From NCBI GenBank assembly GCA_016858145.1, contig JAEHOE010000003.1, positions 992,001-1,056,000 of the forward strand: 64,000 bases of DNA. The letters are read 5' to 3'. Source of the DNA: Edaphochlamys debaryana. Taxonomy: Eukaryota > Chlorophyta > Chlorophyceae > Chlamydomonadales. Both the position numbers and the translations under genes were made by a program. Below the pieces are notes generated by a model. That model was not told the origin of the DNA. It did not search any database and saw nothing but the letters and a program-made list of their open reading frames with translations. Positions 1 through 64,000 of this stretch are shown one piece after another. Within the stretch, counting starts at the first letter, position 1. The number at the start of each line of letters is the position of its first letter.

Positions 1-53
1 TCATTTTCCTCTCAGCAACCAACACCCCCCTCCCCCCCTTCCCCCCCTGACAG

Positions 54-209
54 GACGAGGAGCTGTCCCTGTCCCCCGGCACCGGCTCCGACCCCGACGA
101 CGACGACGACGGCTCCGGTTCCGGGGGGGACCTGGGGGGGGACAGCCTGGAGCGGCGGCCCTCGGCGGCGGCGGCGGCGCAGCAGTTGGGGCAGGGCGGC
201 AGGCGGTGA
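54..209 (+). CDS. 3'-terminal exon of an unidentified upstream gene (partial)
   Basis: A pyrimidine-rich tract ending in CAG at 51-53 is a good 3' splice site. The following frame is open for 51 codons to TGA at 207-209. The peptide is acidic and low-complexity: a run of five Asp, a Gly/Ser stretch, then a poly-Ala stretch ending in Gly-Arg-Arg. It resembles a disordered C-terminal tail. It does not match the C-termini of the kinase copies, so whether the upstream gene belongs to that family cannot be told. Only the tail is in the window and no function can be assigned. Confidence 0.45.
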   Translation, partial: DEELSLSPGTGSDPDDDDDGSGSGGDLGGDSLERRPSAAAAAQQLGQGGRR

Positions 210-1468
210 GGCGGCGGTGGCGGGGAGGGAGCGGTGAGGCGGTGGAGGGAGGGGAGGAAACGGGGGGAGGAGGATGGGTGGTGAGATGGGTTGGGCGGGG
301 CAGCTGGGCTGGTGCTGGCGTGGGCAGCAGTGTGGGGGCGCGGGGCGGGGTGGGGACAGAAACGCCTGCTGTAGGGGTGGCCGTGGCAGGCGTCGGTCGG
401 GAGGGCGCGTGCGGGCCGCGGGCTAGGGGTCTGCTTGAGACGGATCGCAAGGGAAAGAGCAGAGCAGAGCGAAGCAGTAGGATGGCGCGGCACGGCATGA
501 CACGACACGAGCGGGGCCTCGCTTGGACTCGCCTCATGGAGCAGGGGGCTGCCATCGCAGTCCCTTCGGCCCACGCAGCCGTGTTGGTGAGCGAGGAGCT
601 ACCGGAAGCAGGGTGGCGCGTAGCGAGCTCGGCGGGCTGTGGGAGGGACGGAGGCGTCTGCTGCGTGGGATGGCGTGGGGTCGGCTGAGGGCCTCGCGGG
701 CTGATGCAGGAAGTGTGGGCCCCAGAGTTTGAGGGTTGGACTTCAACTTGAACGCCCAATGCGTGGTGCGATGGCTGGTGCGTGCCGGCTTGGGGTTCGA
801 GAAGAGGATCCTGACTGAGCCGGGAGATGAGCAGGGATCCGCGGAGCAAGGCTGCGCTGCCTCGCTGCGACCGTTGGGGTGCTCTAGTGTGCTGACGGCG
901 AAGGTTGGACAAGCTGGCATGCAATTGCAATCAGGTGGACAAAGCCCCTGCGTCCCCTTCCCCGGCTCCCCCCAGCGCTGCACTGAAGACGGGGGGACGA
1001 TGGGTCATTACTGTCGTCTACGTACGGACTGCAGGTGCAACCTCCTAACCTGATGGCCCGCACTGCCGATAATGCCACGCATATTTCATACAACACCCTG
1101 GCGGACAGTAGTTTGCAATGGACACCAGGAAGCCGCAGCCATCGTCTGGACAATGCGCAGCCGGACCAGCAGTTTTCGCCCTCTAGTCACTGGCACTGGT
1201 AACAAGGCGAGATCATGTAAGTGCCGATCGCATCAGGAGCTCGAGGGAAACGACTGTTTCGCAAGCGAGCGTGCTTTTTACCCAACGCTCGAACCCCTCT
1301 CTCAGGGGCTCTGTTCGTCGCTTCCTAGGGCATACTACGGATAGCGCGAGCGCGCATAACGAAAACGGGAGCAGCGGACTTCCGAGCGGCGACTCGGCCC
1401 GAACGGCTGAGAGTGCCCCAAGAGAGCCAGGCCCCAGCGTCAGCCTACACCACTGCGACGATGTAGAA
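210..1468. other. Intergenic/5' region upstream of kinase copy 1
   Basis: GC-rich sequence with no supported gene. Open frames here are short and overlap on both strands, as expected from base composition. A consensus-like splice donor (GTAAGT) lies at 1217, so a 5' untranslated or short coding exon of the kinase gene cannot be excluded. The first well-supported kinase codon is at 1469. Confidence 0.4.
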
Positions 1469-4400
1469 ATGGGAAAGGGGCCTGGGTGGGGGGTGGCTGT
1501 CGACGGCGGAAGCGCGCATGCGGACAATCGAAGTGCACCGCTTGCCAAGCAGAGCGCTGCGAAGACCGAGCAGCAATCAACGATCGTGGTGGCAGACGAG
1601 GCGGGGACCTCCAGCCGACATCTGGCGCACGCACCCGCGAAGCGGGTAACGGCCACCGGTGCCACCCACCTCGCGGCTAGCGCCCAACGCTGCTCCGCTC
1701 TCAAGGTATGTTGCCTCCCCAACCCGCCATGACGTCGGGATAGAGGCTGATGCAAAGGGGTACAGACGGCTGCCGACGGGGCCTGGTCACCGAGTCAGTG
1801 GCTCGGGAGAGGCACTGGAAGAGGTACCCTCGCCTGACCATCCTGGTAGGCCCTGGTCCATCCTCCCTTCACACCCGACTCGTAGCTGCCCTGCAAAATC
1901 TTCGCTCCTCCGCTCCCCCCCCCAGGAGCTGTGGGACGTTGTCCGTCTGTACCCCGTTGCCACGCTGTGCCCCCCGCTGCTGTGCTTCGTGCTGCTGGCG
2001 GCGCTGGGGCTGTGGGGGGCCGTGGCGGGGGCGCAGGTGGGGGGGGGGGAAGGGCGAGGGAGTGGGGAGGCTGGCCAAGGGGTGGCACGGTAGGGGCGGA
2101 GAGCAATCTGGTTGTGGGCCCAAAATTTCTAGACAGGGAGGAAGGGCACCATGCCATGGCTCGGACAACTACGGGCGGGGCCCGCCCCACAGGCCCGGGC
2201 GTGCTAGCCCCTTGCTCCGGTCCTCTCGGTCTCCCTTCCTGCCGCTAGTCCCCGCAGTCCCCAACCCCCCTTCTCTCGCCAGACCAGTCAAACCTCAGGC
2301 ATTCTTGCTCCGGCCCTCATGGTCTCCCCTGACCCCCCTCCTCCCTCCCTCGGTCCCGCCCCTCCCCCCTCCTCCCTCCCTCCCCCCCCCCCCCAGGCCG
2401 CCGCCCAGCAGCGCATGGACGGCACTCGCTCCCAGGCGGTGGACGCAGCCACGGGCTTCCAGGTGGGGGGAAGGGGGAGGGGGGGGACAGAAGCTTGGGA
2501 GCACAAGCGGCTTGAAGTGAGGTGGTCTGGGCACAAGTATTCTGATGTCGTTTTACGGCGGCCTACGGCCCGTCTTGCAGATCCAACTCCAGCAGTCGTA
2601 CACGCCAGGAGTCACATTCCAGGTAGGGCCTGCGGACAGGGAGGGGGGGCCTCGGGGGCACCAGGGGACACAAAGGGGTGCGGGCATGGGGGAGGCTGTG
2701 GGCGAATTTGCCCGGGGCAGCGCTGAATGGACTAGGGTTGTGCTGAGCTAAGCAGACAGGCATTACCTCCTTTTGCCCAAAACCTTGCGTTTGCCTCGGC
2801 TCCCTCCAGCTCTTGGTGAAACAGCGGCCCGATTTCGGCTACTGGGTTGAGCACTTCAACGCCACCGCCCAGGAGCTGCTGACGCGGGTGAGGGAGGGGC
2901 GGGGCGTACATGGCTTATCTCGGGGGCCCATGTTGGTGGGACGGCGGCGGGCTTGGGGGCAAAGGTCAGGAATGGCTATGCCGGTTTCGCCGCCAAGACG
3001 TTCAGGGCATCCTGCAGGCTTTTGCCCCAGGTCACCCTTCAGCCTGCACCGGTACCACCACCCTCTGGTCGCTCCTCGCAGGTGCCCCGGGGTTCCCTGT
3101 GGAACCTGCAGCTGCAGCCCTTCGCACAGATCATGCAGATCTACCCCACCCGCCCCGAGGACCTTAGGCAGCTCCTCCCGCCCCATGACGTCATCGGGAG
3201 TGAGGCTTGGGGCCCTTGGGCGCCGGGGGCTGTGGAGCCTAGAAGACCGCCGGGGGTTGGGCGAAGCGGGCTTGAGGCAACCTAGATGATCGCATGTACA
3301 ACTTTCAGCGGCATACGTAGACCACACACGGGACATCACATTGCCGCGTGTCCCCTGCGTGGGCGACTCCGGGGCTTACTCACGTGCGTGCATGGTCCCC
3401 GCATGCCGGCGCTGTCGCAGACCCGTCGAGGCGGGAGGACGTGTACCGTGCCATCACCACGCGGGCCCCCGCCATCAATGGCCCGCTGCTCACGGCGCAA
3501 GGTGGGTGGATGGGCTGGCTGCATGGCGCGACCCAACCGCCGGGCTGGGTGCGTGTCGGAGAGGGGGGGACGTCTGAGGGGGTGCATGCCGCCGATAGTC
3601 GGGCCCGGCATTGTAAAAGTGGGCGCGGGGCTATACGCCCATGTTGGTTCAGCAGCCCTCAAGCATATGGAAGGCGGCCGCCTGACTCCCTGCTGGCTGA
3701 CTTGTATTGGTCGCTTTGACTTTCCTTGTGTGATATGACAGGATTCATGGGAGCATTCATCCGGTACCCGATCTTCACCGGTGAGCATGTGCAATTACTA
3801 GCTGGGTCAAACTGTCCTCGGTGTGTGGCCCGCATGCCTCGGCTGAGGCCGGGTCTGCACTCGCTGCGCTTCACTCACGTGCCTCACCTGCTCCTGTCTG
3901 CCGGGCTGCACCCACCCCCCTGCAGGGGACGTGGATGCAGGTGGGCCCGGGCTGGAGTGGGGTCAGGGTCAGCACGAGGGCAAGGGACACGGCCAAGACC
4001 TGGCTCCCCTGGGCTCCCCTGGTAGTAAAAGAAAGAGAGAGTGTACGCATGAGGGGGGCGGGAGCCTCGAGGCACGCCACTGAGTCACCAAACATGGGCG
4101 GGGCCACACAGGGGAGGGCTGTCCACAGGGATCGCTGCACGAGGGCAGGCGGGGACTACGGCCGCAAATCCTGTGGCCAAAGCTTGCCTTGCTCGACCCT
4201 GCCCCACGTAACCCTGCCCAATGTGCTCGCCGGCGCTGCTCCGCCCCGTCACCACAGATGAGACATTCGGGTTCAGGTGAGGCAAGGGCGGCGGCTGTGG
4301 GGCTGCTCAGGGCCGCTACTGCTACTGTTGCTAATGCTCGTCTCCCCCATCTCCCTTCATCTCCCGCCTCAACCCTCCATGACCTGTCTCGTCTACCCTG

Positions 4401-7400
4401 ACTCCTCCTTAACCCCCCGACCCTCATTGCGCCTACCCCATGCATGCACCCCAGGTACCGCGACAGCGCCAGCGACCTGCCGTACGACCAACTGCCCGCC
4501 TCCGTGCGCAGCTGCGCCATCTGCTACAACTCCACCACCCGCGAGAAGTGGTGGGTGCACCGTTCGTTCGCAGGAGGGATTGACCCGCTGTCGTGCTTCC
4601 GTCGCGGCGGTCGGGACCGTAGGGGAGGGAGCTGCTGCTGTGGGGCAACGTGTCCGTGTCTGGGCCCGCCCAGTTACCTGCCTGGCGCCGTCGAGGCGGG
4701 GGAGGCGTGGGTGGACAGACGGAAACGGGCGCTGGCCTGAGGTCCGGAGCGAGGCGGTTGGCGGCGCCATTGGTTGGGGGTCAGAGCTGGGCCTGCTGGG
4801 GGCCTGGCGCTTGACGGAAACCCCAGGACATGCACGTGCCCGCCGTACGTCGTACGTCCCGTGCGCAGGTGGGGCCTACTCACTGTGGCAGTAAACCTGG
4901 ACTCGGTAAGCCGCGGGCAGGGAGCCCCGGGCTTCCCTGGAAGAGAGTGGGAGTGCGACAAACGGCTAGGGCCTTGACGGGGTCTCGGCGGCATGCATAG
5001 CTGCTCCCATGGCTGCTCGTGGGGGGTCGCATGACGGGTCTGCCCATGCTAGGTAGGGTACTGCTGCACCACTTGATCCACCCCACCCCCCGTCTTTGCC
5101 CAGGTGACTAAGGGCGAGGACGCATACCTCTGGCAGCTGCGAAGCAGGGTGAGCATAGCACTGGTGGTTATTCGGACGGAACGTACCGTCTCGGGTGGAC
5201 CGATGGTTACGGTCACAGATTACCGTACATGCCGTACGCCGTACAGGGGTACCACTACGAGCTCGTCCACGCCATGCAAAACGGCACGGAAGCGGAGCAG
5301 CTGATCGCTCGTGTTGGCGCTACGGCGTCCCTGCGCGGCAGCGGCGCGGTGGAGGTGGACTTCCGAGTGCTCGACAGCACCTGGACCCTGAGGGTGGGTG
5401 CCGGGCGGGGTGCAGCTGGGGTTCGGTGCGGATGCAACCTGAGGGGGAGGCTTGTGGACAAGGTGCCCAGACCAGGGTCCCCGGACCATAAGTGGCGCGC
5501 GGCTCTGCTTTGCACCACCCCATCCAATGGGATCGCTCCCGCCCGCAGGTGGTGCCCTCTGACGGCTTCCAGCCCTCCTGGCGCGGCCCCGTGATCGCTG
5601 CCGTGGTGGTGGTGTCCCTGCTCGTGGCCGCACTGCTGTTCGTGGCGCTGGCCTTCTTCAAGCGGCAGAGGCTGCTGCTGCAGGAGACGGTGGTGGGTGC
5701 ACCGGGGCAGGGGAGGGAGAGGGATGGGGACACGGAGCGCTTTAGTGTTGGGTTGAATTGCACATCCAGATTCTGACTGGCTCTTGCTCTGCGCTGCCCC
5801 TGTGCCCCAGGCCGCCCTTGAGTCCCTGGCGGAGACCACTCAACGCCTGGAGCAGGAAAAGGTGCGGAGGCTCATGTTTTCCTCGGTTGGCACCTCATGC
5901 CCTGTTCGTAATACAGCTTGGTCTTCATGCAAAGGCCCTCGCGCGCCACACACCCCGCCCCCCGCCTCCCTCCCCCCACGCAGGAGCGCATGGACGTACT
6001 GCTTGCTCGGCAGTACGACCTGTTGGCCTGCCTGGAAGCCAACGGCCGGGGCAAGCGGCACAAGCCGTTGCAGCGCAGCAACTCGCAGGCGAACATGATG
6101 TGTGAGTTCCCGGGGGGCGCGACGCGACGGGGTGCAGAGGCCAGAGAGTGCGTGACAGAGAACTGGCACCGACCTTACTTGGTGTGTTCCCCACAGCGCG
6201 TATCGAGGATGCGCGGCGTTCCCTCAGTCGAGCCAAGACGTCACTCGACGACCCCATCCAGGTCTTCGAGGTGTTGGGAGAGGGCGCGGTGAGGCGGGGG
6301 GTGACGAACTAGAAGCTCAACCGTGGGGTCCATCTACCCACGGACCTGTGGCATTGTTCCAAGGGACCCGGGGCACCATGGGTTAGCCCTCTCCCCATGA
6401 AACGCCCGCCTTGCCGTGTTTGCCTCAACCCTTCTTCCGACAGTTCGGCAAGGTCCAGAAGGGCCTGTGGCGCGGCACGGTGGTTGCCGTGAAGACCATG
6501 ATCCTGCCCGCCAACATGACGGGGCAGCAGAAGCGCGAGAAGATGGCGGTCATGGAGGCAGCCATCAGCAGCTCGCTGGTGCACCCCAACATCGTCACCA
6601 CCTACACATACTTCATCAGGCCATACCACGAGCCCACGCACGATGGTGTTCTGAACGGGTCTCGGAACAACGCAACGTAGGTCTTACCCTGCATCATGCT
6701 GTCTTCAAGCCCTCGAGGTCGTCTCCTCACATCCACTCCCCTGACGCGCAGTGCTATGGGCGGTGAGGGCCGGGCCGCGGAGGAGGGGCCCTCCGGCGGC
6801 AGCGAGGGAGTGGGGTCGCTGGACGAGAGTGGCTCGTCGGCAGACGAGGCAGCAATCCACAGCTACGAGGTGCGGGGGTTGGGGGGTGAGGCACTGGGTA
6901 ATGCTGAGATGGCTTCGCTGCCCTTCGCAGCTCTACTGTGCCTGTTCAGGCGAGCCCCTGCCCCTCGAGAGGAACCAAGCCGACTTGCCCCCGCCAAATG
7001 TCCCTGTGCCCCAGGTCCGACTGGTCCTCGAGTTCTGCGACAAGGGCTCCCTCAAGGACGCACTGGACCAACACGCGTTCATGCAGGGTGAGGGGGCAGC
7101 AGCGACTAGTCTCAGGGGCATGGGGCCTTAGCGGACAACCTTGGCGGACAACCGAACGATGGAGGCTTGAGGGGAGCCTGCAGCGCATTGTTCTTCACTA
7201 TCTTTTGCCAACCTGCAGGCGGGGCGCTCAACCTGTCGGCGATGCTTGAGACCGCTGCGGACATCGCCAAGGCCATGGTCCACATGCACGCAGCCAGCGT
7301 GCTGCACTCGGGTGGGTTACACGGTTACGTTGCATATGTACGTCATGATCATAGTCCTTTAGGGTGGTGGTCCCTTGCACCTCGCAGACCTCAAGGCGCG

Positions 7401-8805
7401 CAACATCATGCTGAAAAGCGGGGGCACCGGTGGGCGCGGCGTGGTGGCCAAGGTGGCTGACTTTGGCCTCAGCACGCGCATGGAGCACCAGGAGACGCAC
7501 CTCAGCAGCTGCTTCCAGGGCACCCTGACCCACATGGCCCCAGAGGTCATGCTCGAGGGGCGCATCAGCAAGGCCGCGGACGTGTACTCGGTGAGACAAA
7601 GGGGCTGGGCGCGCGCAGAGGCATGCGCAGTGTAACCGTAAAAGCCTGTGTGCTAGACTGAGCCCAACTGATAGCAAGCCCTCTGTTGCCCCGGCCCCTG
7701 CCCCCTGCCCCCCAGTTCGGCATTCTGATGTGGGAGCTGTTTTGCGCCAGCGACCCCTTTGCCGGCGTGCCCCGGGCGCACATTGGGCACGCCATCACGA
7801 AGGAGAACCGGCGGCCCAAGTTCCCGCCGTTCGCTCCGAGGGACTACGTGGCCCTCGCCTCCCAATGTTGGCACCCGGACGCCTCCCAGCGGCCCACGTT
7901 CGAGACGGTACTGTCGGAACTGACGCGGCTGCGCGAAGAGCTGGGGGGCGACACGCCCCAGCTCGTCATCCTGCCGCCCAAGCCCCCGTCGGTCAGCAAC
8001 TGCAAAAGCAACAGCTTTAGGAGCCGAGTAGCGGGGAGCACAAGCCGACACTCCTCCCCAGAGACCGCCACGCCCAGGAGCACGAGTGGAACCGCCGTAG
8101 GGCGTCTCACGCCCAAGGGCCACAAGGCGGACAGACTCGCCAGCGGAACGCCCATGCAACTCTACGTCGCAGGTGGGAAGGGACACCGAAGAGGAAAAAG
8201 GACTTTGCTTACGTCTTCCGCCCATGGCTGCCCGCCGGGCGCACCCCACCGCATTCCCTTGCCTGGCTCTCTATCCAGGGCAGGAAGGTAGGCCTGCCAA
8301 ACCCACTACCGCCATGTCCCATGTCCCCGCGCGTCCCGCCCCCGCAGGCATCGTCATTGGAGACTCGACAGCCGGCGACTCGGCCGCAGGCGACCGTGCC
8401 GCCGACACCCCGGATGCCGACGCCGCAACCGGCGGCGGGAGTGCGGGCGGCGGCCTGGCGGCCCTGGGCAGCCTGGGCCTACTGCCCGGGCAGGGCCTGG
8501 GCCACAGCGCCGTGGCGGCCCGGGCCATGCTCAAGAAGGCCCTCACGCAGCGCCACTTCCAAAAGATGGGGCTGCGCATGGGCGGCGTGTCGCGCAGCGG
8601 CTCGAGCTGGTCCGTGATGAGTCATCACTCGATGTCGCGGCTGCCGGCCCTGATTGAGGAGCACGAGAAGGCCGAGGAGTCGGACCTGCTGCCGAAGCTG
8701 GCGAGCGCGCCCACCACCGGGGCTGCGTCACCGGTGGACGGGGCAGGCGGCGGGAGCAGCAGCGGCAGCGCAAGTCCGGCGGGGGCGCAGTTGCTTGCCC
8801 CTTAG
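1469..8805 (+). CDS. CHASE-domain receptor protein kinase (TKL type), copy 1
   Basis: Exons: 1469-1705, 1926-2036, 2397-2462, 2581-2622, 2810-2887, 3082-3199, 3421-3501, 3742-3780, 3926-3940, 4258-4276, 4455-4550, 4869-4905, 5104-5148, 5247-5393, 5549-5692, 5811-5861, 5984-6101, 6197-6288, 6444-6658, 6752-6869, 7015-7087, 7219-7311, 7388-7590, 7716-8172, 8348-8805; about 1050 aa. Order: low-complexity N-terminus, membrane segment (exon 2), extracellular CHASE domain (exons 3-14, with N-glycosylation sequons), second membrane segment (exon 15, ending FFKRQR), coiled coil (exons 16-17), kinase (exons 18-24), Gly/Ser-rich tail. Kinase motifs: loop GEGAFG, VAVK with Lys at 6492-6494, HSDLKARN, DFG at 7459-7461, APE, and QRPTF. 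CHASE domains sense small extracellular ligands, so a membrane signalling receptor is inferred; the ligand is unknown. The ATG at 1469 was chosen because copy 2 starts at the equivalent place with alignable residues. The exon 19/20 junction is the least certain. Confidence 0.85.
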
Positions 8806-9739
8806 TTGATTGGCCCCTGTTTGTTGACACTTGCCGGGTCGGCAGAGCGAGGTTGTTGTGGTTTACGAATACGAATGTCCTATGTCACCCTTTACCAATG
8901 CCACCCCTAACCGATGCCACCTCTTACGGGCGCGGGCACGGCGCTGCCTGGTGGCTATGCGTGCTGACCAATGTCCTGTATTCTCGGTATGCCGAACTTA
9001 ATCTCTGACTCCAGGGCGTAGCTATCAGTAATCAATGCGCCAGGAAACTTCTACGGGGTATGGGTGATAAGGGAGCTATGCGGCGGAAGCTTGACGCGTG
9101 CGTCCGGATGCGTGCATGTGCAAGTATCAAGATCAAGTGCGAGGGTGCGAGGCCCTTATTTGTCTGCGCGGGATTCATTGTAGAGGCAAATAAAGATACC
9201 ATGGGCGAAGCGTACAATGGGTATTAAATCCGTTATGAACAAGGGAGAGGGGCGCAAACAAGAAGGGGGTTTGGCCTGAGGCCAGATGATTAGCAGATTC
9301 GTGTGAATGTCCTCCGTCCTGACTCAAGGGTCAAAGTGAAAGGCCGGCATGCACGCTGGTATGGCTTAATAATTTGCGGAAGGAGGCCTTTAATGTCCAT
9401 TTGAATGGGTCTGTTTCATGCACTTATTTACTGTGTATGGTCGTACAACGTCTTCACCATGCTGTGGCTTCTTTTGCCTGCCCAGTGGAGCGGCACGTGC
9501 GTGTGAGTGCCCTGAGTCCACGGGTGGAAAGTTTCCGGTTGCAAGGTCTGCTTGCAGGCGCGTGCAGATGGCTGGGCTCGCTAAAGTTAGACTGTCAAGC
9601 CCGGAAGTTGCTTGTGGGGGTGGTGTGTGTGCTCAAGCAAGGCAGTTCCAGCCAGGGGAAATCCCGGACTGACGGCCACACTGTCGCCCTAGACTAGGGA
9701 GCAAGCTCCCAAACACTAGATCTGATCGCGCCTCGCTGG

Positions 9740-9830
9740 ACACACATCCCTTTGGCCCACGGCCCGTACGGGAGTTCACGGCTGATACCCTTGCCCGTGT
9801 AACAACAACAACAACAACACGTGGCAGACA
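9740..9830 (+). repeat. Segment resembling intron 1 of kinase copy 3
   Basis: About 70 bases around the word CCCTTTGGCCCACGG, continuing through an ACGGGAGTTCAC-like stretch to CCGTGTA, match 58,730-58,800 with scattered substitutions. The latter lies in intron 1 of kinase copy 3. It is either a short dispersed repeat or a remnant of a further kinase copy lost between copy 1 and the Helitron. Confidence 0.5.
9799..9822 (+). repeat. (AAC)n microsatellite
   Basis: A perfect run of AAC triplets immediately follows the segment shared with kinase copy 3 intron 1. Confidence 0.85.
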
Positions 9831-10048
9831 CGCGCAGATGTAGGTAGGTAGCAGGACTCGCTGGGCGGCATGCTTGGTTCCAGGCCCCCCTTGAGGAGGA
9901 GGGATGACACAGGGAATGCCATGGGTGGGGGATTCCGTACTTCGGAAGGTGCTGAGCCACCCAAGCACGCCTACTCCCCAACCTTCTATGACCGTAGCTC
10001 TCCGGAACGTAGTGTAGGAAAAGCGGAGGAGATGACCGTAGCTAACGG

Positions 10049-10069
10049 AATGAAATGAAATGAAATGTA
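10049..10069 (+). repeat. (GAAAT)n short tandem repeat
   Basis: Four consecutive AATG/GAAAT-type units just before a TATTTAA-like AT-rich patch at about 10,083. Confidence 0.7.
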
Positions 10070-11783
10070 GTTCTAGCGGAGGCTATTTAAGAACTATGAC
10101 ACAGAGCGGGCCGTACCAGGGAACGTCCCCAGGGCCAGCCCGGGGGCCAACCCGCCCGCGATGCTCGCGCCCCGCCGAGCGGTGCGTCGCATTCACGCGC
10201 AGGTCGCGTATTGGACCAGGAGTCCAACCAGCAGTTCCACCGTGCAGAGTGCGTGGTCGCAACGGGGCGATGTGGGCGAGTCGCCGCGTGCAGCTGGGCT
10301 GCGGGAGCGCTGGCGTGATGTTTTTGGAAGGGGATGCGCGAACTCGGGGGCGCAGCAGCGCCGCGGCCGAGCTGAAAACGTCGTTCGTATGAACGTTAAT
10401 TCAAGTTGCTGTGGCGGGCCTCCCGCCCCGCCTGAACGGGTGCGATGCATTGCCAGGCGCATTGCCTAACACTTCTTCGAGGCCGAATTTCGAATAGCGC
10501 AGCAGTGCAAGTGAGCGCGCGGAGTCGGGGCGTGCACCCGCCACGAACGGGCCCGCGAGGTCGGCAGTATGATAACGCGTGACAGGAGCTTTGAGACGGA
10601 GTAAGTCACGAGCGCGTCGGTGCGTCGCCGGCGCGAAGCCGCGGTGCGACGCCTCGCATTCGGACGCGCCCTCGGGTGCAATGGCCCGCCCACCGTACCA
10701 CGAAAGATAGTCGGAATGGGACGTAATATAGCGGCAAGACGAGATCGCGCTAGGCGCCGGGAAGCGCTTGCTTGCGGACCTGGGCCGCTCAACCCCGCGA
10801 GAGAGCTCGCAGCCTTTGCAGAGAGCTTGTGCGCCATGTGTACGCTGGGCCGCACCAGGTGGCCGGCGTGTGCGTGTGGTCGCCGGGAGGAACACGTTGC
10901 GCGACGCCTCGCATTCCAGCGCACACAGGAAGGCACGAGATCGTGCTCATATCATAGCCGGAAGGGCACAGAGTAGTGTTGAACTCGGGGATGGGGCGGG
11001 GTACAGGGGATGCAGCTCAGCGGGACTCCCCCGCTCTCCCCCAGGAGCTGGGCGGGACGCCCCCGCTCTCCCCCGCATACCTAGCGCGTTGACGCCAAGG
11101 CCAGACAGGCCTCTCAGCCAGCACGTTTTGGTGCCAGGCGCTCGCCAGCCCGTCAAAACTCTTGCCCCTGCGCGCACCACGCCCGAAAAGGACGCCTGCG
11201 CAGGCGGGGTCGACTTCGGACTTGGGGCGTGTCCTCCACCTCCCAAGCCCCAAAACACCACTTACGCAACGGCGTCCAAGGATGCGGTGTGCGGTGAAGA
11301 AGCGGTGTGCGGTGCGGTTATCGCTGCTGGTGACCGAGGGGGGTGGGTTCCAGCGTGCCGACCGGACCGGCCGGACCCCTGTTCCGACCACCGAGTTTCT
11401 GCGCGCCTTTCTGTATCCTGTCGCCCCAGTGCACCGATGATACACAGTTCAAGCCATTTGCGAGTGCGCCATGGCGAAACTGCCCGGGAGCGCGGAGCCG
11501 GCCCCCGTTCGCAGCACCGAGTGCCACGCAGTCGTATGAACCGTGTAGAGTGTAGACACGGGGGTATGCGAGGCGTCTGTACGGTTGGTTGGCCACCGAC
11601 CTTCCGGATTGTCCATTACCGTATTGGCTTGCCGACCCTGCGCCCGCATATGTGTTCAGTGCTGACTGCCGTGTTATCGCGTCATGTGTGCCTTTGTTGT
11701 GTCGGCGGACCGCGTGATACTTGTGCTTCACGCTTATCTTCAGGCCGGCCGCTGTCCGGCGGCTGGCCGGTGTTGGACGCGAC

Positions 11784-13370
11784 ATGGCGGGTGCTGTTAT
11801 AGTGCCTGCGCATTACGCGAACGTGATCGCAACCGATCCAAATGGTTCCTGCAGTTTGCACGCTGTGCTGGCATGCGCCGAGACTGAGGTCCAGCGCTAT
11901 ACGGCTGTATCCCTCGTTCGCGACATGCTGGCGTGCATGGCAGCTGCGGACGGCTTCTTTAGCGGCTGGTTGCACGGGTCCGGCTTTTTGCCGGAGGTCG
12001 CCCATGCTGTCGGCCGCGGGAGGGACGAGGCGGCGTCTCAGGCCAACCTGCCTTACTTGGAGACGCAGGCTGCGTACTCAAACTGGATCGGCGGGGCGTG
12101 CTCGTGGCTCACGGATGTGGAGATGCGGATGGTGGCGGAGCTGCTGGGCGTGGACATCCTGTCCTGGCAGCGAACCAGCGGGGGCCTCCTGCGCGTGGCC
12201 GCATACCCTTCTGGCCGTTTCTGTTCCTTCACGTTGGTCCTCTACATGGATGGCAGCGGCGGCAATCGTGGCCACTATGAGGGGTTGCTGGATTCGCCGG
12301 CGTCCCCCGGCGGGAACCAGCTGGCGAATGTGGGGGCGGCGTCAATGATGGACTCGCTTGTGTCGCCGTTCCTGCAGCGTCACGCGCCCGTTGTATGGGC
12401 GGCCTACGACGGAGACTGGCGGATGCCTTCACTTCGTGCGGTTATTTCCCGCATGCGGCCGGCCCCCTGGTCTGTCCTCGTCTCTTTGGGTCTCCTCGGA
12501 GTTGGGGCGGGCGTGCAGCCGGGGCCCCCTGGCATGGCCGGGGTGGCGCAAGGCCCGGCCTCGTCCCGCCGGCACAGCAACACGGTACTGGCCGCCGACG
12601 CGGGATTGTACGGTGGAAGTACGGCGGAGGCGGCCATTTGCGTCTCCTCCGACGCGAGCCTCCAGTCTCGGGGCGACCCCGCCTCCGCCCAAAATCGGCC
12701 CGCTCTGCTCCGGGCCGTTCCAAGCCCGCCATCCCCCTTGCAAGCATCTATGATCATATGTATTGAAGGGTTGAGAAGGCTTGGGAAGTGCGGGGACGCG
12801 GTGGGGCGAGAGCTGCGCGCTCTGGGAGACCCGGGGGGGGTGATGAGGTCCAGGGCCCAACCGCGGCAGGGTTGCCGTGCCCCGGGGAAGCCGACGGCCA
12901 GTGGACGGAGCCGTCCCGCCGCGGCCGGCGGCGTGCCCTCCCAACCGCCGCGAGCAGTCTTCCAGTCGTTGCGTTGCGGAACTGCTTCGATGCTCTGCAC
13001 GCCGAGGTGGGGGATCCCGCCGTGGACGACTGGGACGGGTGTCCGCCGTCCTTCGACGTGGCTTCCGATGCTGGCGGCGATGACAGCGAAGCGCGTTCCT
13101 GTCCCGAGGCATCGGACGAGATGTCCGATAGGCCTGCGGCCGTGGCCGGTGGTCCAGCTGCGCGCGGTGGCCGTGGCGGCGGCCGGGGTTCGCATCGTGG
13201 TCGCGGGCGTCCCCTGAAGCGCGGCGGGCGCGGTCGCGGGCGTCCCCCGAAGCGCGGCGGAAGAGCCCGCGGGCGTCCCCCGAAGCATGTCCCTCCACGC
13301 GACCCTACGCCTGACCTGTTGGCCACGGACGATGACCCGGACGGCACAGACCCGGGGGCGTGGGTGTCGG
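11784..13370 (+). CDS. Helitron A polyprotein, N-terminal part: OTU-like protease and AT-hooks
   Basis: The ATG at 11,784 is chosen because element B also starts with Met-Ala-Gly-Ala. The sequence then has NGSCSLHAVLA with the presumed nucleophile Cys, and NRGHYEGLL with the presumed catalytic His. This matches OTU cysteine proteases, which cleave ubiquitin or act as processing proteases. The frame runs to a G|GT donor at 12,612. Codons resume at 12,870 in another frame, and the join restores alignment with element B (Ala-Asp-Ala-Gly before, Trp-x-Glu-Pro after), so 12,613-12,869 is read as an intron. The C-terminal part has three AT-hook-like motifs (GRGRPPKRGG type, 13,190-13,290) and ends at donor 13,370. 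AT-hooks bind the minor groove of AT-rich DNA. OTU function in Helitrons is not settled; self-processing of the polyprotein is an inference. Confidence 0.75.
12613..12869 (+). repeat. Intron-like insertion carrying a dispersed repeat (copy 1)
   Basis: This segment is absent from the homologous position of element B. It starts with GT and ends with AG, and its removal joins two frames whose peptides align with element B on both sides. Roughly 12,640-12,840 is a near copy, in inverted orientation, of 28,160-28,400. Shared words include GCAAGCATCTAT and AAGGCTTGGGAAGTGCGGGG. Confidence 0.7.
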
Positions 13371-13459
13371 GTGAGTGTCGTGCGATGTCCGCACGTGTGT
13401 CTTTCCTGCTGTCAGTCGTGTTCCACATGAGTGTGTGCTGGTGTGGTTCCTGTCCGCAG

Positions 13460-14635
13460 GCGTGTGGCCCCACCAGATCGGCCAGTCCGCTGAATCCGGC
13501 TCGTACCCTTGCCCCCGGATTCTGGCGCACCTTGACCTGCCGCGTGGCGTGAAGGTTCGGCGCCGCTTCCTGGTAGCGTGGCGTTGTAACGGCGTCGACT
13601 TTGTCGCGTGGCAGCCTGCCCGCGCGATTGCTGAGTGCGTCCGTACCGCCTATGTCTCTGCTCTTGAAACTTCAGCGGTGGCGCATGCAGACCATGGTGG
13701 GCCCGGTGGGTGGGGGCGGGCTGGGATGGGCGTGGTATCTCTGTGTACTGGGTGTTGGTAACTCTGCTCTGTCGGTTTCGGTGTGGAGCACGCGGCCTTG
13801 CCTGCTTCGGTTTTTCACCTTGTGCGTGTTCACCAATATGTGCGCAGCGGTCCTGGGTGGCGCCGACTTGGGGCTGAACTGGCCGGTTGGCCTGGATGAC
13901 GCGCCGCTCGCGGACGGAGGCCTGGGCGGCCCTAGCTGTGTCATATGGCCTGCAAGCGTTGTGGATGTGACTGCCCAGCCGGATGTCGTGAACGCCTTCC
14001 GCCGGCAGCAGGAGTCGTCCTCGGGTGGGTGCTTTGCCCTTTTTGGCGTACGCCTGCGGCACCTTCTTATGAGCAGAGGCTTGCCCTTTCGCGCAGCTGT
14101 GGACCGTTGTTGCAAGCGGCTCTGGGGCGCACGCCGGCACGTGCCAGTGCTATTGGTCATCCAGGTGGTATGCCCCGGTTGGGACGCTCCGCGCGCGTCG
14201 CTTGCGTTGTTCCAATGGCTGGCGTTGCACCGTCCTGCCGAGGTCATGGAACAGGCGGGATCACACCTTCTGGGTGGCGCGTCGGAGCTGACCGCGCTAT
14301 TGCGGTACTTGAGGGCCGTCTGGACGGATGCGGAGGCCGACACGTTTCAGCCCGGTTTACATGTTTCGACCTGCACGGCGTTGGCGTGTGCGGACGGTGC
14401 GTTGGCGTGTTGGGGCACCCAGACGAGCTGTGACGTGGTGGCCTACAGCCGGGCGCGTCCGTGCACGGGTTGTCGTGCTGTTGTGTTTGCTTGGCCTCAC
14501 ATCGTTCCTTGTTACCATTCAGGTGAGGCGGTCCTGTCGGTCGACGTCTCCGGCGCGAGTGCTTTTCAGGACGCCGAGGGGCGTTGGATTGCTGAGACGG
14601 TCCGGTCGCCTTTGCCTGAGGTACGGTCGGGGTAG
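13460..14635 (+). CDS. Helitron A polyprotein, chromodomain and following linker exons
   Basis: Exon 13,460-13,696 joins in frame to the AT-hook exon (phase 1). It contains a chromodomain-like pattern: ILAHLD, a basic stretch RRRFLVAW, then FVAWQPARAI. This corresponds to the Y-x-V-x-x-I, YLVKW and W-x-P positions of chromodomains, which read methylated histone tails or contact RNA. Two more exons follow with matching phase, 13,848-14,024 and from 14,097 onward. They run through an unrecognised region, open in the same frame to TGA at 14,635, with Cys/His residues near 14,455-14,515. Exon ends after about 14,160 are uncertain. Element B has shorter linker exons here, so this part evolves fast. 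Unlike element B there is no PHD finger between the AT-hooks and the chromodomain. Confidence 0.6.
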
Positions 14636-14907
14636 GGGACGGTGTTGTCGTCGTTGGTCGCGTTATCCCGCTGTCGGTGCGGGCGATCTGCGTCTACGTT
14701 TGCCCTCAGGTCCTACGTGCGCTGGCCGTGCATGATGCCGTGTTGCAGGTTGGTGTGGCTGGGTTTGTTGCGCGCGGCATGGGTGCCCACACGCCTGCGT
14801 CTTGACTCTGATGGCCCTCCCCGCTCCCCGATGCGTCTGTTTGGTTTACGGCTTGCTCCCCTTGCCGTCCGTCTGAGCCCGCCCTTTCCACCCGTTTTCG
14901 TTGATGC

Positions 14908-15438
14908 AGGCTGCCTGTTCGGCCTGTGTACACGAGGGTTCGGATGCTCCAGCCGATGACGACGAAGGAGTTGCCGCCCTGGACGCGGTGCGTGGCTGCC
15001 CGACTGTGATGGGCCTGCATGCGTTGTTTGGCCGCGTCCTGTCCCTTACCCGATACATCAATTGCTGGCGCGTGATGCAGGCGGCTCGCCCTGGGCGTGT
15101 TCGTTACGAGCCTGACACCGATGAGGAGGCCGAGGGTACCCGCGCTGGCAAGAAGGCCGCCCGTGACCGCCGAGCCAAGAGGGCCGAGCGTGAAAAGGTG
15201 CGCCATTGGGGTTGAACGTGCCGCGCCCAGCGTGCTATAACCGAACAGTTTGTGTGCATCTGCCATCAGGCTAGAGGCCCCCGCGTCCGTTGTCAATCGA
15301 CCGGGAAGAGTGACGACGACGGCGCTGCTCGTGGAGGAGCGGCTCAACGCGAGCGGGAAGTCCTGGCCGCGAAGCGCCAGGCGAAGGTGCAGCAGAAGGC
15401 TGCCCGAGCGGCTTGCAAGGCCGTTGAGGGCGAGGTGA
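14908..15438 (+). CDS. Helitron A polyprotein, acidic and basic coiled-coil exons
   Basis: Three short exons can be read. An acidic one starts after the TGCAG at about 14,907. One encodes an Asp/Glu-rich then Lys/Arg-rich helix (KKAARDRRAKRAEREK type), ending at donor GTGCGC near 15,198. One starts after CATCAG near 15,269, encodes AKRQAKVQQKAARAACKAVE and ends at the GTGAGA donor near 15,435. Element B has an equivalent Arg/Lys/Glu-rich helix at about 32,965-33,110, so the module is conserved. It is probably a coiled coil or nucleic-acid-binding spacer; no catalytic role is suggested. Confidence 0.5.
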
Positions 15439-15519
15439 GATGCCGATGTATGGGCGTTGAGCACATGTCATGGCTTGTACACTACCGGTTGGTGACCCGT
15501 GCGTTTGGTCCTGCCAGGA

Positions 15520-16752
15520 GTCTGCGGACGATGGCGACCAGTCCGGTGTTGACGATGACACGGTGAAGCCTTCTCTCTCATCGGACGCTTTTCTGAAGGC
15601 TTGTGCTTGGAGCCACCAAGCGCCGGGCTCCACCACGACCCCGCTGGACCAGGCGACGGCCGTGGCCCATCTCCGTGCTGCGGGGTTTCCGGCGCGACAG
15701 CAGGACCTCCCGCTCGATGCCCATGTCCCCGGCTTGCCGCAGGAGGAGCAGGTGTTGTTAGCCGCCCGCTTGGAGCGTTACGTAGAGGCGCATATGCCGT
15801 CGCTGGTATGCGCCGTCTGCAGCGAGATGAAGTCGTCGAAGGAGGCGGATTACGTCTTGTGGGAGGACCAGGCCGAGCGCTTTGAGTACCTGCGCGCGGA
15901 CATTATACGCGATGCACTCGTGCCGCGTCCTGGCCACGTGGTGTTTTGGTACCCCCCTGTCCGCCCAGCTCCTCCCGCTCCGGTCCGTCCCGCTGGCTAC
16001 CACCGGCACTGGTTGCCTGCCGAGTTTCGTGCTCGTCGCATGGCCCCCGAGATTTCTGGGGGTCTGGCGGAGTTGTCGAGCCCAGTCCGTTGGAATGTTC
16101 CTGCGAGCGGCACGGGTGTCTATGACGGCGCTGGCGGCGCCGGGCCCGCTGTCTGTTCGCATCCTTTGCGTGACATCGACGCTGATGAATTCTTGAACAC
16201 TGGTACGGCGGTAGTCGCCAGTTCTGAGGCTGCCGGGTTAGGTGGCTGAGGTTCATGTTCAGGCCTCGGAGTTGTGTGTCCCATTGTGGGACCATCGCTT
16301 CTGCCTCGGCCGTCCTAACCAATCCGCCGTCCTCTGCTCTGACAGGTGGCCCCTCTCCGTGGGCAGCACCGGTGGAGGCCAACACCCGCGGTGAACCGTT
16401 GCCCGGTGAGGAGCTTGGGGTAGCGGCTCTCAGGCTCTTCGATCCGTGCAGTGGTTGTCATGGCGTTTGTGGCGGCCGGGGTCGGGTTCTTGCTGACAAG
16501 TCGTGTGTGCCTATGCAGGTGATGGCGAGCAGAGCGACCCTGAGGAGTACCCCCCACGGGATGACCGAGCGCCCAAGTGGAACATCGCCGGCCCAGTCCC
16601 TTACATGGAGGCCGCGTTCTGTATGCGGGTGGAGCAGTCCGGTCCGAACAAGACCGCTCTTGTTGATGACCGCAATCGACTCAACGTGTGTGTGTGCACC
16701 GATTGCTACAAGGCGTTGGGCTGTACGTCGAAGGCCGACCGTCTTCCAGGTA
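15520..16752 (+). CDS. Helitron A polyprotein, Cys-motif domain (DUF6570-like, N-terminal part)
   Basis: The exon from about 15,520 to 16,201 encodes the conserved block FPARQQDLP and the motif VCAVCSEM (about 15,810), ending RDIDADEFLNTG before a GT donor. The next exon (about 16,519-16,750) encodes a second Cys pair (VCVCTDCYKAL). Element B has the same two exons with the same motifs. A CxxC-type motif just upstream of the Helitron-like N domain is typical of the DUF6570 region of Helitron polyproteins. The split Cys pairs could form a zinc-binding site, which is inference. The function in transposition is unknown. Confidence 0.6.
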
Positions 16753-16818
16753 CGAAAATCGGGTGGCAGTCGGGAAGAGCCACGCCTTTGTGTTCCATCA
16801 TGACGTCCTGCTCGCAGG

Positions 16819-19800
16819 GCCTTTGGACCGGGCGTCAGTTCGAATTCCTGCGGCTGCGTTGGCGCGCATGGACGGTGGTGACGTCCCTGCCTCTTTGCCG
16901 ACCTTGACGTTCATGGAGCAGCAGATCTTCGGCCGTGGACGGGTATTGCAGTACCTGCTGCCTGTTAAACGGGAGGACCGTGACAACCCGGAAGCAAAGG
17001 ATCGCTCCCTCAAGTACCCACCGGGGACGGAGCCGTTGGCGGTGACCACCCACGGTATAGCCGTTGCAAACCCCCCCATGCAACAGCTGGTGGAGGCATT
17101 GCCGCGCAGCCCTGCGTCTCTCCCACAGAACATCCAGGTGCTAAACATTTCTGCTATCCGGTCGTACGACGAGTTGGTCAAGCAGCTGAAGGCCGCGAAG
17201 CCATTGGAAGTGTGTTCGGCCACCGTCGTGGCTTGGACGAACTTCCTGATGGAGTGCGACAAGACGGCCGCGTGGGATGCCTCGGCCTTGCGCGCGTGGC
17301 GTGATACCCATGGACGTGAGGCAGGAGTTCCGCAGTCCCTTGTCGACAGCGCCTTGGCGACCACTGACGACCGCATCAGTGACATGCTCCGCGCCGTCAT
17401 GATGCGTGACCGTAGCGGCGCCACCCCTGTCCGCGAGGCGGCTGTGCCGGAGGCGTTGGAGGAGCCTGTCAGCTTGTACTCACTTCATGACACGCACGTC
17501 CCGCCTTCCATGCGTCGGCCGCCGTTCGGGCAACGGGAGACAGGGATCGAGGAGCTGGAGGTCATCCTTGTGCAACGAGCGATGGAGGAGTCGCCGTCTG
17601 GCAACAGCGTTCAGGCGGATCCTGTCCTGCTATGCAAGGAGATGACCCATCAGTCCCGACTGGTGGTCGCGGCGGGGGGGCCATCCGCCAAGGTGGGCAG
17701 CGCTGGCGTGGAGGCGTTCGTTGGCGTCACAATGCGTGATCTGCCCGGCGATAGGATGGTGGCCTTGAGGGTGCATTCAGCGTCTTGCCAGGCCTCCCTC
17801 CTTGCATGCGCGGAGCTTTGCATGCACCCTTCCCGTTGTGTCACCTGAGCCCTGATTGTTTCCTGCGTTGGATGTCCTTCGCCGCCATCCAGGTGCTTGA
17901 TTTCCGGGACCGCTGTGACTTTGGACGTTGTTTCCCGGCCAGCTTCCCGTACGGGATCAGTCGGCCGCTGGGGATGTCTCTTGTGGAGTTTTTCCGCCAC
18001 CTGATACGACGGGTTCCCCGCCGCCAGCACAACGGCAATCCCTTGCTGGTGGCTCGCATGATGGATGTCGCCCGTCTCGAAGGCGCCCGCGTTCACAGTG
18101 CCATCACTGCGAAGTCTAATGCGGCGGACGTGGAGACCGTAGGGAACCTTCCTCGTGACGTCGTCCGCTCCATGGCCGACGTTCTTGCGTTACCGTACCA
18201 TGCGCCTGAGCGCCGGGAGCTTCTGCGGCGAGAGTCGCCCCTGGTTCAGAGCCTTCTGAGGACCATGACAAGGACGTCCCAGCGCATGGACATGACGGAC
18301 GCTTACTACCACGGTGTGCAGCGTTCAATGGCCGCTGTGAATGCGGTGGTGGGGATGCCGTCGGTCATATTCAACATCAACCCCGCTGATCTCCACAGCG
18401 CCGCCGTCATGACGGCGGCAGGCGAGGTGATTGAAGTTGGGGATGATGGTGGCCCTCAGTCAACGGAACCGTTCTGGAAGAAGTGGCTGTGTGTGCGCGA
18501 CAACCCCCACTCGTGCATGCGCCTCCTCGTGGCTATTCGAGACGCCCTGATGGACATCCTCTTTGGCTTCGCGCCCGGATTCAAGGTCCAGAACCCAGAG
18601 TGCTTCTGCGGCGTGGTGTTCCATGTCTTCGTCAAGGTTGAGCAGAGCGGGCGCCTCGCTCTACACTTGCACGGCGCTGCACATGTGGCCGCCTTGGCAC
18701 CGGAATGCCTACGCGCCATGTTCGAAGGCCCGAATTGTCAGGCGTTGTCGTTGGCTCATTCCATGTGCTCAATGTGGTTGCCGGATCCGTACTACGACAT
18801 CCAAGCCTCCGACCCCATGGTCTATGAGGACCCCGCCGATGCCATGCTGCACTACGCGAGAGCGCCGTCCCTGGACGCCGAGCCCGTTGAATCAGGGGCT
18901 GCGTTCCTGGCGTCGGTCTTGGCGCCTGATGGCACCACTGACGCCATGCACGGGCCGGTGCCTGATGCCTCGTGCCTCAGTCAGCCGCCTGCGTCAACCA
19001 TCGAGTCAGCCGCGGCGGCCCCTGTGACGTCTCCACCGTGTGGCCCGGGCACGACGGCCTTGCCCTCCGCGGTTCCTTCGCGTTGGCTGCAGCCGCCCGC
19101 TGCGGACTACCGTCGTCCGCCTTCCGCGTTTACGTTGTTCCACACCATTCGGGTGGCCCTTCGCTCCCAGCCGTTCCCAGCTATGGTGGGCCATGGTTTG
19201 CGGGTGGCGCAACGCATAATCAAGAAGGCCTGCACCGCAAGGTTGGCCAGCATTATCTACTCCGTGTGTCGACACAGCCGGCACATGCGTGGTCTCTGCG
19301 ATCGTCACGGTTGCAAGATGAAGGATGGTGACTGCAGCCAGGTATATCCTCGCGTCGTGCGACGTCAGTTCCGGTGGATCGGCCGCCGGGGTGCCTTCGC
19401 TCTGCCACGATATGGTCCCAATTTCGTGTCCCAGTTCGCTCCGGCGTCGCTGGCCTTTGGAGCCAACAACCACTTCAACTTGCCCGCTGAAGTGGACCGT
19501 GACATGACCCCCGAGGTGGAGGCGGAGCTGCTGAAGCCTGAGGCGGATCGCGACCCCGACATCATGGCTCCTCTTGCCCAGCCCCCCGAGTTCCGTGCCA
19601 TGCAGCGGGCGTACTACGCCTGCAAGTACATTGGCAAGGGCGTGAGGTCGAGCCAGGCTGAGCAATTGACCAAGGCGGCAAATGTGTCGCGGAACTTCCT
19701 TTGCTCGCCAGCTGGTGCTAAGGCTGCTGCGACCCGGCCGTCGAGTGGTTTGGGTCCCGTCGCCCCTGCTGCGCTTGGCAACTTGATGGCTGCCGTGAAC

Positions 19801-20649
19801 CGGATCACCGCCAGCTGTACAATTGGGTTGACGATGGCCTCCTACCTCCTTGAAGGCCACTCTACGTTTCACTGCACATTCGATAACGCCGGACTAGCGC
19901 CTGGCGCCTACTCCGCCCATTTCCGTGCAACCGCTGGCCTGCGCCCGGCCGGGGACGGCATGGTTGACACCATGTTGGCTGTGGAGGAAGGTTCCGACGG
20001 TTCGCTCCCGCCCGTCCGTGCCGTCACCGAAGTCACGCACTACGTTCACCGTGGGGCGGAGTTGCATGCGTCAACCATGAGCCCTTACATGGTGGCCATG
20101 TTGTACAAGCTTGTGAAGATCCCCACCGGCTTCACCGCGGCAACGTTGCCGGGTTTTCGTACCCGCGCAAAGCATATGTCCGACCGAGGTCAGTCGTGTG
20201 CCTCCGGCCAGATGCCCGCCGACGTCCCTTATTTCACTTGGGTGCCGTTGGTGGCAACCCATCCCTTGTATCGGACGCACGCTTTCTGCAAGCGGCCACG
20301 CCCGGCGTACGTGAAGTTCTTCGGGACGGTCCCCGAGCGGCCCACCCCTGGCGAGGAAGCTGGCGCGGCTGCCGAGGCGTACTACACTTTCGTCCTTAGC
20401 GTGTTCCGGTCTTACACATCCGCTCCCGTCCCTCCGCGTGGCCCAGACGACAGTCTCTACGATCTGTACCGGCGTTGGCTTGCCGAGGAGTTGCCTATGC
20501 GCGGCGAAGCTCACGCGTCGTGCGTCAAGTCCCTTTTGGACGGCCTTCAGGTGGAACACGACTTGCGAGCCACCGCCCGCGCGGAGCGTGATCAACTGCG
20601 TCGCAAGCGTCGCGCCGCCGGAGCGTCGCAGCCCATGGAAGCGATTCCG
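16819..20649 (+). CDS. Helitron A polyprotein, Rep (HUH endonuclease) region
   Basis: Exons about 16,819-17,692 and from 17,893; the 200-bp intron has a shorter counterpart at the same place in element B. The first exon has the DUF6570-like stretch ALARMDGGDVP, then FMEQQIFGRG. The second has the Helitron-like N-terminal pattern FNINPADLHS, the HUH motif LHLHGAAH (His codons 18,664-18,666 and 18,670-18,672) and the Rep tyrosine motif YYACKYIGK (Tyr at 19,615-19,617 and 19,627-19,629, spacing Y-x3-Y). HUH endonucleases nick the transposon ends through 5' phosphotyrosine links. The frame stays open to 20,802, but homology to element B leaves it at about 20,635-20,650 and continues in the helicase frame, so a one-base deletion relative to the ancestral fusion is inferred. 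Confidence 0.85.
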
Positions 20650-23459
20650 GATCGGGGTCCGAGCATCCTCCGGAGGAGGGAGACGAAGTCGATCCCTCCA
20701 TCCCCTTGCATGCCGCCCGTCGGGCGGCCCGTGGCCTCAGTGACGTCCCTCCAGGCCTGCCAGTTGACCAGGCCGACCTCAGCACCGTCCGGGTGGACCT
20801 GAAGTTCGCGACGGCGAAGGCGGCGGAGATCTACTGCATGCAGTCCGCCCTGGCGGTGGCGCAGCCGGTGTTAGACTCATCCCGCGTCCAGGCGCCGGTC
20901 CGGAACCTGGTGAAGGGCGCCGGGCCTGTCCTGGCGTCCTTGGTGGCAGCGGCCAAACGTTTGGAGGAGTTTGACATTATCGCCAAGGAGAAGGGTATAG
21001 AGGCGCGCGACCCCAAAGAGTTCGACGGCTGTCGTGCCCGGCTGCGCCGCGACGTGGGCTCCGCCGTGTGTGTGGTCATCGAGCGGCCTTGTGAGGGTGG
21101 CTTGCGTGAGGAGGTCATCACTCCAGGGAAGCGGCCTCCCTTGGTCATGCTGGATACTCCGCCCACCATTGACGAGACTGTCCAGCTGTTCACCCTGGCC
21201 GTCGAGCAGGCGGTGCCATTCATGATATTCGCCGAGTACTTTAATAAGATCCGTACGCACACATTGGACACGGAGGTGGACCGCCCCCCTCGTGTCATGG
21301 TGGTGGGAGCTGCCGGCTACGGCAAGAGCCAGTTTGTTCACGCCCTCATCTGGTACTGCTTCCAACACCGTGATAAGAAATGGGTCGCAACATCTGCATT
21401 TGCCTGGACGGCCGCCCTGAATTTTGCGTCCACTGCGCACCGATCGTACTCGACGCATTTCATGTTTGGACTCGTCATGCCCAACGGCGTCTACGGCAAG
21501 GCCCAGAAGTTTTGGGATCGGGTGAGGCGTCCGGGCGCCTGCTTCCCCTTGCCCGCCGATACGGGGCGGGAACCTGTGGCGCGGGGGAGGGTCCGTTGTG
21601 ATAAGGGACCGGCGTTGATGCGGCGGCGGCGTACTGCTCCGACCTCGCAATGCCCAGCACGCATTCCTGGCCGTGGGCCTATGTTGTCTTCCGATGGCTT
21701 GCTCCCTACCGCTGGCCATGACGTTCCCCTCGTCATCGACTGGCCTGCGCAGGTGTTCAACACGCTTGACGAGAGCGCCGTGTTCATCGACGAGTATGGC
21801 TACAACAGTCTGGAGCACCTCGGCGAATGCAACTTGGCGTGTGACACGGTGCTCATGCCGTATGCTGGGGTGGGACCGGCAGACAAGGGGTTGAACGCCT
21901 TCCGGGGCCGGCCGTTCGCGCTCATTGGCGACGTTTACCAGCACACAAAGCCAATGGGTACTCCAGTATTCAAGTATTCCGACCTGCTCTACGCGGACCC
22001 CACCTTCTCGCCCGTCGGACTGCTGCGCAAAGACACGGCAAGCACCGGGCCTGCGGTCCCGGCGCCCGGCCCACCTGATGACGACGACCCCCGTGGGGCG
22101 AAGCGCCGGAAGGCCGTTGGTCGGGCCATTGCGGCGGCTGTCGGGGGCGGCTCTGCTGCGGCCTTACCTTCGACCGCAGCTGGCGGCGGCAGTGCTGCTC
22201 CGTCCGCGAAGGGCGCTCCACCGCCCAGGGACACCACAAAGGCCATCGTCAGTGGCTTCCGCCTCATGCAAGCGGTGGAGGACACCTTTTTGCTTGTCAA
22301 GCCCCAGCGTCAGAACGACACGGAGTCCGGCCGTGCACTCGTCAAGTATGCTGGCCTGTTCAACGGCACTACACTCCCTGATGTGTACGACGCCAATGGC
22401 ACCCGGGTCCGTAACAACGAAGTCCGGCGTGCGGAACTCGTCCGGCAGCTGTTGGTCGATCTCAACAGCAGGGCGCTGCAGGACGACTGCGCGCTCCACA
22501 AGTTGGCTGACCTGTCGCCTCGGGTGGTGTTGCAACGCAACGAGCCGCGCCACCACATCAACACAGCTTTGACCAAACTGGCGGCTGTTAAAGCCGGCAA
22601 GCGCTTGGTTGTGTGGAATGCAGCACACGAGCGCACGCGCGGCCCCGGTGGTACGGGGCCTCCGCGGCCTCTTACCCCTCTCCAGGCGGAGTTGTTCAGC
22701 AAGGTCCCCGACAAGGAGTTCAACCACCTGACAGCCGACACTTGGTACTACGAGGGTGCCTTATTCCTCCTGACGGACAGCTCGCACGCTTACGCTGGCG
22801 TGGCGCGCAACAACATGGTCCGTGCCGTCGGCTTGATCGTGGACGATGCGGAGGAGGACGACACCGGCGAGGGCACCGAGTGGCGCTTGAAGTTCATGCC
22901 AAGGGCCGTGTTGGTCGAACCCGTGACGGCACAGGCGGACACCAACATCATGGCTGGCCTTGGCATCCCCGGGGAGTTTGGGCCGACCGTGTTCCCCGTG
23001 ATCCCGGGTCGGTCTCGGGCTACAGCGTCGGTGGAAGATTGGAAGGACGGCGCTGTACATGTGGTTAACGGGTACCGCATCAACATCCCTCTCGCGGACG
23101 CGTTGGCCGTCACTGACTACTTCGTTCAGGGAGCCTCGTTCGGCGACGATTGCTGGATTGCGGACCTCCGCCCTCCCCCCGACGGCGGCATGTCACGCAC
23201 TTGCTTGTACGTGCTGCTCACCCGGTACGCGTCGTTGGACCACATACGCCTCTTGACGCCGCTGTGGACCACTCATCTGGAGTACGAGCGCGTTCTCCGC
23301 GCCTATGTGGCGGCAAGCAAGATACCTGAGAACCTTCGTTGCGAGCGTTTGTTGCTAAAGCAGGGCGCCGAGCGCACTTGGCTTGCCCGAGCCGGCTACT
23401 TTGCGCGTGCCCAGACGTTGGTATCTGCTCGCGGTGGGGGGGGGGCCGCAGGATCTTAG
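20650..23459 (+). CDS. Helitron A polyprotein, PIF1-like helicase
   Basis: Superfamily 1B helicase half of RepHel. The acidic linker Glu-Gly-Asp-Glu-Val-Asp-Pro (about 20,675-20,695) aligns with element B and fixes this frame upstream of any internal Met. Motifs: Walker A GAAGYGKSQ (about 21,307), FIDEYGYN (motif II-like, about 21,785), IGDVYQ (about 21,925) and the C-terminal YVLLTRYASLDHIRLL (about 23,208). An in-frame 231-bp intron, 21,522-21,752 (CGG|GTGAGG to GCGCAG|GTG), is inferred because element B has an intron at the identical codon boundary. The helicase unwinds donor DNA during rolling-circle transfer. The last codons, from about 23,446, lie in the segment duplicated at 25,018, so the 3' end may have been altered by that event. 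Confidence 0.85.
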
Positions 23460-24310
23460 TTCCACCGCCGGTCCAATGGACGAGTGTGGGCATGGCTGTC
23501 TTAGACAACGGGCATGTGCCGACCCGCCGGCTTTGCCCGCTGAGGCACCTGCCAGTTTTGCCCGCGGGCCGCCTGGGTCCTCGTGCGAGTGGGTGCCAGT
23601 GGGTGCAAGGCCTCCTCCCCCTCATCCTGTCACCAGCTCACTGGGCCCAGGTGACCGCGCTCCCGAGTACGTCAGGCTGGGGCAGGGGTGGACGACCACC
23701 TTCGGGTACCTGTTTCCGCCACGAGTCAGCCTTAACTTGCGTGCACGTTGGCCGTAGCCTATCGCTGTCATTAGTGAAGCGCGAGTGTCGGCCAGCATAC
23801 TCGGCCGTCCACGAACGTCAGCGTGACTGTCACGGTGTTGGCGCCTCGCCCTGACCTCGCCCCTTCACTGCAAGGTGCACCCCCTGCCGTAAGCGCATAC
23901 GGTACGCCGCGAGCACTGGTATTAGAACATGCGGCTACCGAGCCACAATAAGCTGGCGGGACCACCCTGGTCGCGAGCCCGCGTCAGTCGCATCCGTCGT
24001 TCCCCAGTCACGACATAGTAGGTGCGACCTTGGGCTATGCATACAACGCTCCAAAAGAAGGTCGCGGAGGTGCCGTCGGTGGGGCGCGAAACGTGTCTCG
24101 ACCCCAGTTGTTGTCTTTGATCTCGTCCCGGCGCGACCCCACGCATTCACCCATAATGCGGGTATGCACCAGGCGCGTCGCGGGCCCTCCCGCGTATCTC
24201 AACCCAGGTTTATGGTCGCGGGCGACTACTTGCGCGATAGTCGCATCAGGCTTCCCCCAGACACTACGTAGTAGGGGCGACCGTGGGCTACGCACTCGTC
24301 GTTCAAGAGA
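23449..24310 (+). repeat. Long direct repeat, copy 1 (helicase 3' end and downstream)
   Basis: About 860 bases nearly identical to 25,018-25,879 at a constant offset of 1569 bases. Only a few substitutions were seen (for example CCGCCGGTCC versus CCGCCAGTCC). Copy 1 begins within the last helicase codons and runs into the 252-bp tandem repeat array. Confidence 0.9.
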
Positions 24311-24780
24311 GAGGTCGCAGAGGTGCCGTGGCTGTGGCGCAAAACTTGGTCCGACACCTTTTGTTTCGTCGTTAGCGTCCCGGCGCACCCCCACGCATTC
24401 AGCCATAACGTGGGTATGCACCAGGCGCGTAGCGGGCCCTCCCGCGTATGTCATCCCAGGCTTATGGTCACGGGCGAATACTTCAGCGTCAGTCGCATCA
24501 GGCCTCCCCTAGTCACTACGTAGTAGGGGCGACCTTGGGCTACGCACTCATCGTTCAAGAGAGAGGTCGCGGATGTGCTGTTGGTGTGGCGCGAAACGTG
24601 GTTCGACCCCATTTGTTCTCGTCGTTAGCGTCCCGGCGCGCCCCAACGCATTCGTCCATAACGTGGACATGTGCCAGGCGCGTCGCGGGCCCTTCGTGTA
24701 GCGTAGTTCAGGGTCACGGTCGCGGGCCAGGGGTAACCCGGCGTTAGCTATTCCTAATTCTATTTCATGGTCGCGGGCGA
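24025..24780 (+). repeat. Tandem array of 252-bp units
   Basis: Units begin with GCGACC(T/G)TGGGCTA at 24,025, 24,277 and 24,529, a period of exactly 252 bases. They share internal words such as CACGCATTC, CCATAA and GGTATGCACCAGGCGCGT. The third unit diverges toward its end at about 24,700-24,780. One full unit and the start of a second recur in the downstream direct repeat, from 25,594. Confidence 0.88.
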
Positions 24781-25017
24781 CCATGTGCTTCCGCGCGGGT
24801 CCAGGGGGGAGGCCCCAGCCGGGGCTAGTCCATGGGGGTGGCCCCAGGAGGGATCAGTCCAGGGGGGGCGCTTAGTGTGGTGGTGTGTTCAGGAGGGCTT
24901 AGTTGAGGAGTTCTCTTAGCGTGCGCTGTTGTTGGGTCGAGGAACCCTGGAGCAGCAGTCTCTACAGTGTCCTTTCCTTTGAGGTTCAGGCACCGGCACC
25001 TCCCGTCCCCAGGGCCG
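24781..25017. other. Spacer between the two long direct repeats
   Basis: G-rich sequence with the partly repeated phrase CCAGGGGGG. It ends CCTCCCGTCCCCAG immediately before repeat copy 2, so the junction resembles a 3' splice site. No gene is supported. Confidence 0.4.
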
Positions 25018-25879
25018 CAGGATCTTAGTTCCACCGCCAGTCCAATGGACGAGTGTGGGCATGGCTGTCTTAGACAACGGGCATGTGCCGACCCGCCGGC
25101 TTTGCCCGCTGAGGCACCTGCCAGTTTTGCCCGCGGGCCGCCTGGGTCCTCGTGCGAGTGGGTGCCAGTGGGTGCAAGGCCTCCTCCCCCTCATCCTGTC
25201 ACCAGCTCACTGGGCCCAGGTGACCGCGCTCCCGAGTACGTCAGGCTGGGGCAGGGGTGGACGACCACCTTCGGGTACCTGTTTCCGCCACGAGTCAGCC
25301 TTAACTTGCATGCGCGTTGGCCGTAGCCTATCGCTGTCATTAGTGAAGCGCGAGTGTCGGCCAGCATACTCGGCCGTCCACGAACGTCAGCGTGACTGTC
25401 ACGGTGTTGGCGCCTCGCCCTGACCTCGCCCCTTCACTGCAAGGTGCACCCCCTGCCGTAAGCGCATACGGTACGCCGCGAGCACTGGTATTAGAACATG
25501 CGGCTACCGAGCCACAATAAGCTGGCGGGACCACCCTGGTCGCGAGCCCGCGTCAGTCGCATCCGTCGTTCCCCAGTCACGACATAGTAGGTGCGACCTT
25601 GGGCTATGCATACAACGCTCCAAAAGAAGGTCGCGGAGGTGCCGTCGGTGGGGCGCGAAACGTGTCTCGACCCCAGTTGTTGTCTTTGATCTCGTCCCGG
25701 CGCGACCCCACGCATTCACCCATAATGCGGGTATGCACCAGGCGCGTCGCGGGCCCTCCCGCGTATCTCAACCCAGGTTTATGGTCGCGGGCGACTACTT
25801 GCGCGATAGTCGCATCAGGCTTCCCCCAGACACTACGTAGTAGGGGCGACCGTGGGCTACGCACTCGTCGTTCAAGAGA
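25018..25879 (+). repeat. Long direct repeat, copy 2
   Basis: Near-identical to 23,449-24,310. It starts at the sequence that encodes the last helicase residues in copy 1 and ends abruptly after GTTCAAGAGA, inside a 252-bp unit, followed by unrelated sequence. Confidence 0.9.
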
Positions 25880-28159
25880 ATGGGAGTAGTGTGCTCCCCT
25901 TTGTGCTTGAGCACCAAGGTGCCGGCACTCGCGCACCGTCAGCCGCGCAGCGCAGTAGGGGGCGAGTCTCCTTCAGTCGCCGTATGGCGATGGCGCTGTA
26001 CTGCAGCCTAAAGTGGTCTCGCAGTTCGGTGGGCTCGGCTGGGGGGGGCAGGACGGAAGAGCCGGACGTTGAGAGGCATCGCCGACAGGTGAGTGCGTGT
26101 GGGCTCATATGTCGTTCCCTGCGCCGCTTACATGCCCAGATGCGGACCTCGTCAGATGGAGGGAGAGTTCCGGTTGCGTTCTCGGCCCGGTTGTGCTGCC
26201 ATCCATGCCGTTCCGCCGGCGGTGGGGACCCGCGGTTAACTGTGCAGTCCGATGGGCCGTCCTGCGGCGGAGACGGAGAGGCGAGTGTGGAGGAGGGTTT
26301 TGCTTTGGCTGGGTGTGCTGGCCACTGTGACTTGGCCGTGGTGTGGCTGGTGGTGTGGCGGCTCCGTGCCTTGCTTGGTGGTCCCGCAGCGAGGACCGCC
26401 GGGATGGCCCTCAGCCGTGAGTGTTGTGCGGTCTGAAGTGCTGTGTGACCTGTGTTGCACGCATGCCCGTTGACTCAGCCCTCCTCCGACTCCCTTCCGC
26501 CCACCTGCGGTCCTCTCCGTGAGAATTCCGACCCCATGTGGTCAGCGCCCCAGCCTCCGTGTCCAAGCTGGCAGGTGGGTTGAGCACCCCAGCCGGACTT
26601 GAGGTGAACGCGGTTTGCAGTGCCGGTGTTCCCGCAGGCCGCCTGCGTGCTCAGCGACATCAAGTGCACTGTGCCGCTGTCCCCGTCGTGCTCACTACAC
26701 GGTTCGAGCCCAGGTGGCCGCATATCCTCCGCCTGCATTGCAGACGCGTGACGACGGACAAGCAGCTGGTGCGGAACGGTCTTGCCACCTTGCAATTACC
26801 CTCCGCCCCCTCCCCGCCGTTCCCGTCCCCTCCTCCACACCTCTACCCGCCCCGCTTCATCTGCATTGCCAAGCTACGGGCCCCCCCGCCTCCCAGGCCA
26901 GTTACCCCCCGGCACCCACCGTCATCCGTCTGCGCCCAGGCGAAAGTTGCTTTTGCTATTTTTCCCGAGCAGCCCAATGTATTGTGCATGAATAGCCGTT
27001 GTAAAATCGAGGCTTGACCGGGGGGTCTGCGCGTTCACTCGGCGGTCGGCATTCAATGTACGCGAGTTGCGAAGGGTGGGCAGGAACGAAAGTTATATGG
27101 GCGAAAAATACGATTAAGAGCGAAGAAGGCGTCCTCGCGGCGGGGGACGCTTTATACTGGCCGCCGCCGGGATTTGGGAGTCGCTTCTTTCGCCGCGCGA
27201 TGCACATACATGCGTTGGAGGGGGCAGTGGGAAGCGTGCTCGGCTGGGGCAAGTCGGTGGGGGCCGCGTTTGGAATGCATGGGGCCGTTTCGACGACCAC
27301 CGGCTCCAGCTTTCGTCGCCCACATGCACGACGGTCGGACTTGTTGAAATTTTCGGCCCTGTCACCTCTTACCCAGTCCTACAGTCATGCGTTGGGGGGG
27401 GGCATTGGGAGTCATGTTTGGCGGATCCACGTCGGTGGTGGCCTCGTTTGCATTGCACGGGGCCGTATCGTCGTTTCGCGTCCCCAGCGTTCGTGCCCTC
27501 ATAGCACGTCGGTCCGACACTCCAAAGTTGTGTCTCCTTTCCCGTCTTACCCAGTCCCACAGTCTGTCCCTGAGCAGCATCGGGGGGTTACTAGTTTGCG
27601 TCGCTCATATGCAGGTCGATCCAACTTGTTGAAATGGTCTGCCCAGTGACCGCGGTGCCTGTCACCCCCCTCTCACCCAGTCCAGCATGGGCTCCAGCAT
27701 CGGGGCGGTTACTAGTTTGCGTCGCTCATATGCAGGTAGGTCCAACTTGTTGAAATGGTTGGTTAGTGACCGACCGGGGGACCGACGGAAGTTGTGTCCC
27801 CTGTCCCCTCTTACCCAGTCCCACAGTCATGCGTTGGACAATGAGTCCAACATGGGCGACATGAGTCCTTACAGGGCGTCCTCGCGGTTGCGGACGTTTG
27901 TTAGTGTCCACCGACGCGATTTGGGAGTGTCCTTCAATCGCCGCGCGAAACACATACATGGGTGCGGGGGGTTTGTGGGAGTCGTGATTGATTGAGGCAC
28001 GTCGGTGGTGGCCGCATTTGGAGTGCACGGGGTCGTTTTTACCTGCTGCGTCGCCAGGTTGCGTCGCTCACTTGCACGACGGTCCGCCGCGCTAAAATTG
28101 GGTTTCCTTCTCCTCAAACCCATTCCCACCCCACGGCTCTGCTGAGCATGTATGCTGTC
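25880..28159. other. Gene-poor, repeat-rich stretch
   Basis: 25,880-26,480 has GC-rich frames on both strands and no recognisable domain. 26,600-27,010 has splice-like pyrimidine tracts and proline-rich frames that I could not assemble into a gene. 27,020-28,140 is a degenerate repeat field, listed separately. Confidence 0.35.
27020..28140 (+). repeat. Degenerate tandem/interspersed repeat field
   Basis: Recurring phrases include TTTGGGAGT, then CGCCGCG and CACATACATG (about 27,170 and 27,920); CACGTCGGTGGTGGCC (about 27,428 and 27,997); and GGTTACTAGTTTGCGTCGCTCATATGCAGG (27,586 and about 27,706), which is the best-conserved pair, about 120 bases apart. CTCTTACCCAGTCC occurs at least twice. 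No protein-coding signal was seen. Confidence 0.7.
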
Positions 28160-28400
28160 TTATGCGGTCCGCGGCCCCGGCCCCCGGCCTTCCCCCGGGT
28201 CTCCCAGAGCGCGCAGCTCTCGCCCCACCGCGTCCCCGCACTTCCCAAGCCTTCTCAACCCTTCAATACATATAATAGATGCTTGCAAGGGGGTTGGCGG
28301 GCTTGGAACGGCCCGGAGCAGAGCGGGCCGATTTTGCGCGGAAGCGGGGCCGCACCCGAAGTCGGCGTGGTCGCAGCCCCGCGACGTGAGCGCTGTGTCG
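28160..28400 (-). repeat. Dispersed repeat, inverted copy of the insertion in Helitron A
   Basis: Read on the minus strand this matches about 12,640-12,840 (core 28,195-28,352 against about 12,673-12,835) with few changes and a roughly 20-base insertion. It lies between the degenerate repeat field and the DNA upstream of Helitron B. It is not part of any recognised gene here. Confidence 0.8.
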
Positions 28401-29695
28401 GAGGCGGCGCCGCAACCCGATATAACATTTGGCCAGCGGAAGTAACATGACAAGGTGCGGTGGTGTCCCTGCCGTGCGTTGTGAAACGCGTAACCCAGGT
28501 CGCGTTGTCGCGACCTCTGTCGATCCCATGTACTTCACGTCCTGTACCCCTCCTGCATGTTGTAGGCACTCCTGCACCGACGTTTCAATGAAGAATTACG
28601 AGCCACCACCTCCGTTCTGGAGCCCTCTACTCCTGGCGTATTCCCTCCCACCACTAGCGTCAGGGGGTGACTCTGAGTCTGATCTGGATGATATGCCGGA
28701 ACTTGTCCCGGATGCCCGCTCAGAAGAGGTCCCCCCAGCGCCTGCTATGCGTCCTAGTGGCTGGTGGAGCCTTGCTCCTATACCGCCTCGTCGCAACCGG
28801 TATGCCCGGTGACCACGACCCATTGCGGTTGATGGGTTTGCTGCCGGGTATCCTGTGGAAGTGGCGTTGAACGGAATGTGGACCTCATCGCGGGTGCGGC
28901 CAAGGAAGTGGCCGGTGGGGGGGCGTTGATTCTGCCCCGCCCCCTTAACCCCGAAGTGGGGCACGCACGGGTTCGCCCTTTGCGTAGCTAGTATCAAGAT
29001 TATAGACCTCATCGCTGGCAAGAGCTCATGTACTTGAGACACCGGAGGGGCAAGGCATCTGTGGTTGCGAGTTGGTGTAGTGTGACCCCGAAGAAAGCCA
29101 CATGTAAGGAATTGGGAAATCTTGGTCGGAGCTGTCCCTGACATCAGTAGGGCTGACCATGAGTGATTCCTCAGGTCGATTCGTCCAAGTCGTCGACTGG
29201 CTGATTCTATCGGTTGACGACTCGGATGCCCAGGGAACACAGTGGATGGCGACTCGGATGCCCACGGTTATGTTTCCACCTCCCGCAGCGGTGGCCGGAG
29301 CAGCCAGCCCCTGCACCAGCCTTCGCACATTGCCAGCGATTCAGGAACTGAGGTCTATAGCGGTATGGTTGTCCATTCACTATCAAGGGGCTGCGTGAGA
29401 AAACGGTCGTTGGTCTGGGGTGTTTGGACCCCCCCTGCTGCGGCGTGAGTTTTGAGTTGTTGTCCCAGCTTCCGCTTTGTGCCAGGCACTCACGACACAA
29501 GCCTTTAGCGGTTTGGTAGATTCCCAAGTGTATACGGGCTCCGTCTGAGAATGGTCGAGATGTGGTCTTTTGGGGATGGCGGCTCACTGTATTGGCACAT
29601 ACGAAGTGGCGTCCGGTGTAGTTAATACACATACGCAATACTTATTGCAGTTCAGAACTCAGCGGTTTGAAGCTTTGTTGTATCCGCCTTGAAGA
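28401..29695. other. Stretch upstream of Helitron B
   Basis: Noticeably more AT-rich than the kinase genes. A frame around 28,588-28,812 starting at an ATG reads as a Pro-rich then acidic peptide, but nothing supports it as a gene. The 5' terminus and promoter of Helitron B presumably lie here; no canonical terminus was identified. Confidence 0.35.
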
Positions 29696-31519
29696 ATGGC
29701 CGGTGCTCAGGTCCCTCAGTCGTTTGCCATCGAGCTTGAGACACCAAAGGATGGATCATGCAGTTTACACGCGGTTCTCGCCACAGCTGCGACCGATGAG
29801 GAGCGTTTCGCGGCTGTGGCATTCGTCCGTGAATTGCTGATGGTGCTCGCGTCACGTCGCGATGTGTTCCTTTCGTGGCTCTGGAGCTTCTGCGTGGACC
29901 TGGACTCTGCTCACATCACGGGGACCGCAATCCAGGCTGTGGCGGCTGGCCCGCGGACGTCGGCGGTTCCCTACCTGCGCTCGGCGTCGTCATACAGCGC
30001 GTGGATTGGTGATCCCTGTTCGTGGCTCACGTACCTAGAACTACAACTCGTGTCAGCGCTGTTGGGTGTGTCCATCCTCACCTGGCAGCGCGTTGGCCAG
30101 GCTGCGGAGTACACTCGCGTGGCAGCTGTGTCTTCGGGGAAGGCCGGCCCCGTGGTATCCGTGCTGTACGAGAACTCTGGCAAGAACAACCACGGCCATT
30201 ACAAGGGCCTCGTCGACACTCCGGAGCACTTTGGCGGGCTGGTCAGAGTTGGTGCAGCCGACCTCCAAGAGCTGGCAGTGCCTGCTGTGCTTGGGCCGGC
30301 TGTCGACGCCGTCTTGGACGCCTACCGCGGTGCGTACCAACGTAGATTTGCTACGACTAAGTTTGTGGGAATGGAGTTTGTGCTTGACTGGTATATGAAC
30401 TTTAGGGAAGTAATGCCTGTGCAGGTGATCCGCGGATGACACTGCTGCGGTTGGCCATGTCGTCAATGCCGAGGGTGGTGCCGGTCCAGCGACACACGTC
30501 GCAGAGGTCAAGCGTCGTGGTCCAGGAGACAGTTGTTTCAGCGGCAACGGCTTTTGCAGGCCCGGTCACCCCACAGCCTGTGGGAGCTGGGCGTGTGGTG
30601 GACCGTCGTGCGGCCACCCTTCGCGGCGTGAACCAAGGTGGTGGTAACCGATGCAGCAGTCACCCCATGACAACGGTTCACGGGATGCCCCCACCTCATT
30701 CGGCATGCCCGCGTGCGGATGCGGGCGCGTGTGGAGCTGCTGAGGATGGGTGGCAGGAACCGCGTCACCGTCGATCGTCGCGTCTGGCGGTTTCGTCCAA
30801 GGTCGTAAGAGTCCACCCGACGACGACTGTCAACCGCTACGAGGGGCTCCAGGAGCTGGACGAAATCTGCGACAACGGGGCCAACATAGCGGGCGCTTTG
30901 GACAACGACGACCACGTCACCTCAGGCGACGACCACGACACCTCAGGCGACGACGACGACACCTCGGACGACGACGACGACACCTCGACCTCGGACGACG
31001 ACAATGACGAAGTCACCTCGGACGTCTTGGACCAGTTGTCCGACGACGACCGACCGACCGACCAGGCATCGGAGACGATGTCAGCACACACCTCGGCAGA
31101 GGAGGCGTCGGCGGAGACCTCTCCCGCGGAGTCGTCGTCGGAGTACGGTGTGAGCACCGACGGTACCAGCATTGAGGGAAGCAGCGATTCGTCTGCAGGC
31201 GATCTCTCGGACGAGGAGATGTGCTCTAGTGAGTCCATTGAGGTGGCCCCAATCCATGACGTGGAGCCGAAGCCTTCGTCCGTGGCAGCTCTTTTGGAGG
31301 AGGCTTGCGCAGAGGAAGGTGGAAGCCATGGCCGTGGCAGTGGTCATGGTCGCGGTCGAGGCCGCGGTCGAGGCTGCGGTCGAGGTCGGGGTCGAAGCAG
31401 TGGTGGTGGTGGCCGGTTCGCTCGCGCCACCGCACGAGGACGTGGTCGGCCGCCCGGGAAGTTCAAGTCTGTATTAACTGATCAAGCAGAGATGAGGAAG
31501 GAGCAACTACGACGTTCAG
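29696..31519 (+). CDS. Helitron B polyprotein, OTU-like protease, acidic and AT-hook region
   Basis: Exons 29,696-30,329 and 30,425-31,519. The intron (GTGCGT to GTGCAG, 95 bp) joins Tyr-Arg-Gly to Asp-Pro-Arg-Met, which aligns with the uninterrupted AYDGDWRM of element A. The OTU-like domain has PKDGSCSLHAVLA near residue 20 and NNHGHYKGL near residue 165, the expected Asp-Gly-x-Cys and catalytic His blocks. The second exon encodes a long Asp/Ser/Thr tract of repeated DDD-TS units (30,905-31,050), then Gly-Arg repeats and an AT-hook-like GRGRPPGK (about 31,440). The acidic tract may be a histone or protein interaction region. Catalytic activity is inferred from motifs only. Confidence 0.8.
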
Positions 31520-31591
31520 GTGCGGAATTGGGCGCCCCATTTGCACCCTGTTGACAATTCTCACACTTATCGATTGTCCACTCCTTTGTAG

Positions 31592-32568
31592 AGCGGTCTG
31601 TACCTGCAATGAAGAAAACATCTGCGCCCGCCAAGACGCGGAAACCAGCGACGTGGAAACCTCCGGCCTCATTGCCCTGCCAAGTTTGTTCCAGTCCAGA
31701 GGAAGCTGGCCTGATGTTACTTTGCGATCGTTGTAGCACTGGATGGCACACGTACTGCCTTTCGCCGCCGCTGTCGGAAATCCCCTCAGGAGAGTGGCTG
31801 TGCCCTAACTGTGCATCGTTAGGCGTGTCCCTGGAGCTGTTACCACGCACAGAAGGTGCTGGTCGAACGTTCCCCACTCGTAATCTCAGACTAAAGAAAG
31901 CTATCGTGGGTGAGTGCGAGGCCGTACTTGAATTGTTCGTTCTTGTCCGTACATTTATTTAACAGTTCGCCGTGTGCTTCAGGGTTGATGGATCAGATAT
32001 GCAAATTGGTGGGCGATACATTTGTCGTGCAAGCTTCAGCTGTCATACAGCAACTGTTGCCAAAGCATACGGCCGACGAATGCCAGACGTTGGCCGCAAC
32101 GTGGGCGGAGGCGTGCCCAGATGGCTCTACAGCTCTTTTGGTCACAACTCCTCGACGACTCTCGGCGCTTCTATTGTGGTGTCGTGAACGTTGTTCGGCC
32201 CCTCAGACTGGAGCGTTTGCGATCGGATTACCTGCGAAGTTCTCGCGCGCATTGGGCAGAAGCCAAGGTGTGTGAACGGTGTGAGTATGTTGCCTGTAAC
32301 GGGGTGCAAAGGTTGACGCTACCGCAATTTGCTTCAGGTGAAGGCGACAACGACAAGTCAGCACCACCGGCCCCAATAGCGGTATTTACTGAGGGCGCGT
32401 TCTGGGCAGTGGACAAGATCATAGCTCACCGAGCTGAGCGTTTGAAGGGCCGTCGTCGAATGTTCTATTTGGTGGCATGGTCGGGTTTCAGCGAGCCGTC
32501 ATGGCAGCCTGCTGCTAATATTACATCCGACTTAAAGGAGGCTTATTGGTCGACTGGAGGTGTAGAAG
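31592..32568 (+). CDS. Helitron B polyprotein, PHD finger and chromodomain
   Basis: Exons 31,592-31,909, 31,983-32,267 and 32,338-32,568. All joins keep the frame, beginning with the 72-bp intron 31,520-31,591 that links the AT-hook exon. The first exon holds a textbook PHD finger (C4HC3): CQVC near 31,679, CDRC near 31,726, GWHTYC near 31,742 and CPNC near 31,802. The middle exon is a helical region of unknown role. The third exon is a chromodomain: WAVDKIIAHR, MFYLVAWSGF, then SWQPAANI. PHD fingers and chromodomains bind modified histone H3 tails, so the polyprotein could be directed to or away from particular chromatin. That role is inferred, not shown. Confidence 0.82.
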
Positions 32569-32687
32569 GTATGTCTACGTGTCCGCCGATTTGGCAGACG
32601 GTTTGCAAGTGTTTCTGTCGCCTCACAGTCCCTGTTGACGGCCACACCGCCTTTACTTGAGATCGTGCTTCCTGTCGCGCTGTCCAG

Positions 32688-33115
32688 AATCGATGGCGAG
32701 TCCGGCGCGAGCTAACAACGGGGTGTTTGTGGCGGCTTCGGCCGTTGAGACGGCACCAGTTGACATTGGCGTGGTAAGTGACTTGCGTTAGACGTTGCTA
32801 CGTACTGTGTAACTGTCACGAACCCCCGTGTAGGCGCTAGAGCTTTGCGTGTCTGTTGGAGGAACGTTCAAAGCCCTACTGGTAAGGTGGCGATGTTTGT
32901 CGGATCAGGTTGCTATCCATCCTATATTGGCGTCAACGTGCCACCCGCCTGCCTTGTAGGATCAGCCTGTCGCCAAACGACGACGAGATGCTGTCGCTTC
33001 ATCAGCACGCAAGGAGCGAGCGGAAGCCTGTGAGAAGCGAGCTGCTGTGGAGGCCCGTGTTCGCAAATATTCGAGGGCGTACCGGCAGCGTGAGAAGATG
33101 ATTCAGGAGGTCAGT
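32688..33115 (+). CDS. Helitron B polyprotein, linker and basic helix exons (approximate)
   Basis: Short exons are suggested by GT/AG signals: about 32,688-32,775 up to a GTAAGT donor, about 32,834-32,881 up to GTAAGG, and about 32,960-33,110. The last encodes a Lys/Arg/Glu-rich helix (AKRRRDAVASSARKERAEA) that corresponds to the basic coiled coil of element A. The first two have no recognisable domain and their exact limits are uncertain. Confidence 0.45.
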
Positions 33116-33180
33116 GAACTGTCGACGCACGACTATTTCTGGGCCGTTTGAAGATGTCTCACCACATGTTTCAAATTTAG

Positions 33181-34340
33181 GTCGAGTGCACTGGATCAGA
33201 AGCTGACGACGAGGGCACCGCTCCGAGTAAAGAGCCGGACTTTTCCCACTTCGCCGTCCTTGGTGCCTGCATGTGGAAACATCGCGATGCATCCAGCAGG
33301 GTCGACGCCCTGGCAGGAGCGTCGTCCATGAAGTCGTTCCCTCCAGATTTCCCTTCACGTCAGCAGGACCTACCTGCGGGAGCTCATGTCCCGGCCGCGT
33401 CGCTGGCGGATCAAATCGCTCTAGCCGAACGAATGGAACTGTTTGTCGAGGGCGTCATGCCAAGCAGAGTATGCGCAGTGTGCAGCGAGATGGTGTCTAC
33501 CAAAGAGAGCAAGCTGCTTTCATGGCAATCTATGGCAGCGGAGCTTGAATATCTACGTGCCAATGTCCAGCCTGACGCACTTGTGCGTCAGCCGGCTCAT
33601 GTGGTGCACTGGCGACCTCCCTTACATCCCGACCCGCCCTCACGTGTTCGGCCGATGGGATACCAACGTCACTGGCTGCCTCCCCAACAGCGGAAGGGGC
33701 GCTCACAGCGGCCTCAAGGTGAACCTCCGGCAGACCAAGTCCTGCCCGACAATACAACCATTCCATGTGTCGGGGGAGGAGCCTATGGACCCGCCTCCAC
33801 GAGCGCTATTGATGGAGAGATAGGATGCGACCGGCCGGTCGCTTATCGGGATATCGATGCCGACGTCTTCATGGGCCATGGTGAGTCAGTTTGTCGGGCA
33901 GTTTAACTTGTGACCATTCACGACGTCGTTCTGGCTGTACAGGTGATATCCCGTCGGTTGCTGCGTAAGACGTGCCCGGCCTAGGTGGGCAACAACAAAC
34001 GACTTGTACGGGTGGAGGTAGGTTGTGAGCAGTTAGACGCGGACGTGCTATTACGATCAGTCCACAAGGCATAGCTCTTTGTGACGTTTGCATGCCGCAG
34101 GCGATGCGGACAGCGACCCAGAGACCTACCCAGTACGGGTCGATCGCAGGCCTACGGTTGATGTGATCGACGGCGTCTCGACGACGGTCGCTGCCTACTG
34201 CATGCGTGTGGAAACGTCGGGTGCCAACGCAACGGCGGTTCTTGCTGACGATGGGTCCTTGGAGGTGGTTGTTTGCGACGTATGCGCTGCCGCTCTGCAG
34301 CACGTCCCAAAACTGGGGTCCCAGAGTCGGAAACCAGACG
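33181..34340 (+). CDS. Helitron B polyprotein, Cys-motif domain (DUF6570-like, N-terminal part)
   Basis: Exons 33,181-33,880 and 34,101-34,340 join in phase 1 across a CATG|GTGAGT donor and a GCCGCAG acceptor. Conserved with element A: FPSRQQDLPAGAHVP, VCAVCSEM (about 33,470), YRDIDADVF at the exon end, and in the second exon DSDPETYP and VCDVC. The paired Cys motifs in two exons may form a zinc site. Conservation in order and spacing between two diverged elements shows that this is a real functional module. Its biochemical role is unknown. Confidence 0.62.
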
Positions 34341-34408
34341 GTGAGTGGTGGACGTAACGCGCTGATGCCCAACCTGCTGTTAATTGGAATCCCCTTTTGT
34401 GTCTTCAG

Positions 34409-37400
34409 GAACTCCAATCCCCACTGTCCGGATCCCACAAGGCTCATTGGCGCGCATGGATGGTGGAGACGTTCCAGACGACCTCCCAAAACTGAGTTTT
34501 ATGGAGCAGCAGCTGTTCGGGCGTGGAAAGGTGCAGCAGTTTCTTCTGCCTGCAGATCGCGATGATGATCGTGGGTATCCGACGGACGCGGCCCCTTTGA
34601 AGATCACGAGTCACGGAATTGCAGTCGCCAACCCTCCGTTTCACCAATTGGTGGAGTCGATTCCGCGACACCCCGAGGCCTTGGCTTCCAACATTTCGCT
34701 GCTGTGTATCCCCGCTGTACGGTCGGCGGCTGAAGTGTTCAAGTACCTGAATGGGGCGAAAGCGTACTCCGTCAAACCACGAGCCGTGTTGGCATGGACG
34801 ACGTTCCTCCAGAAATGTGACAACGAGGTGATGTGGGACGAGGACGCAATTTCATTTTGGAAGAACCGCCATCTGAGCGGGACAGTACCTCGAGCGTTGC
34901 TGCAAGATGCAATCGCAACGTTGGACGTCGCTATCAGTGACCTACTTAGGAATGTATTACTACGCGATCGATCTGGCCCAACGCCTGTCCGTGATGGTGC
35001 TGACGTGGTCGCTGAGGAACCGTTACCATTCTTTTCCCTGAGTGACGGGCACGTGCCTCCTCAATTTCGGACCAACTCCGACAACGACGACCGAGGGTTG
35101 ACCGAGTTGGAGATCATACTTGCGGAACAGTCTCCCAAACCCTCTCCCTCGGACCACAACATTGTCCGCAATGCTGCCACGGTACAACAGGAGCTCAACA
35201 ACTCTCGGACGTTAGTATGGGCCTCTGGAGGTCCTGGGGCGAAGGTGAGCTGTTTAGGGAACTTGCTTCTTCCTTCCGGGCTATCTAACAGCTGGTGGCA
35301 TTTGCAGGTTCTGGACTTTCGGGACGACGGTCACCTTGGTCACTGTTTCCCCACGTCGTTCCCTTATGGCATCCATCGCCCAGCGGGAATGTCTCTGGCA
35401 CAATTCTTTCGTCATTTGATTCGGCGGGTTCCTCGTCGTCAGCATAACGGCAATCCGCTCCTCGTAGCCAGGATGATTGATATTCTTCGTCTCGAAGGGT
35501 CGCGTCTACATTCATCTATTACTGCCAAATCAAGCGTCGCCGACGTCGAAGCTGTGGGGCATATTCCGCGCGACGTCGTGCGATCTATGGCTGAAGTCTT
35601 GGCATTACCCTACCATGACACACGACGCCGTGAACTGCTGAACGCCAACTCGCCTTTAGTGCGAAGTTTGGTCCGAACTATGACGCGGACATCACAACGC
35701 CTGGACATGACGGATGCCTACTACCAGGGCGCTCAGGGGTCTATGGCAGCCGTCAACGCAGTGGTTGGATTACCATCAGTCATATTCAACGTCAATCCCG
35801 CCGACCTTCACAGCGCCGCTGTCATGACTGCGGCTGGCGAGGTTGTGGAGACTGGGATTGACGGTGGTCCCACTTCGTCTGAAAAGATCGTGAAGAAATG
35901 GCGTCGCGTGCGCGAGAACCCCCACTCGTGCATGAGACTACTATTGGCAGTTCGAGACGCAATGTTGAAAGAATTATTTGGATTTGAGCGTGGATCAAAG
36001 AAGCAGAATGATCCAGACAGCTGCTTCTGTGGTGTGGTATTCCACGTCTTCGTGAAAGTGGAACAAAGTGGACGAATGGCCCTACATCTCCATGGTGCAG
36101 CGCACGTCGCAGCCCTATCTCCAGAACGTCTACGGGCGTTGTTCGAGGGTCCCAACTGCCGTGCGTTATCTTTGGCCCATTCGTTGTGTTGCATGTGGCT
36201 ACCAGATCCCTATTACGACCTTCAGGCCGGCCCAGAGATGCGTTACGTGGACCCTGCGGATGGTCTCGACCTGCACCTTCTGGGCGAAGAAGGTGGTCCG
36301 GTAGAGCCCTTGCGTCCTCCACCTGTGGACAAAGAGCGCCCTCCGGCCTCATTCAAGTTCCGCAAGGTTGCAACATCGCCGCCCCGTGTTTCGGTACTGG
36401 CCGGGAAGCGGGTAATCCACAAGAGGTGTGCTGCACATCTAGCAGCCGTGGTGTATTCATCGTGTCGTCACGGCAAGCACGTCAAGGGGCTATGTGATCG
36501 GCATGGCTGCACAATGGTCGATGGAGACTGCAGCATGGTATATCCTTGAGTGTTACGACGTTCTATGCGGTGGTTCGGGCGGCACGGAGCCTTCGCGTTA
36601 CCTCGGTATGGTCCGAACCTGGTTTCTCAGAACCCAGCCACCTCCATGGCCTTCGGGGCTAATAATCATTTCAACCTCCCTGTCGAGGTGGACCGCGACT
36701 TGACGGCAGAGGTGGACGCCAAGTTGATGAAGCCTGAAGGGGAACAGGACCCGGATATTGTGTTTCCAGTCTTGCAGTGCCCAGAATTTCGAGCGATGCA
36801 GCGGTCGTACTATGCATGCAGGTATATTGGGAAATCGGTGCGATCGAGTCAAGCAGTTCAGCTTACCAAGGCGGTGGGCATCACTAACGCCTTCCTGACG
36901 TCGCCAGCTGGACGCAAGGCGGAACAAGCCAGCTGTTCTGGGTTGGGTGTCGTGTCTCGTCGGGCAGTGGGCAACCTCATGGCTGCTGTCAACCGGATTA
37001 CAGCAAGCTGCACGGTTGGTCTTACGATGGCGTCTTTGCTTCTCGACGGCAATGCGACGTTTTATTCCACGTTCGACAATTGCGGGATCGCCAGTGAAGC
37101 ATACTCGGCTTCCTTCAGAGCTGCTGCTAACATCTCGGACGCGAGTGAGGGGCTGGCAGACACCCTCTTGGTTATTGGGGATAACGCAGATGACAGCCCG
37201 ACGCCTGTGCAAGTTGTTACTGAGGTGACACACTACACGCACAGAGGTCGTGAACTTCACGCGCTCTCGATGAGCCCCTATGTCGTCGCGATGCTGTACA
37301 AGGTCGTCAGGATCCCCAAGGGGAAAACAGCCACTTCTCTTCCCGACGAGAAAGTACGGCGTGCACATTTGTCTAACCGGGTTGAAGGAGAGATCCCTGC

Positions 37401-37810
37401 CGACGTCCCCTACTTCACCTGGGTTCCATTTGCACCGACGCACCCACTCTACTCCACGCACGCCCTGCGTAAGCGACCAAGACCCGTGTACGTTAAGTTC
37501 TATGGCAACGTCCCTCCTCGACCTCCTCCTGGGGAAGACACCGGCTCAGCTGCAGACGAGTATTACTCCTTCGTGCTGAGCATGTTTCGGGCGTACACTT
37601 TCGACGTGGCGCCACCAAGGAGGAGAGGCGAGTCATGGGGGGACGTGTTCCGACGTTGGCGGAACAAGGAACTGCCCCTCATTTCGAAAGTGAAGTCCAT
37701 CGATACCTCCGCTGCTCCAAATACGCCTCCGGTGCCGGACCTCGACTACCGCGCCTGCATTGAAAGTCTACTGGATGGGCTGCAACGCGAGCACGATCTG
37801 CGCCTTGCTG
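34409..37810 (+). CDS. Helitron B polyprotein, Rep (HUH endonuclease) region, interrupted
   Basis: Exons 34,409-35,244 and from 35,308; the 63-bp intron sits at the same codon boundary as the 200-bp intron of element A. Key motifs: ARMDGGDVPDDLP, FNVNPADLHS, HUH motif LHLHGAAH (His codons 36,085-36,087 and 36,091-36,093) and the tyrosine motif YYACRYIGK (Tyr at 36,811-36,813 and 36,823-36,825). The frame is broken by TGA at 36,547-36,549 where element A has a CGC Arg codon; homology resumes immediately after. Translation would end after the HUH motif and before both catalytic tyrosines, leaving a Rep unable to form the phosphotyrosine link. Near 37,812 one extra G in GGGG shifts the frame before the helicase. 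Confidence 0.85.
36547..36549 (+). other. Premature TGA stop in Helitron B Rep
   Basis: The frame reads Val-Tyr-Pro-stop-Val-Leu-Arg-Arg, while element A reads Val-Tyr-Pro-Arg-Val-Val-Arg-Arg in an open frame. An ancestral CGA Arg codon changed by one C-to-T transition is the simplest explanation. Confidence 0.85.
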
Positions 37811-40533
37811 GGGCGAGAGGAACGTAATCGTCTTCGTCGGAAACAACGTCGCATGGGTCGGTGGTCGGATTCTTCAGACAACGACGACGGTCCGTCTTAT
37901 GTCGAGGGCGACGAGGTCGATCCAGGGATTGGAGAGGACGAGGCCGCTGCTTACATAGGAGAACGTCCTGGAGTGGATGATCAATCGTCAGTCAGAGTCA
38001 GCCAGGCCGATCTGAGCCAGCGTGACCTCGACATCCGTTATGACCTGAATTTTGCTTCGGGCCATTACGCGATCGAGGCTGCCATGGCTGCACCGCAACC
38101 ACTGCTGGATCCGACGCGCGAGATTCAGCCCTCCAAGAACACGATCTCCGGCACGGGAGTGGTAACCACGGCGATCGCTAAAGCAGCGCTCCGACTTAAA
38201 AAGTTCGATCGCCTCGCTGCAGACGAGGGCTGGCTCGGGGCAGAGGATCCTGCATTCGCGGGATGCAAGCTTTGCCTTCGGCGCAATGGGACGGCTTTGT
38301 GCGTCGTGGTTACCCGTCCCGACGGCTCGGCAGACACGGTCTTGCCCCCTGGGCATCGCCCTCCGTTAGTGTTGCTTGACAGACCACCGACCGTGGACGA
38401 GACCGTCCAAACGTTCATGCTGGCGGTGGATCAAGCCGTACCATTCATCTTATTTGTGGAGTATTTCAACAAGATGCGTGCAAAGACGTTGACGGATCGC
38501 GATCGACCACCACAGGTGATGGTGGTGGGCGCCGCTGGGTACGGCAAATCTCAATTCATTCATGCCCTTATTTGGTATTGCTTCCAGCACGGGGATTCAG
38601 ATTGGGTGGCTACTTCCGCGTTCGCGTGGACGGCAGCGTTGAACTTCTCTTCGAAGCAACATCGCTCGTTCTCTACGCATCATATGTTTGGCTTGCGACC
38701 ACCAAACGGGACCTTCCAGAAGAAGGGCAGATACGCCCAGCGGGTAAGGCGTACAAAATCACGCTTCGTTGCATTTCCGCTTGCCGATCAAGCTTCCCCT
38801 TACAAGCATTCCCTTGCCCATGGCAGGTTAAACGCAACGTAGACGAGCATGCGATCTTCATCGACGAGATCGGGTACAACAGCTTACAACACATGGGCTC
38901 TTGCAACATCGCGTGCGACCTGGTCTTGGACCCATACGATCGCGTCGCTCCCACCGATCGAGGTATGGCGGCATTTAAAGGTCGTCCTTTCGCATTGGTC
39001 GGAGATGTGTACCAGCACGTACAGCCGATGGGCAGTCCAGTGTTTGCGTTTTCGGACCGAGTACATCGGGATTCGAATTTCACGCCACGCACAATGTTGC
39101 CTCCCGACGTCAACATTCCGGGCGCCGCTGTGGCTGTGGAAGAAGCGACGGGCAGCGACACCGAAGAGGCCCAGCCTTTGGCAAAGCGTGCCCGAGCCGT
39201 CGCGGCTGCAGTCGCGATGGTACACACCGGGAAGCCCACGACGGGTGCAGCTGTACAAGGAGCTGGGAACGCGACAAAGCCGACGGCGCCAAAGCGAACG
39301 ATGAAAGCAGACCGAAAGGTATGCACCACTACGGTCAGAGGCTTCGAGGTTTATCGGGCCGTGGAGGACACCTTCTTGCTTAGCCAGCCACAGCGACAAG
39401 ACAAGACCGACGCTGGGCGCCGGTTGGCTCGTTACGCCGGCCTGTTTAATGGGACAACGTGGGCGGACAAGTACAACACCGACAACAACGTCAGCAAGGA
39501 CTACGGCAAAGAGCGCAAACAGTTGGTGACCAAGCTGGTGGACGAACTCAACGAGCGTGCTCTAACGAGCCCGGAGGAATTACAGGGCCTGTCGGCCCAT
39601 AACCCGCGGGTTGTCCTACAACGCAACGAACCACGCCATTTCATTAATACTGCCCTCATGAAGGCAGCAGCGATACATGCCAAGAAGCGACTTATTGTAT
39701 GGAATGCAACGCATCAACGTGTGAAGGAACGACGCGGACGGGGGATAGCGACACCTCTGAATCGTGTGCAGGAGAGCAACTTCCTCGACCAAGCCGACAA
39801 ACACTTCAACAACCTCACCAGCGATACTTGGTACTTTGAAGGAGGGCTGTTCTTACTGACCGATAGTGCGCAAGCTGATGCCGGAGTTGCACGCAACAAC
39901 CTCGTCCGCGCCGTGGGGATCGTCCTGGATCCTGCAGAACAGCCGGACACTGGTGAGGGGGAAGCGTGGAGGTTGAAGTTCATGCCAAGAGCGGTGTTAG
40001 TAGAGCCCGTAGTAGCACAGGCGGACACGAACATCATGAAGGGACTGGACGTTCCCGGGGACTTTGGCCCAACTGTGTTCCCGGTGACTCCCATCATGTC
40101 CAGAAACTCACGTAGAATCAAGAGCGTCGCGAACAACGGAGAACCCGTCATGGTTTCAGCATATCGGAAGAACCTTCCCTTGACAGATGCACTGGCCGTG
40201 ACAGATTATTTTGTGCAAGGAGCGTCGTTTGGAAATGAATGTTGGATTGCTGATTTGCGTCCACCCCAGGGGGGTATTGATCGGGCATGTTTGTATGTAC
40301 TGCTCACACGATACGCTTCAATGGACCACATCCGTCTGTTGGCGCCACTGTGGCTGAGGGGGGATACGGACGGAAGAAATCGAGTGATAGCAGCATTCGT
40401 CGCTGCTGCCAAAATTCCCGAGAATTTGCGTTGCGAGCGTCTGTTGTTGGAGCGGTCTGCAGCAGCGACGAGGAGGAAGAGGGCGGCCCTTTTCCGCCGT
40501 GCAAAGGCGTTGGTTGATGCTAGAAATGGGTAA
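37811..40533 (+). CDS. Helitron B polyprotein, PIF1-like helicase
   Basis: Exons about 37,811-38,743 and 38,827-40,533. The 83-bp intron (CGG|GTAAGG to GGCAG|GTT) is required to change frame and lies at the same codon as the in-frame 231-bp intron of element A. Motifs: Walker A GAAGYGKSQ (about 38,530), FIDEIGYN (about 38,858), VGDVYQ (about 39,000) and YVLLTRYASMDHIRLL (about 40,295). The N-terminal linker EGDEVDPG aligns with element A and marks where the homologous frame begins. The second exon is open to TAA at 40,533, so the helicase half itself looks intact; it is separated from Rep by a frameshift. Function as in element A: unwinding during rolling-circle transposition. Confidence 0.85.
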
Positions 40534-41139
40534 GCGTGGTGATGTTCCTACAGAACTGCATGGTCGCATGTAACGCGTACAGCGTCGATGAACACCCACG
40601 CCCAAGTGCCAGGGATAGAACTGTTCGACGCGCTAGCAAGTAAGGACGGCCGGCTTCTAGGGTGCCACTCCCGATCGTCCGCTCAAAGCGCCCCTCGGTG
40701 ATACGCGCTCTCACATGCCCCGGCACTGGAAGACCGTAGCTCGGCCTGTGTATAGCGTACTTGGTACTCGGCGCCAAGGTGCACCTGTCAACTTTAACCG
40801 CTTGCGCCGCTCACCTCGTCAGCGGCCAGGACACCCAGCCCCTATTCCCGATCCCCCCAGAGTGGGGGAAGCCCGGCTACTCCGGAGCTCCGAGGCTTGC
40901 CAGGCTATGGGTTGCAGGTAGACACCTCCTTCCGCGTCCAATCAGCGATTGCAGCTGTACAACGGCGATCACGATGTCGGTGCAGTCGCTCGCCGCGCCG
41001 ATCGTGACGGCGCGACGTGAAGTCATCCCGCGAAGTCCATACCCAACGGATTTGTCTGGCGCAAACCACTCAGGTTAGACGTCTTACCTTGGTTCTAACA
41101 TACGACTGGGCTCCCTGTCGTTGTTTACAGACAGCCATA
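40534..41139. other. Stretch downstream of Helitron B helicase
   Basis: No supported gene. It should contain the 3' end of Helitron B, but no unambiguous hairpin plus CTRR terminus could be picked out by eye. A possible 3' splice site (GTTTACAG) lies at 41,123-41,130, just before the ATG of the next ORF. Confidence 0.35.
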
Positions 41140-41904
41140 ATGAAGGAACCGTTCTTGGACAGTGCACTCATGGCCGCGCCTACTTTCATTCGCACTCTTC
41201 CTCGTCTTTTTAAACATAACCTGCTTATGATATCGCTCCAAGTAACGGCGGTGGCTGTGGTGGCAACGACGGTCGCCGACCTGAACCCGACTCTGCTGTC
41301 TTTCAGTATGCATGACATTATCACATACGGGCCGATATCTGCTATAATCTGTCAGCAGCTAATGACCACGCGGAATGACTTGTGCGAGGAGACTCTGCAC
41401 ACCGTCCTACCCGTGGTCCAGAGCATCTTTGTCGCTTGCGATCCACTGTTCACCGAACCAGGAGATACTATCAGCGTTCTGCTCGTCACCGACGATAGGC
41501 CCGACCGTGGAGCGCGGGACCCGTGGAGCATTGGGGTGTTTGATGTTCACGGCACAGCTCTGCTTCTGCTGCCGGGATATGACTTGGCCAAGTACGCGGC
41601 ACGCAACATCATGACGTGTGCGCGTGGGCCGCCTATGTATCCTGCGGGTGATGTCCGTAACCGGTTGTCATGATGTTACGTCTGGTACAAGGTCGTCGTG
41701 CTGTTGGCAGACGGCCGCAAAGTGGCTGTACGGATCGTGCACCCAACAAGCTGCCTTTTTTGCCCTGAGACTTCCACGGCCCAGGTTGTTTCCACAATTC
41801 TATCGGACGGTTTAATCGTTCCGGTCGGGCGGGCGCCAGTGCTGGGGAATGGCCAACTCGGACCGTATCTGCCAGTAGGCCCGGGCCCTTGGGTGCTTAT
41901 GTAG
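41140..41904 (+). CDS. Hypothetical protein, two exons
   Basis: ATG at 41,140. The frame runs to about 41,647, then TGA at 41,671-41,673, and is open again in the same frame to TAG at 41,904. A 63-bp GT-AG intron at 41,648-41,710 would remove the stop and keep the frame, which fits the small introns seen in Helitron B. The peptide has a hydrophobic stretch (LLMISLQVTAVAVVATTVA) that could be a membrane segment or a buried helix. I do not recognise a family. It lies between Helitron B and the F-box/LRR pair and shares their lower GC, so it may belong to the same inserted block. Confidence 0.4.
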
Positions 41905-42168
41905 CTGAGGGTAGCTCATGTTCGCAGCTGAACCCGACTCGGGAGCAAGTAGACTTCCTGCGCGCCCTGAGGAACGTTGTTTGCTGCAAGGGAGTGATTG
42001 CAGGGGGGCCTTGGCATCATGCTGCGGGTGCCCTCGCGAACTGGGGTCGCACCAACCCGTACGTCTCCGCGAATTTCCGCACGCGAGGTCGCAGCGCCTG
42101 AGGCCGCCCGGGGCCCCCAAGGCTCCAGACGCCAGGTGCCACAGAGCGGCCATACAGCAACTCCCCGC

Positions 42169-42558
42169 CTAGACGCACATGTTGTTGCCAGCGTCCTGAA
42201 GCTCGAGCTTCACGGCGTCGGCGTTCTCCCCCGGGTACCGTCGCACGTGGCTTAGCAATAGGACGACGAAATCCCCGGAGCTCCGTGTGATTGCGGCCTG
42301 AACAGCGTCAGACCACGTCTGCCTTCCGAAGAACTCGCCGCCAAATTCCGCCTCCCACATGCGAACAATAACGCCCGCGCAACCCGGCAGGACGCGTCGG
42401 CAGCACTCGCCAAACAGCGCGCCTCCGTCGTTCCAGAGACGGTCGCTAATGATCGCGTCATTGATAGGAGTTAGCAGGGTCTCTACCTCCGCCTGGTTGT
42501 CTGAATGCATGGCGACGAGGACTTTGCCCCGAAGCTGTTCAACGCAGCGGTCTAGCAT
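42169..42558 (-). CDS. Hypothetical protein (minus strand)
   Basis: Open frame of 129 codons from the ATG at 42,558. The composition is protein-like, with amphipathic and hydrophobic segments such as FVVLLLSHVRRYPGE near the C-terminus. It is the only convincing minus-strand frame in this block. No family is recognised and it could be a chance frame. It is convergent with the 41,140 ORF and divergent from the F-box/LRR gene at 42,776. Confidence 0.3.
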   Translation of the reverse strand: MLDRCVEQLRGKVLVAMHSDNQAEVETLLTPINDAIISDRLWNDGGALFGECCRRVLPGCAGVIVRMWEAEFGGEFFGRQTWSDAVQAAITRSSGDFVVLLLSHVRRYPGENADAVKLELQDAGNNMCV

Positions 42559-42775
42559 GATCACGACTGGTTGGACGGCAGAGGTGGTGGCTGTGTGTGC
42601 CGTCGCAACACTTGTAGACACTGATGGAAGCGGCTGACGCCATCAAGATTAGGCGAGCCAGGTTCGGCATTCTCTGTCTCTGTGCACAATGTGGCGATAC
42701 TCGCAAGTACACTCTTGGGCGATCGTAGGCATAACGCACTAGCTGCTGTGGGCTATCACCTCGGACCCCAACGCC

Positions 42776-44606
42776 ATGGACTTCAAAGCAAGCCACGGCG
42801 GCGACGTAAAATTCCTAGACATCTTACAATACGTAGTCTCCAATGTAGACAGTATGGCATGCTGGAGCGCTGTGCGTGCTGCTAGCCGCGAGTCGTGTGA
42901 CTGCGTCGACGCTAACGTGAAGACAGTCACACTACGACCGCAACTGATCCGCCAGGACACGCGGCCATGGTCACAGCGGACTCCGCTCATTGGTATACGC
43001 TTTGAAAGACTTCTCCAGACGCTGGCAGGAGTGCAGAGCGTGCGAGTCGACACGCTCCCCGACCACTCGCGGGACACCCGGCGCTTGCTACGTTACGTCC
43101 GCGACAACACGACGCTGGGCACGCGTGTCCGCCGGGTCATTGTGGGCGGAGGATACGTATGGGTGTATGCAAGAGACCTGGCGGCTGTCGCTGGAACCTT
43201 TCCAGCGACGACGGACTTCACGATCCTTTCCACTGTGTATGAGCAGCTGCCTCACGCCGGGGGTGAAGCTCTTCACACCGCCCTCAGCTTGTACAGCCAG
43301 CAGCTCCGACACCTCACCCTACACTCACTCGGTAGCCTCGTCTCCCTGGAGGGTCTGACCCTCCCTGGCATCACTTGCCTCCGAGTAGGAACGGAGCGGT
43401 CGAGCAATGGCAGTCACAGCGCCCACATCTCGGTGTCCTCCCTCACAGCACTACCGCATCTCCAAGAACTGCACGTCCGCAGCATCGAATCGTGGGGGCC
43501 TGGAGACCGGCGTACGGACACTTACAACCCACGTCACGTGGCCGCTCTGCTCTGCGACCTGGCCAAGACCTCGGCTCCTCTGCTCAAAGTTCTGGCAGTC
43601 AACTCCGACATGCGGCTCCAGTGGACCGGCCCCTGTCTCGACCTCATCCATCTGGAGTGCGTGAACCTTGACGATCAGGACGACCGCCTGTGGGGCGCCT
43701 TGAAACGCGCGGTTGAGCAGCATCACCTTCAACATCCCCGACGACCGTCCCCCAAATTAAACATCGGCCGCGTGTGGACCTTCCGTGGCAACCAGCACGT
43801 CGCGCTGCCCGCAATCAGAGCGTTGCGACGGTTATGCACCACCTCCCCCGTGGACGTCCTGCATGTAGACTATCCCAGCAGACATCGCGTTCCAAACATC
43901 TTCAACGCCTTCGGGATGCCCAACGTGTTCGCATGGACTTGGTGCCCTCAAAGCACCCAAATGAACCTACGCATCGAGAACTTCAAGAGCACGGACTGCC
44001 ACAGTGCAACACTGACGACGGCCATGGCCATGTATGCCCGTGCCTGCATGTCTGTCTGACAACGGCTTACCCTGGTCGGAGAAGGTCGGGCACCACTCGC
44101 AGCCTTCAAAACAATTATTATCCACGGGGATAAGACCTACAACAACGTCATCAAGCCGGCCCTCGGCTTGACCAAGCGGCAACGGGATCGAGGACATCTG
44201 CCATCCCACGCACAACCTGTGCGCTGGACGGCCCAGCTGTTCAGAAAGCGACTCTGTTGCCCTGCCGCGGACGACACAGCTTCTGCATTCATGTACGTGG
44301 TGCAGTGCGTCACGTCGGAAACAGCGTCGCTACTGCTGAGGAACCTTCACGGCGCGGCCACCGACGCACTAATGAACACGCGATTTCAAGTCAGCGACAT
44401 GGCCTGGATCGACATCCTGTCCGAGGTGAGCGTTTACAGAGAGCAAGCAAGCACAAACACGTGACGTCCAGCGATTTCACAAAGCTCTCGTTCCCGTTAC
44501 GCCGCAGGCGGTGCAAGCGGTGGCCCCCGCCTGCAGCATTGATGACATTCTTTTCATTCTTGAGCGACTGCAAAGACTGCAGCAAATGCACGACAGGTCG
44601 TGGTGA
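42776..44606 (+). pseudogene. F-box/LRR-like protein, copy A (interrupted by TGA)
   Basis: Exons 42,776-44,425 and 44,508-44,606. The whole length is alignable to copy B at 45,266. The N-terminus (LDILQYVVSN, then a Trp and Ala-Ala-Ser-Arg) looks like a degenerate F-box. The middle has LRR-like lines such as LRHLTLHSLGSLVSLEGLTL and LQELHVRSIES. A TGA at 44,057-44,059 interrupts the frame where copy B has an Arg codon; reading continues in the same frame afterwards and stays homologous through a conserved splice site and a short last exon. Full length would be about 582 aa; truncated at the stop it is 427 aa. F-box/LRR proteins usually recruit substrates to SCF ubiquitin ligases, but the F-box call is tentative. 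Confidence 0.65.
44057..44059 (+). other. Premature TGA in F-box/LRR copy A
   Basis: The frame reads Met-Ser-Val-stop-Gln-Arg-Leu, against Ala-Ala-Val-Arg-Lys-Arg-Leu in copy B. This is consistent with CGA to TGA. Confidence 0.8.
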
Positions 44607-45265
44607 TCTGAGCACATAGTAGAGTGTTTCATAGCAGGGCACGCAGCGGGCCGACCAGTGCATTCTGTACCACTATTTGTACAGCGCCCAGGTGACTTCG
44701 GCCTGTGGTTTGACCACCTAATTGTGTAAAGATTGCAAAATATTGCGATACAACCACCGGTGAAATTATGGTTATCACCAAGGCCCGGCCTGTGCGGGAC
44801 AACCGGACTGTGTTCTGTAACATTACTTTTTCGCCAGAGCTACCCCGCTCTATGAGCGAGACCACTCGGGGGGACCACTCGGCCCGACCAGTTCGGCACT
44901 TGGCCGAACTCCACCACGCCTTGGCACCAGTTGGAGATCTCTGCCAGTTATCGTTGTACGCGGGCCATCACCTGCGACGGTTGTGTCTTCCCCTCAGTTG
45001 GTCGCTTGGGGGCCGGGGTCACACTCAGCACCTTCCAGCTCCCTCATGCCTCCTACGCAACGCCAGGGTTCAATATTCCGTATCTCGCCGTTGTCAGTTT
45101 GTACTTGAAACGACTTAGAGCTGTCGTGAAGGTGGGTCACGGCGCATCGCAGCTCAATACGAACCCGCGACGCAACCACGACGCTTTCACATACTTGTGT
45201 GCAACCGTTCCTGCTACTATCTCCGCCGATAGACCCATCCCGCATTGGAACCTGCCGCGTCACAA
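44607..45265. other. Spacer between the two F-box/LRR copies
   Basis: No supported gene. Relatively AT-rich around 44,690-44,770. Open frames are short and unlike either neighbour. Confidence 0.4.
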
Positions 45266-47126
45266 ATGTCGGCCATCAGCGACGTGCGCACAGAGCACCG
45301 CCAACTCACCGGACTCCCGGACGTACTTGAGGTCATGCTAAGCAACACCAAACCCTGCGAGGGTTGGGCTGGGCTGCGCGGCGCCAGTCGTAGCATGCGC
45401 GATGCTGTCGACCTCAACACCGAAAGCCTCACTATCAAGGTCACGCACCTGAAAGCCTACAGTTCTCGCAACATCACGATGCCCGAGCTCGTGGGGCGCC
45501 TGCTGTCGAGGGTGCCCCGAGTGCGGGCGCTGACCGTGGAAACTGTGGACGACGAGAACCCGTTGCTAAACCGCTTGCTCCAATACATCCGGGAGAGCAC
45601 GCTTCTGCCAGCAAGAGTACAGACGCTCACTGTTGCGCGGGGACGCTACAGTCTTCCCAACGCGCAGAACCTGGGAGTGCTCGCGGAGACGTTCCCGAAC
45701 GTCAGCGACTTCCGCTTCCTCACGGACGCTGGTGGCTGGCGCGGCAACACCCGAGGCGGCGACCTCTCCGCGGCCCTTGCATTGTGCTCGGGACGGCTGT
45801 GCAGCTTGACGCTGCCCAACATGGGGAGCCTTTGGGCCCTCGACGGACTCACCTTCCCCGCACTGACTCACCTCCACATCCGCGGACACTGCGGCGATCG
45901 CCACTGCACAATCTCCCTCGGCTCTCTACGAAGCATGCCCTGCCTCGAACACCTGGAGGCGCACAGCGAGGAGACTTGGTACCACAACAACCCGCCGGAC
46001 AACTCGGACGCACCGATGAAATCCCTGGCAGCGCTCCTCTGCGAGGAAGCCAAGGCGATGGCCCCTTCCCTCACCACCCTGGTCGTCAACGACGAAGTTG
46101 CCCTGCACTGGACCGCTGCTGGTCAGAACGACGCCGGGGGGGAACAATCGGCCACCCTGCTTTCGCGCATTCATATCCCATGGGCCGACCTTGACCGCGA
46201 TGACGATTCCTTATGGGCCGCGCTGGCCAACCTGGTCCGCGAAAATGGCGACGGCCACCCCAACCACCCGCCACCCACCTTCAGCATCGACCAGGTCACC
46301 ACGTACATGGCAGACGCCATCAACAGCCTACCCGCCCTCGGCAATCTGCGTTCCGTGTGCCGATCCTCGCCGCCCGCATCGGTCTTCGTTTTCAGGCCCA
46401 GACGACACGCCGTTCTGGGCGTCCTCGCGGCGACCGGCGTACCCAGCAGCCTCGAGTGGAGCACGGACTACCTGGAGAAGCGGTGCGTACACCACATCAG
46501 CGGCCTGGGAAGCCCCACGTGGGACGTTCACACACCGAGCGTCGCGGAGGCGGCTTACGGCCGGCTGTGCGCGGCTGTGCGCAAGCGGCTGATCAACACC
46601 CGCCAGGGTAGTCAGACTGTCGCCGGCGCGGTCACCATTGTCGTCGTCGGGAACGGAGCCGCACACAAATTCATTGACCCGGTTCAGACTTCCAGCCTGC
46701 ACTACGAACGAGACGGGAGGCTCTCCCAGCCCGCTCCGGCACTGCTCTATGTCGTGCGGCTGTTCAGTAAGGAGCTCTGCAGACGCCCCTCCAACGGCAG
46801 TCCATCAGCCGTCATGTATCTCCTGCAATGCTCCACGCCGGCCGCTGCAGAGCTGGTCCTCGCCGACCTCCACGCCCTGGCCTCGAGACGGCCCTCCAAA
46901 GCTACCATCCTTGCGAGCCCTCTCCCTTGGAGCGACATTATTGAACAGGTGAGCCAATACCGCACCTCGTATTAATTTCACACTGTCCCCATCGCCCGCG
47001 CTTACTCACTCCCCGCCTCTCGCGATGCACCTGCAGGCCCTTCTCCACGTCCTCGGCACCTGCAGCGGCAACGACCTCCTCTACCTTCTGGACAAGCTGC
47101 AACGGTCGGACCTCCTTCACCCGTGA
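45266..47126 (+). CDS. F-box/LRR-like protein, copy B
   Basis: Exons 45,266-46,948 and 47,037-47,126; about 590 aa. The 88-bp intron (GAACAG|GTGAGC to CTGCAG|GCC) is confirmed by the equivalent intron in copy A, and the last exon peptide (LLYLLDKLQR) matches LFILERLQR of copy A. The N-terminus LPDVLEVML followed by GLRGASRSMRDAV resembles an F-box. Repeated leucine-rich lines include VRALTVETV, LCSLTLPNMGSLWALDGLTF and LTHLHIRG. The start is the first ATG before the conserved F-box-like block. Likely a substrate adaptor of a ubiquitin ligase, but this rests on weak motif resemblance. Its partner upstream is a broken paralogue, so this may be the only intact copy in the window. Confidence 0.65.
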
Positions 47127-48562
47127 TGCCCTGCTCCGGATCTCGGGAACACATCGTCGGCACATTCATCCACACGGGGCCCCGCCACCCGCTAGCACAA
47201 CGTCCACCGACCGTTTGGTCGGCTTATGATGCTGCTTCATTATTTCATTATTGCTTTTCCTCTTTGTGCCAGACAGCGACAGACGCGCGGCGTCGTGGGT
47301 AGGGAACACAGACGATTTCATCACATTCCCAGGGCTTGGCGGGTGGATTGGCCGCGATTTTGTAGGGCCCCAACTCATCCACGGCGTTGGGTGCCCAGAC
47401 CACAGAGGGGGGGGGGGGGGCACAGACGATTTACACACATTCAGGGGGCATTCGGGCGCATTTATGCACGTTCGCCAGCAAGTGGTTTGGATTGACCGCG
47501 AGTTTGAAGGGCCCTAACAAGTTCACGGCCTTGAGTGTCCGGACCGACTGCCGCTCCTGTAACGTTACTTGCTCATCGCGACTGGCCCAGTGCATGGATA
47601 TGGCCAAGGGACCACCTGGCTTCAGCCCGCCTGCATTGGGGACTGTCGACGGGCGTTGGCCGGGAACACACTTCCGGTGCCGGTATTCTTGCCACTCTCC
47701 AGCGCAAGGGTGCCACCACCACCCCCATTGTCAAGGGACCACCTCAGCACGGGCTACACGGGCCGAGCTACGGTCCTCCTGGCTACCAGCCTTGTTCGGT
47801 GGGTCCACGCCAAGGAGTTGTCGGGGGGTTCGGCCCTGTATAGCGCCGCAGAGTGCCCGCGTTTGGCCTCAGTTCCCTGGGCGCCCCCACCCCTGGGCGC
47901 CCCCACCCCCATCCGCCTGTGTAATCTGTCTCTCTCCCTGGGCCTCTGCCAGGACGGCCAGGACGGGGGTCAGGCAATGGCTGGATCTCACTGTACCATC
48001 CTCTGCCCTTAGTGGACCCCATGTGTCAAGGGCATCGTTGACTGAAATCTGGGTGCAAGCTGTCAACTACTGAACGCCGCGCCGCAAAGGGCGGGTCATT
48101 CGCGCGGAAACCGTCTTGTCTCGTACACGTTTCCGCCCGACCGCCCGACTGAGCGCCGAGCTACTTTCCTCCATGACGACTCTGTAATAGATAGACTCCT
48201 TGCACGAACCCTCCTGCACGCCAAACGCCATCAGGCTCTATAGTCCATAAGTTGCCCGCTATGAGAACTACTAGGACAGTACCAAGCGCCTGATACGTGT
48301 CAACGATGTAAGGCTATGTAGATTTGGTATCGATGAGGTTCAAGCCGGAAAGGAGTGGACATATCGGCAATGCAATGCGTGACGCGCTGGCTGGAACTGT
48401 CCGCGCAGGCGCTCTGTGCGACGTCTCCTGCAGGTTCAAACTGACTGCGATGTTGATCGGCGGCAAAACGCAGCTAGCATCCCAACGAGCGGCACATCTG
48501 GACATACGCTTGGAAGCACAACCGGGCTGCCTCAGTACGTTGAGGCCAGCCATGAAAGTGAA
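47127..48562. other. Intergenic stretch before kinase copy 2
   Basis: No supported gene. It contains a G-run at about 47,405-47,420, two near-identical phrases around CACAGACGATTT (about 47,307 and 47,421) and GGGCGCCCCCACCCC doublets at about 47,880-47,910. A related CCCCCACCCC(AT)CAGCCTGTGTAAT phrase recurs near 57,490. The last few hundred bases presumably hold the promoter of kinase copy 2. Confidence 0.4.
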
Positions 48563-51500
48563 ATGAAAGGAGGTATGGAAGGCGTTTTGGTTGGTGGTGC
48601 TAGTACGCAAGCATGTGCTGGCGCGGCGTGCGAAGCTGATGCCAAGCCCAGAAACGAGCAGCCAGCTGCATCGGTGGTGATCGATACGAACCATGAGGCA
48701 TCGAGTTGCCTGACAGCCGCACGGCCTGCAAAGCGCGTGACCACGACGGGCCTCGCCCAGCCGGGGTCGCACAACTGCTCCGCGCTCAAGGCGAGTGCAA
48801 GAATTCTATGAAACCACCACCAGCCAGGGGACACGTGACGGGCCGCACGAGGTCAGGGTGGAGGACCCTTCGGCAAGCTAGGGGGTCTCACCTTGTTCCC
48901 GCCAATTGGGACGGGAAGGGCGCTGCCGCTGTGATGCCAAGAGCGCACCCTCCCCGGTTCCGCTGCCCCCCCCCCCAGGAGCTGTGGGACGTTGTCCGTC
49001 TGTACCCTGTTGCCACGCTGTGCCCCCCGCTGCTGTGCTTCGTGCTGCTGGCGGCGCTGGGGCTGTGGGGGGCCGTGGCGGGGGCGCAGGTGGGGGGGGC
49101 GGGGAAGGGCGGGGGGAGGGGGCGGGGGCACGCGTGGGGAGGGAGGCTCGCCAGGGGCACGTCAGGCCCTCGTCAGGCCCTCTCGTTATCCCCTAAAACC
49201 CTTTCTCCCCCCCTCCCCCCCCCCAGGCCGCCGCCCAGCAGCGCATGGACGGCACTCGCTCCCAGGCGGTGGACGCAGCCACGGGCTTCCAGGTGGGGGG
49301 GGGGGGGGGGGTTGGGGGGGGGGGAGGGGGGGACAGAATGGGAGGACGGCGAGTGCAATGTGCCGCAACCTGGTTCTGTCCTTCTGCCTGCCCTCCACCG
49401 GCCTGCCCTTGTAGATCCAACTCCAGCAGTCGTACACGCCAGGGGTCACGTTCCAGGTAGGGCCTGCCCGCCGACAGGGGGGAAGGGGGACGTGTCGCAT
49501 CATTGGCAGCAGATGGAGCAGCAGGGGCTGAGGCAGGTGAGGCCCCACACTGGCGGAGTGGGCGCCCGCCGCTCGAGCGCCCTGTGGTTCGCTGGCGCCT
49601 AGGCAGCGGCTGCGGCTGCGGCTGCGGCTGCGGGCCCGGGTCCGGCTTTGGAGGGAGAAACAAGGGAGAGCGAGGGAGTGCTGACGCGGGTCACCGGCCG
49701 CACGCACCCCGGTTCCCTGTTGCCCCGAGCCACGTCACCACAACCCACCACACCACCCAGCGCCCCTTCCAAAACCCGCCCTTTCCAACCCACCCCTCGC
49801 CCCGGCCCGGCCCTCAGCTCTTGGTGAAACAGCGGCCCGATCTCGGCTACTGGGTTGAGCACTTCAATGCCACCGCCCAGGAGCTGCTGACGCGGGTGAG
49901 GGAGGGGCGGGGCGGACACGGCGTGCCCTCGGGTGAGAGAGGGGCGGCGGGATGCGAACACATCTGCCACGAGCGAGCTGGGCGTGCGCCCGAGACCGAC
50001 CGGAGCGGTTGGCCCGGATCTGGGGTTCCTAGTGTCAGACTGGATGGGGTCCGTGGGGGCCCAGGGGTCGAGGACAGACCGGGGCCCGATGCCCGGAAGT
50101 GAACACAGCAGCCTGAAGCGGCCTTGGCCAGGAAGTGCACCCCAGGCATCCAACAGCCCGATCCCAATTCCCTACCCCTGCCCGCACTCCTCTCAGGTGC
50201 CGAACGGATCCCTCTGGAATCTGCAGCTGCAGCCCTTCGCGCAGGTGAGTGCGCTAGACAGCTGTTGAGCCTACCGACGATGTTGCAACTTGTAAGACGC
50301 ATTGCTGAGGGGAATGCGCTCTGCCCGTGCCTCCTCTACGTGAGCCACAGGTCCTGCAGATCCACCCCACGCGGCCCGAGGACATGGGGCAGTTAGTCCC
50401 AGCACGGGACCTGCTGGGAGGTGCGTCCGTACACAACCGCACCGCTGGGCGCCCACGGGCTGGCCTCGCCTGCTGGCCCAGGCCCTCTTAATCGCCGACG
50501 CTGCCGAGGGCAGGGGGTGATGTGCTCATTCCCATCTGGGGACGAGCGCGTGATGACCGAATCGTGCCCAACCTGGTCTGGTTGTAAGGGCGCATGAGCA
50601 GAGCTTCCTGCCAACCGACAACATGTGCACATCGCGCACTTTCGTCCGTTGCGCAGACCCGGCGCGGCGGGGCGACGTGCTGAAGGCGATCACGACGGGT
50701 GCTCCCGCAGTCAATGGGCCGCTCGTCACCGCGCAAGGTGGGTCCGACGGGGGCCGGCGGGACCGCAGCCACGCCGGCAGCCCTGCGGCGGGCCTCGCAC
50801 TGAGCCTGGCGTTTCTGCCAGAGCTTCTACCTTTCTACCCAGGCTCGGCCTCCAACGCAAGGGCTTGTAATAGCGCTCTTGCAATGCTTGCTTTGCTGTC
50901 CTGTGTGCAGGCTTCATGGGAGCGTTCATCCGGTATCCGATCTTTGCGGGTGAGGCACACAGCCCTGGAAGGCGTTGATGGCAGATAGACGCCAGGGTGC
51001 TCATGCCCCCATGCGTAGCCTTGCTAGCGTTTTGCGTGACCTCTCTTTGCCCCTTCTCCCCTTGTGGCCGCGCCGCTCCTACCTTCGTAGACAACGTCGA
51101 TGAAGGTGGGGCCGGGTGGAGGGCCGAGGGGGCTGCTTTGTAGTCGTTGGAAGCGGTGGAGGTTGTTGGCCTTCCGCCCGCCGGGAAGGGCCCCTGCCAC
51201 CGCAAGCCCACCCGTGACTCAGCTTGTGTCGTCCCAAACTGCCCTCCTCAACCGCAGATGAGACTTTTGGCTTCAGGTGTGTGCTGTACGCCCACAGCCG
51301 GGGCGGGGAGGGCGGAGCTGTGTCAGACCGGCAGCCCCTGATAGAGGGCTAGCGTCTTGCTTGGGGGAGCCTAGGGGAATAAGACTAGGCAAGCCACGTC
51401 GCCTGTGGGCCCTGTGTCTGGCCCCAATGGCCCACCAAGCCGCTTCCACACCTGCGCTGCTCCTCTTCTGCCCATGGTGAGATCCCCTCGCCCCCTCCCT

Positions 51501-54500
51501 GTCCCCCGCCCTTGCCTCCCGCCCTCCCCAATCCCCAGGTACCGCGAGAACGCCACCGCGCTCCCCTACTCGCAGCTGCCCGCCTCCGTGCGCGGATGCG
51601 CCGTGTGCTACAACGCCACCACGCGCACCAAGTGGTGGGTGGGGCGCACTGGGGTGGGGGGTGGGGGAGCGGACTCACACGGGCACGGCCACCTCCTGGG
51701 GGCATGCAGAGCACAAGAATTGCATCGGCATGAAACCCTGCAGCCCTGTAACGGGCAATTGAAGCACGATGCATGAGTATCAGAGAGGATCCGAGAGGAT
51801 TGCTGATGTTGGCTGCTGCAGCTCGCTGAGTTTTGTAGCCCCTGAAAGCACTGCCAACCCCACGCTCTTGTTGCGAGCTTCATTAACCCACTGCCAACCC
51901 CACATTCTGTTCGCCCAGGTGGGGCCTGCTGACGGCGGCCGTCAACCTGGACGCGGTGAGCGGGGGCCCGGGGCCATGGGGAAGCCACGGGCCGGAGTCC
52001 GGTCCGGTCCGGTCCGGGCCCAGGGACAGGCGCCCCCTGCAGCTTAACCCACCTCCCGCCCACGTGACTGCCCCGCACGGCAGGTCACCAGGGGCCAAGA
52101 CGCCTACCTGAGTCAACTGAGGAGCCGGGTGAGGACGGAGCGGCGGGAAGGAGGAGGGAACACGGCAGGACGGCGGGTGCCGGGCTTTGTTTAGCAACAC
52201 TGGGCTGCAACCTCCGCGTACCGATATCCTCATGAGCGCCGACGTACGGGCGTACGGCATTTAATGCAGGGCAATCACTACGAGCTCGTACGGCGAATCA
52301 ACGCCACGGCCGAGCAGCTGATCGCTCGTGTTGGCGCTACGGCGTCCCTGCGCGGCAGCGGCGCGGTGGAGGTGGACTTCCGAGTGCTCGACAGCACTTG
52401 GACCATGCGGGTGGGTGCCTCGAAAGACCTGACGACTATGTTGCTTAGACTCCCCACCGGTGACCCAGGCTCTGACAGTGTCTTCTTGCTCATTTGTGCT
52501 GCCCTTCGCTCTCCTCCCACAGGTGGTGCCCTCTGACGGCTTCCAGCCCTCCTGGCGCGGCCCCGTGATCGCTGCCGTGGTGGTGGTGTCCCTGCTCGTG
52601 GCCGCACTGCTGTTCGTGGCGCTGGCCTTCTTCAAGCGGCAGAGGCTGCTGCTGCAGGAGACGGTGGTGGGTGCATGGTGCACCGGGGAAGGGGGAGGGA
52701 GAGGGATGGGCACACGGAGCCTCCGTGTGAAGCTGAGCTTGGCGTGCTTGCCACGAGGAAAGCGGCGTTTCCCGACTGACCTTCAACCTGCCCTGCCCCT
52801 GTGCCCCAGGCCGCCCTTGAGTCCCTGGCGGAGACCACTCAGCGCCTGGAGCAGGAGAAGGTGCGAAGCCGTTTGTAGTACAGCTCGGTCCTCAAGCAAA
52901 GCCCCACGCGCGCCACACCCGCGCCCCCCGCCCCCCTCCCCCCACGCAGGAGCGCATGGACGTACTGCTTGCTCGGCAGTACGACCTGTTGGCCTGCCTG
53001 GAAGCCAACGGCCGGGGCAAGCGCCACAAGCCGTTGCAGCGCAGCAACTCGCAGGCAAACATGCTGTGTGAGCTCTGGCTCGGGCAGCGGGTCGAGGGGC
53101 ATAGTAGCTGAGCTCTGGCTGGAGGCCCTTTCGTCAGCTTCAGCTACCCTGGGAGCACTAACCGGCTGCCCTCGCTCGCTTATCCCCTTATCAGTGCGCA
53201 TCGAAGAGGCGCGAGCTTCCCTTAATCATGCCAAGACTACTTCAACTGACGAGCCGATCCAGGTGTTCGAGTTGCTGGGGCAAGGCGCGGTGAGCGGTGA
53301 AGGGCTGGGGTCTTGGGCTACTTGGGTGACTTGGGCATAGCATCCTCCAGCGTGGCACCCCATGACCCCATGACCCCAGTCGGATCTTCGCGGGGGAGCT
53401 TGGGGCTTTGGGGGCGCGGCCTCTGAGCCGACGCGTGAGCGGCCGGGGATGCAAGGATACAGCCCTTCATCGTGAGCTGGTCATTGCAGTTTAGACATCC
53501 CAGCACGGCTCTGTGGTTGGTTCCACCCTATTTTGCCCTCTCCTTTCCTTCCCTTTTCAGTTCGGCAAGGTCCAGAAGGGCCTGTGGCGCGGCACGGTGG
53601 TTGCCGTGAAGACCATGATCCTGCCCGCCAACATGACGGGGCAGCAGAAGCGCGAGAAGATGGCGGTCATGGAGGCGGCCATCAGCAGCTCACTGGTGCA
53701 CCCCAACATCGTCACCACCTACACCTACTTCATCAGGCCATACCACGAGCCCACGCACGAGGGCGTACAGAACATGCTGACACACGGCGAGGGCACTCCT
53801 CGCAAAACCACGTGGGTCAAGGGAAGGGCACTTCCCGCATGCACAGCTTGCCCGGCTGCGGTTGATACTGGGGCGCAAGGAAACCCCTGCCGGGTAGCTG
53901 CCTGCGCCCAAAGGATCCCTACCCGAACTATGCTTCATGATATCATAATAGCGAACTGCTTTACTGAAATCCAGCCCCCCTTGCTGTTGGATGCTACCCA
54001 CAGAGCTGCGGGCGAGGGCCGGGGTGTGGAGGACGGGGGGAGCGAAGGGCTAGGGTCGCTGGACGAGAGCGGTTCCGACGAGGCAGCGATCCACAGCTTC
54101 GAGGTGCGTGTGCGGGGGGGGGCCCTGTAGATTCCCTCACGTGGGTACCCAAAGACGGGCTCTCGTCACCTCACACAGCGCTGGTACCTATCCCCCGCCC
54201 CCAGGTCCGTCTGGTCCTCGAGTTCTGCGACAAGGGCTCGCTCAAGGACGCACTGGACCAACACGCGTTCATGCAGGGTGAGGGGCGCGAGAGGCAGACC
54301 TAACGCAACGACACGGGCGCAGATCTCTGCTGCGTTGGGCCTGTACGGCAGAGCTACTTGCCGCTCCTGTTCCCCCCCATTCCGGAGGCGGTCTGGCGGA
54401 GAACCCCCCATAATGCCTTGAACCGCTTTGACGTCGACCCGTTAACTCCCGCTCACCTGCAGCCGGCGTGCTAAACATGCCAGCTATCCTTGACACTGCT

Positions 54501-56004
54501 GCGGACATCGCCAAGGCCATGGTCCATATGCACGCAGCCAGCGTGCTGCACTCGGGTGGGTGACACCCCTGGCAGGCCAAATGCTCTCTAGCTCTTATAG
54601 TGCAGAAGGCCTGATATCCTTCTATCCTCCCGCAGACCTCAAGGCGCGCAACATCATGCTGAAAAGCGGGGGCACCGGTGGGCGCGGCGTGGTGGCCAAG
54701 GTGGCTGACTTTGGCCTCAGCACGCGCATGGAGCACCAGGAGACGCACCTCAGCAGCTGCTTCCAGGGCACCCTGACCCACATGGCCCCGGAGGTCATGC
54801 TCGAGGGGCGCATCAGCAAGGCCGCGGACGTGTACTCGGTGAGACGACGGGGCTGGGCGCTGCGATAGAGAGTGCAGACCTGTGAGCTCGACGGGGCCCA
54901 ATGGACAGCACCGCCTCTGTTGCCCCCGGCCCATGCCCCCGGCCCCCCAGTTTGGCATTCTGATGTGGGAGCTGTTTTGCGCCAGCGACCCCTTCGCCGG
55001 CGTGCCCCGGGCGCACATGGGACACGCCATCACCAAGGAGAACCGGCGGCCCAAGTTCCCGCCGTTCGCTCCGAGGGACTACGTGGCCCTCGCCTCCCAA
55101 TGCTGGCACCCGGACGCCTCCCAGCGGCCCACGTTCGAGGCGATTCTATCGGAGCTGACGCGGATGCGCGAAGAGCTGGGGGGCGACACGCCCCAGCTCG
55201 TCATCCTGCCGCCCAAGCCCGCATCAGCTAACTGCAGCAGAAGCAATAGCTTCAGAGTGCCTGCGGGAGGCAGCTTTAGCCGCTGCGACACGGATGGCCC
55301 GACGCCCTTGCTAGGCAGTCCGGCGGGCAACGGAGAGGGCGGTCAAGGCGCAGCCAGTCTAGCCAGCGGAACGCCCATGCAACTCTACGTCGCAGGTGGG
55401 AAGGGACACCGAAGAGGAGGAAGACTTCGCTTCACACGGCCTGCTTTCATAACCTTGCTTGGGTGGGCTAGTCACGGACTGCTGGGCTTACAATACAAGC
55501 CCAGAACCACCCTGCCCCATGTCCCATGTCCCCGCGCGTCCCACCCCCGCAGGCATCGTCATCGGAGACTCGACAGCCGGCGACTCGGCCGCAGGTGGAA
55601 CAGACGCTCCGGATGCCGACGCCGCAACCGGCGGCGGGAGTGCGGGCGGCGGCCTGGCGGCCCTGGGCAGTCTGGGCCTACTGCCCGGGCAGGGCCTGGG
55701 CCACAGCGCCGTGGCGGCCCGGGCCATGCTCAAGAAGGCCCTCACGCAGCGCCACTTCCGAAAGATGGGGCTGCGCATGGGCGGATCGTTCACCTCTGGC
55801 AGCAGCTGGTCAGGGCTTATGAGTCCGCTGGCGCCCCTGCCAGCCCTGATTGAGGAGCATGAGAAGGCCGAGGAGTCGGACCTGCTGCCGAAGCTGGCGA
55901 GCGCGCCCACCACCGGGGGCCAGGGGCTCGCAGCAGCTGATGTCGGTGACGGAGGGGGAGCCTGGCAGCCGTCCGCAGCAGACCTGCTCCTGGCCACTAC
56001 CTAA
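48563..56004 (+). CDS. CHASE-domain receptor protein kinase (TKL type), copy 2
   Basis: Exons: 48563-48790, 48979-49089, 49227-49292, 49415-49456, 49818-49895, 50197-50244, 50351-50420, 50657-50737, 50911-50949, 51091-51105, 51258-51276, 51539-51634, 51919-51955, 52084-52128, 52270-52410, 52523-52666, 52810-52860, 52950-53067, 53195-53289, 53561-53811, 54004-54103, 54205-54277, 54463-54555, 54636-54838, 54951-55395, 55553-56004; about 1046 aa. Same domain order as copy 1 and nearly the same exon lengths; the second membrane exon looks identical to copy 1. Motifs: GQGAFG, VAVK, HSDLKARN, DFG, APE. Two oddities are an extra intron at 50,245-50,350 and a GC donor for intron 1 (AAG|GCGAGT). ATG at 48,563 aligns with copy 1. 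The exon 20 donor (53,811) is chosen on phase and is tentative; the frame is also open straight through the following intron. Confidence 0.85.
49296..49337 (+). repeat. Long poly-G tract in kinase copy 2 intron
   Basis: Nearly uninterrupted G runs directly after the exon 3 donor, broken only by TT and A. The tract could form G-quadruplex and is also a place where assembly length errors are likely. Confidence 0.8.
49607..49640 (+). repeat. (GGCTGC)n microsatellite
   Basis: Several perfect GGCTGC hexamers within an intron of kinase copy 2. Confidence 0.85.
50245..50350 (+). other. Private intron of kinase copy 2
   Basis: Copies 1 and 3 read straight through the codons for Phe-Ala-Gln-(Ile/Val)-(Met)-Gln at this point. 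Copy 2 has GCGCAG|GTGAGT...GCCACAG|GTCCTGCAG, a 106-bp GT-AG intron in phase 0. Flanking exons of 48 and 70 nt add up to the 118 nt of the single exon in both paralogues. Confidence 0.85.
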
Positions 56005-58249
56005 ATAGGATATCCTTGCTAGCGTGGGTTTGCACTTTCATATGTATGTTTGCTTGATTACGGCGGGGCACGTGAAGTCAGGGCCCCTGGCGTGTATGGA
56101 CGCACATGGGGGGCGCAGTCACACCGTGCGCGCTTGGGCACCCGACTGCTGCTGGGGCAGATGGAGACGGGGGCTTCACTGAGCATGGCACCACGCACTG
56201 ACGAAGACGAGGAAAGGATTTCTCACGCACGCACGCCAGGGCTGCGGTAGCCCCGCAAGGCCGGCGATGGGCATGGCAGGAGACATTGAGATATCTCGGG
56301 TGTGCATGGTTTATTGAGTACTTGCCGGTTCGGTGGTTCGTTCGAAGGTTACCTCTGATCAAGAATAGGCGGAAGTCCTAACATGTTTCATGGCGCTTGG
56401 TACTCGTCATGTTGAGCGCCCACACGTCGCCACCCCCGCAGAAGGGCAGGCAGGGCCCACGGAGTCCTTTGCTTGTTCCCCGCACGGGTGACGCGCAGGC
56501 CTGTGCAGTTGTTCTTAGGGCTGTGCTCGTTAAACTGGTGGGAGGTTGATGGGAGGTGGGGGGGGGGGGCGGTCGGTGGAGGCGGTGGTCTGGAAGAGTG
56601 GGATGAGGGGCGCGGCACGACGGTGTGCTCTTACTTCATGTTCACGGTCATGTTCGTAATGCAGCTAGCCAGGGGCCACCTTCGCCCGCTTCAAGAGATA
56701 TGGTTATTGGTACATGGCTACATGCATGTTGGTGAGATGAGGCGAGATGCTCGGGCACGTGGATGTGGTGTGGTATGGCTGAAACTCATGGCAGTTCATG
56801 TCACAGTTCGGGCTGTTGATACGGATAGGGGTAGGGCTCTCCCTGTCTATCCGGCTTATCGAAGGTGCAGGAGCTCTACAGGGGTTACATGAGCAAGGAC
56901 TACGGAGCATGCAGCAGGGGTGTGGGCTCGGCAGCAGGTTTGCTGTGGTGTACTGGGGCTGGCGGTACGCTGGAGGGCGAAAGGGGGAGCGGGAGAGGTA
57001 GGGGGGAAGGGGTGCAAGGGGAGGTTCTGTGCTCGCAGGGGCCGTGCAGCGTAGTCCGGACGACGACGGGGGATGCAGCTGAACGCGATGATGTAGCCGC
57101 TGCCGCAACGCGAGAGAAGAAGGCGGGGTGCCAGCAATGCGCATCGCCGAGGCAGGGGCTAACCTAGGGGCAGCCGCGCGCGCAAACGGTACTTTCCTGG
57201 CTCCTGGTGTCCTGGTGCGAGGTGAGGGCATGAGGGCAGTCAGCCGTCCACGTGAGAGTGAAGGACGCAGGGCAGTGCGGGTGCACAACACCTGAGCAAG
57301 TCCCAAAGATGCTGCGAAAGTCGTGAGGCTGATCCCTCGCCGTCAGCCTGTCTACAACTCTTTCTCTCTCTTCTGGGGGGGCTACTATTCATCCTGTGCG
57401 GAATCGGGCCGGCGCGGCGGTGCTGTGGAGGCACGCACCCGCTCATACGCTTCTCTCCCCGCCTCCCCTACTTAGCTGCGTGCCTGGACGCCCCCACCCC
57501 ATCAGCCTGTGTAATATCTCTCGCTCTCCCCCACCGGTCACCGCAAGGTAGGAGCGGGAACATGAGCAATGTGTCAACCGCCGGCAGAACAACAGGATGG
57601 AGGAGGAAAGGTTGTTGTCCGCTGCTAGCAATGGTCTCTCTCTCTGGTACCCCGCGTCACTCCATTCATGTGCGGGCATGCCGAGAAACTGCCCTCGAAA
57701 CCGGTCGGGCGGACGCCAGGCGACGGTGTACATCTGAAGCGAGACTCCCAGTTCATGGCCGTGACGCTTTGCTGGTGCCACGCGAGGTGCGGGGCGACTT
57801 ACATCTCCTGCGTTTTGGTTACCTGAGGCGCGACAGCGCTCTAGGTACAGTATTGGACTATGAAGAGTGGCTGGGTGGGAGAGTTGACGCGGAAACCGGC
57901 TTCTTCAAGGCGCGCGGTCTGAGGCATCGCATCACATGGCGGAGCTCAGCGCTCAGACCGCTCCGGGTGGCCACACCTTGGAGGCATTGAGCTTGAAGCA
58001 TTGAACGCTGTGGTGTACTCATCAACGCTCGACTACGCCTCTTGTTTCGCCTGCTCGCTTAAGCTTAGGCCGCGCACCTTCTGCCAGGGAGCTCTGCCAA
58101 GCATCCCTGTTCCTGACTGATACACAATGCCACCAAAAGCGCTGCTGCAACCCCTCGCGGCACCCCCAGGTCACTGCAATTGGCTTGTGCAGTGCTGAGG
58201 CTGAACCTCGTGAAATTGAGCACCACGGCTGTGGCGTCAGCCTTAGAGG
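56005..58249. other. Intergenic stretch between kinase copies 2 and 3
   Basis: Probably the 3' UTR of copy 2 and promoter of copy 3. A plus-strand frame at 57,562-57,990 starting with ATG has no recognisable domain and is not called. Purine-rich and G-run sequence lies around 56,550-56,620. Confidence 0.4.
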
Positions 58250-61200
58250 ATGGACACTGACGACCCTGGCGTTGGAGTCGCACTAGACTTTGCAAATGGC
58301 GGAGCACAACACTCCAAGCCCAAAGCGGGAGCGGACACGGTTCAAGCGACTGATGGAGCGGGTCTATGGGTGGTGGGCACGCACTGCAGCACAATCCTCC
58401 AGGAAAGCCCTATCGAGTGTCCAGCGTCGAGTGAGCCAGGGCCAACCTCAGCGGCCCCAAATGTCGACGGCGTGGAGCCGCCAGCTCTTGGGGTACCTGC
58501 GAGCGCCCCAGCAGTGCCTACGCCTGGGCCAGCTGGAGCCGACGGCATGCGGGACACATCCAAGTCCGCATGCGCGAGCACGGACGTCAAGGTTAAGCCA
58601 GCAGGCTGCTGCGGAAGGCTCCCTAAAGCGCGCGAGTGCTGCCCGACCGTGCTGGGGTCCCTCAGGGTAAGCTGCGCTGTCGGTCTGGGGGGGATGCCCA
58701 CGCCAGCCCTGGCTTCCCGACTGTTGCCACACCTGTTCCCTTTGGCCCACGGCTCGCACGGGAGTTCACAGCTGACGCCCTTGTCCGTGTAGCAGCAACA
58801 AGCCCCGCTGCACTCTGCCCCTTCACCGCGCATTGCCTGCCCTCTTGAGCGGCGTCTGTCCCCTGACGGTCGGCCCCGACCCCGTGCCGTTCGCGCACGC
58901 AGGAGTGGGCGCACGTGGTGAGGCTGTACCCCTCCACGCTCATCATCCCATTAGTCGTACTGGCGCTGCTGGTGGGCTTCGGCGTCTGGGGTGTGAATCA
59001 GGCGGCCAATGCGGCGGTGGACCAGCAGCAGGACGACGCACGCAGCCGGGCCGTGGACGCAGCCACTGGCTTCCAGGTGGGGGGGGAGGCCGTGGATCGG
59101 GGAAGAGGAGGAAGAGAGCGGCGAAGCCCTTGCTACTGCTGGGAGGGGCACTCCGGGGCGGTGTTGGGGGGCGGTGCTGAGCGGCTGTGATGTCGACGAC
59201 CGCAAGCGATGGGGCGCGCTGGGGAGCGGCCGATAACTGGCTCACCGCCACCTGATGGCCCATGGCCCTTATGCCTCCCGCAGATTCAACTGCAGCAGTC
59301 CTTCACGCCAGGCGTCACGTTCCAGCTGTTGGTCAAGCAGCGGCCTGACTGGGCGTACTGGCTGCAGAACTTCAACCAAACGGCCGACGAGCTCATGTCC
59401 CGGGTGGGTGGCTGACTGCGTGGAGTGCCCCGGGCTCTGTGTTTGTCAGTTCGGGGTTTGGAGGCGGCGGGGAAGGAGCGCGAGCCCGGTATTGGGCTGG
59501 CACTCCGGGTACGGCCTCCTGAGACATGGGGACAAGAGGCTGCCCAAGCGCGGCGGCCCTTCTTCACCGTGTGCACGGGACTTGAAGCAGCAGGCTGATC
59601 CATGGCACAGCCCGTAGTTCAGCTGCATCAGGAGCAGGGCATGGACCGCGGCTGTCGCTCTCATGTCTACTCTGTCCCCCATCTGACGGGCTGCTTTCCC
59701 TGGCCATTGTTGTGCGGGCCAATGTGGTGGGACCGCAGGTGCCCGCCGGCTCCCTGTGGAATCTGCAGCTGCAGCCGTTCGCGCAGGTGATGCAGATCCA
59801 CCCCACCCGCCCCGAGGACCTGGGCCAGCTCTTCCCGCCGCGGGACCTGCTGGGAGGTGCGCCGGGCGGCGCCTGGGGTGGGATGATGGGGCCGGGGGTG
59901 CAGTTTCTAGGGAGGCGCCACGGGCTGCCAGTACTGGTGGGTGGAGGACTGTTGTGCGGTAGCGCACGGCGCGGACGGCTGGCGTAAACCGTCTGGCGGG
60001 TTGCGCAGCTGCTCTGCCTTCTGACTTTGCCCGCAAGGCAAATGCGCGTAGCCTGTACTGCGCGGCGGCTGTTGGGACGGCTGGCTTGGGTCCTACGCAC
60101 GTAGTCACGTATCAACCCCGCGCTTCGTACCCAACCCGCGGCGCAGACCCCACGCGGCGGGACGACCTGCTCCGGGTGATCGCCACCAAGCAGGTGGCGG
60201 TGGTGGGGCCGCTGAGCCTGGTGCAGGGCTTCACGGGCGCCTTCGTGAGGTGCGGGGCCGTACGGGAGGCGGGGCCTGCGCTGGGCCCGGTGCGGGCCTG
60301 CGGGCTCGGCGCCTGGGGCCCACGAACGGCGGTTTGGCTGGCACGGGGCGGGGCAAGGAGATGAGGCATCTCACACGATGGCCGGGGCGAGGCGAACAGC
60401 CGGCATGCGGGGATGATGTCGACGCACGTGGGAACACCCACATGGTGTGCCGGCTGTGTTTGCCCCCAGGTACCCCATCTACGTTCCGGACGTTGAGCCG
60501 GAGGAGACATTTGGCTTCCGCTACCGCGAGAACGCCAGCGCCATCCCCTACGAGCAACTGCCAGAGTCTGTGCGGACCTGCAGGATCTGCTACAACAGGT
60601 GGGGCAGCACGGCGCAGAGCACCCTAGTCCGGGGCCGTACCGTACGCTGAGGCCCGCTGTTGTGCGGCGATCGTGTCTCCCAAGCCAGGCTGGCCGCGCC
60701 TGCGGCCCTGCGCTCCTATGAGCGCCGCAGCGCTGCTCGCCTTCGCGCCCGGCCCTGTCCGCTCTTGACCCTAGCCCTCGCCCCCCCCCCCGGTCTCCGC
60801 CCTTTCCTGCAGCACCACCCGTGAGAAGTGGTGGGGCATCCTCACGGTGCTCATCAACTACGATGCGGTCATAAACGGGCAGGACTCGTACCTGGAGGGT
60901 CTGCGCAGCCAGGTGGGGGCAGGGACCGCGCGGCGCAGGGCCGAGGGGCGGGCCGGATGGGCCTGGGGCCTGGGTGCTGGGCTCCTGGCCCCTGGTAGCG
61001 CCGGGGGAATCTGTCGCACGCGTCGGCGCCACGTCTCATGAGCGCAACCACGCCTTCCAGTGGTCGGCATAGCTGGTCTGCCAAGCGCGCTCTGCCGTGC
61101 CTTTTGACCGCTTCTCTGTGGTCCGCGCCACACCGCAACCGCCTCCCACAGCCCCCGCAGCCCCCGCAACCCCCGCAACCCCCGCAACCCGTCCCGTTCC

Positions 61201-64000
61201 CCCATGCCCACCCGCAGGGCTACAACTACGCCCTGGTGCGGCCCATCAACGCCACCGCGGAGCAGCTCATCGCCAAGAACGGCCCCAGCGCGCTAAATCA
61301 GGGGGACGCGGTCACGGTGCCGGTGCGCGTCATCAACAACGCCACCTGGTACCTGCGGGTGAGGGCATTGTACGCGGGAGCGGTGCGCGGCGCCGCGCAA
61401 GCATGCCACAATCCCGTGCCCGTACCGCCGGCCGTGTGGCGCGTATCTTGTGGCATGCGGGGTGCCCGTGCCTCGGCGCCATGCCCAGCCACCACGCGCC
61501 GTCAGTCAACAATGAGCTGGCGGCTGCTCGCGGTGCTGCGCTTACAGCTGTACGATACAAGCCCAAACCTAAACCCTGAGCCTAAACCCCGCCAGATCTT
61601 CTTGTCACGGAAGCCGTGTTTGTGCCCGCCGGTCGCAGGTTGCGCCCGCGGAGGGGTTCTCCGTGTCGTGGCGCGACCCGCTGATCGCGGCGGTGGTCAT
61701 CATCGCCTTCATCGTGTGCACCCTTCTGTTCATAGCGCTGAGCTCCTTCAAGCGCCAGCGCCTGCTGCTGCAGGAGACGGTGGTGAGCGCCGGCAGAGGG
61801 GCCGTGGCTGACGCGTCTAGTACGGTACAGCCAAGGCAGCGGCGCAGGGGGTCCCCTTGCCCCTCGTGTCGCGGTCCTAGCCTCTGCATGGCCATGTGTC
61901 ACGCCTGCTCTGACGACTCGTCCTGCGTTGCCCGATGGCGTGGCCCCAGGCTGCCAACCGCAATCTGGCCCTGACCACCAAGCGGCTCGAGGAGGAGAAG
62001 GTGCGAGCCGCAGCGTGCTATTGCTTTCTGTAGCGCCGGGAAGGCGCCGCTGCCTCCCTCCGCACCCTGCCAATCGATCGCTTACCAACGGCACACCCTT
62101 GTGGGAACGCGTGCACTGCAACAGGAGCGCATGGACGTGCTGCTGGTACGGCAGTACGAGCTGCTAAGGTGCCTGGATTCCAACCGACCAAAGCGCGGTA
62201 TCCTGGGAGGAGATATCACGACGGAGGGCACCCTACACGGCACCCTGGGTGCATCCAAGAAGGCCATGATGGGTGGGTGGTACGTGGGCGGGAGCGCGGG
62301 ACTCCTCGGCGAGACCCTGTGCTCGGGATAGCAGGACTAAGGGCGCGCGCTCATACAGCCTTGCGGGCGCTCGGTAACGCCACGTCATTACGCAATTGAG
62401 TAACCTTTCTGTCTCCTTGTTGCGTGCAGCGCGCATCGAGGACACACGGCGGTCGCTGAATGTGGCCAAGTCGAGCATGGACGAGCCGATCCAGGTCTTC
62501 GAGGTGCTTGGCCAAGGCGCGGTGAGTTGGCTGAAGGCTACCGGAACCGGGCACAGGCTTCTTGACAGGAGCTTGCTTGGTCACGCAGGCTGTGTTCGTG
62601 CACTAACCACAACATACTTCCTCTGACCCCTGTCACCAATACTTGCCTCCCGCAGTTTGGCAAGGTGCAACGCGGCCTGTGGCGCGGCACGGTGGTTGCC
62701 GTGAAAACCATGATCCTGCCCGCCAACATGACTGGCCAAGAAAAGCGCGAGAAGATGGCGGTCATGGAGGCGGCCATCAGCAGCTCGCTGGTGCACCCCA
62801 ACATCGTCACCACCTACACCTACTTCATCAGGCCATACCACGAGCCCACGCACGAGGGCGTGCAGAACATGCTAGCCAGGTGGGGCCAGCGTCCTACCCT
62901 CATTCCCTGTCCCCACGCAACCCTCTGCCCTGAGCACAGCTGCTAACATCAGGCACCGCCAGGGCTCCTGAACCTTGAGCACCGCCTCTGAGACTGAGTC
63001 CTCGTCGGTGCCCGACGGGCCGACTCTGCCCCTCCCCGCAGCACGCAAAGCAGGCCGGCCGCCACGCAGCGCTCCGCGGGCCGCACGGGCAGCGAGCAGG
63101 GCACGGGCATGGGCTCGCTCGAGGGCGGCAGCTCCTCGGACGAGAGCACCATCCACAGCTACGAGGTGCGTAACGCCGCGCGGCTTTGGCACCTTCGCAT
63201 TTCGAGGACGGAGGGCCTCCCGTCGCTGGTCGCCGTGCGGTGCCTGCTGCCGGCAAGAGCATTGCACGCCCTTCGCCTGCGCAATGCTCACATTGTGTCC
63301 TCCGCGCACGCCGCTTCTGTGCCCCAGGTCCGTCTGGTGCTCGAGTTCTGCGACAAGGGCTCGCTCAAGGACGCACTTGACCAACAGGCCTTCATGACTT
63401 GTGAGTGTTGGGCGCTGAGCTGGATTAGCCTGGTCACAGCCGAGGTAGAAACATTGATCATCATTGGCTTCAACCGTTTCTCCCTCACCCGCAGCTGGCA
63501 TGCTTAACATGGCAGCCATCCTCGAGACCGCTGCGGACATCGCCAAGGCCATGGTCCACATGCACGCAGCCAGCGTGCTGCACTCGGGTGGGTGACACCC
63601 CTGGCATGGCAAATGCTCTCTAGCTCTTGTTGTGCAGAAGGCCTGATATCCTTCTATCCTCCCACAGACCTCAAGGCCCGCAACATCATGCTCAAGAGCA
63701 GCGGCATGGACGGGCGCGGCGTGGTGGCCAAGGTGGCTGACTTTGGTCTCAGCACGCGCATGGAGCACCAGGAGACGCACCTCAGCAGCTGCTTCCAGGG
63801 CACCCTGACCCACATGGCCCCGGAGGTCATGCTCGAGGGGCGCATCAGCAAGGCCGCGGACGTCTACTCGGTGAGACAGGGGGCTGGGCGCGGCGAGAGG
63901 CATGCGCACTGTAACCGGAAAGATCTGTGTGCTAGACAGAGGCCAACTGACAGCACCGCCTCTGTTGCCCCGGCCCGTGCCCCCCAGTTTGGCATTCTGA
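58250..64000 (+). CDS. CHASE-domain receptor protein kinase (TKL type), copy 3 (3' end cut by window)
   Basis: Exons: 58250-58666, 58903-59076, 59284-59403, 59739-59856, 60147-60249, 60470-60598, 60813-60912, 61218-61358, 61639-61782, 61950-62000, 62125-62272, 62430-62521, 62656-62879, 63042-63165, 63328-63400, 63495-63587, 63668-63870, 63988 to window end. The CHASE domain is clearest here: PFAQVMQIHP, RDLLGDPTRR, VVGPLSLVQG, WWGILTVLINYD, GYNYALVRP and NNATWYL. Two membrane segments flank it (LIIPLVVLALLVGFGVWGV; LIAAVVIIAFIVCTLLFIAL). Kinase motifs as in the other copies. Several CHASE introns of copies 1 and 2 are absent, while kinase introns are all kept. The 139-codon first exon is chosen because only this frame reaches the phase-0 donor at 58,666; an overlapping basic frame from 58,290 cannot be joined. 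The C-terminal lobe lies outside the window. Confidence 0.85.
61147..61190 (+). repeat. CCCCCGCA(A/G) minisatellite in kinase copy 3 intron
   Basis: Five or so tandem octamer/nonamer units of CCCCCGCA upstream of the exon starting at 61,218; they form a pyrimidine-rich tract near the acceptor. Confidence 0.8.

What the first reader, a model, noticed from the sequence alone, without database searches (positions are those of the whole stretch)
11784..40533. Helitrons whose transposase is a fused OTU-protease / chromatin-reader / RepHel polyprotein
Sequence shows: in two diverged elements the exons join in one open order from an OTU-like domain (NGSC or DGSC...GHY) through AT-hooks and a chromodomain to HUH Rep and PIF1-like helicase. 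Known: Helitrons encode RepHel, and some families carry OTU or other accessory domains; chromodomains occur in integrases of some retrotransposons and steer insertion. Inference: a rolling-circle transposon using AT-hook plus chromodomain (plus PHD) for target choice, and an N-terminal cysteine protease for self-processing or deubiquitination, would be a rarely described combination.
Basis: partly seen in the sequence, partly recalled or inferred. Interest (0 to 1): 0.88.

Follow-up and report, generated by a model that had tools for sequence, protein, structure and literature searches.

The report
Jumping gene with built-in chromatin readers
A green-alga-like genome carries about 20 copies of a rolling-circle transposon whose replication gene is predicted to make one protein of about 3,500 residues that starts with a protease-like part and predicted chromatin-binding parts, which would likely guide where it inserts and protect it, a combination we did not find in print.

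Summary
The architecture is real, but both copies in the window are broken. Element 1 (family A) and element 2 (family B) are two families of Helitron-type transposon. A natural sister copy of element 1 (C15a) reads OTU-like domain and AT-hooks in one 560-codon frame and continues through eight hand-set, phase-matched GT-AG introns, without a stop, to chromodomain, DUF6570-like part, HUH Rep and helicase (3,491 codons). Element 2 reads the same order through 11 introns, with an added PHD finger, up to a nonsense codon in Rep. Where its first intron splits OTU from AT-hooks, family A is contiguous and homologous. OTU and Rep lie in the same order at 20 of 23 OTU loci. All nine exons change most at third codon positions. 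A third family (11 Rep loci) has no OTU match nearby. Weak points: the OTU segments of A and B have no Pfam match (one relative, E 0.13), family A's chromodomain rests on homology and fold neighbours, my gene finder did not reproduce element 2's hand-set exons, there is no transcript, and targeting and deubiquitination are inferred. Verdict: new variant of a known kind.

The parts
9988..10033 (+). 5' terminus of family A; from 9989 on identical in 4 of the 5 family A copies aligned, one base different in C15a; family B copy C15b starts with the same 44 bases
11784..13370 (+). Element 1 exon 1: OTU-like domain (DPNGSC ... GHY) and three AT-hook repeats; broken here by an insertion
   Evidence: one uninterrupted 560-codon frame in sister copy C15a
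12676..12830 (.). ~155-bp insertion inside exon 1, inverted copy at 28192-28359; absent from C15a and C26, present in C38 and C309
13187..13290 (+). Three AT-hook repeats (GRGRPxK type; motif recalled)
13460..13705 (+). Element 1 exon 2: chromodomain
   Evidence: no Pfam match; 35% identical to element 2's chromodomain, E 5e-7 in a single comparison; top fold neighbours are chromodomains
13848..16202 (+). Element 1 exons 3-6 (13848-14620, 14910-15197, 15270-15434, 15518-16202): linker, basic region, Cys-rich segment
   Evidence: mapped to the window by eye; codon-position bias
16519..17692 (+). Element 1 exons 7-8 (16519-16749, 16818-17692): Cys-rich segment and DUF6570-like part (by homology to element 2)
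17893..23459 (+). Element 1 exon 9: HUH Rep and helicase, frame broken near 20.64 kb
   Evidence: Helitron_like_N 5e-7; HLH, YxxxYxxK, Walker A/B motifs in C15a; single 1,971- and 1,904-codon frames in C15a and C38
29696..30329 (+). Element 2 exon 1: OTU-like domain (KDGSC ... GHY)
30330..30424 (+). Element 2 intron 1 (95 bases, phase 1); its removal restores homology to family A's contiguous exon 1
30425..31519 (+). Element 2 exon 2: acidic repeats, Gly/Arg-rich stretch and one AT-hook (ARGRGRPPGK)
31592..31909 (+). Element 2 exon 3: PHD finger
   Evidence: PF00628 6.4e-14; CHD4, KMT2D, PHF12, KDM5-type PHD fingers among the best in PDB
31983..32267 (+). Element 2 exon 4: no family match
32338..32568 (+). 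Element 2 exon 5: chromodomain
   Evidence: PF00385 2.7e-6, over cut-off; cpSRP43 and Swi6/HP1 in PDB
32688..34340 (+). Element 2 exons 6-10 (32688-32773, 32834-32881, 32960-33109, 33181-33880, 34101-34340): basic region and Cys-rich segment
34409..35244 (+). Element 2 exon 11: DUF6570
   Evidence: PF20209 1.6e-10
35308..36549 (+). Element 2 exon 12: HUH Rep up to an in-frame TGA
   Evidence: PF14214 2.4e-6, 28.3 against 28.9 bits
36550..40533 (+). Element 2 remainder of Rep (YxxxYxxK) and helicase, with a frame break between 37694 and 37827 and, by eye, a further intron ending near 38829
40569..40573 (+). TGTAA, candidate poly(A) signal 35 bases after the RepHel stop (signal type recalled); family A has none there

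Best explanation
These are two families of a large Helitron-type transposon whose RepHel gene is predicted to make one protein of about 3,500 residues that begins with an OTU-like, predicted cysteine-protease domain and predicted AT-hook and chromodomain readers (plus a PHD finger in one family), and which would likely use the readers to hold the transposase on chosen chromatin and the OTU domain to keep it from being destroyed. Shown: the order of the domains, their linkage at many loci, the open frames, coding constraint on the exons, and OTU plus AT-hook in one unspliced frame in a natural copy. Predicted: that the exons are spliced as modelled into one messenger. Inferred mechanism: AT-hooks grip AT-rich DNA, the PHD finger and chromodomain grip histone H3 tails with particular methylation, and this tethers the HUH nuclease and helicase at compatible chromatin when the single-stranded intermediate is pasted in; the OTU domain trims ubiquitin from the transposase or from chromatin at the site. 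Self-cleavage of the long protein is a less favoured use of the OTU domain.
For: OTU and Rep in the same order at 20 of 23 OTU loci; the 3 Rep loci without OTU (C104, C93, C229) lie so near a contig end that the OTU would fall off. The domain order was found in 9 of 11 other copies fetched. One 560-codon frame holds OTU and AT-hooks in C15a, one 1,971-codon frame holds RepHel. The whole gene reads open through 8 introns in C15a and 11 in element 2 up to its TGA; the modelled frames hold 0 stops, the shifted ones 72 and 101 (A), 49 and 55 (B). Homology of A and B runs through B's first splice junction. Third-position excess in all nine exons between C15a and C26; exons 1-7 together P about 1e-9; seven of nine single exons P < 0.05. 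dN/dS (NG86) 0.18 (OTU, A/C26), 0.19 (OTU, A/C23), 0.29 (chromodomain, A/C26). PHD and Chromo over Pfam cut-offs in B. Helitron-encoded tegument-like deubiquitinases are active in vitro, and OTU domains in Helitrons are reported (PMC9741609, passages). A further Helitron family in this genome has an OTU-like part in the same 1,189-codon frame as Rep.
Against: No transcript or protein. The OTU segments of A and B have no Pfam match; of four aligned members only the one from C23, a locus with no Rep, hits Pfam OTU, at E 0.13, and the structure model is unusable. Family A's chromodomain has no Pfam match. No PHD in the parts of A scanned. C23 and C100 have an OTU alone. The intron models are hand-set; the gene-finding script agreed for C15a only at the highest of three intron penalties, and for family B copies it skipped the PHD exon and read the AT-hook stretch in another frame. 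C26, the copy used for the selection test, has frame-breaking indels in some exons. TGTAA words lie in introns 4 and 6 of B, and A has its only TGTAA in the chromodomain exon and none after RepHel. Clustering of copies is equally explained by joint copying. Five relatives of the Rep part from other records (four Volvox, one unnamed ENA) show no OTU, PHD or chromodomain, though they look truncated.
Confidence: 0.52

Rival explanations
1. Two neighbouring genes in one transposon: an upstream OTU/AT-hook/chromodomain gene and a separate RepHel gene starting near the basic region, as family C's gene seems to do.
For: Family C (copy C110) starts with a basic region followed by the Cys-rich part and Rep, with no OTU seen upstream in the 10 kb read. 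TGTAA words lie in introns 4 and 6 of element 2 and in the chromodomain exon of A. Helentrons are described with OTU in additional ORFs (PMC4067079, passages).
Against: No stop codon in the modelled frame between OTU and helicase in C15a, every hand-set junction keeps phase, and all exons in between show third-position excess. A further family in the same genome has an OTU-like part and Rep in one unspliced frame.
Confidence: 0.17
2. The OTU domain is a self-processing protease that cuts the long product into protease, reader and RepHel parts.
For: A predicted product of about 3,500 residues with several domains; cleavage of Rep/helicase subunits has been suggested for Helentron OTU (PMC4067079, passages).
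Against: No cleavage site was looked for systematically. OTU enzymes are chiefly deubiquitinases (recalled).
Confidence: 0.15
3. The reader domains serve to escape or exploit silencing (binding the element's own marked chromatin, regulating its expression) and do not choose target sites.
For: PHD and chromodomain could bind marks on silenced copies (inference); some fungal Helitrons carry a TET/JBP dioxygenase thought to counter silencing (PMC12730594, passages).
Against: The readers sit in the transposase itself, like integrase-linked chromodomains of Gypsy elements, thought to orient insertion (PMC9033089, passage).
Confidence: 0.25
4. The N-terminal exons are captured host exons carried as passengers, without function.
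For: Helitrons capture gene pieces (PMC6431247, passages). The 5' part and RepHel differ in divergence between C15a and C26, a mosaic.
Against: Same order in two families whose OTU segments share 42-44% identity; dN/dS 0.18-0.29; third-position excess in every exon.
Confidence: 0.05

Closest known systems
Helitron2 (Chlamydomonas reinhardtii; PMC3627910, passages read)
   Same: Green-algal rolling-circle element with RepHel; T at the 5' end if the element starts at TGACC
   Different: PMC4067079 describes Helitron2 as a single RepHel ORF; no OTU, AT-hook, PHD or chromodomain in the passages read. 5' hairpin and asymmetric terminal repeats were not found here; the flanks seen here do not end in TTTT
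Helentron and other Helitrons with OTU (PMC4067079, PMC9741609, PMC6431247, PMC5148889; passages read)
   Same: Rolling-circle element with an OTU cysteine protease, as an additional ORF or as a domain of the long RepHel product; deubiquitination or protein cleavage proposed
   Different: Helentrons have a C-terminal AP endonuclease, not seen here; no chromatin readers described in the passages read
Proto-Helentron of Phytophthora with a SET-domain ORF (PMC4067079, passages read)
   Same: Rolling-circle element carrying a chromatin-related domain
   Different: A separate ORF with a histone-methyltransferase-type domain, not a reader fused to the transposase
Ginger1 transposons with OTU or Ulp1, one family with Ulp1 and PHD (PMC2836005, passages read)
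   Same: Transposase fused to the same kinds of accessory domain
   Different: DDE cut-and-paste transposase, domains at the C-terminus, no chromodomain in the passages read
Chromoviruses (Gypsy integrase with chromodomain; recalled, and PMC9033089, passage)
   Same: Chromodomain attached to the enzyme that inserts the element
   Different: LTR retrotransposon integrase; no HUH Rep, OTU or PHD (recalled)

Membership tests
Helitron (any) | Rep domain matching Helitron_like_N with HUH and two-tyrosine motifs | tested here: met
   PF14214 over cut-off in element 1 (5e-7), 28.3 against 28.9 bits in element 2; HLH and YxxxYxxK in A and B
Helitron (any) | SF1 (PIF1-like) helicase fused after Rep | tested here: inconclusive
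   Walker A, Walker B, GDxxQ-like and LTR motifs in order in A; no PIF1 profile hit, AAA_19 0.18 only; no clear PDB relative
Helitron1 (canonical) | 5' TC end | tested here: not met
   Terminus reads (A/G)TGACCG in the 5 family A copies and in C15b
Helitron1 (canonical) | 3' CTRR end with hairpin, insertion between A and T | tested here: inconclusive
   The 3' end was not defined
Helitron2 | 5' hairpin and asymmetric terminal inverted repeats | tested here: inconclusive
   5' 62 and 102 bases fold no better than shuffles, z -0.84 and -1.02; no inverted copy (11 bases or more) of the 5' 100 bases in the 3' regions read; 3' end unknown
Helitron2 | RepHel groups with Helitron2 in a tree | not tested
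   No Helitron2 reference sequence was at hand
Helentron | C-terminal AP-type endonuclease | tested here: not met
   No such Pfam match in either helicase segment up to the stop
OTU cysteine protease | Pfam OTU match over its cut-off | tested here: not met
   A and B: no match. Of 4 aligned members only C23's matches, E 0.13, 13.2 against 23.3 bits; OTU is the only family listed. Helitron on C139: 6.8e-4, 20.6 against 23.3 bits. Hence 'OTU-like'
OTU cysteine protease | Cys in a D/N-G-S/N-C motif near the N-terminus and His near the C-terminus (motif recalled) | tested here: met
   GSC is invariant in the 4 members aligned; GHY in the 2 that reach that point
OTU cysteine protease | OTU fold | tested here: inconclusive
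   Model pLDDT 43; no usable fold match
Chromodomain | Pfam Chromo match over cut-off | tested here: met
   Element 2: 27.6 against 25.1 bits. Element 1: no match at E 1, but related to element 2's at 5e-7 in a single comparison
Chromodomain | Chromodomain fold in family A | tested here: inconclusive
PHD finger | Pfam PHD match over cut-off | tested here: met
   Element 2: 52.2 against 24 bits. Element 1: none in the segments scanned; its exons 4, 5, 7 and 8 were not scanned

The most novel reading that the evidence does not exclude
The first rolling-circle transposon whose own Rep-helicase is a chromatin-guided machine: AT-hooks, a PHD finger and a chromodomain read the target, an OTU deubiquitinase guards the complex, and one giant protein does the nicking, unwinding and pasting.
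Probability: 0.38. Interest if true: 0.78.

Novelty: new variant of a known kind. Interest (0 to 1): 0.6.

Why it matters
How Helitrons choose insertion sites is little understood (general knowledge, not searched). Here the same genome holds Helitron families with and without a chromatin-reader module (A and B against C), so the role of the module in site choice can be tested by mapping insertions. The pairing of a deubiquitinase-like domain with histone readers also recurs, in different enzymes, in Ginger1 transposons (OTU or Ulp1, PHD), which would point to a shared need of unrelated transposons.

Tried and rejected
Protein database search with 1,870 residues of the spliced family A protein: 0 of 7,957 scored candidates at E <= 0.001. 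OTU alignment: 0 of 7,997 at E <= 1. Rep segment alone: 5 of 7,992, four Volvox and one unnamed ENA record, none with OTU, PHD or chromodomain by Pfam at E <= 0.1; they look like partial models, so the cross-species test is open. PDB sequence search with the OTU alignment: nothing at E <= 10; with element 2's OTU alone: 4 chance-level rows. OTU fold model too weak; its Foldseek rows are meaningless. Profile comparison of the A/B OTU alignment with the OTU of the C139 Helitron: no relation found. The gene-finding script agreed with the hand-set exons of C15a only at the highest of three intron penalties (18 and 16 exons at the lower ones) and was trained on the element's own codons; on the five family B copies it did not reproduce element 2's exons: it skipped the PHD exon and misread the AT-hook stretch. 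A 2A-like motif in family A was noted by eye and dropped, since the key residues differ (recalled). Contig-end enrichment of A/B copies was considered from contig lengths and dropped: C10 simply ends inside its element. The 3' end could not be fixed. Among family B copies substitutions are about equal at the three codon positions, so they show decay, not constraint. Rows dropped before counting: split pieces were merged into loci, a stray OTU fragment at C26:590356 was set aside, and 5 further Rep loci (C82, C144, C335, C5, C22:1087712) were not examined.

Literature: searches; the lists (20 of 94; 15 of 1,378) were capped. 'Helitron + OTU + chromodomain' gave one paper, in which OTU means taxonomic unit. 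'Helitron + AT-hook' (7 papers) and 'Helitron + PHD finger' (11 papers) were seen as listings only; none is about Helitron proteins by title. Subscription papers, Repbase reports and preprints are not covered.

Full report
What is there. The window is C3:992001-1056000 of a 141.9-Mb, 502-contig genome. Those figures resemble the published Edaphochlamys debaryana assembly, 142.14 Mb in 527 contigs (PMC8226300, passages), but the species was not established. Element 1 (family A) and element 2 (family B) lie head to tail on the + strand.

Linkage across the genome. Searches with the OTU segments and with Rep found 23 OTU loci and 23 Rep loci of families A and B after merging split rows (one of the Rep loci, C229, is only 63% identical). 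Of the 50 Rep rows, 11 loci form family C at 54-56% identity and 5 further loci were not examined. At 20 loci (5 A, 15 B) OTU and Rep lie in the same order and orientation, 5.4-6.4 kb apart at 18 and 8.8 kb at two. C38 and C309 share flanks and count as one insertion, which leaves 19; other short contigs were not tested for such redundancy. OTU-only loci: C23, C100, C81. Rep-only loci: C104, C93, C229, each so close to a contig end that the OTU would be missing. Of 11 other copies fetched, 9 (C15a, C309a, C38, C26; C15b, C182, C10, C2, C22b) have AT-hook, chromodomain, Cys-rich segment, DUF6570-like part and HUH in order, with PHD in the five B copies; helicase was probed in A only. The other 2, C23 and C100, showed only the OTU.

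One gene or two. In C15a, which lacks the ~155-bp insertion seen in element 1, C38 and C309, OTU and AT-hooks share one 560-codon frame. Hand-set GT-AG junctions give nine exons and a 3,491-residue product without a stop; past the helicase, C15a's last stretch differs from element 1's. A gene-finding script made the same main choices for C15a at the highest of three intron penalties, apart from exons 7-8 and the 3' end, and added introns at the lower ones. For family B it did not reproduce the hand-set exons, so element 2's model rests on domain content, phase and homology. Element 2 reads through 11 introns up to a TGA in Rep. Modelled frames hold 0 stops; the other two hold 72 and 101 (A) and 49 and 55 (B). 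The A-B OTU alignment runs on through the point where B has its first intron and A has none, which supports that splice independently.

Selection. Between C15a and C26 all nine exons show more changes at third positions, introns 21.3%; exons 1-7 together 141, 127 and 232 changes at positions 1, 2, 3, P about 1e-9; singly seven of nine have P < 0.05, exons 4 and 5 do not. C26 also has frame-breaking indels in several exons, so it is itself decayed. dN/dS is 0.18 and 0.19 for OTU and 0.29 for the chromodomain. Family B copies among themselves look neutral and carry frame breaks.

Domains. Element 2: PHD 6.4e-14, Chromo 2.7e-6, DUF6570 1.6e-10, Helitron_like_N 2.4e-6 just under cut-off. Element 1: Helitron_like_N 5e-7. 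The chromodomain of A is related to that of B (5e-7 in a single comparison), and its low-confidence model has chromo, chromoshadow or cpSRP43 entries in the 44 best of 50 rows, with Z no higher than 5.2. By comparison with HP1 (cage residues recalled, alignment by eye), B keeps aromatic residues at all three cage positions and A at two. The OTU call is the weakest: GSC is invariant in four aligned members and GHY in the two that reach it, but A and B have no Pfam match, and the one relative that matches, at E 0.13 with OTU as the only family listed, is C23, a locus without Rep. Another Helitron family on C139 has a stronger OTU match (6.8e-4, below cut-off) in the same 1,189-codon frame as its Rep, so OTU-Rep fusion is not confined to A and B here.

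The contrast family. Family C shares the Cys-rich segment and Rep but, in the one copy read (C110), begins with a basic region and shows no OTU upstream; none of its 11 loci has a match to the A/B OTU nearby. So the OTU and reader module was gained by, or kept only in, the A/B lineage (inference).

Mechanism. Committed reading: the readers tether the transposase to marked chromatin during integration, and the OTU domain removes ubiquitin from the transposase or from chromatin at the site. Helitron-borne deubiquitinases of another class are active in vitro and were proposed to protect transposition proteins from the proteasome (PMC9741609, passages). Nothing here measures binding, activity or site choice. 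A and B loci lie within 50 kb of one another in 4 pairs among 22 loci, 0.16 expected under uniform placement, but in three of the four pairs A stands upstream of B in the same orientation, so joint copying or duplication is as good an explanation. A TGTAA word follows element 2's RepHel stop by 35 bases, but others lie in its introns 4 and 6, and family A has none after RepHel, so the poly(A) evidence is neutral.

Novelty. OTU in Helitrons and Helentrons is known, also as part of the long RepHel product; OTU or Ulp1, once with PHD, fused to transposase is known in Ginger1. I found no paper describing a chromodomain, PHD finger or AT-hook in a Helitron transposase; Repbase and subscription papers were not covered. 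New variant of a known kind. On re-checking the calls I lowered the main confidence from 0.55 to 0.52, the novel case from 0.40 to 0.38 and the interest from 0.62 to 0.60, because the only Pfam OTU match comes from C23, two fetched copies carry the OTU alone, and the gene finder did not reproduce element 2's exons; the two-gene rival rose from 0.15 to 0.17.

Noticed in passing
C139:116401-119967 (L068, L001): Another Helitron family of this genome has an OTU-like segment and Rep in one unspliced 1,189-codon frame.
   Followed up: partly
C23 (L035) and C100 (L036): OTU segments 65-70% identical to family A's without any other part of the element in the stretch fetched; truncated copies or free-standing OTU genes.
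   Followed up: partly
window 12676-12830 and 28192-28359: The same ~155-170-bp sequence inserted in opposite orientations in element 1's first exon and near element 2's 5' part; looks like a small non-autonomous transposon.
   Followed up: partly
window 23443-24310 and 25012-25879: An 868-bp stretch repeated at 99.7% identity in element 1's 3' region, among ~252-bp tandem repeats.
   Followed up: no
C26 copy (L033/L034) against C15a (L027/L028): Mosaic: mostly 10-21% divergence in the 5' exons and about 1-3% in RepHel, with the change around the start of Rep, as if the modules had been exchanged.
   Followed up: partly
C3, C309, C26, C22: Family A stands upstream of family B in the same orientation within 26 kb at three loci, and two B copies lie 42 kb apart on C22; possible composite or jointly copied units.
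   Followed up: partly
window 42743-44059 and 45233-46975: Two long open frames that look leucine-rich and alike by eye, no clear Pfam match; most of the first lies within sequence shared with other B copies, so it may be a captured gene.
   Followed up: no
genome-wide: 40 scored places match the 5' terminus of families A and B, more than the full copies, so many truncated or non-autonomous relatives probably exist.
   Followed up: no
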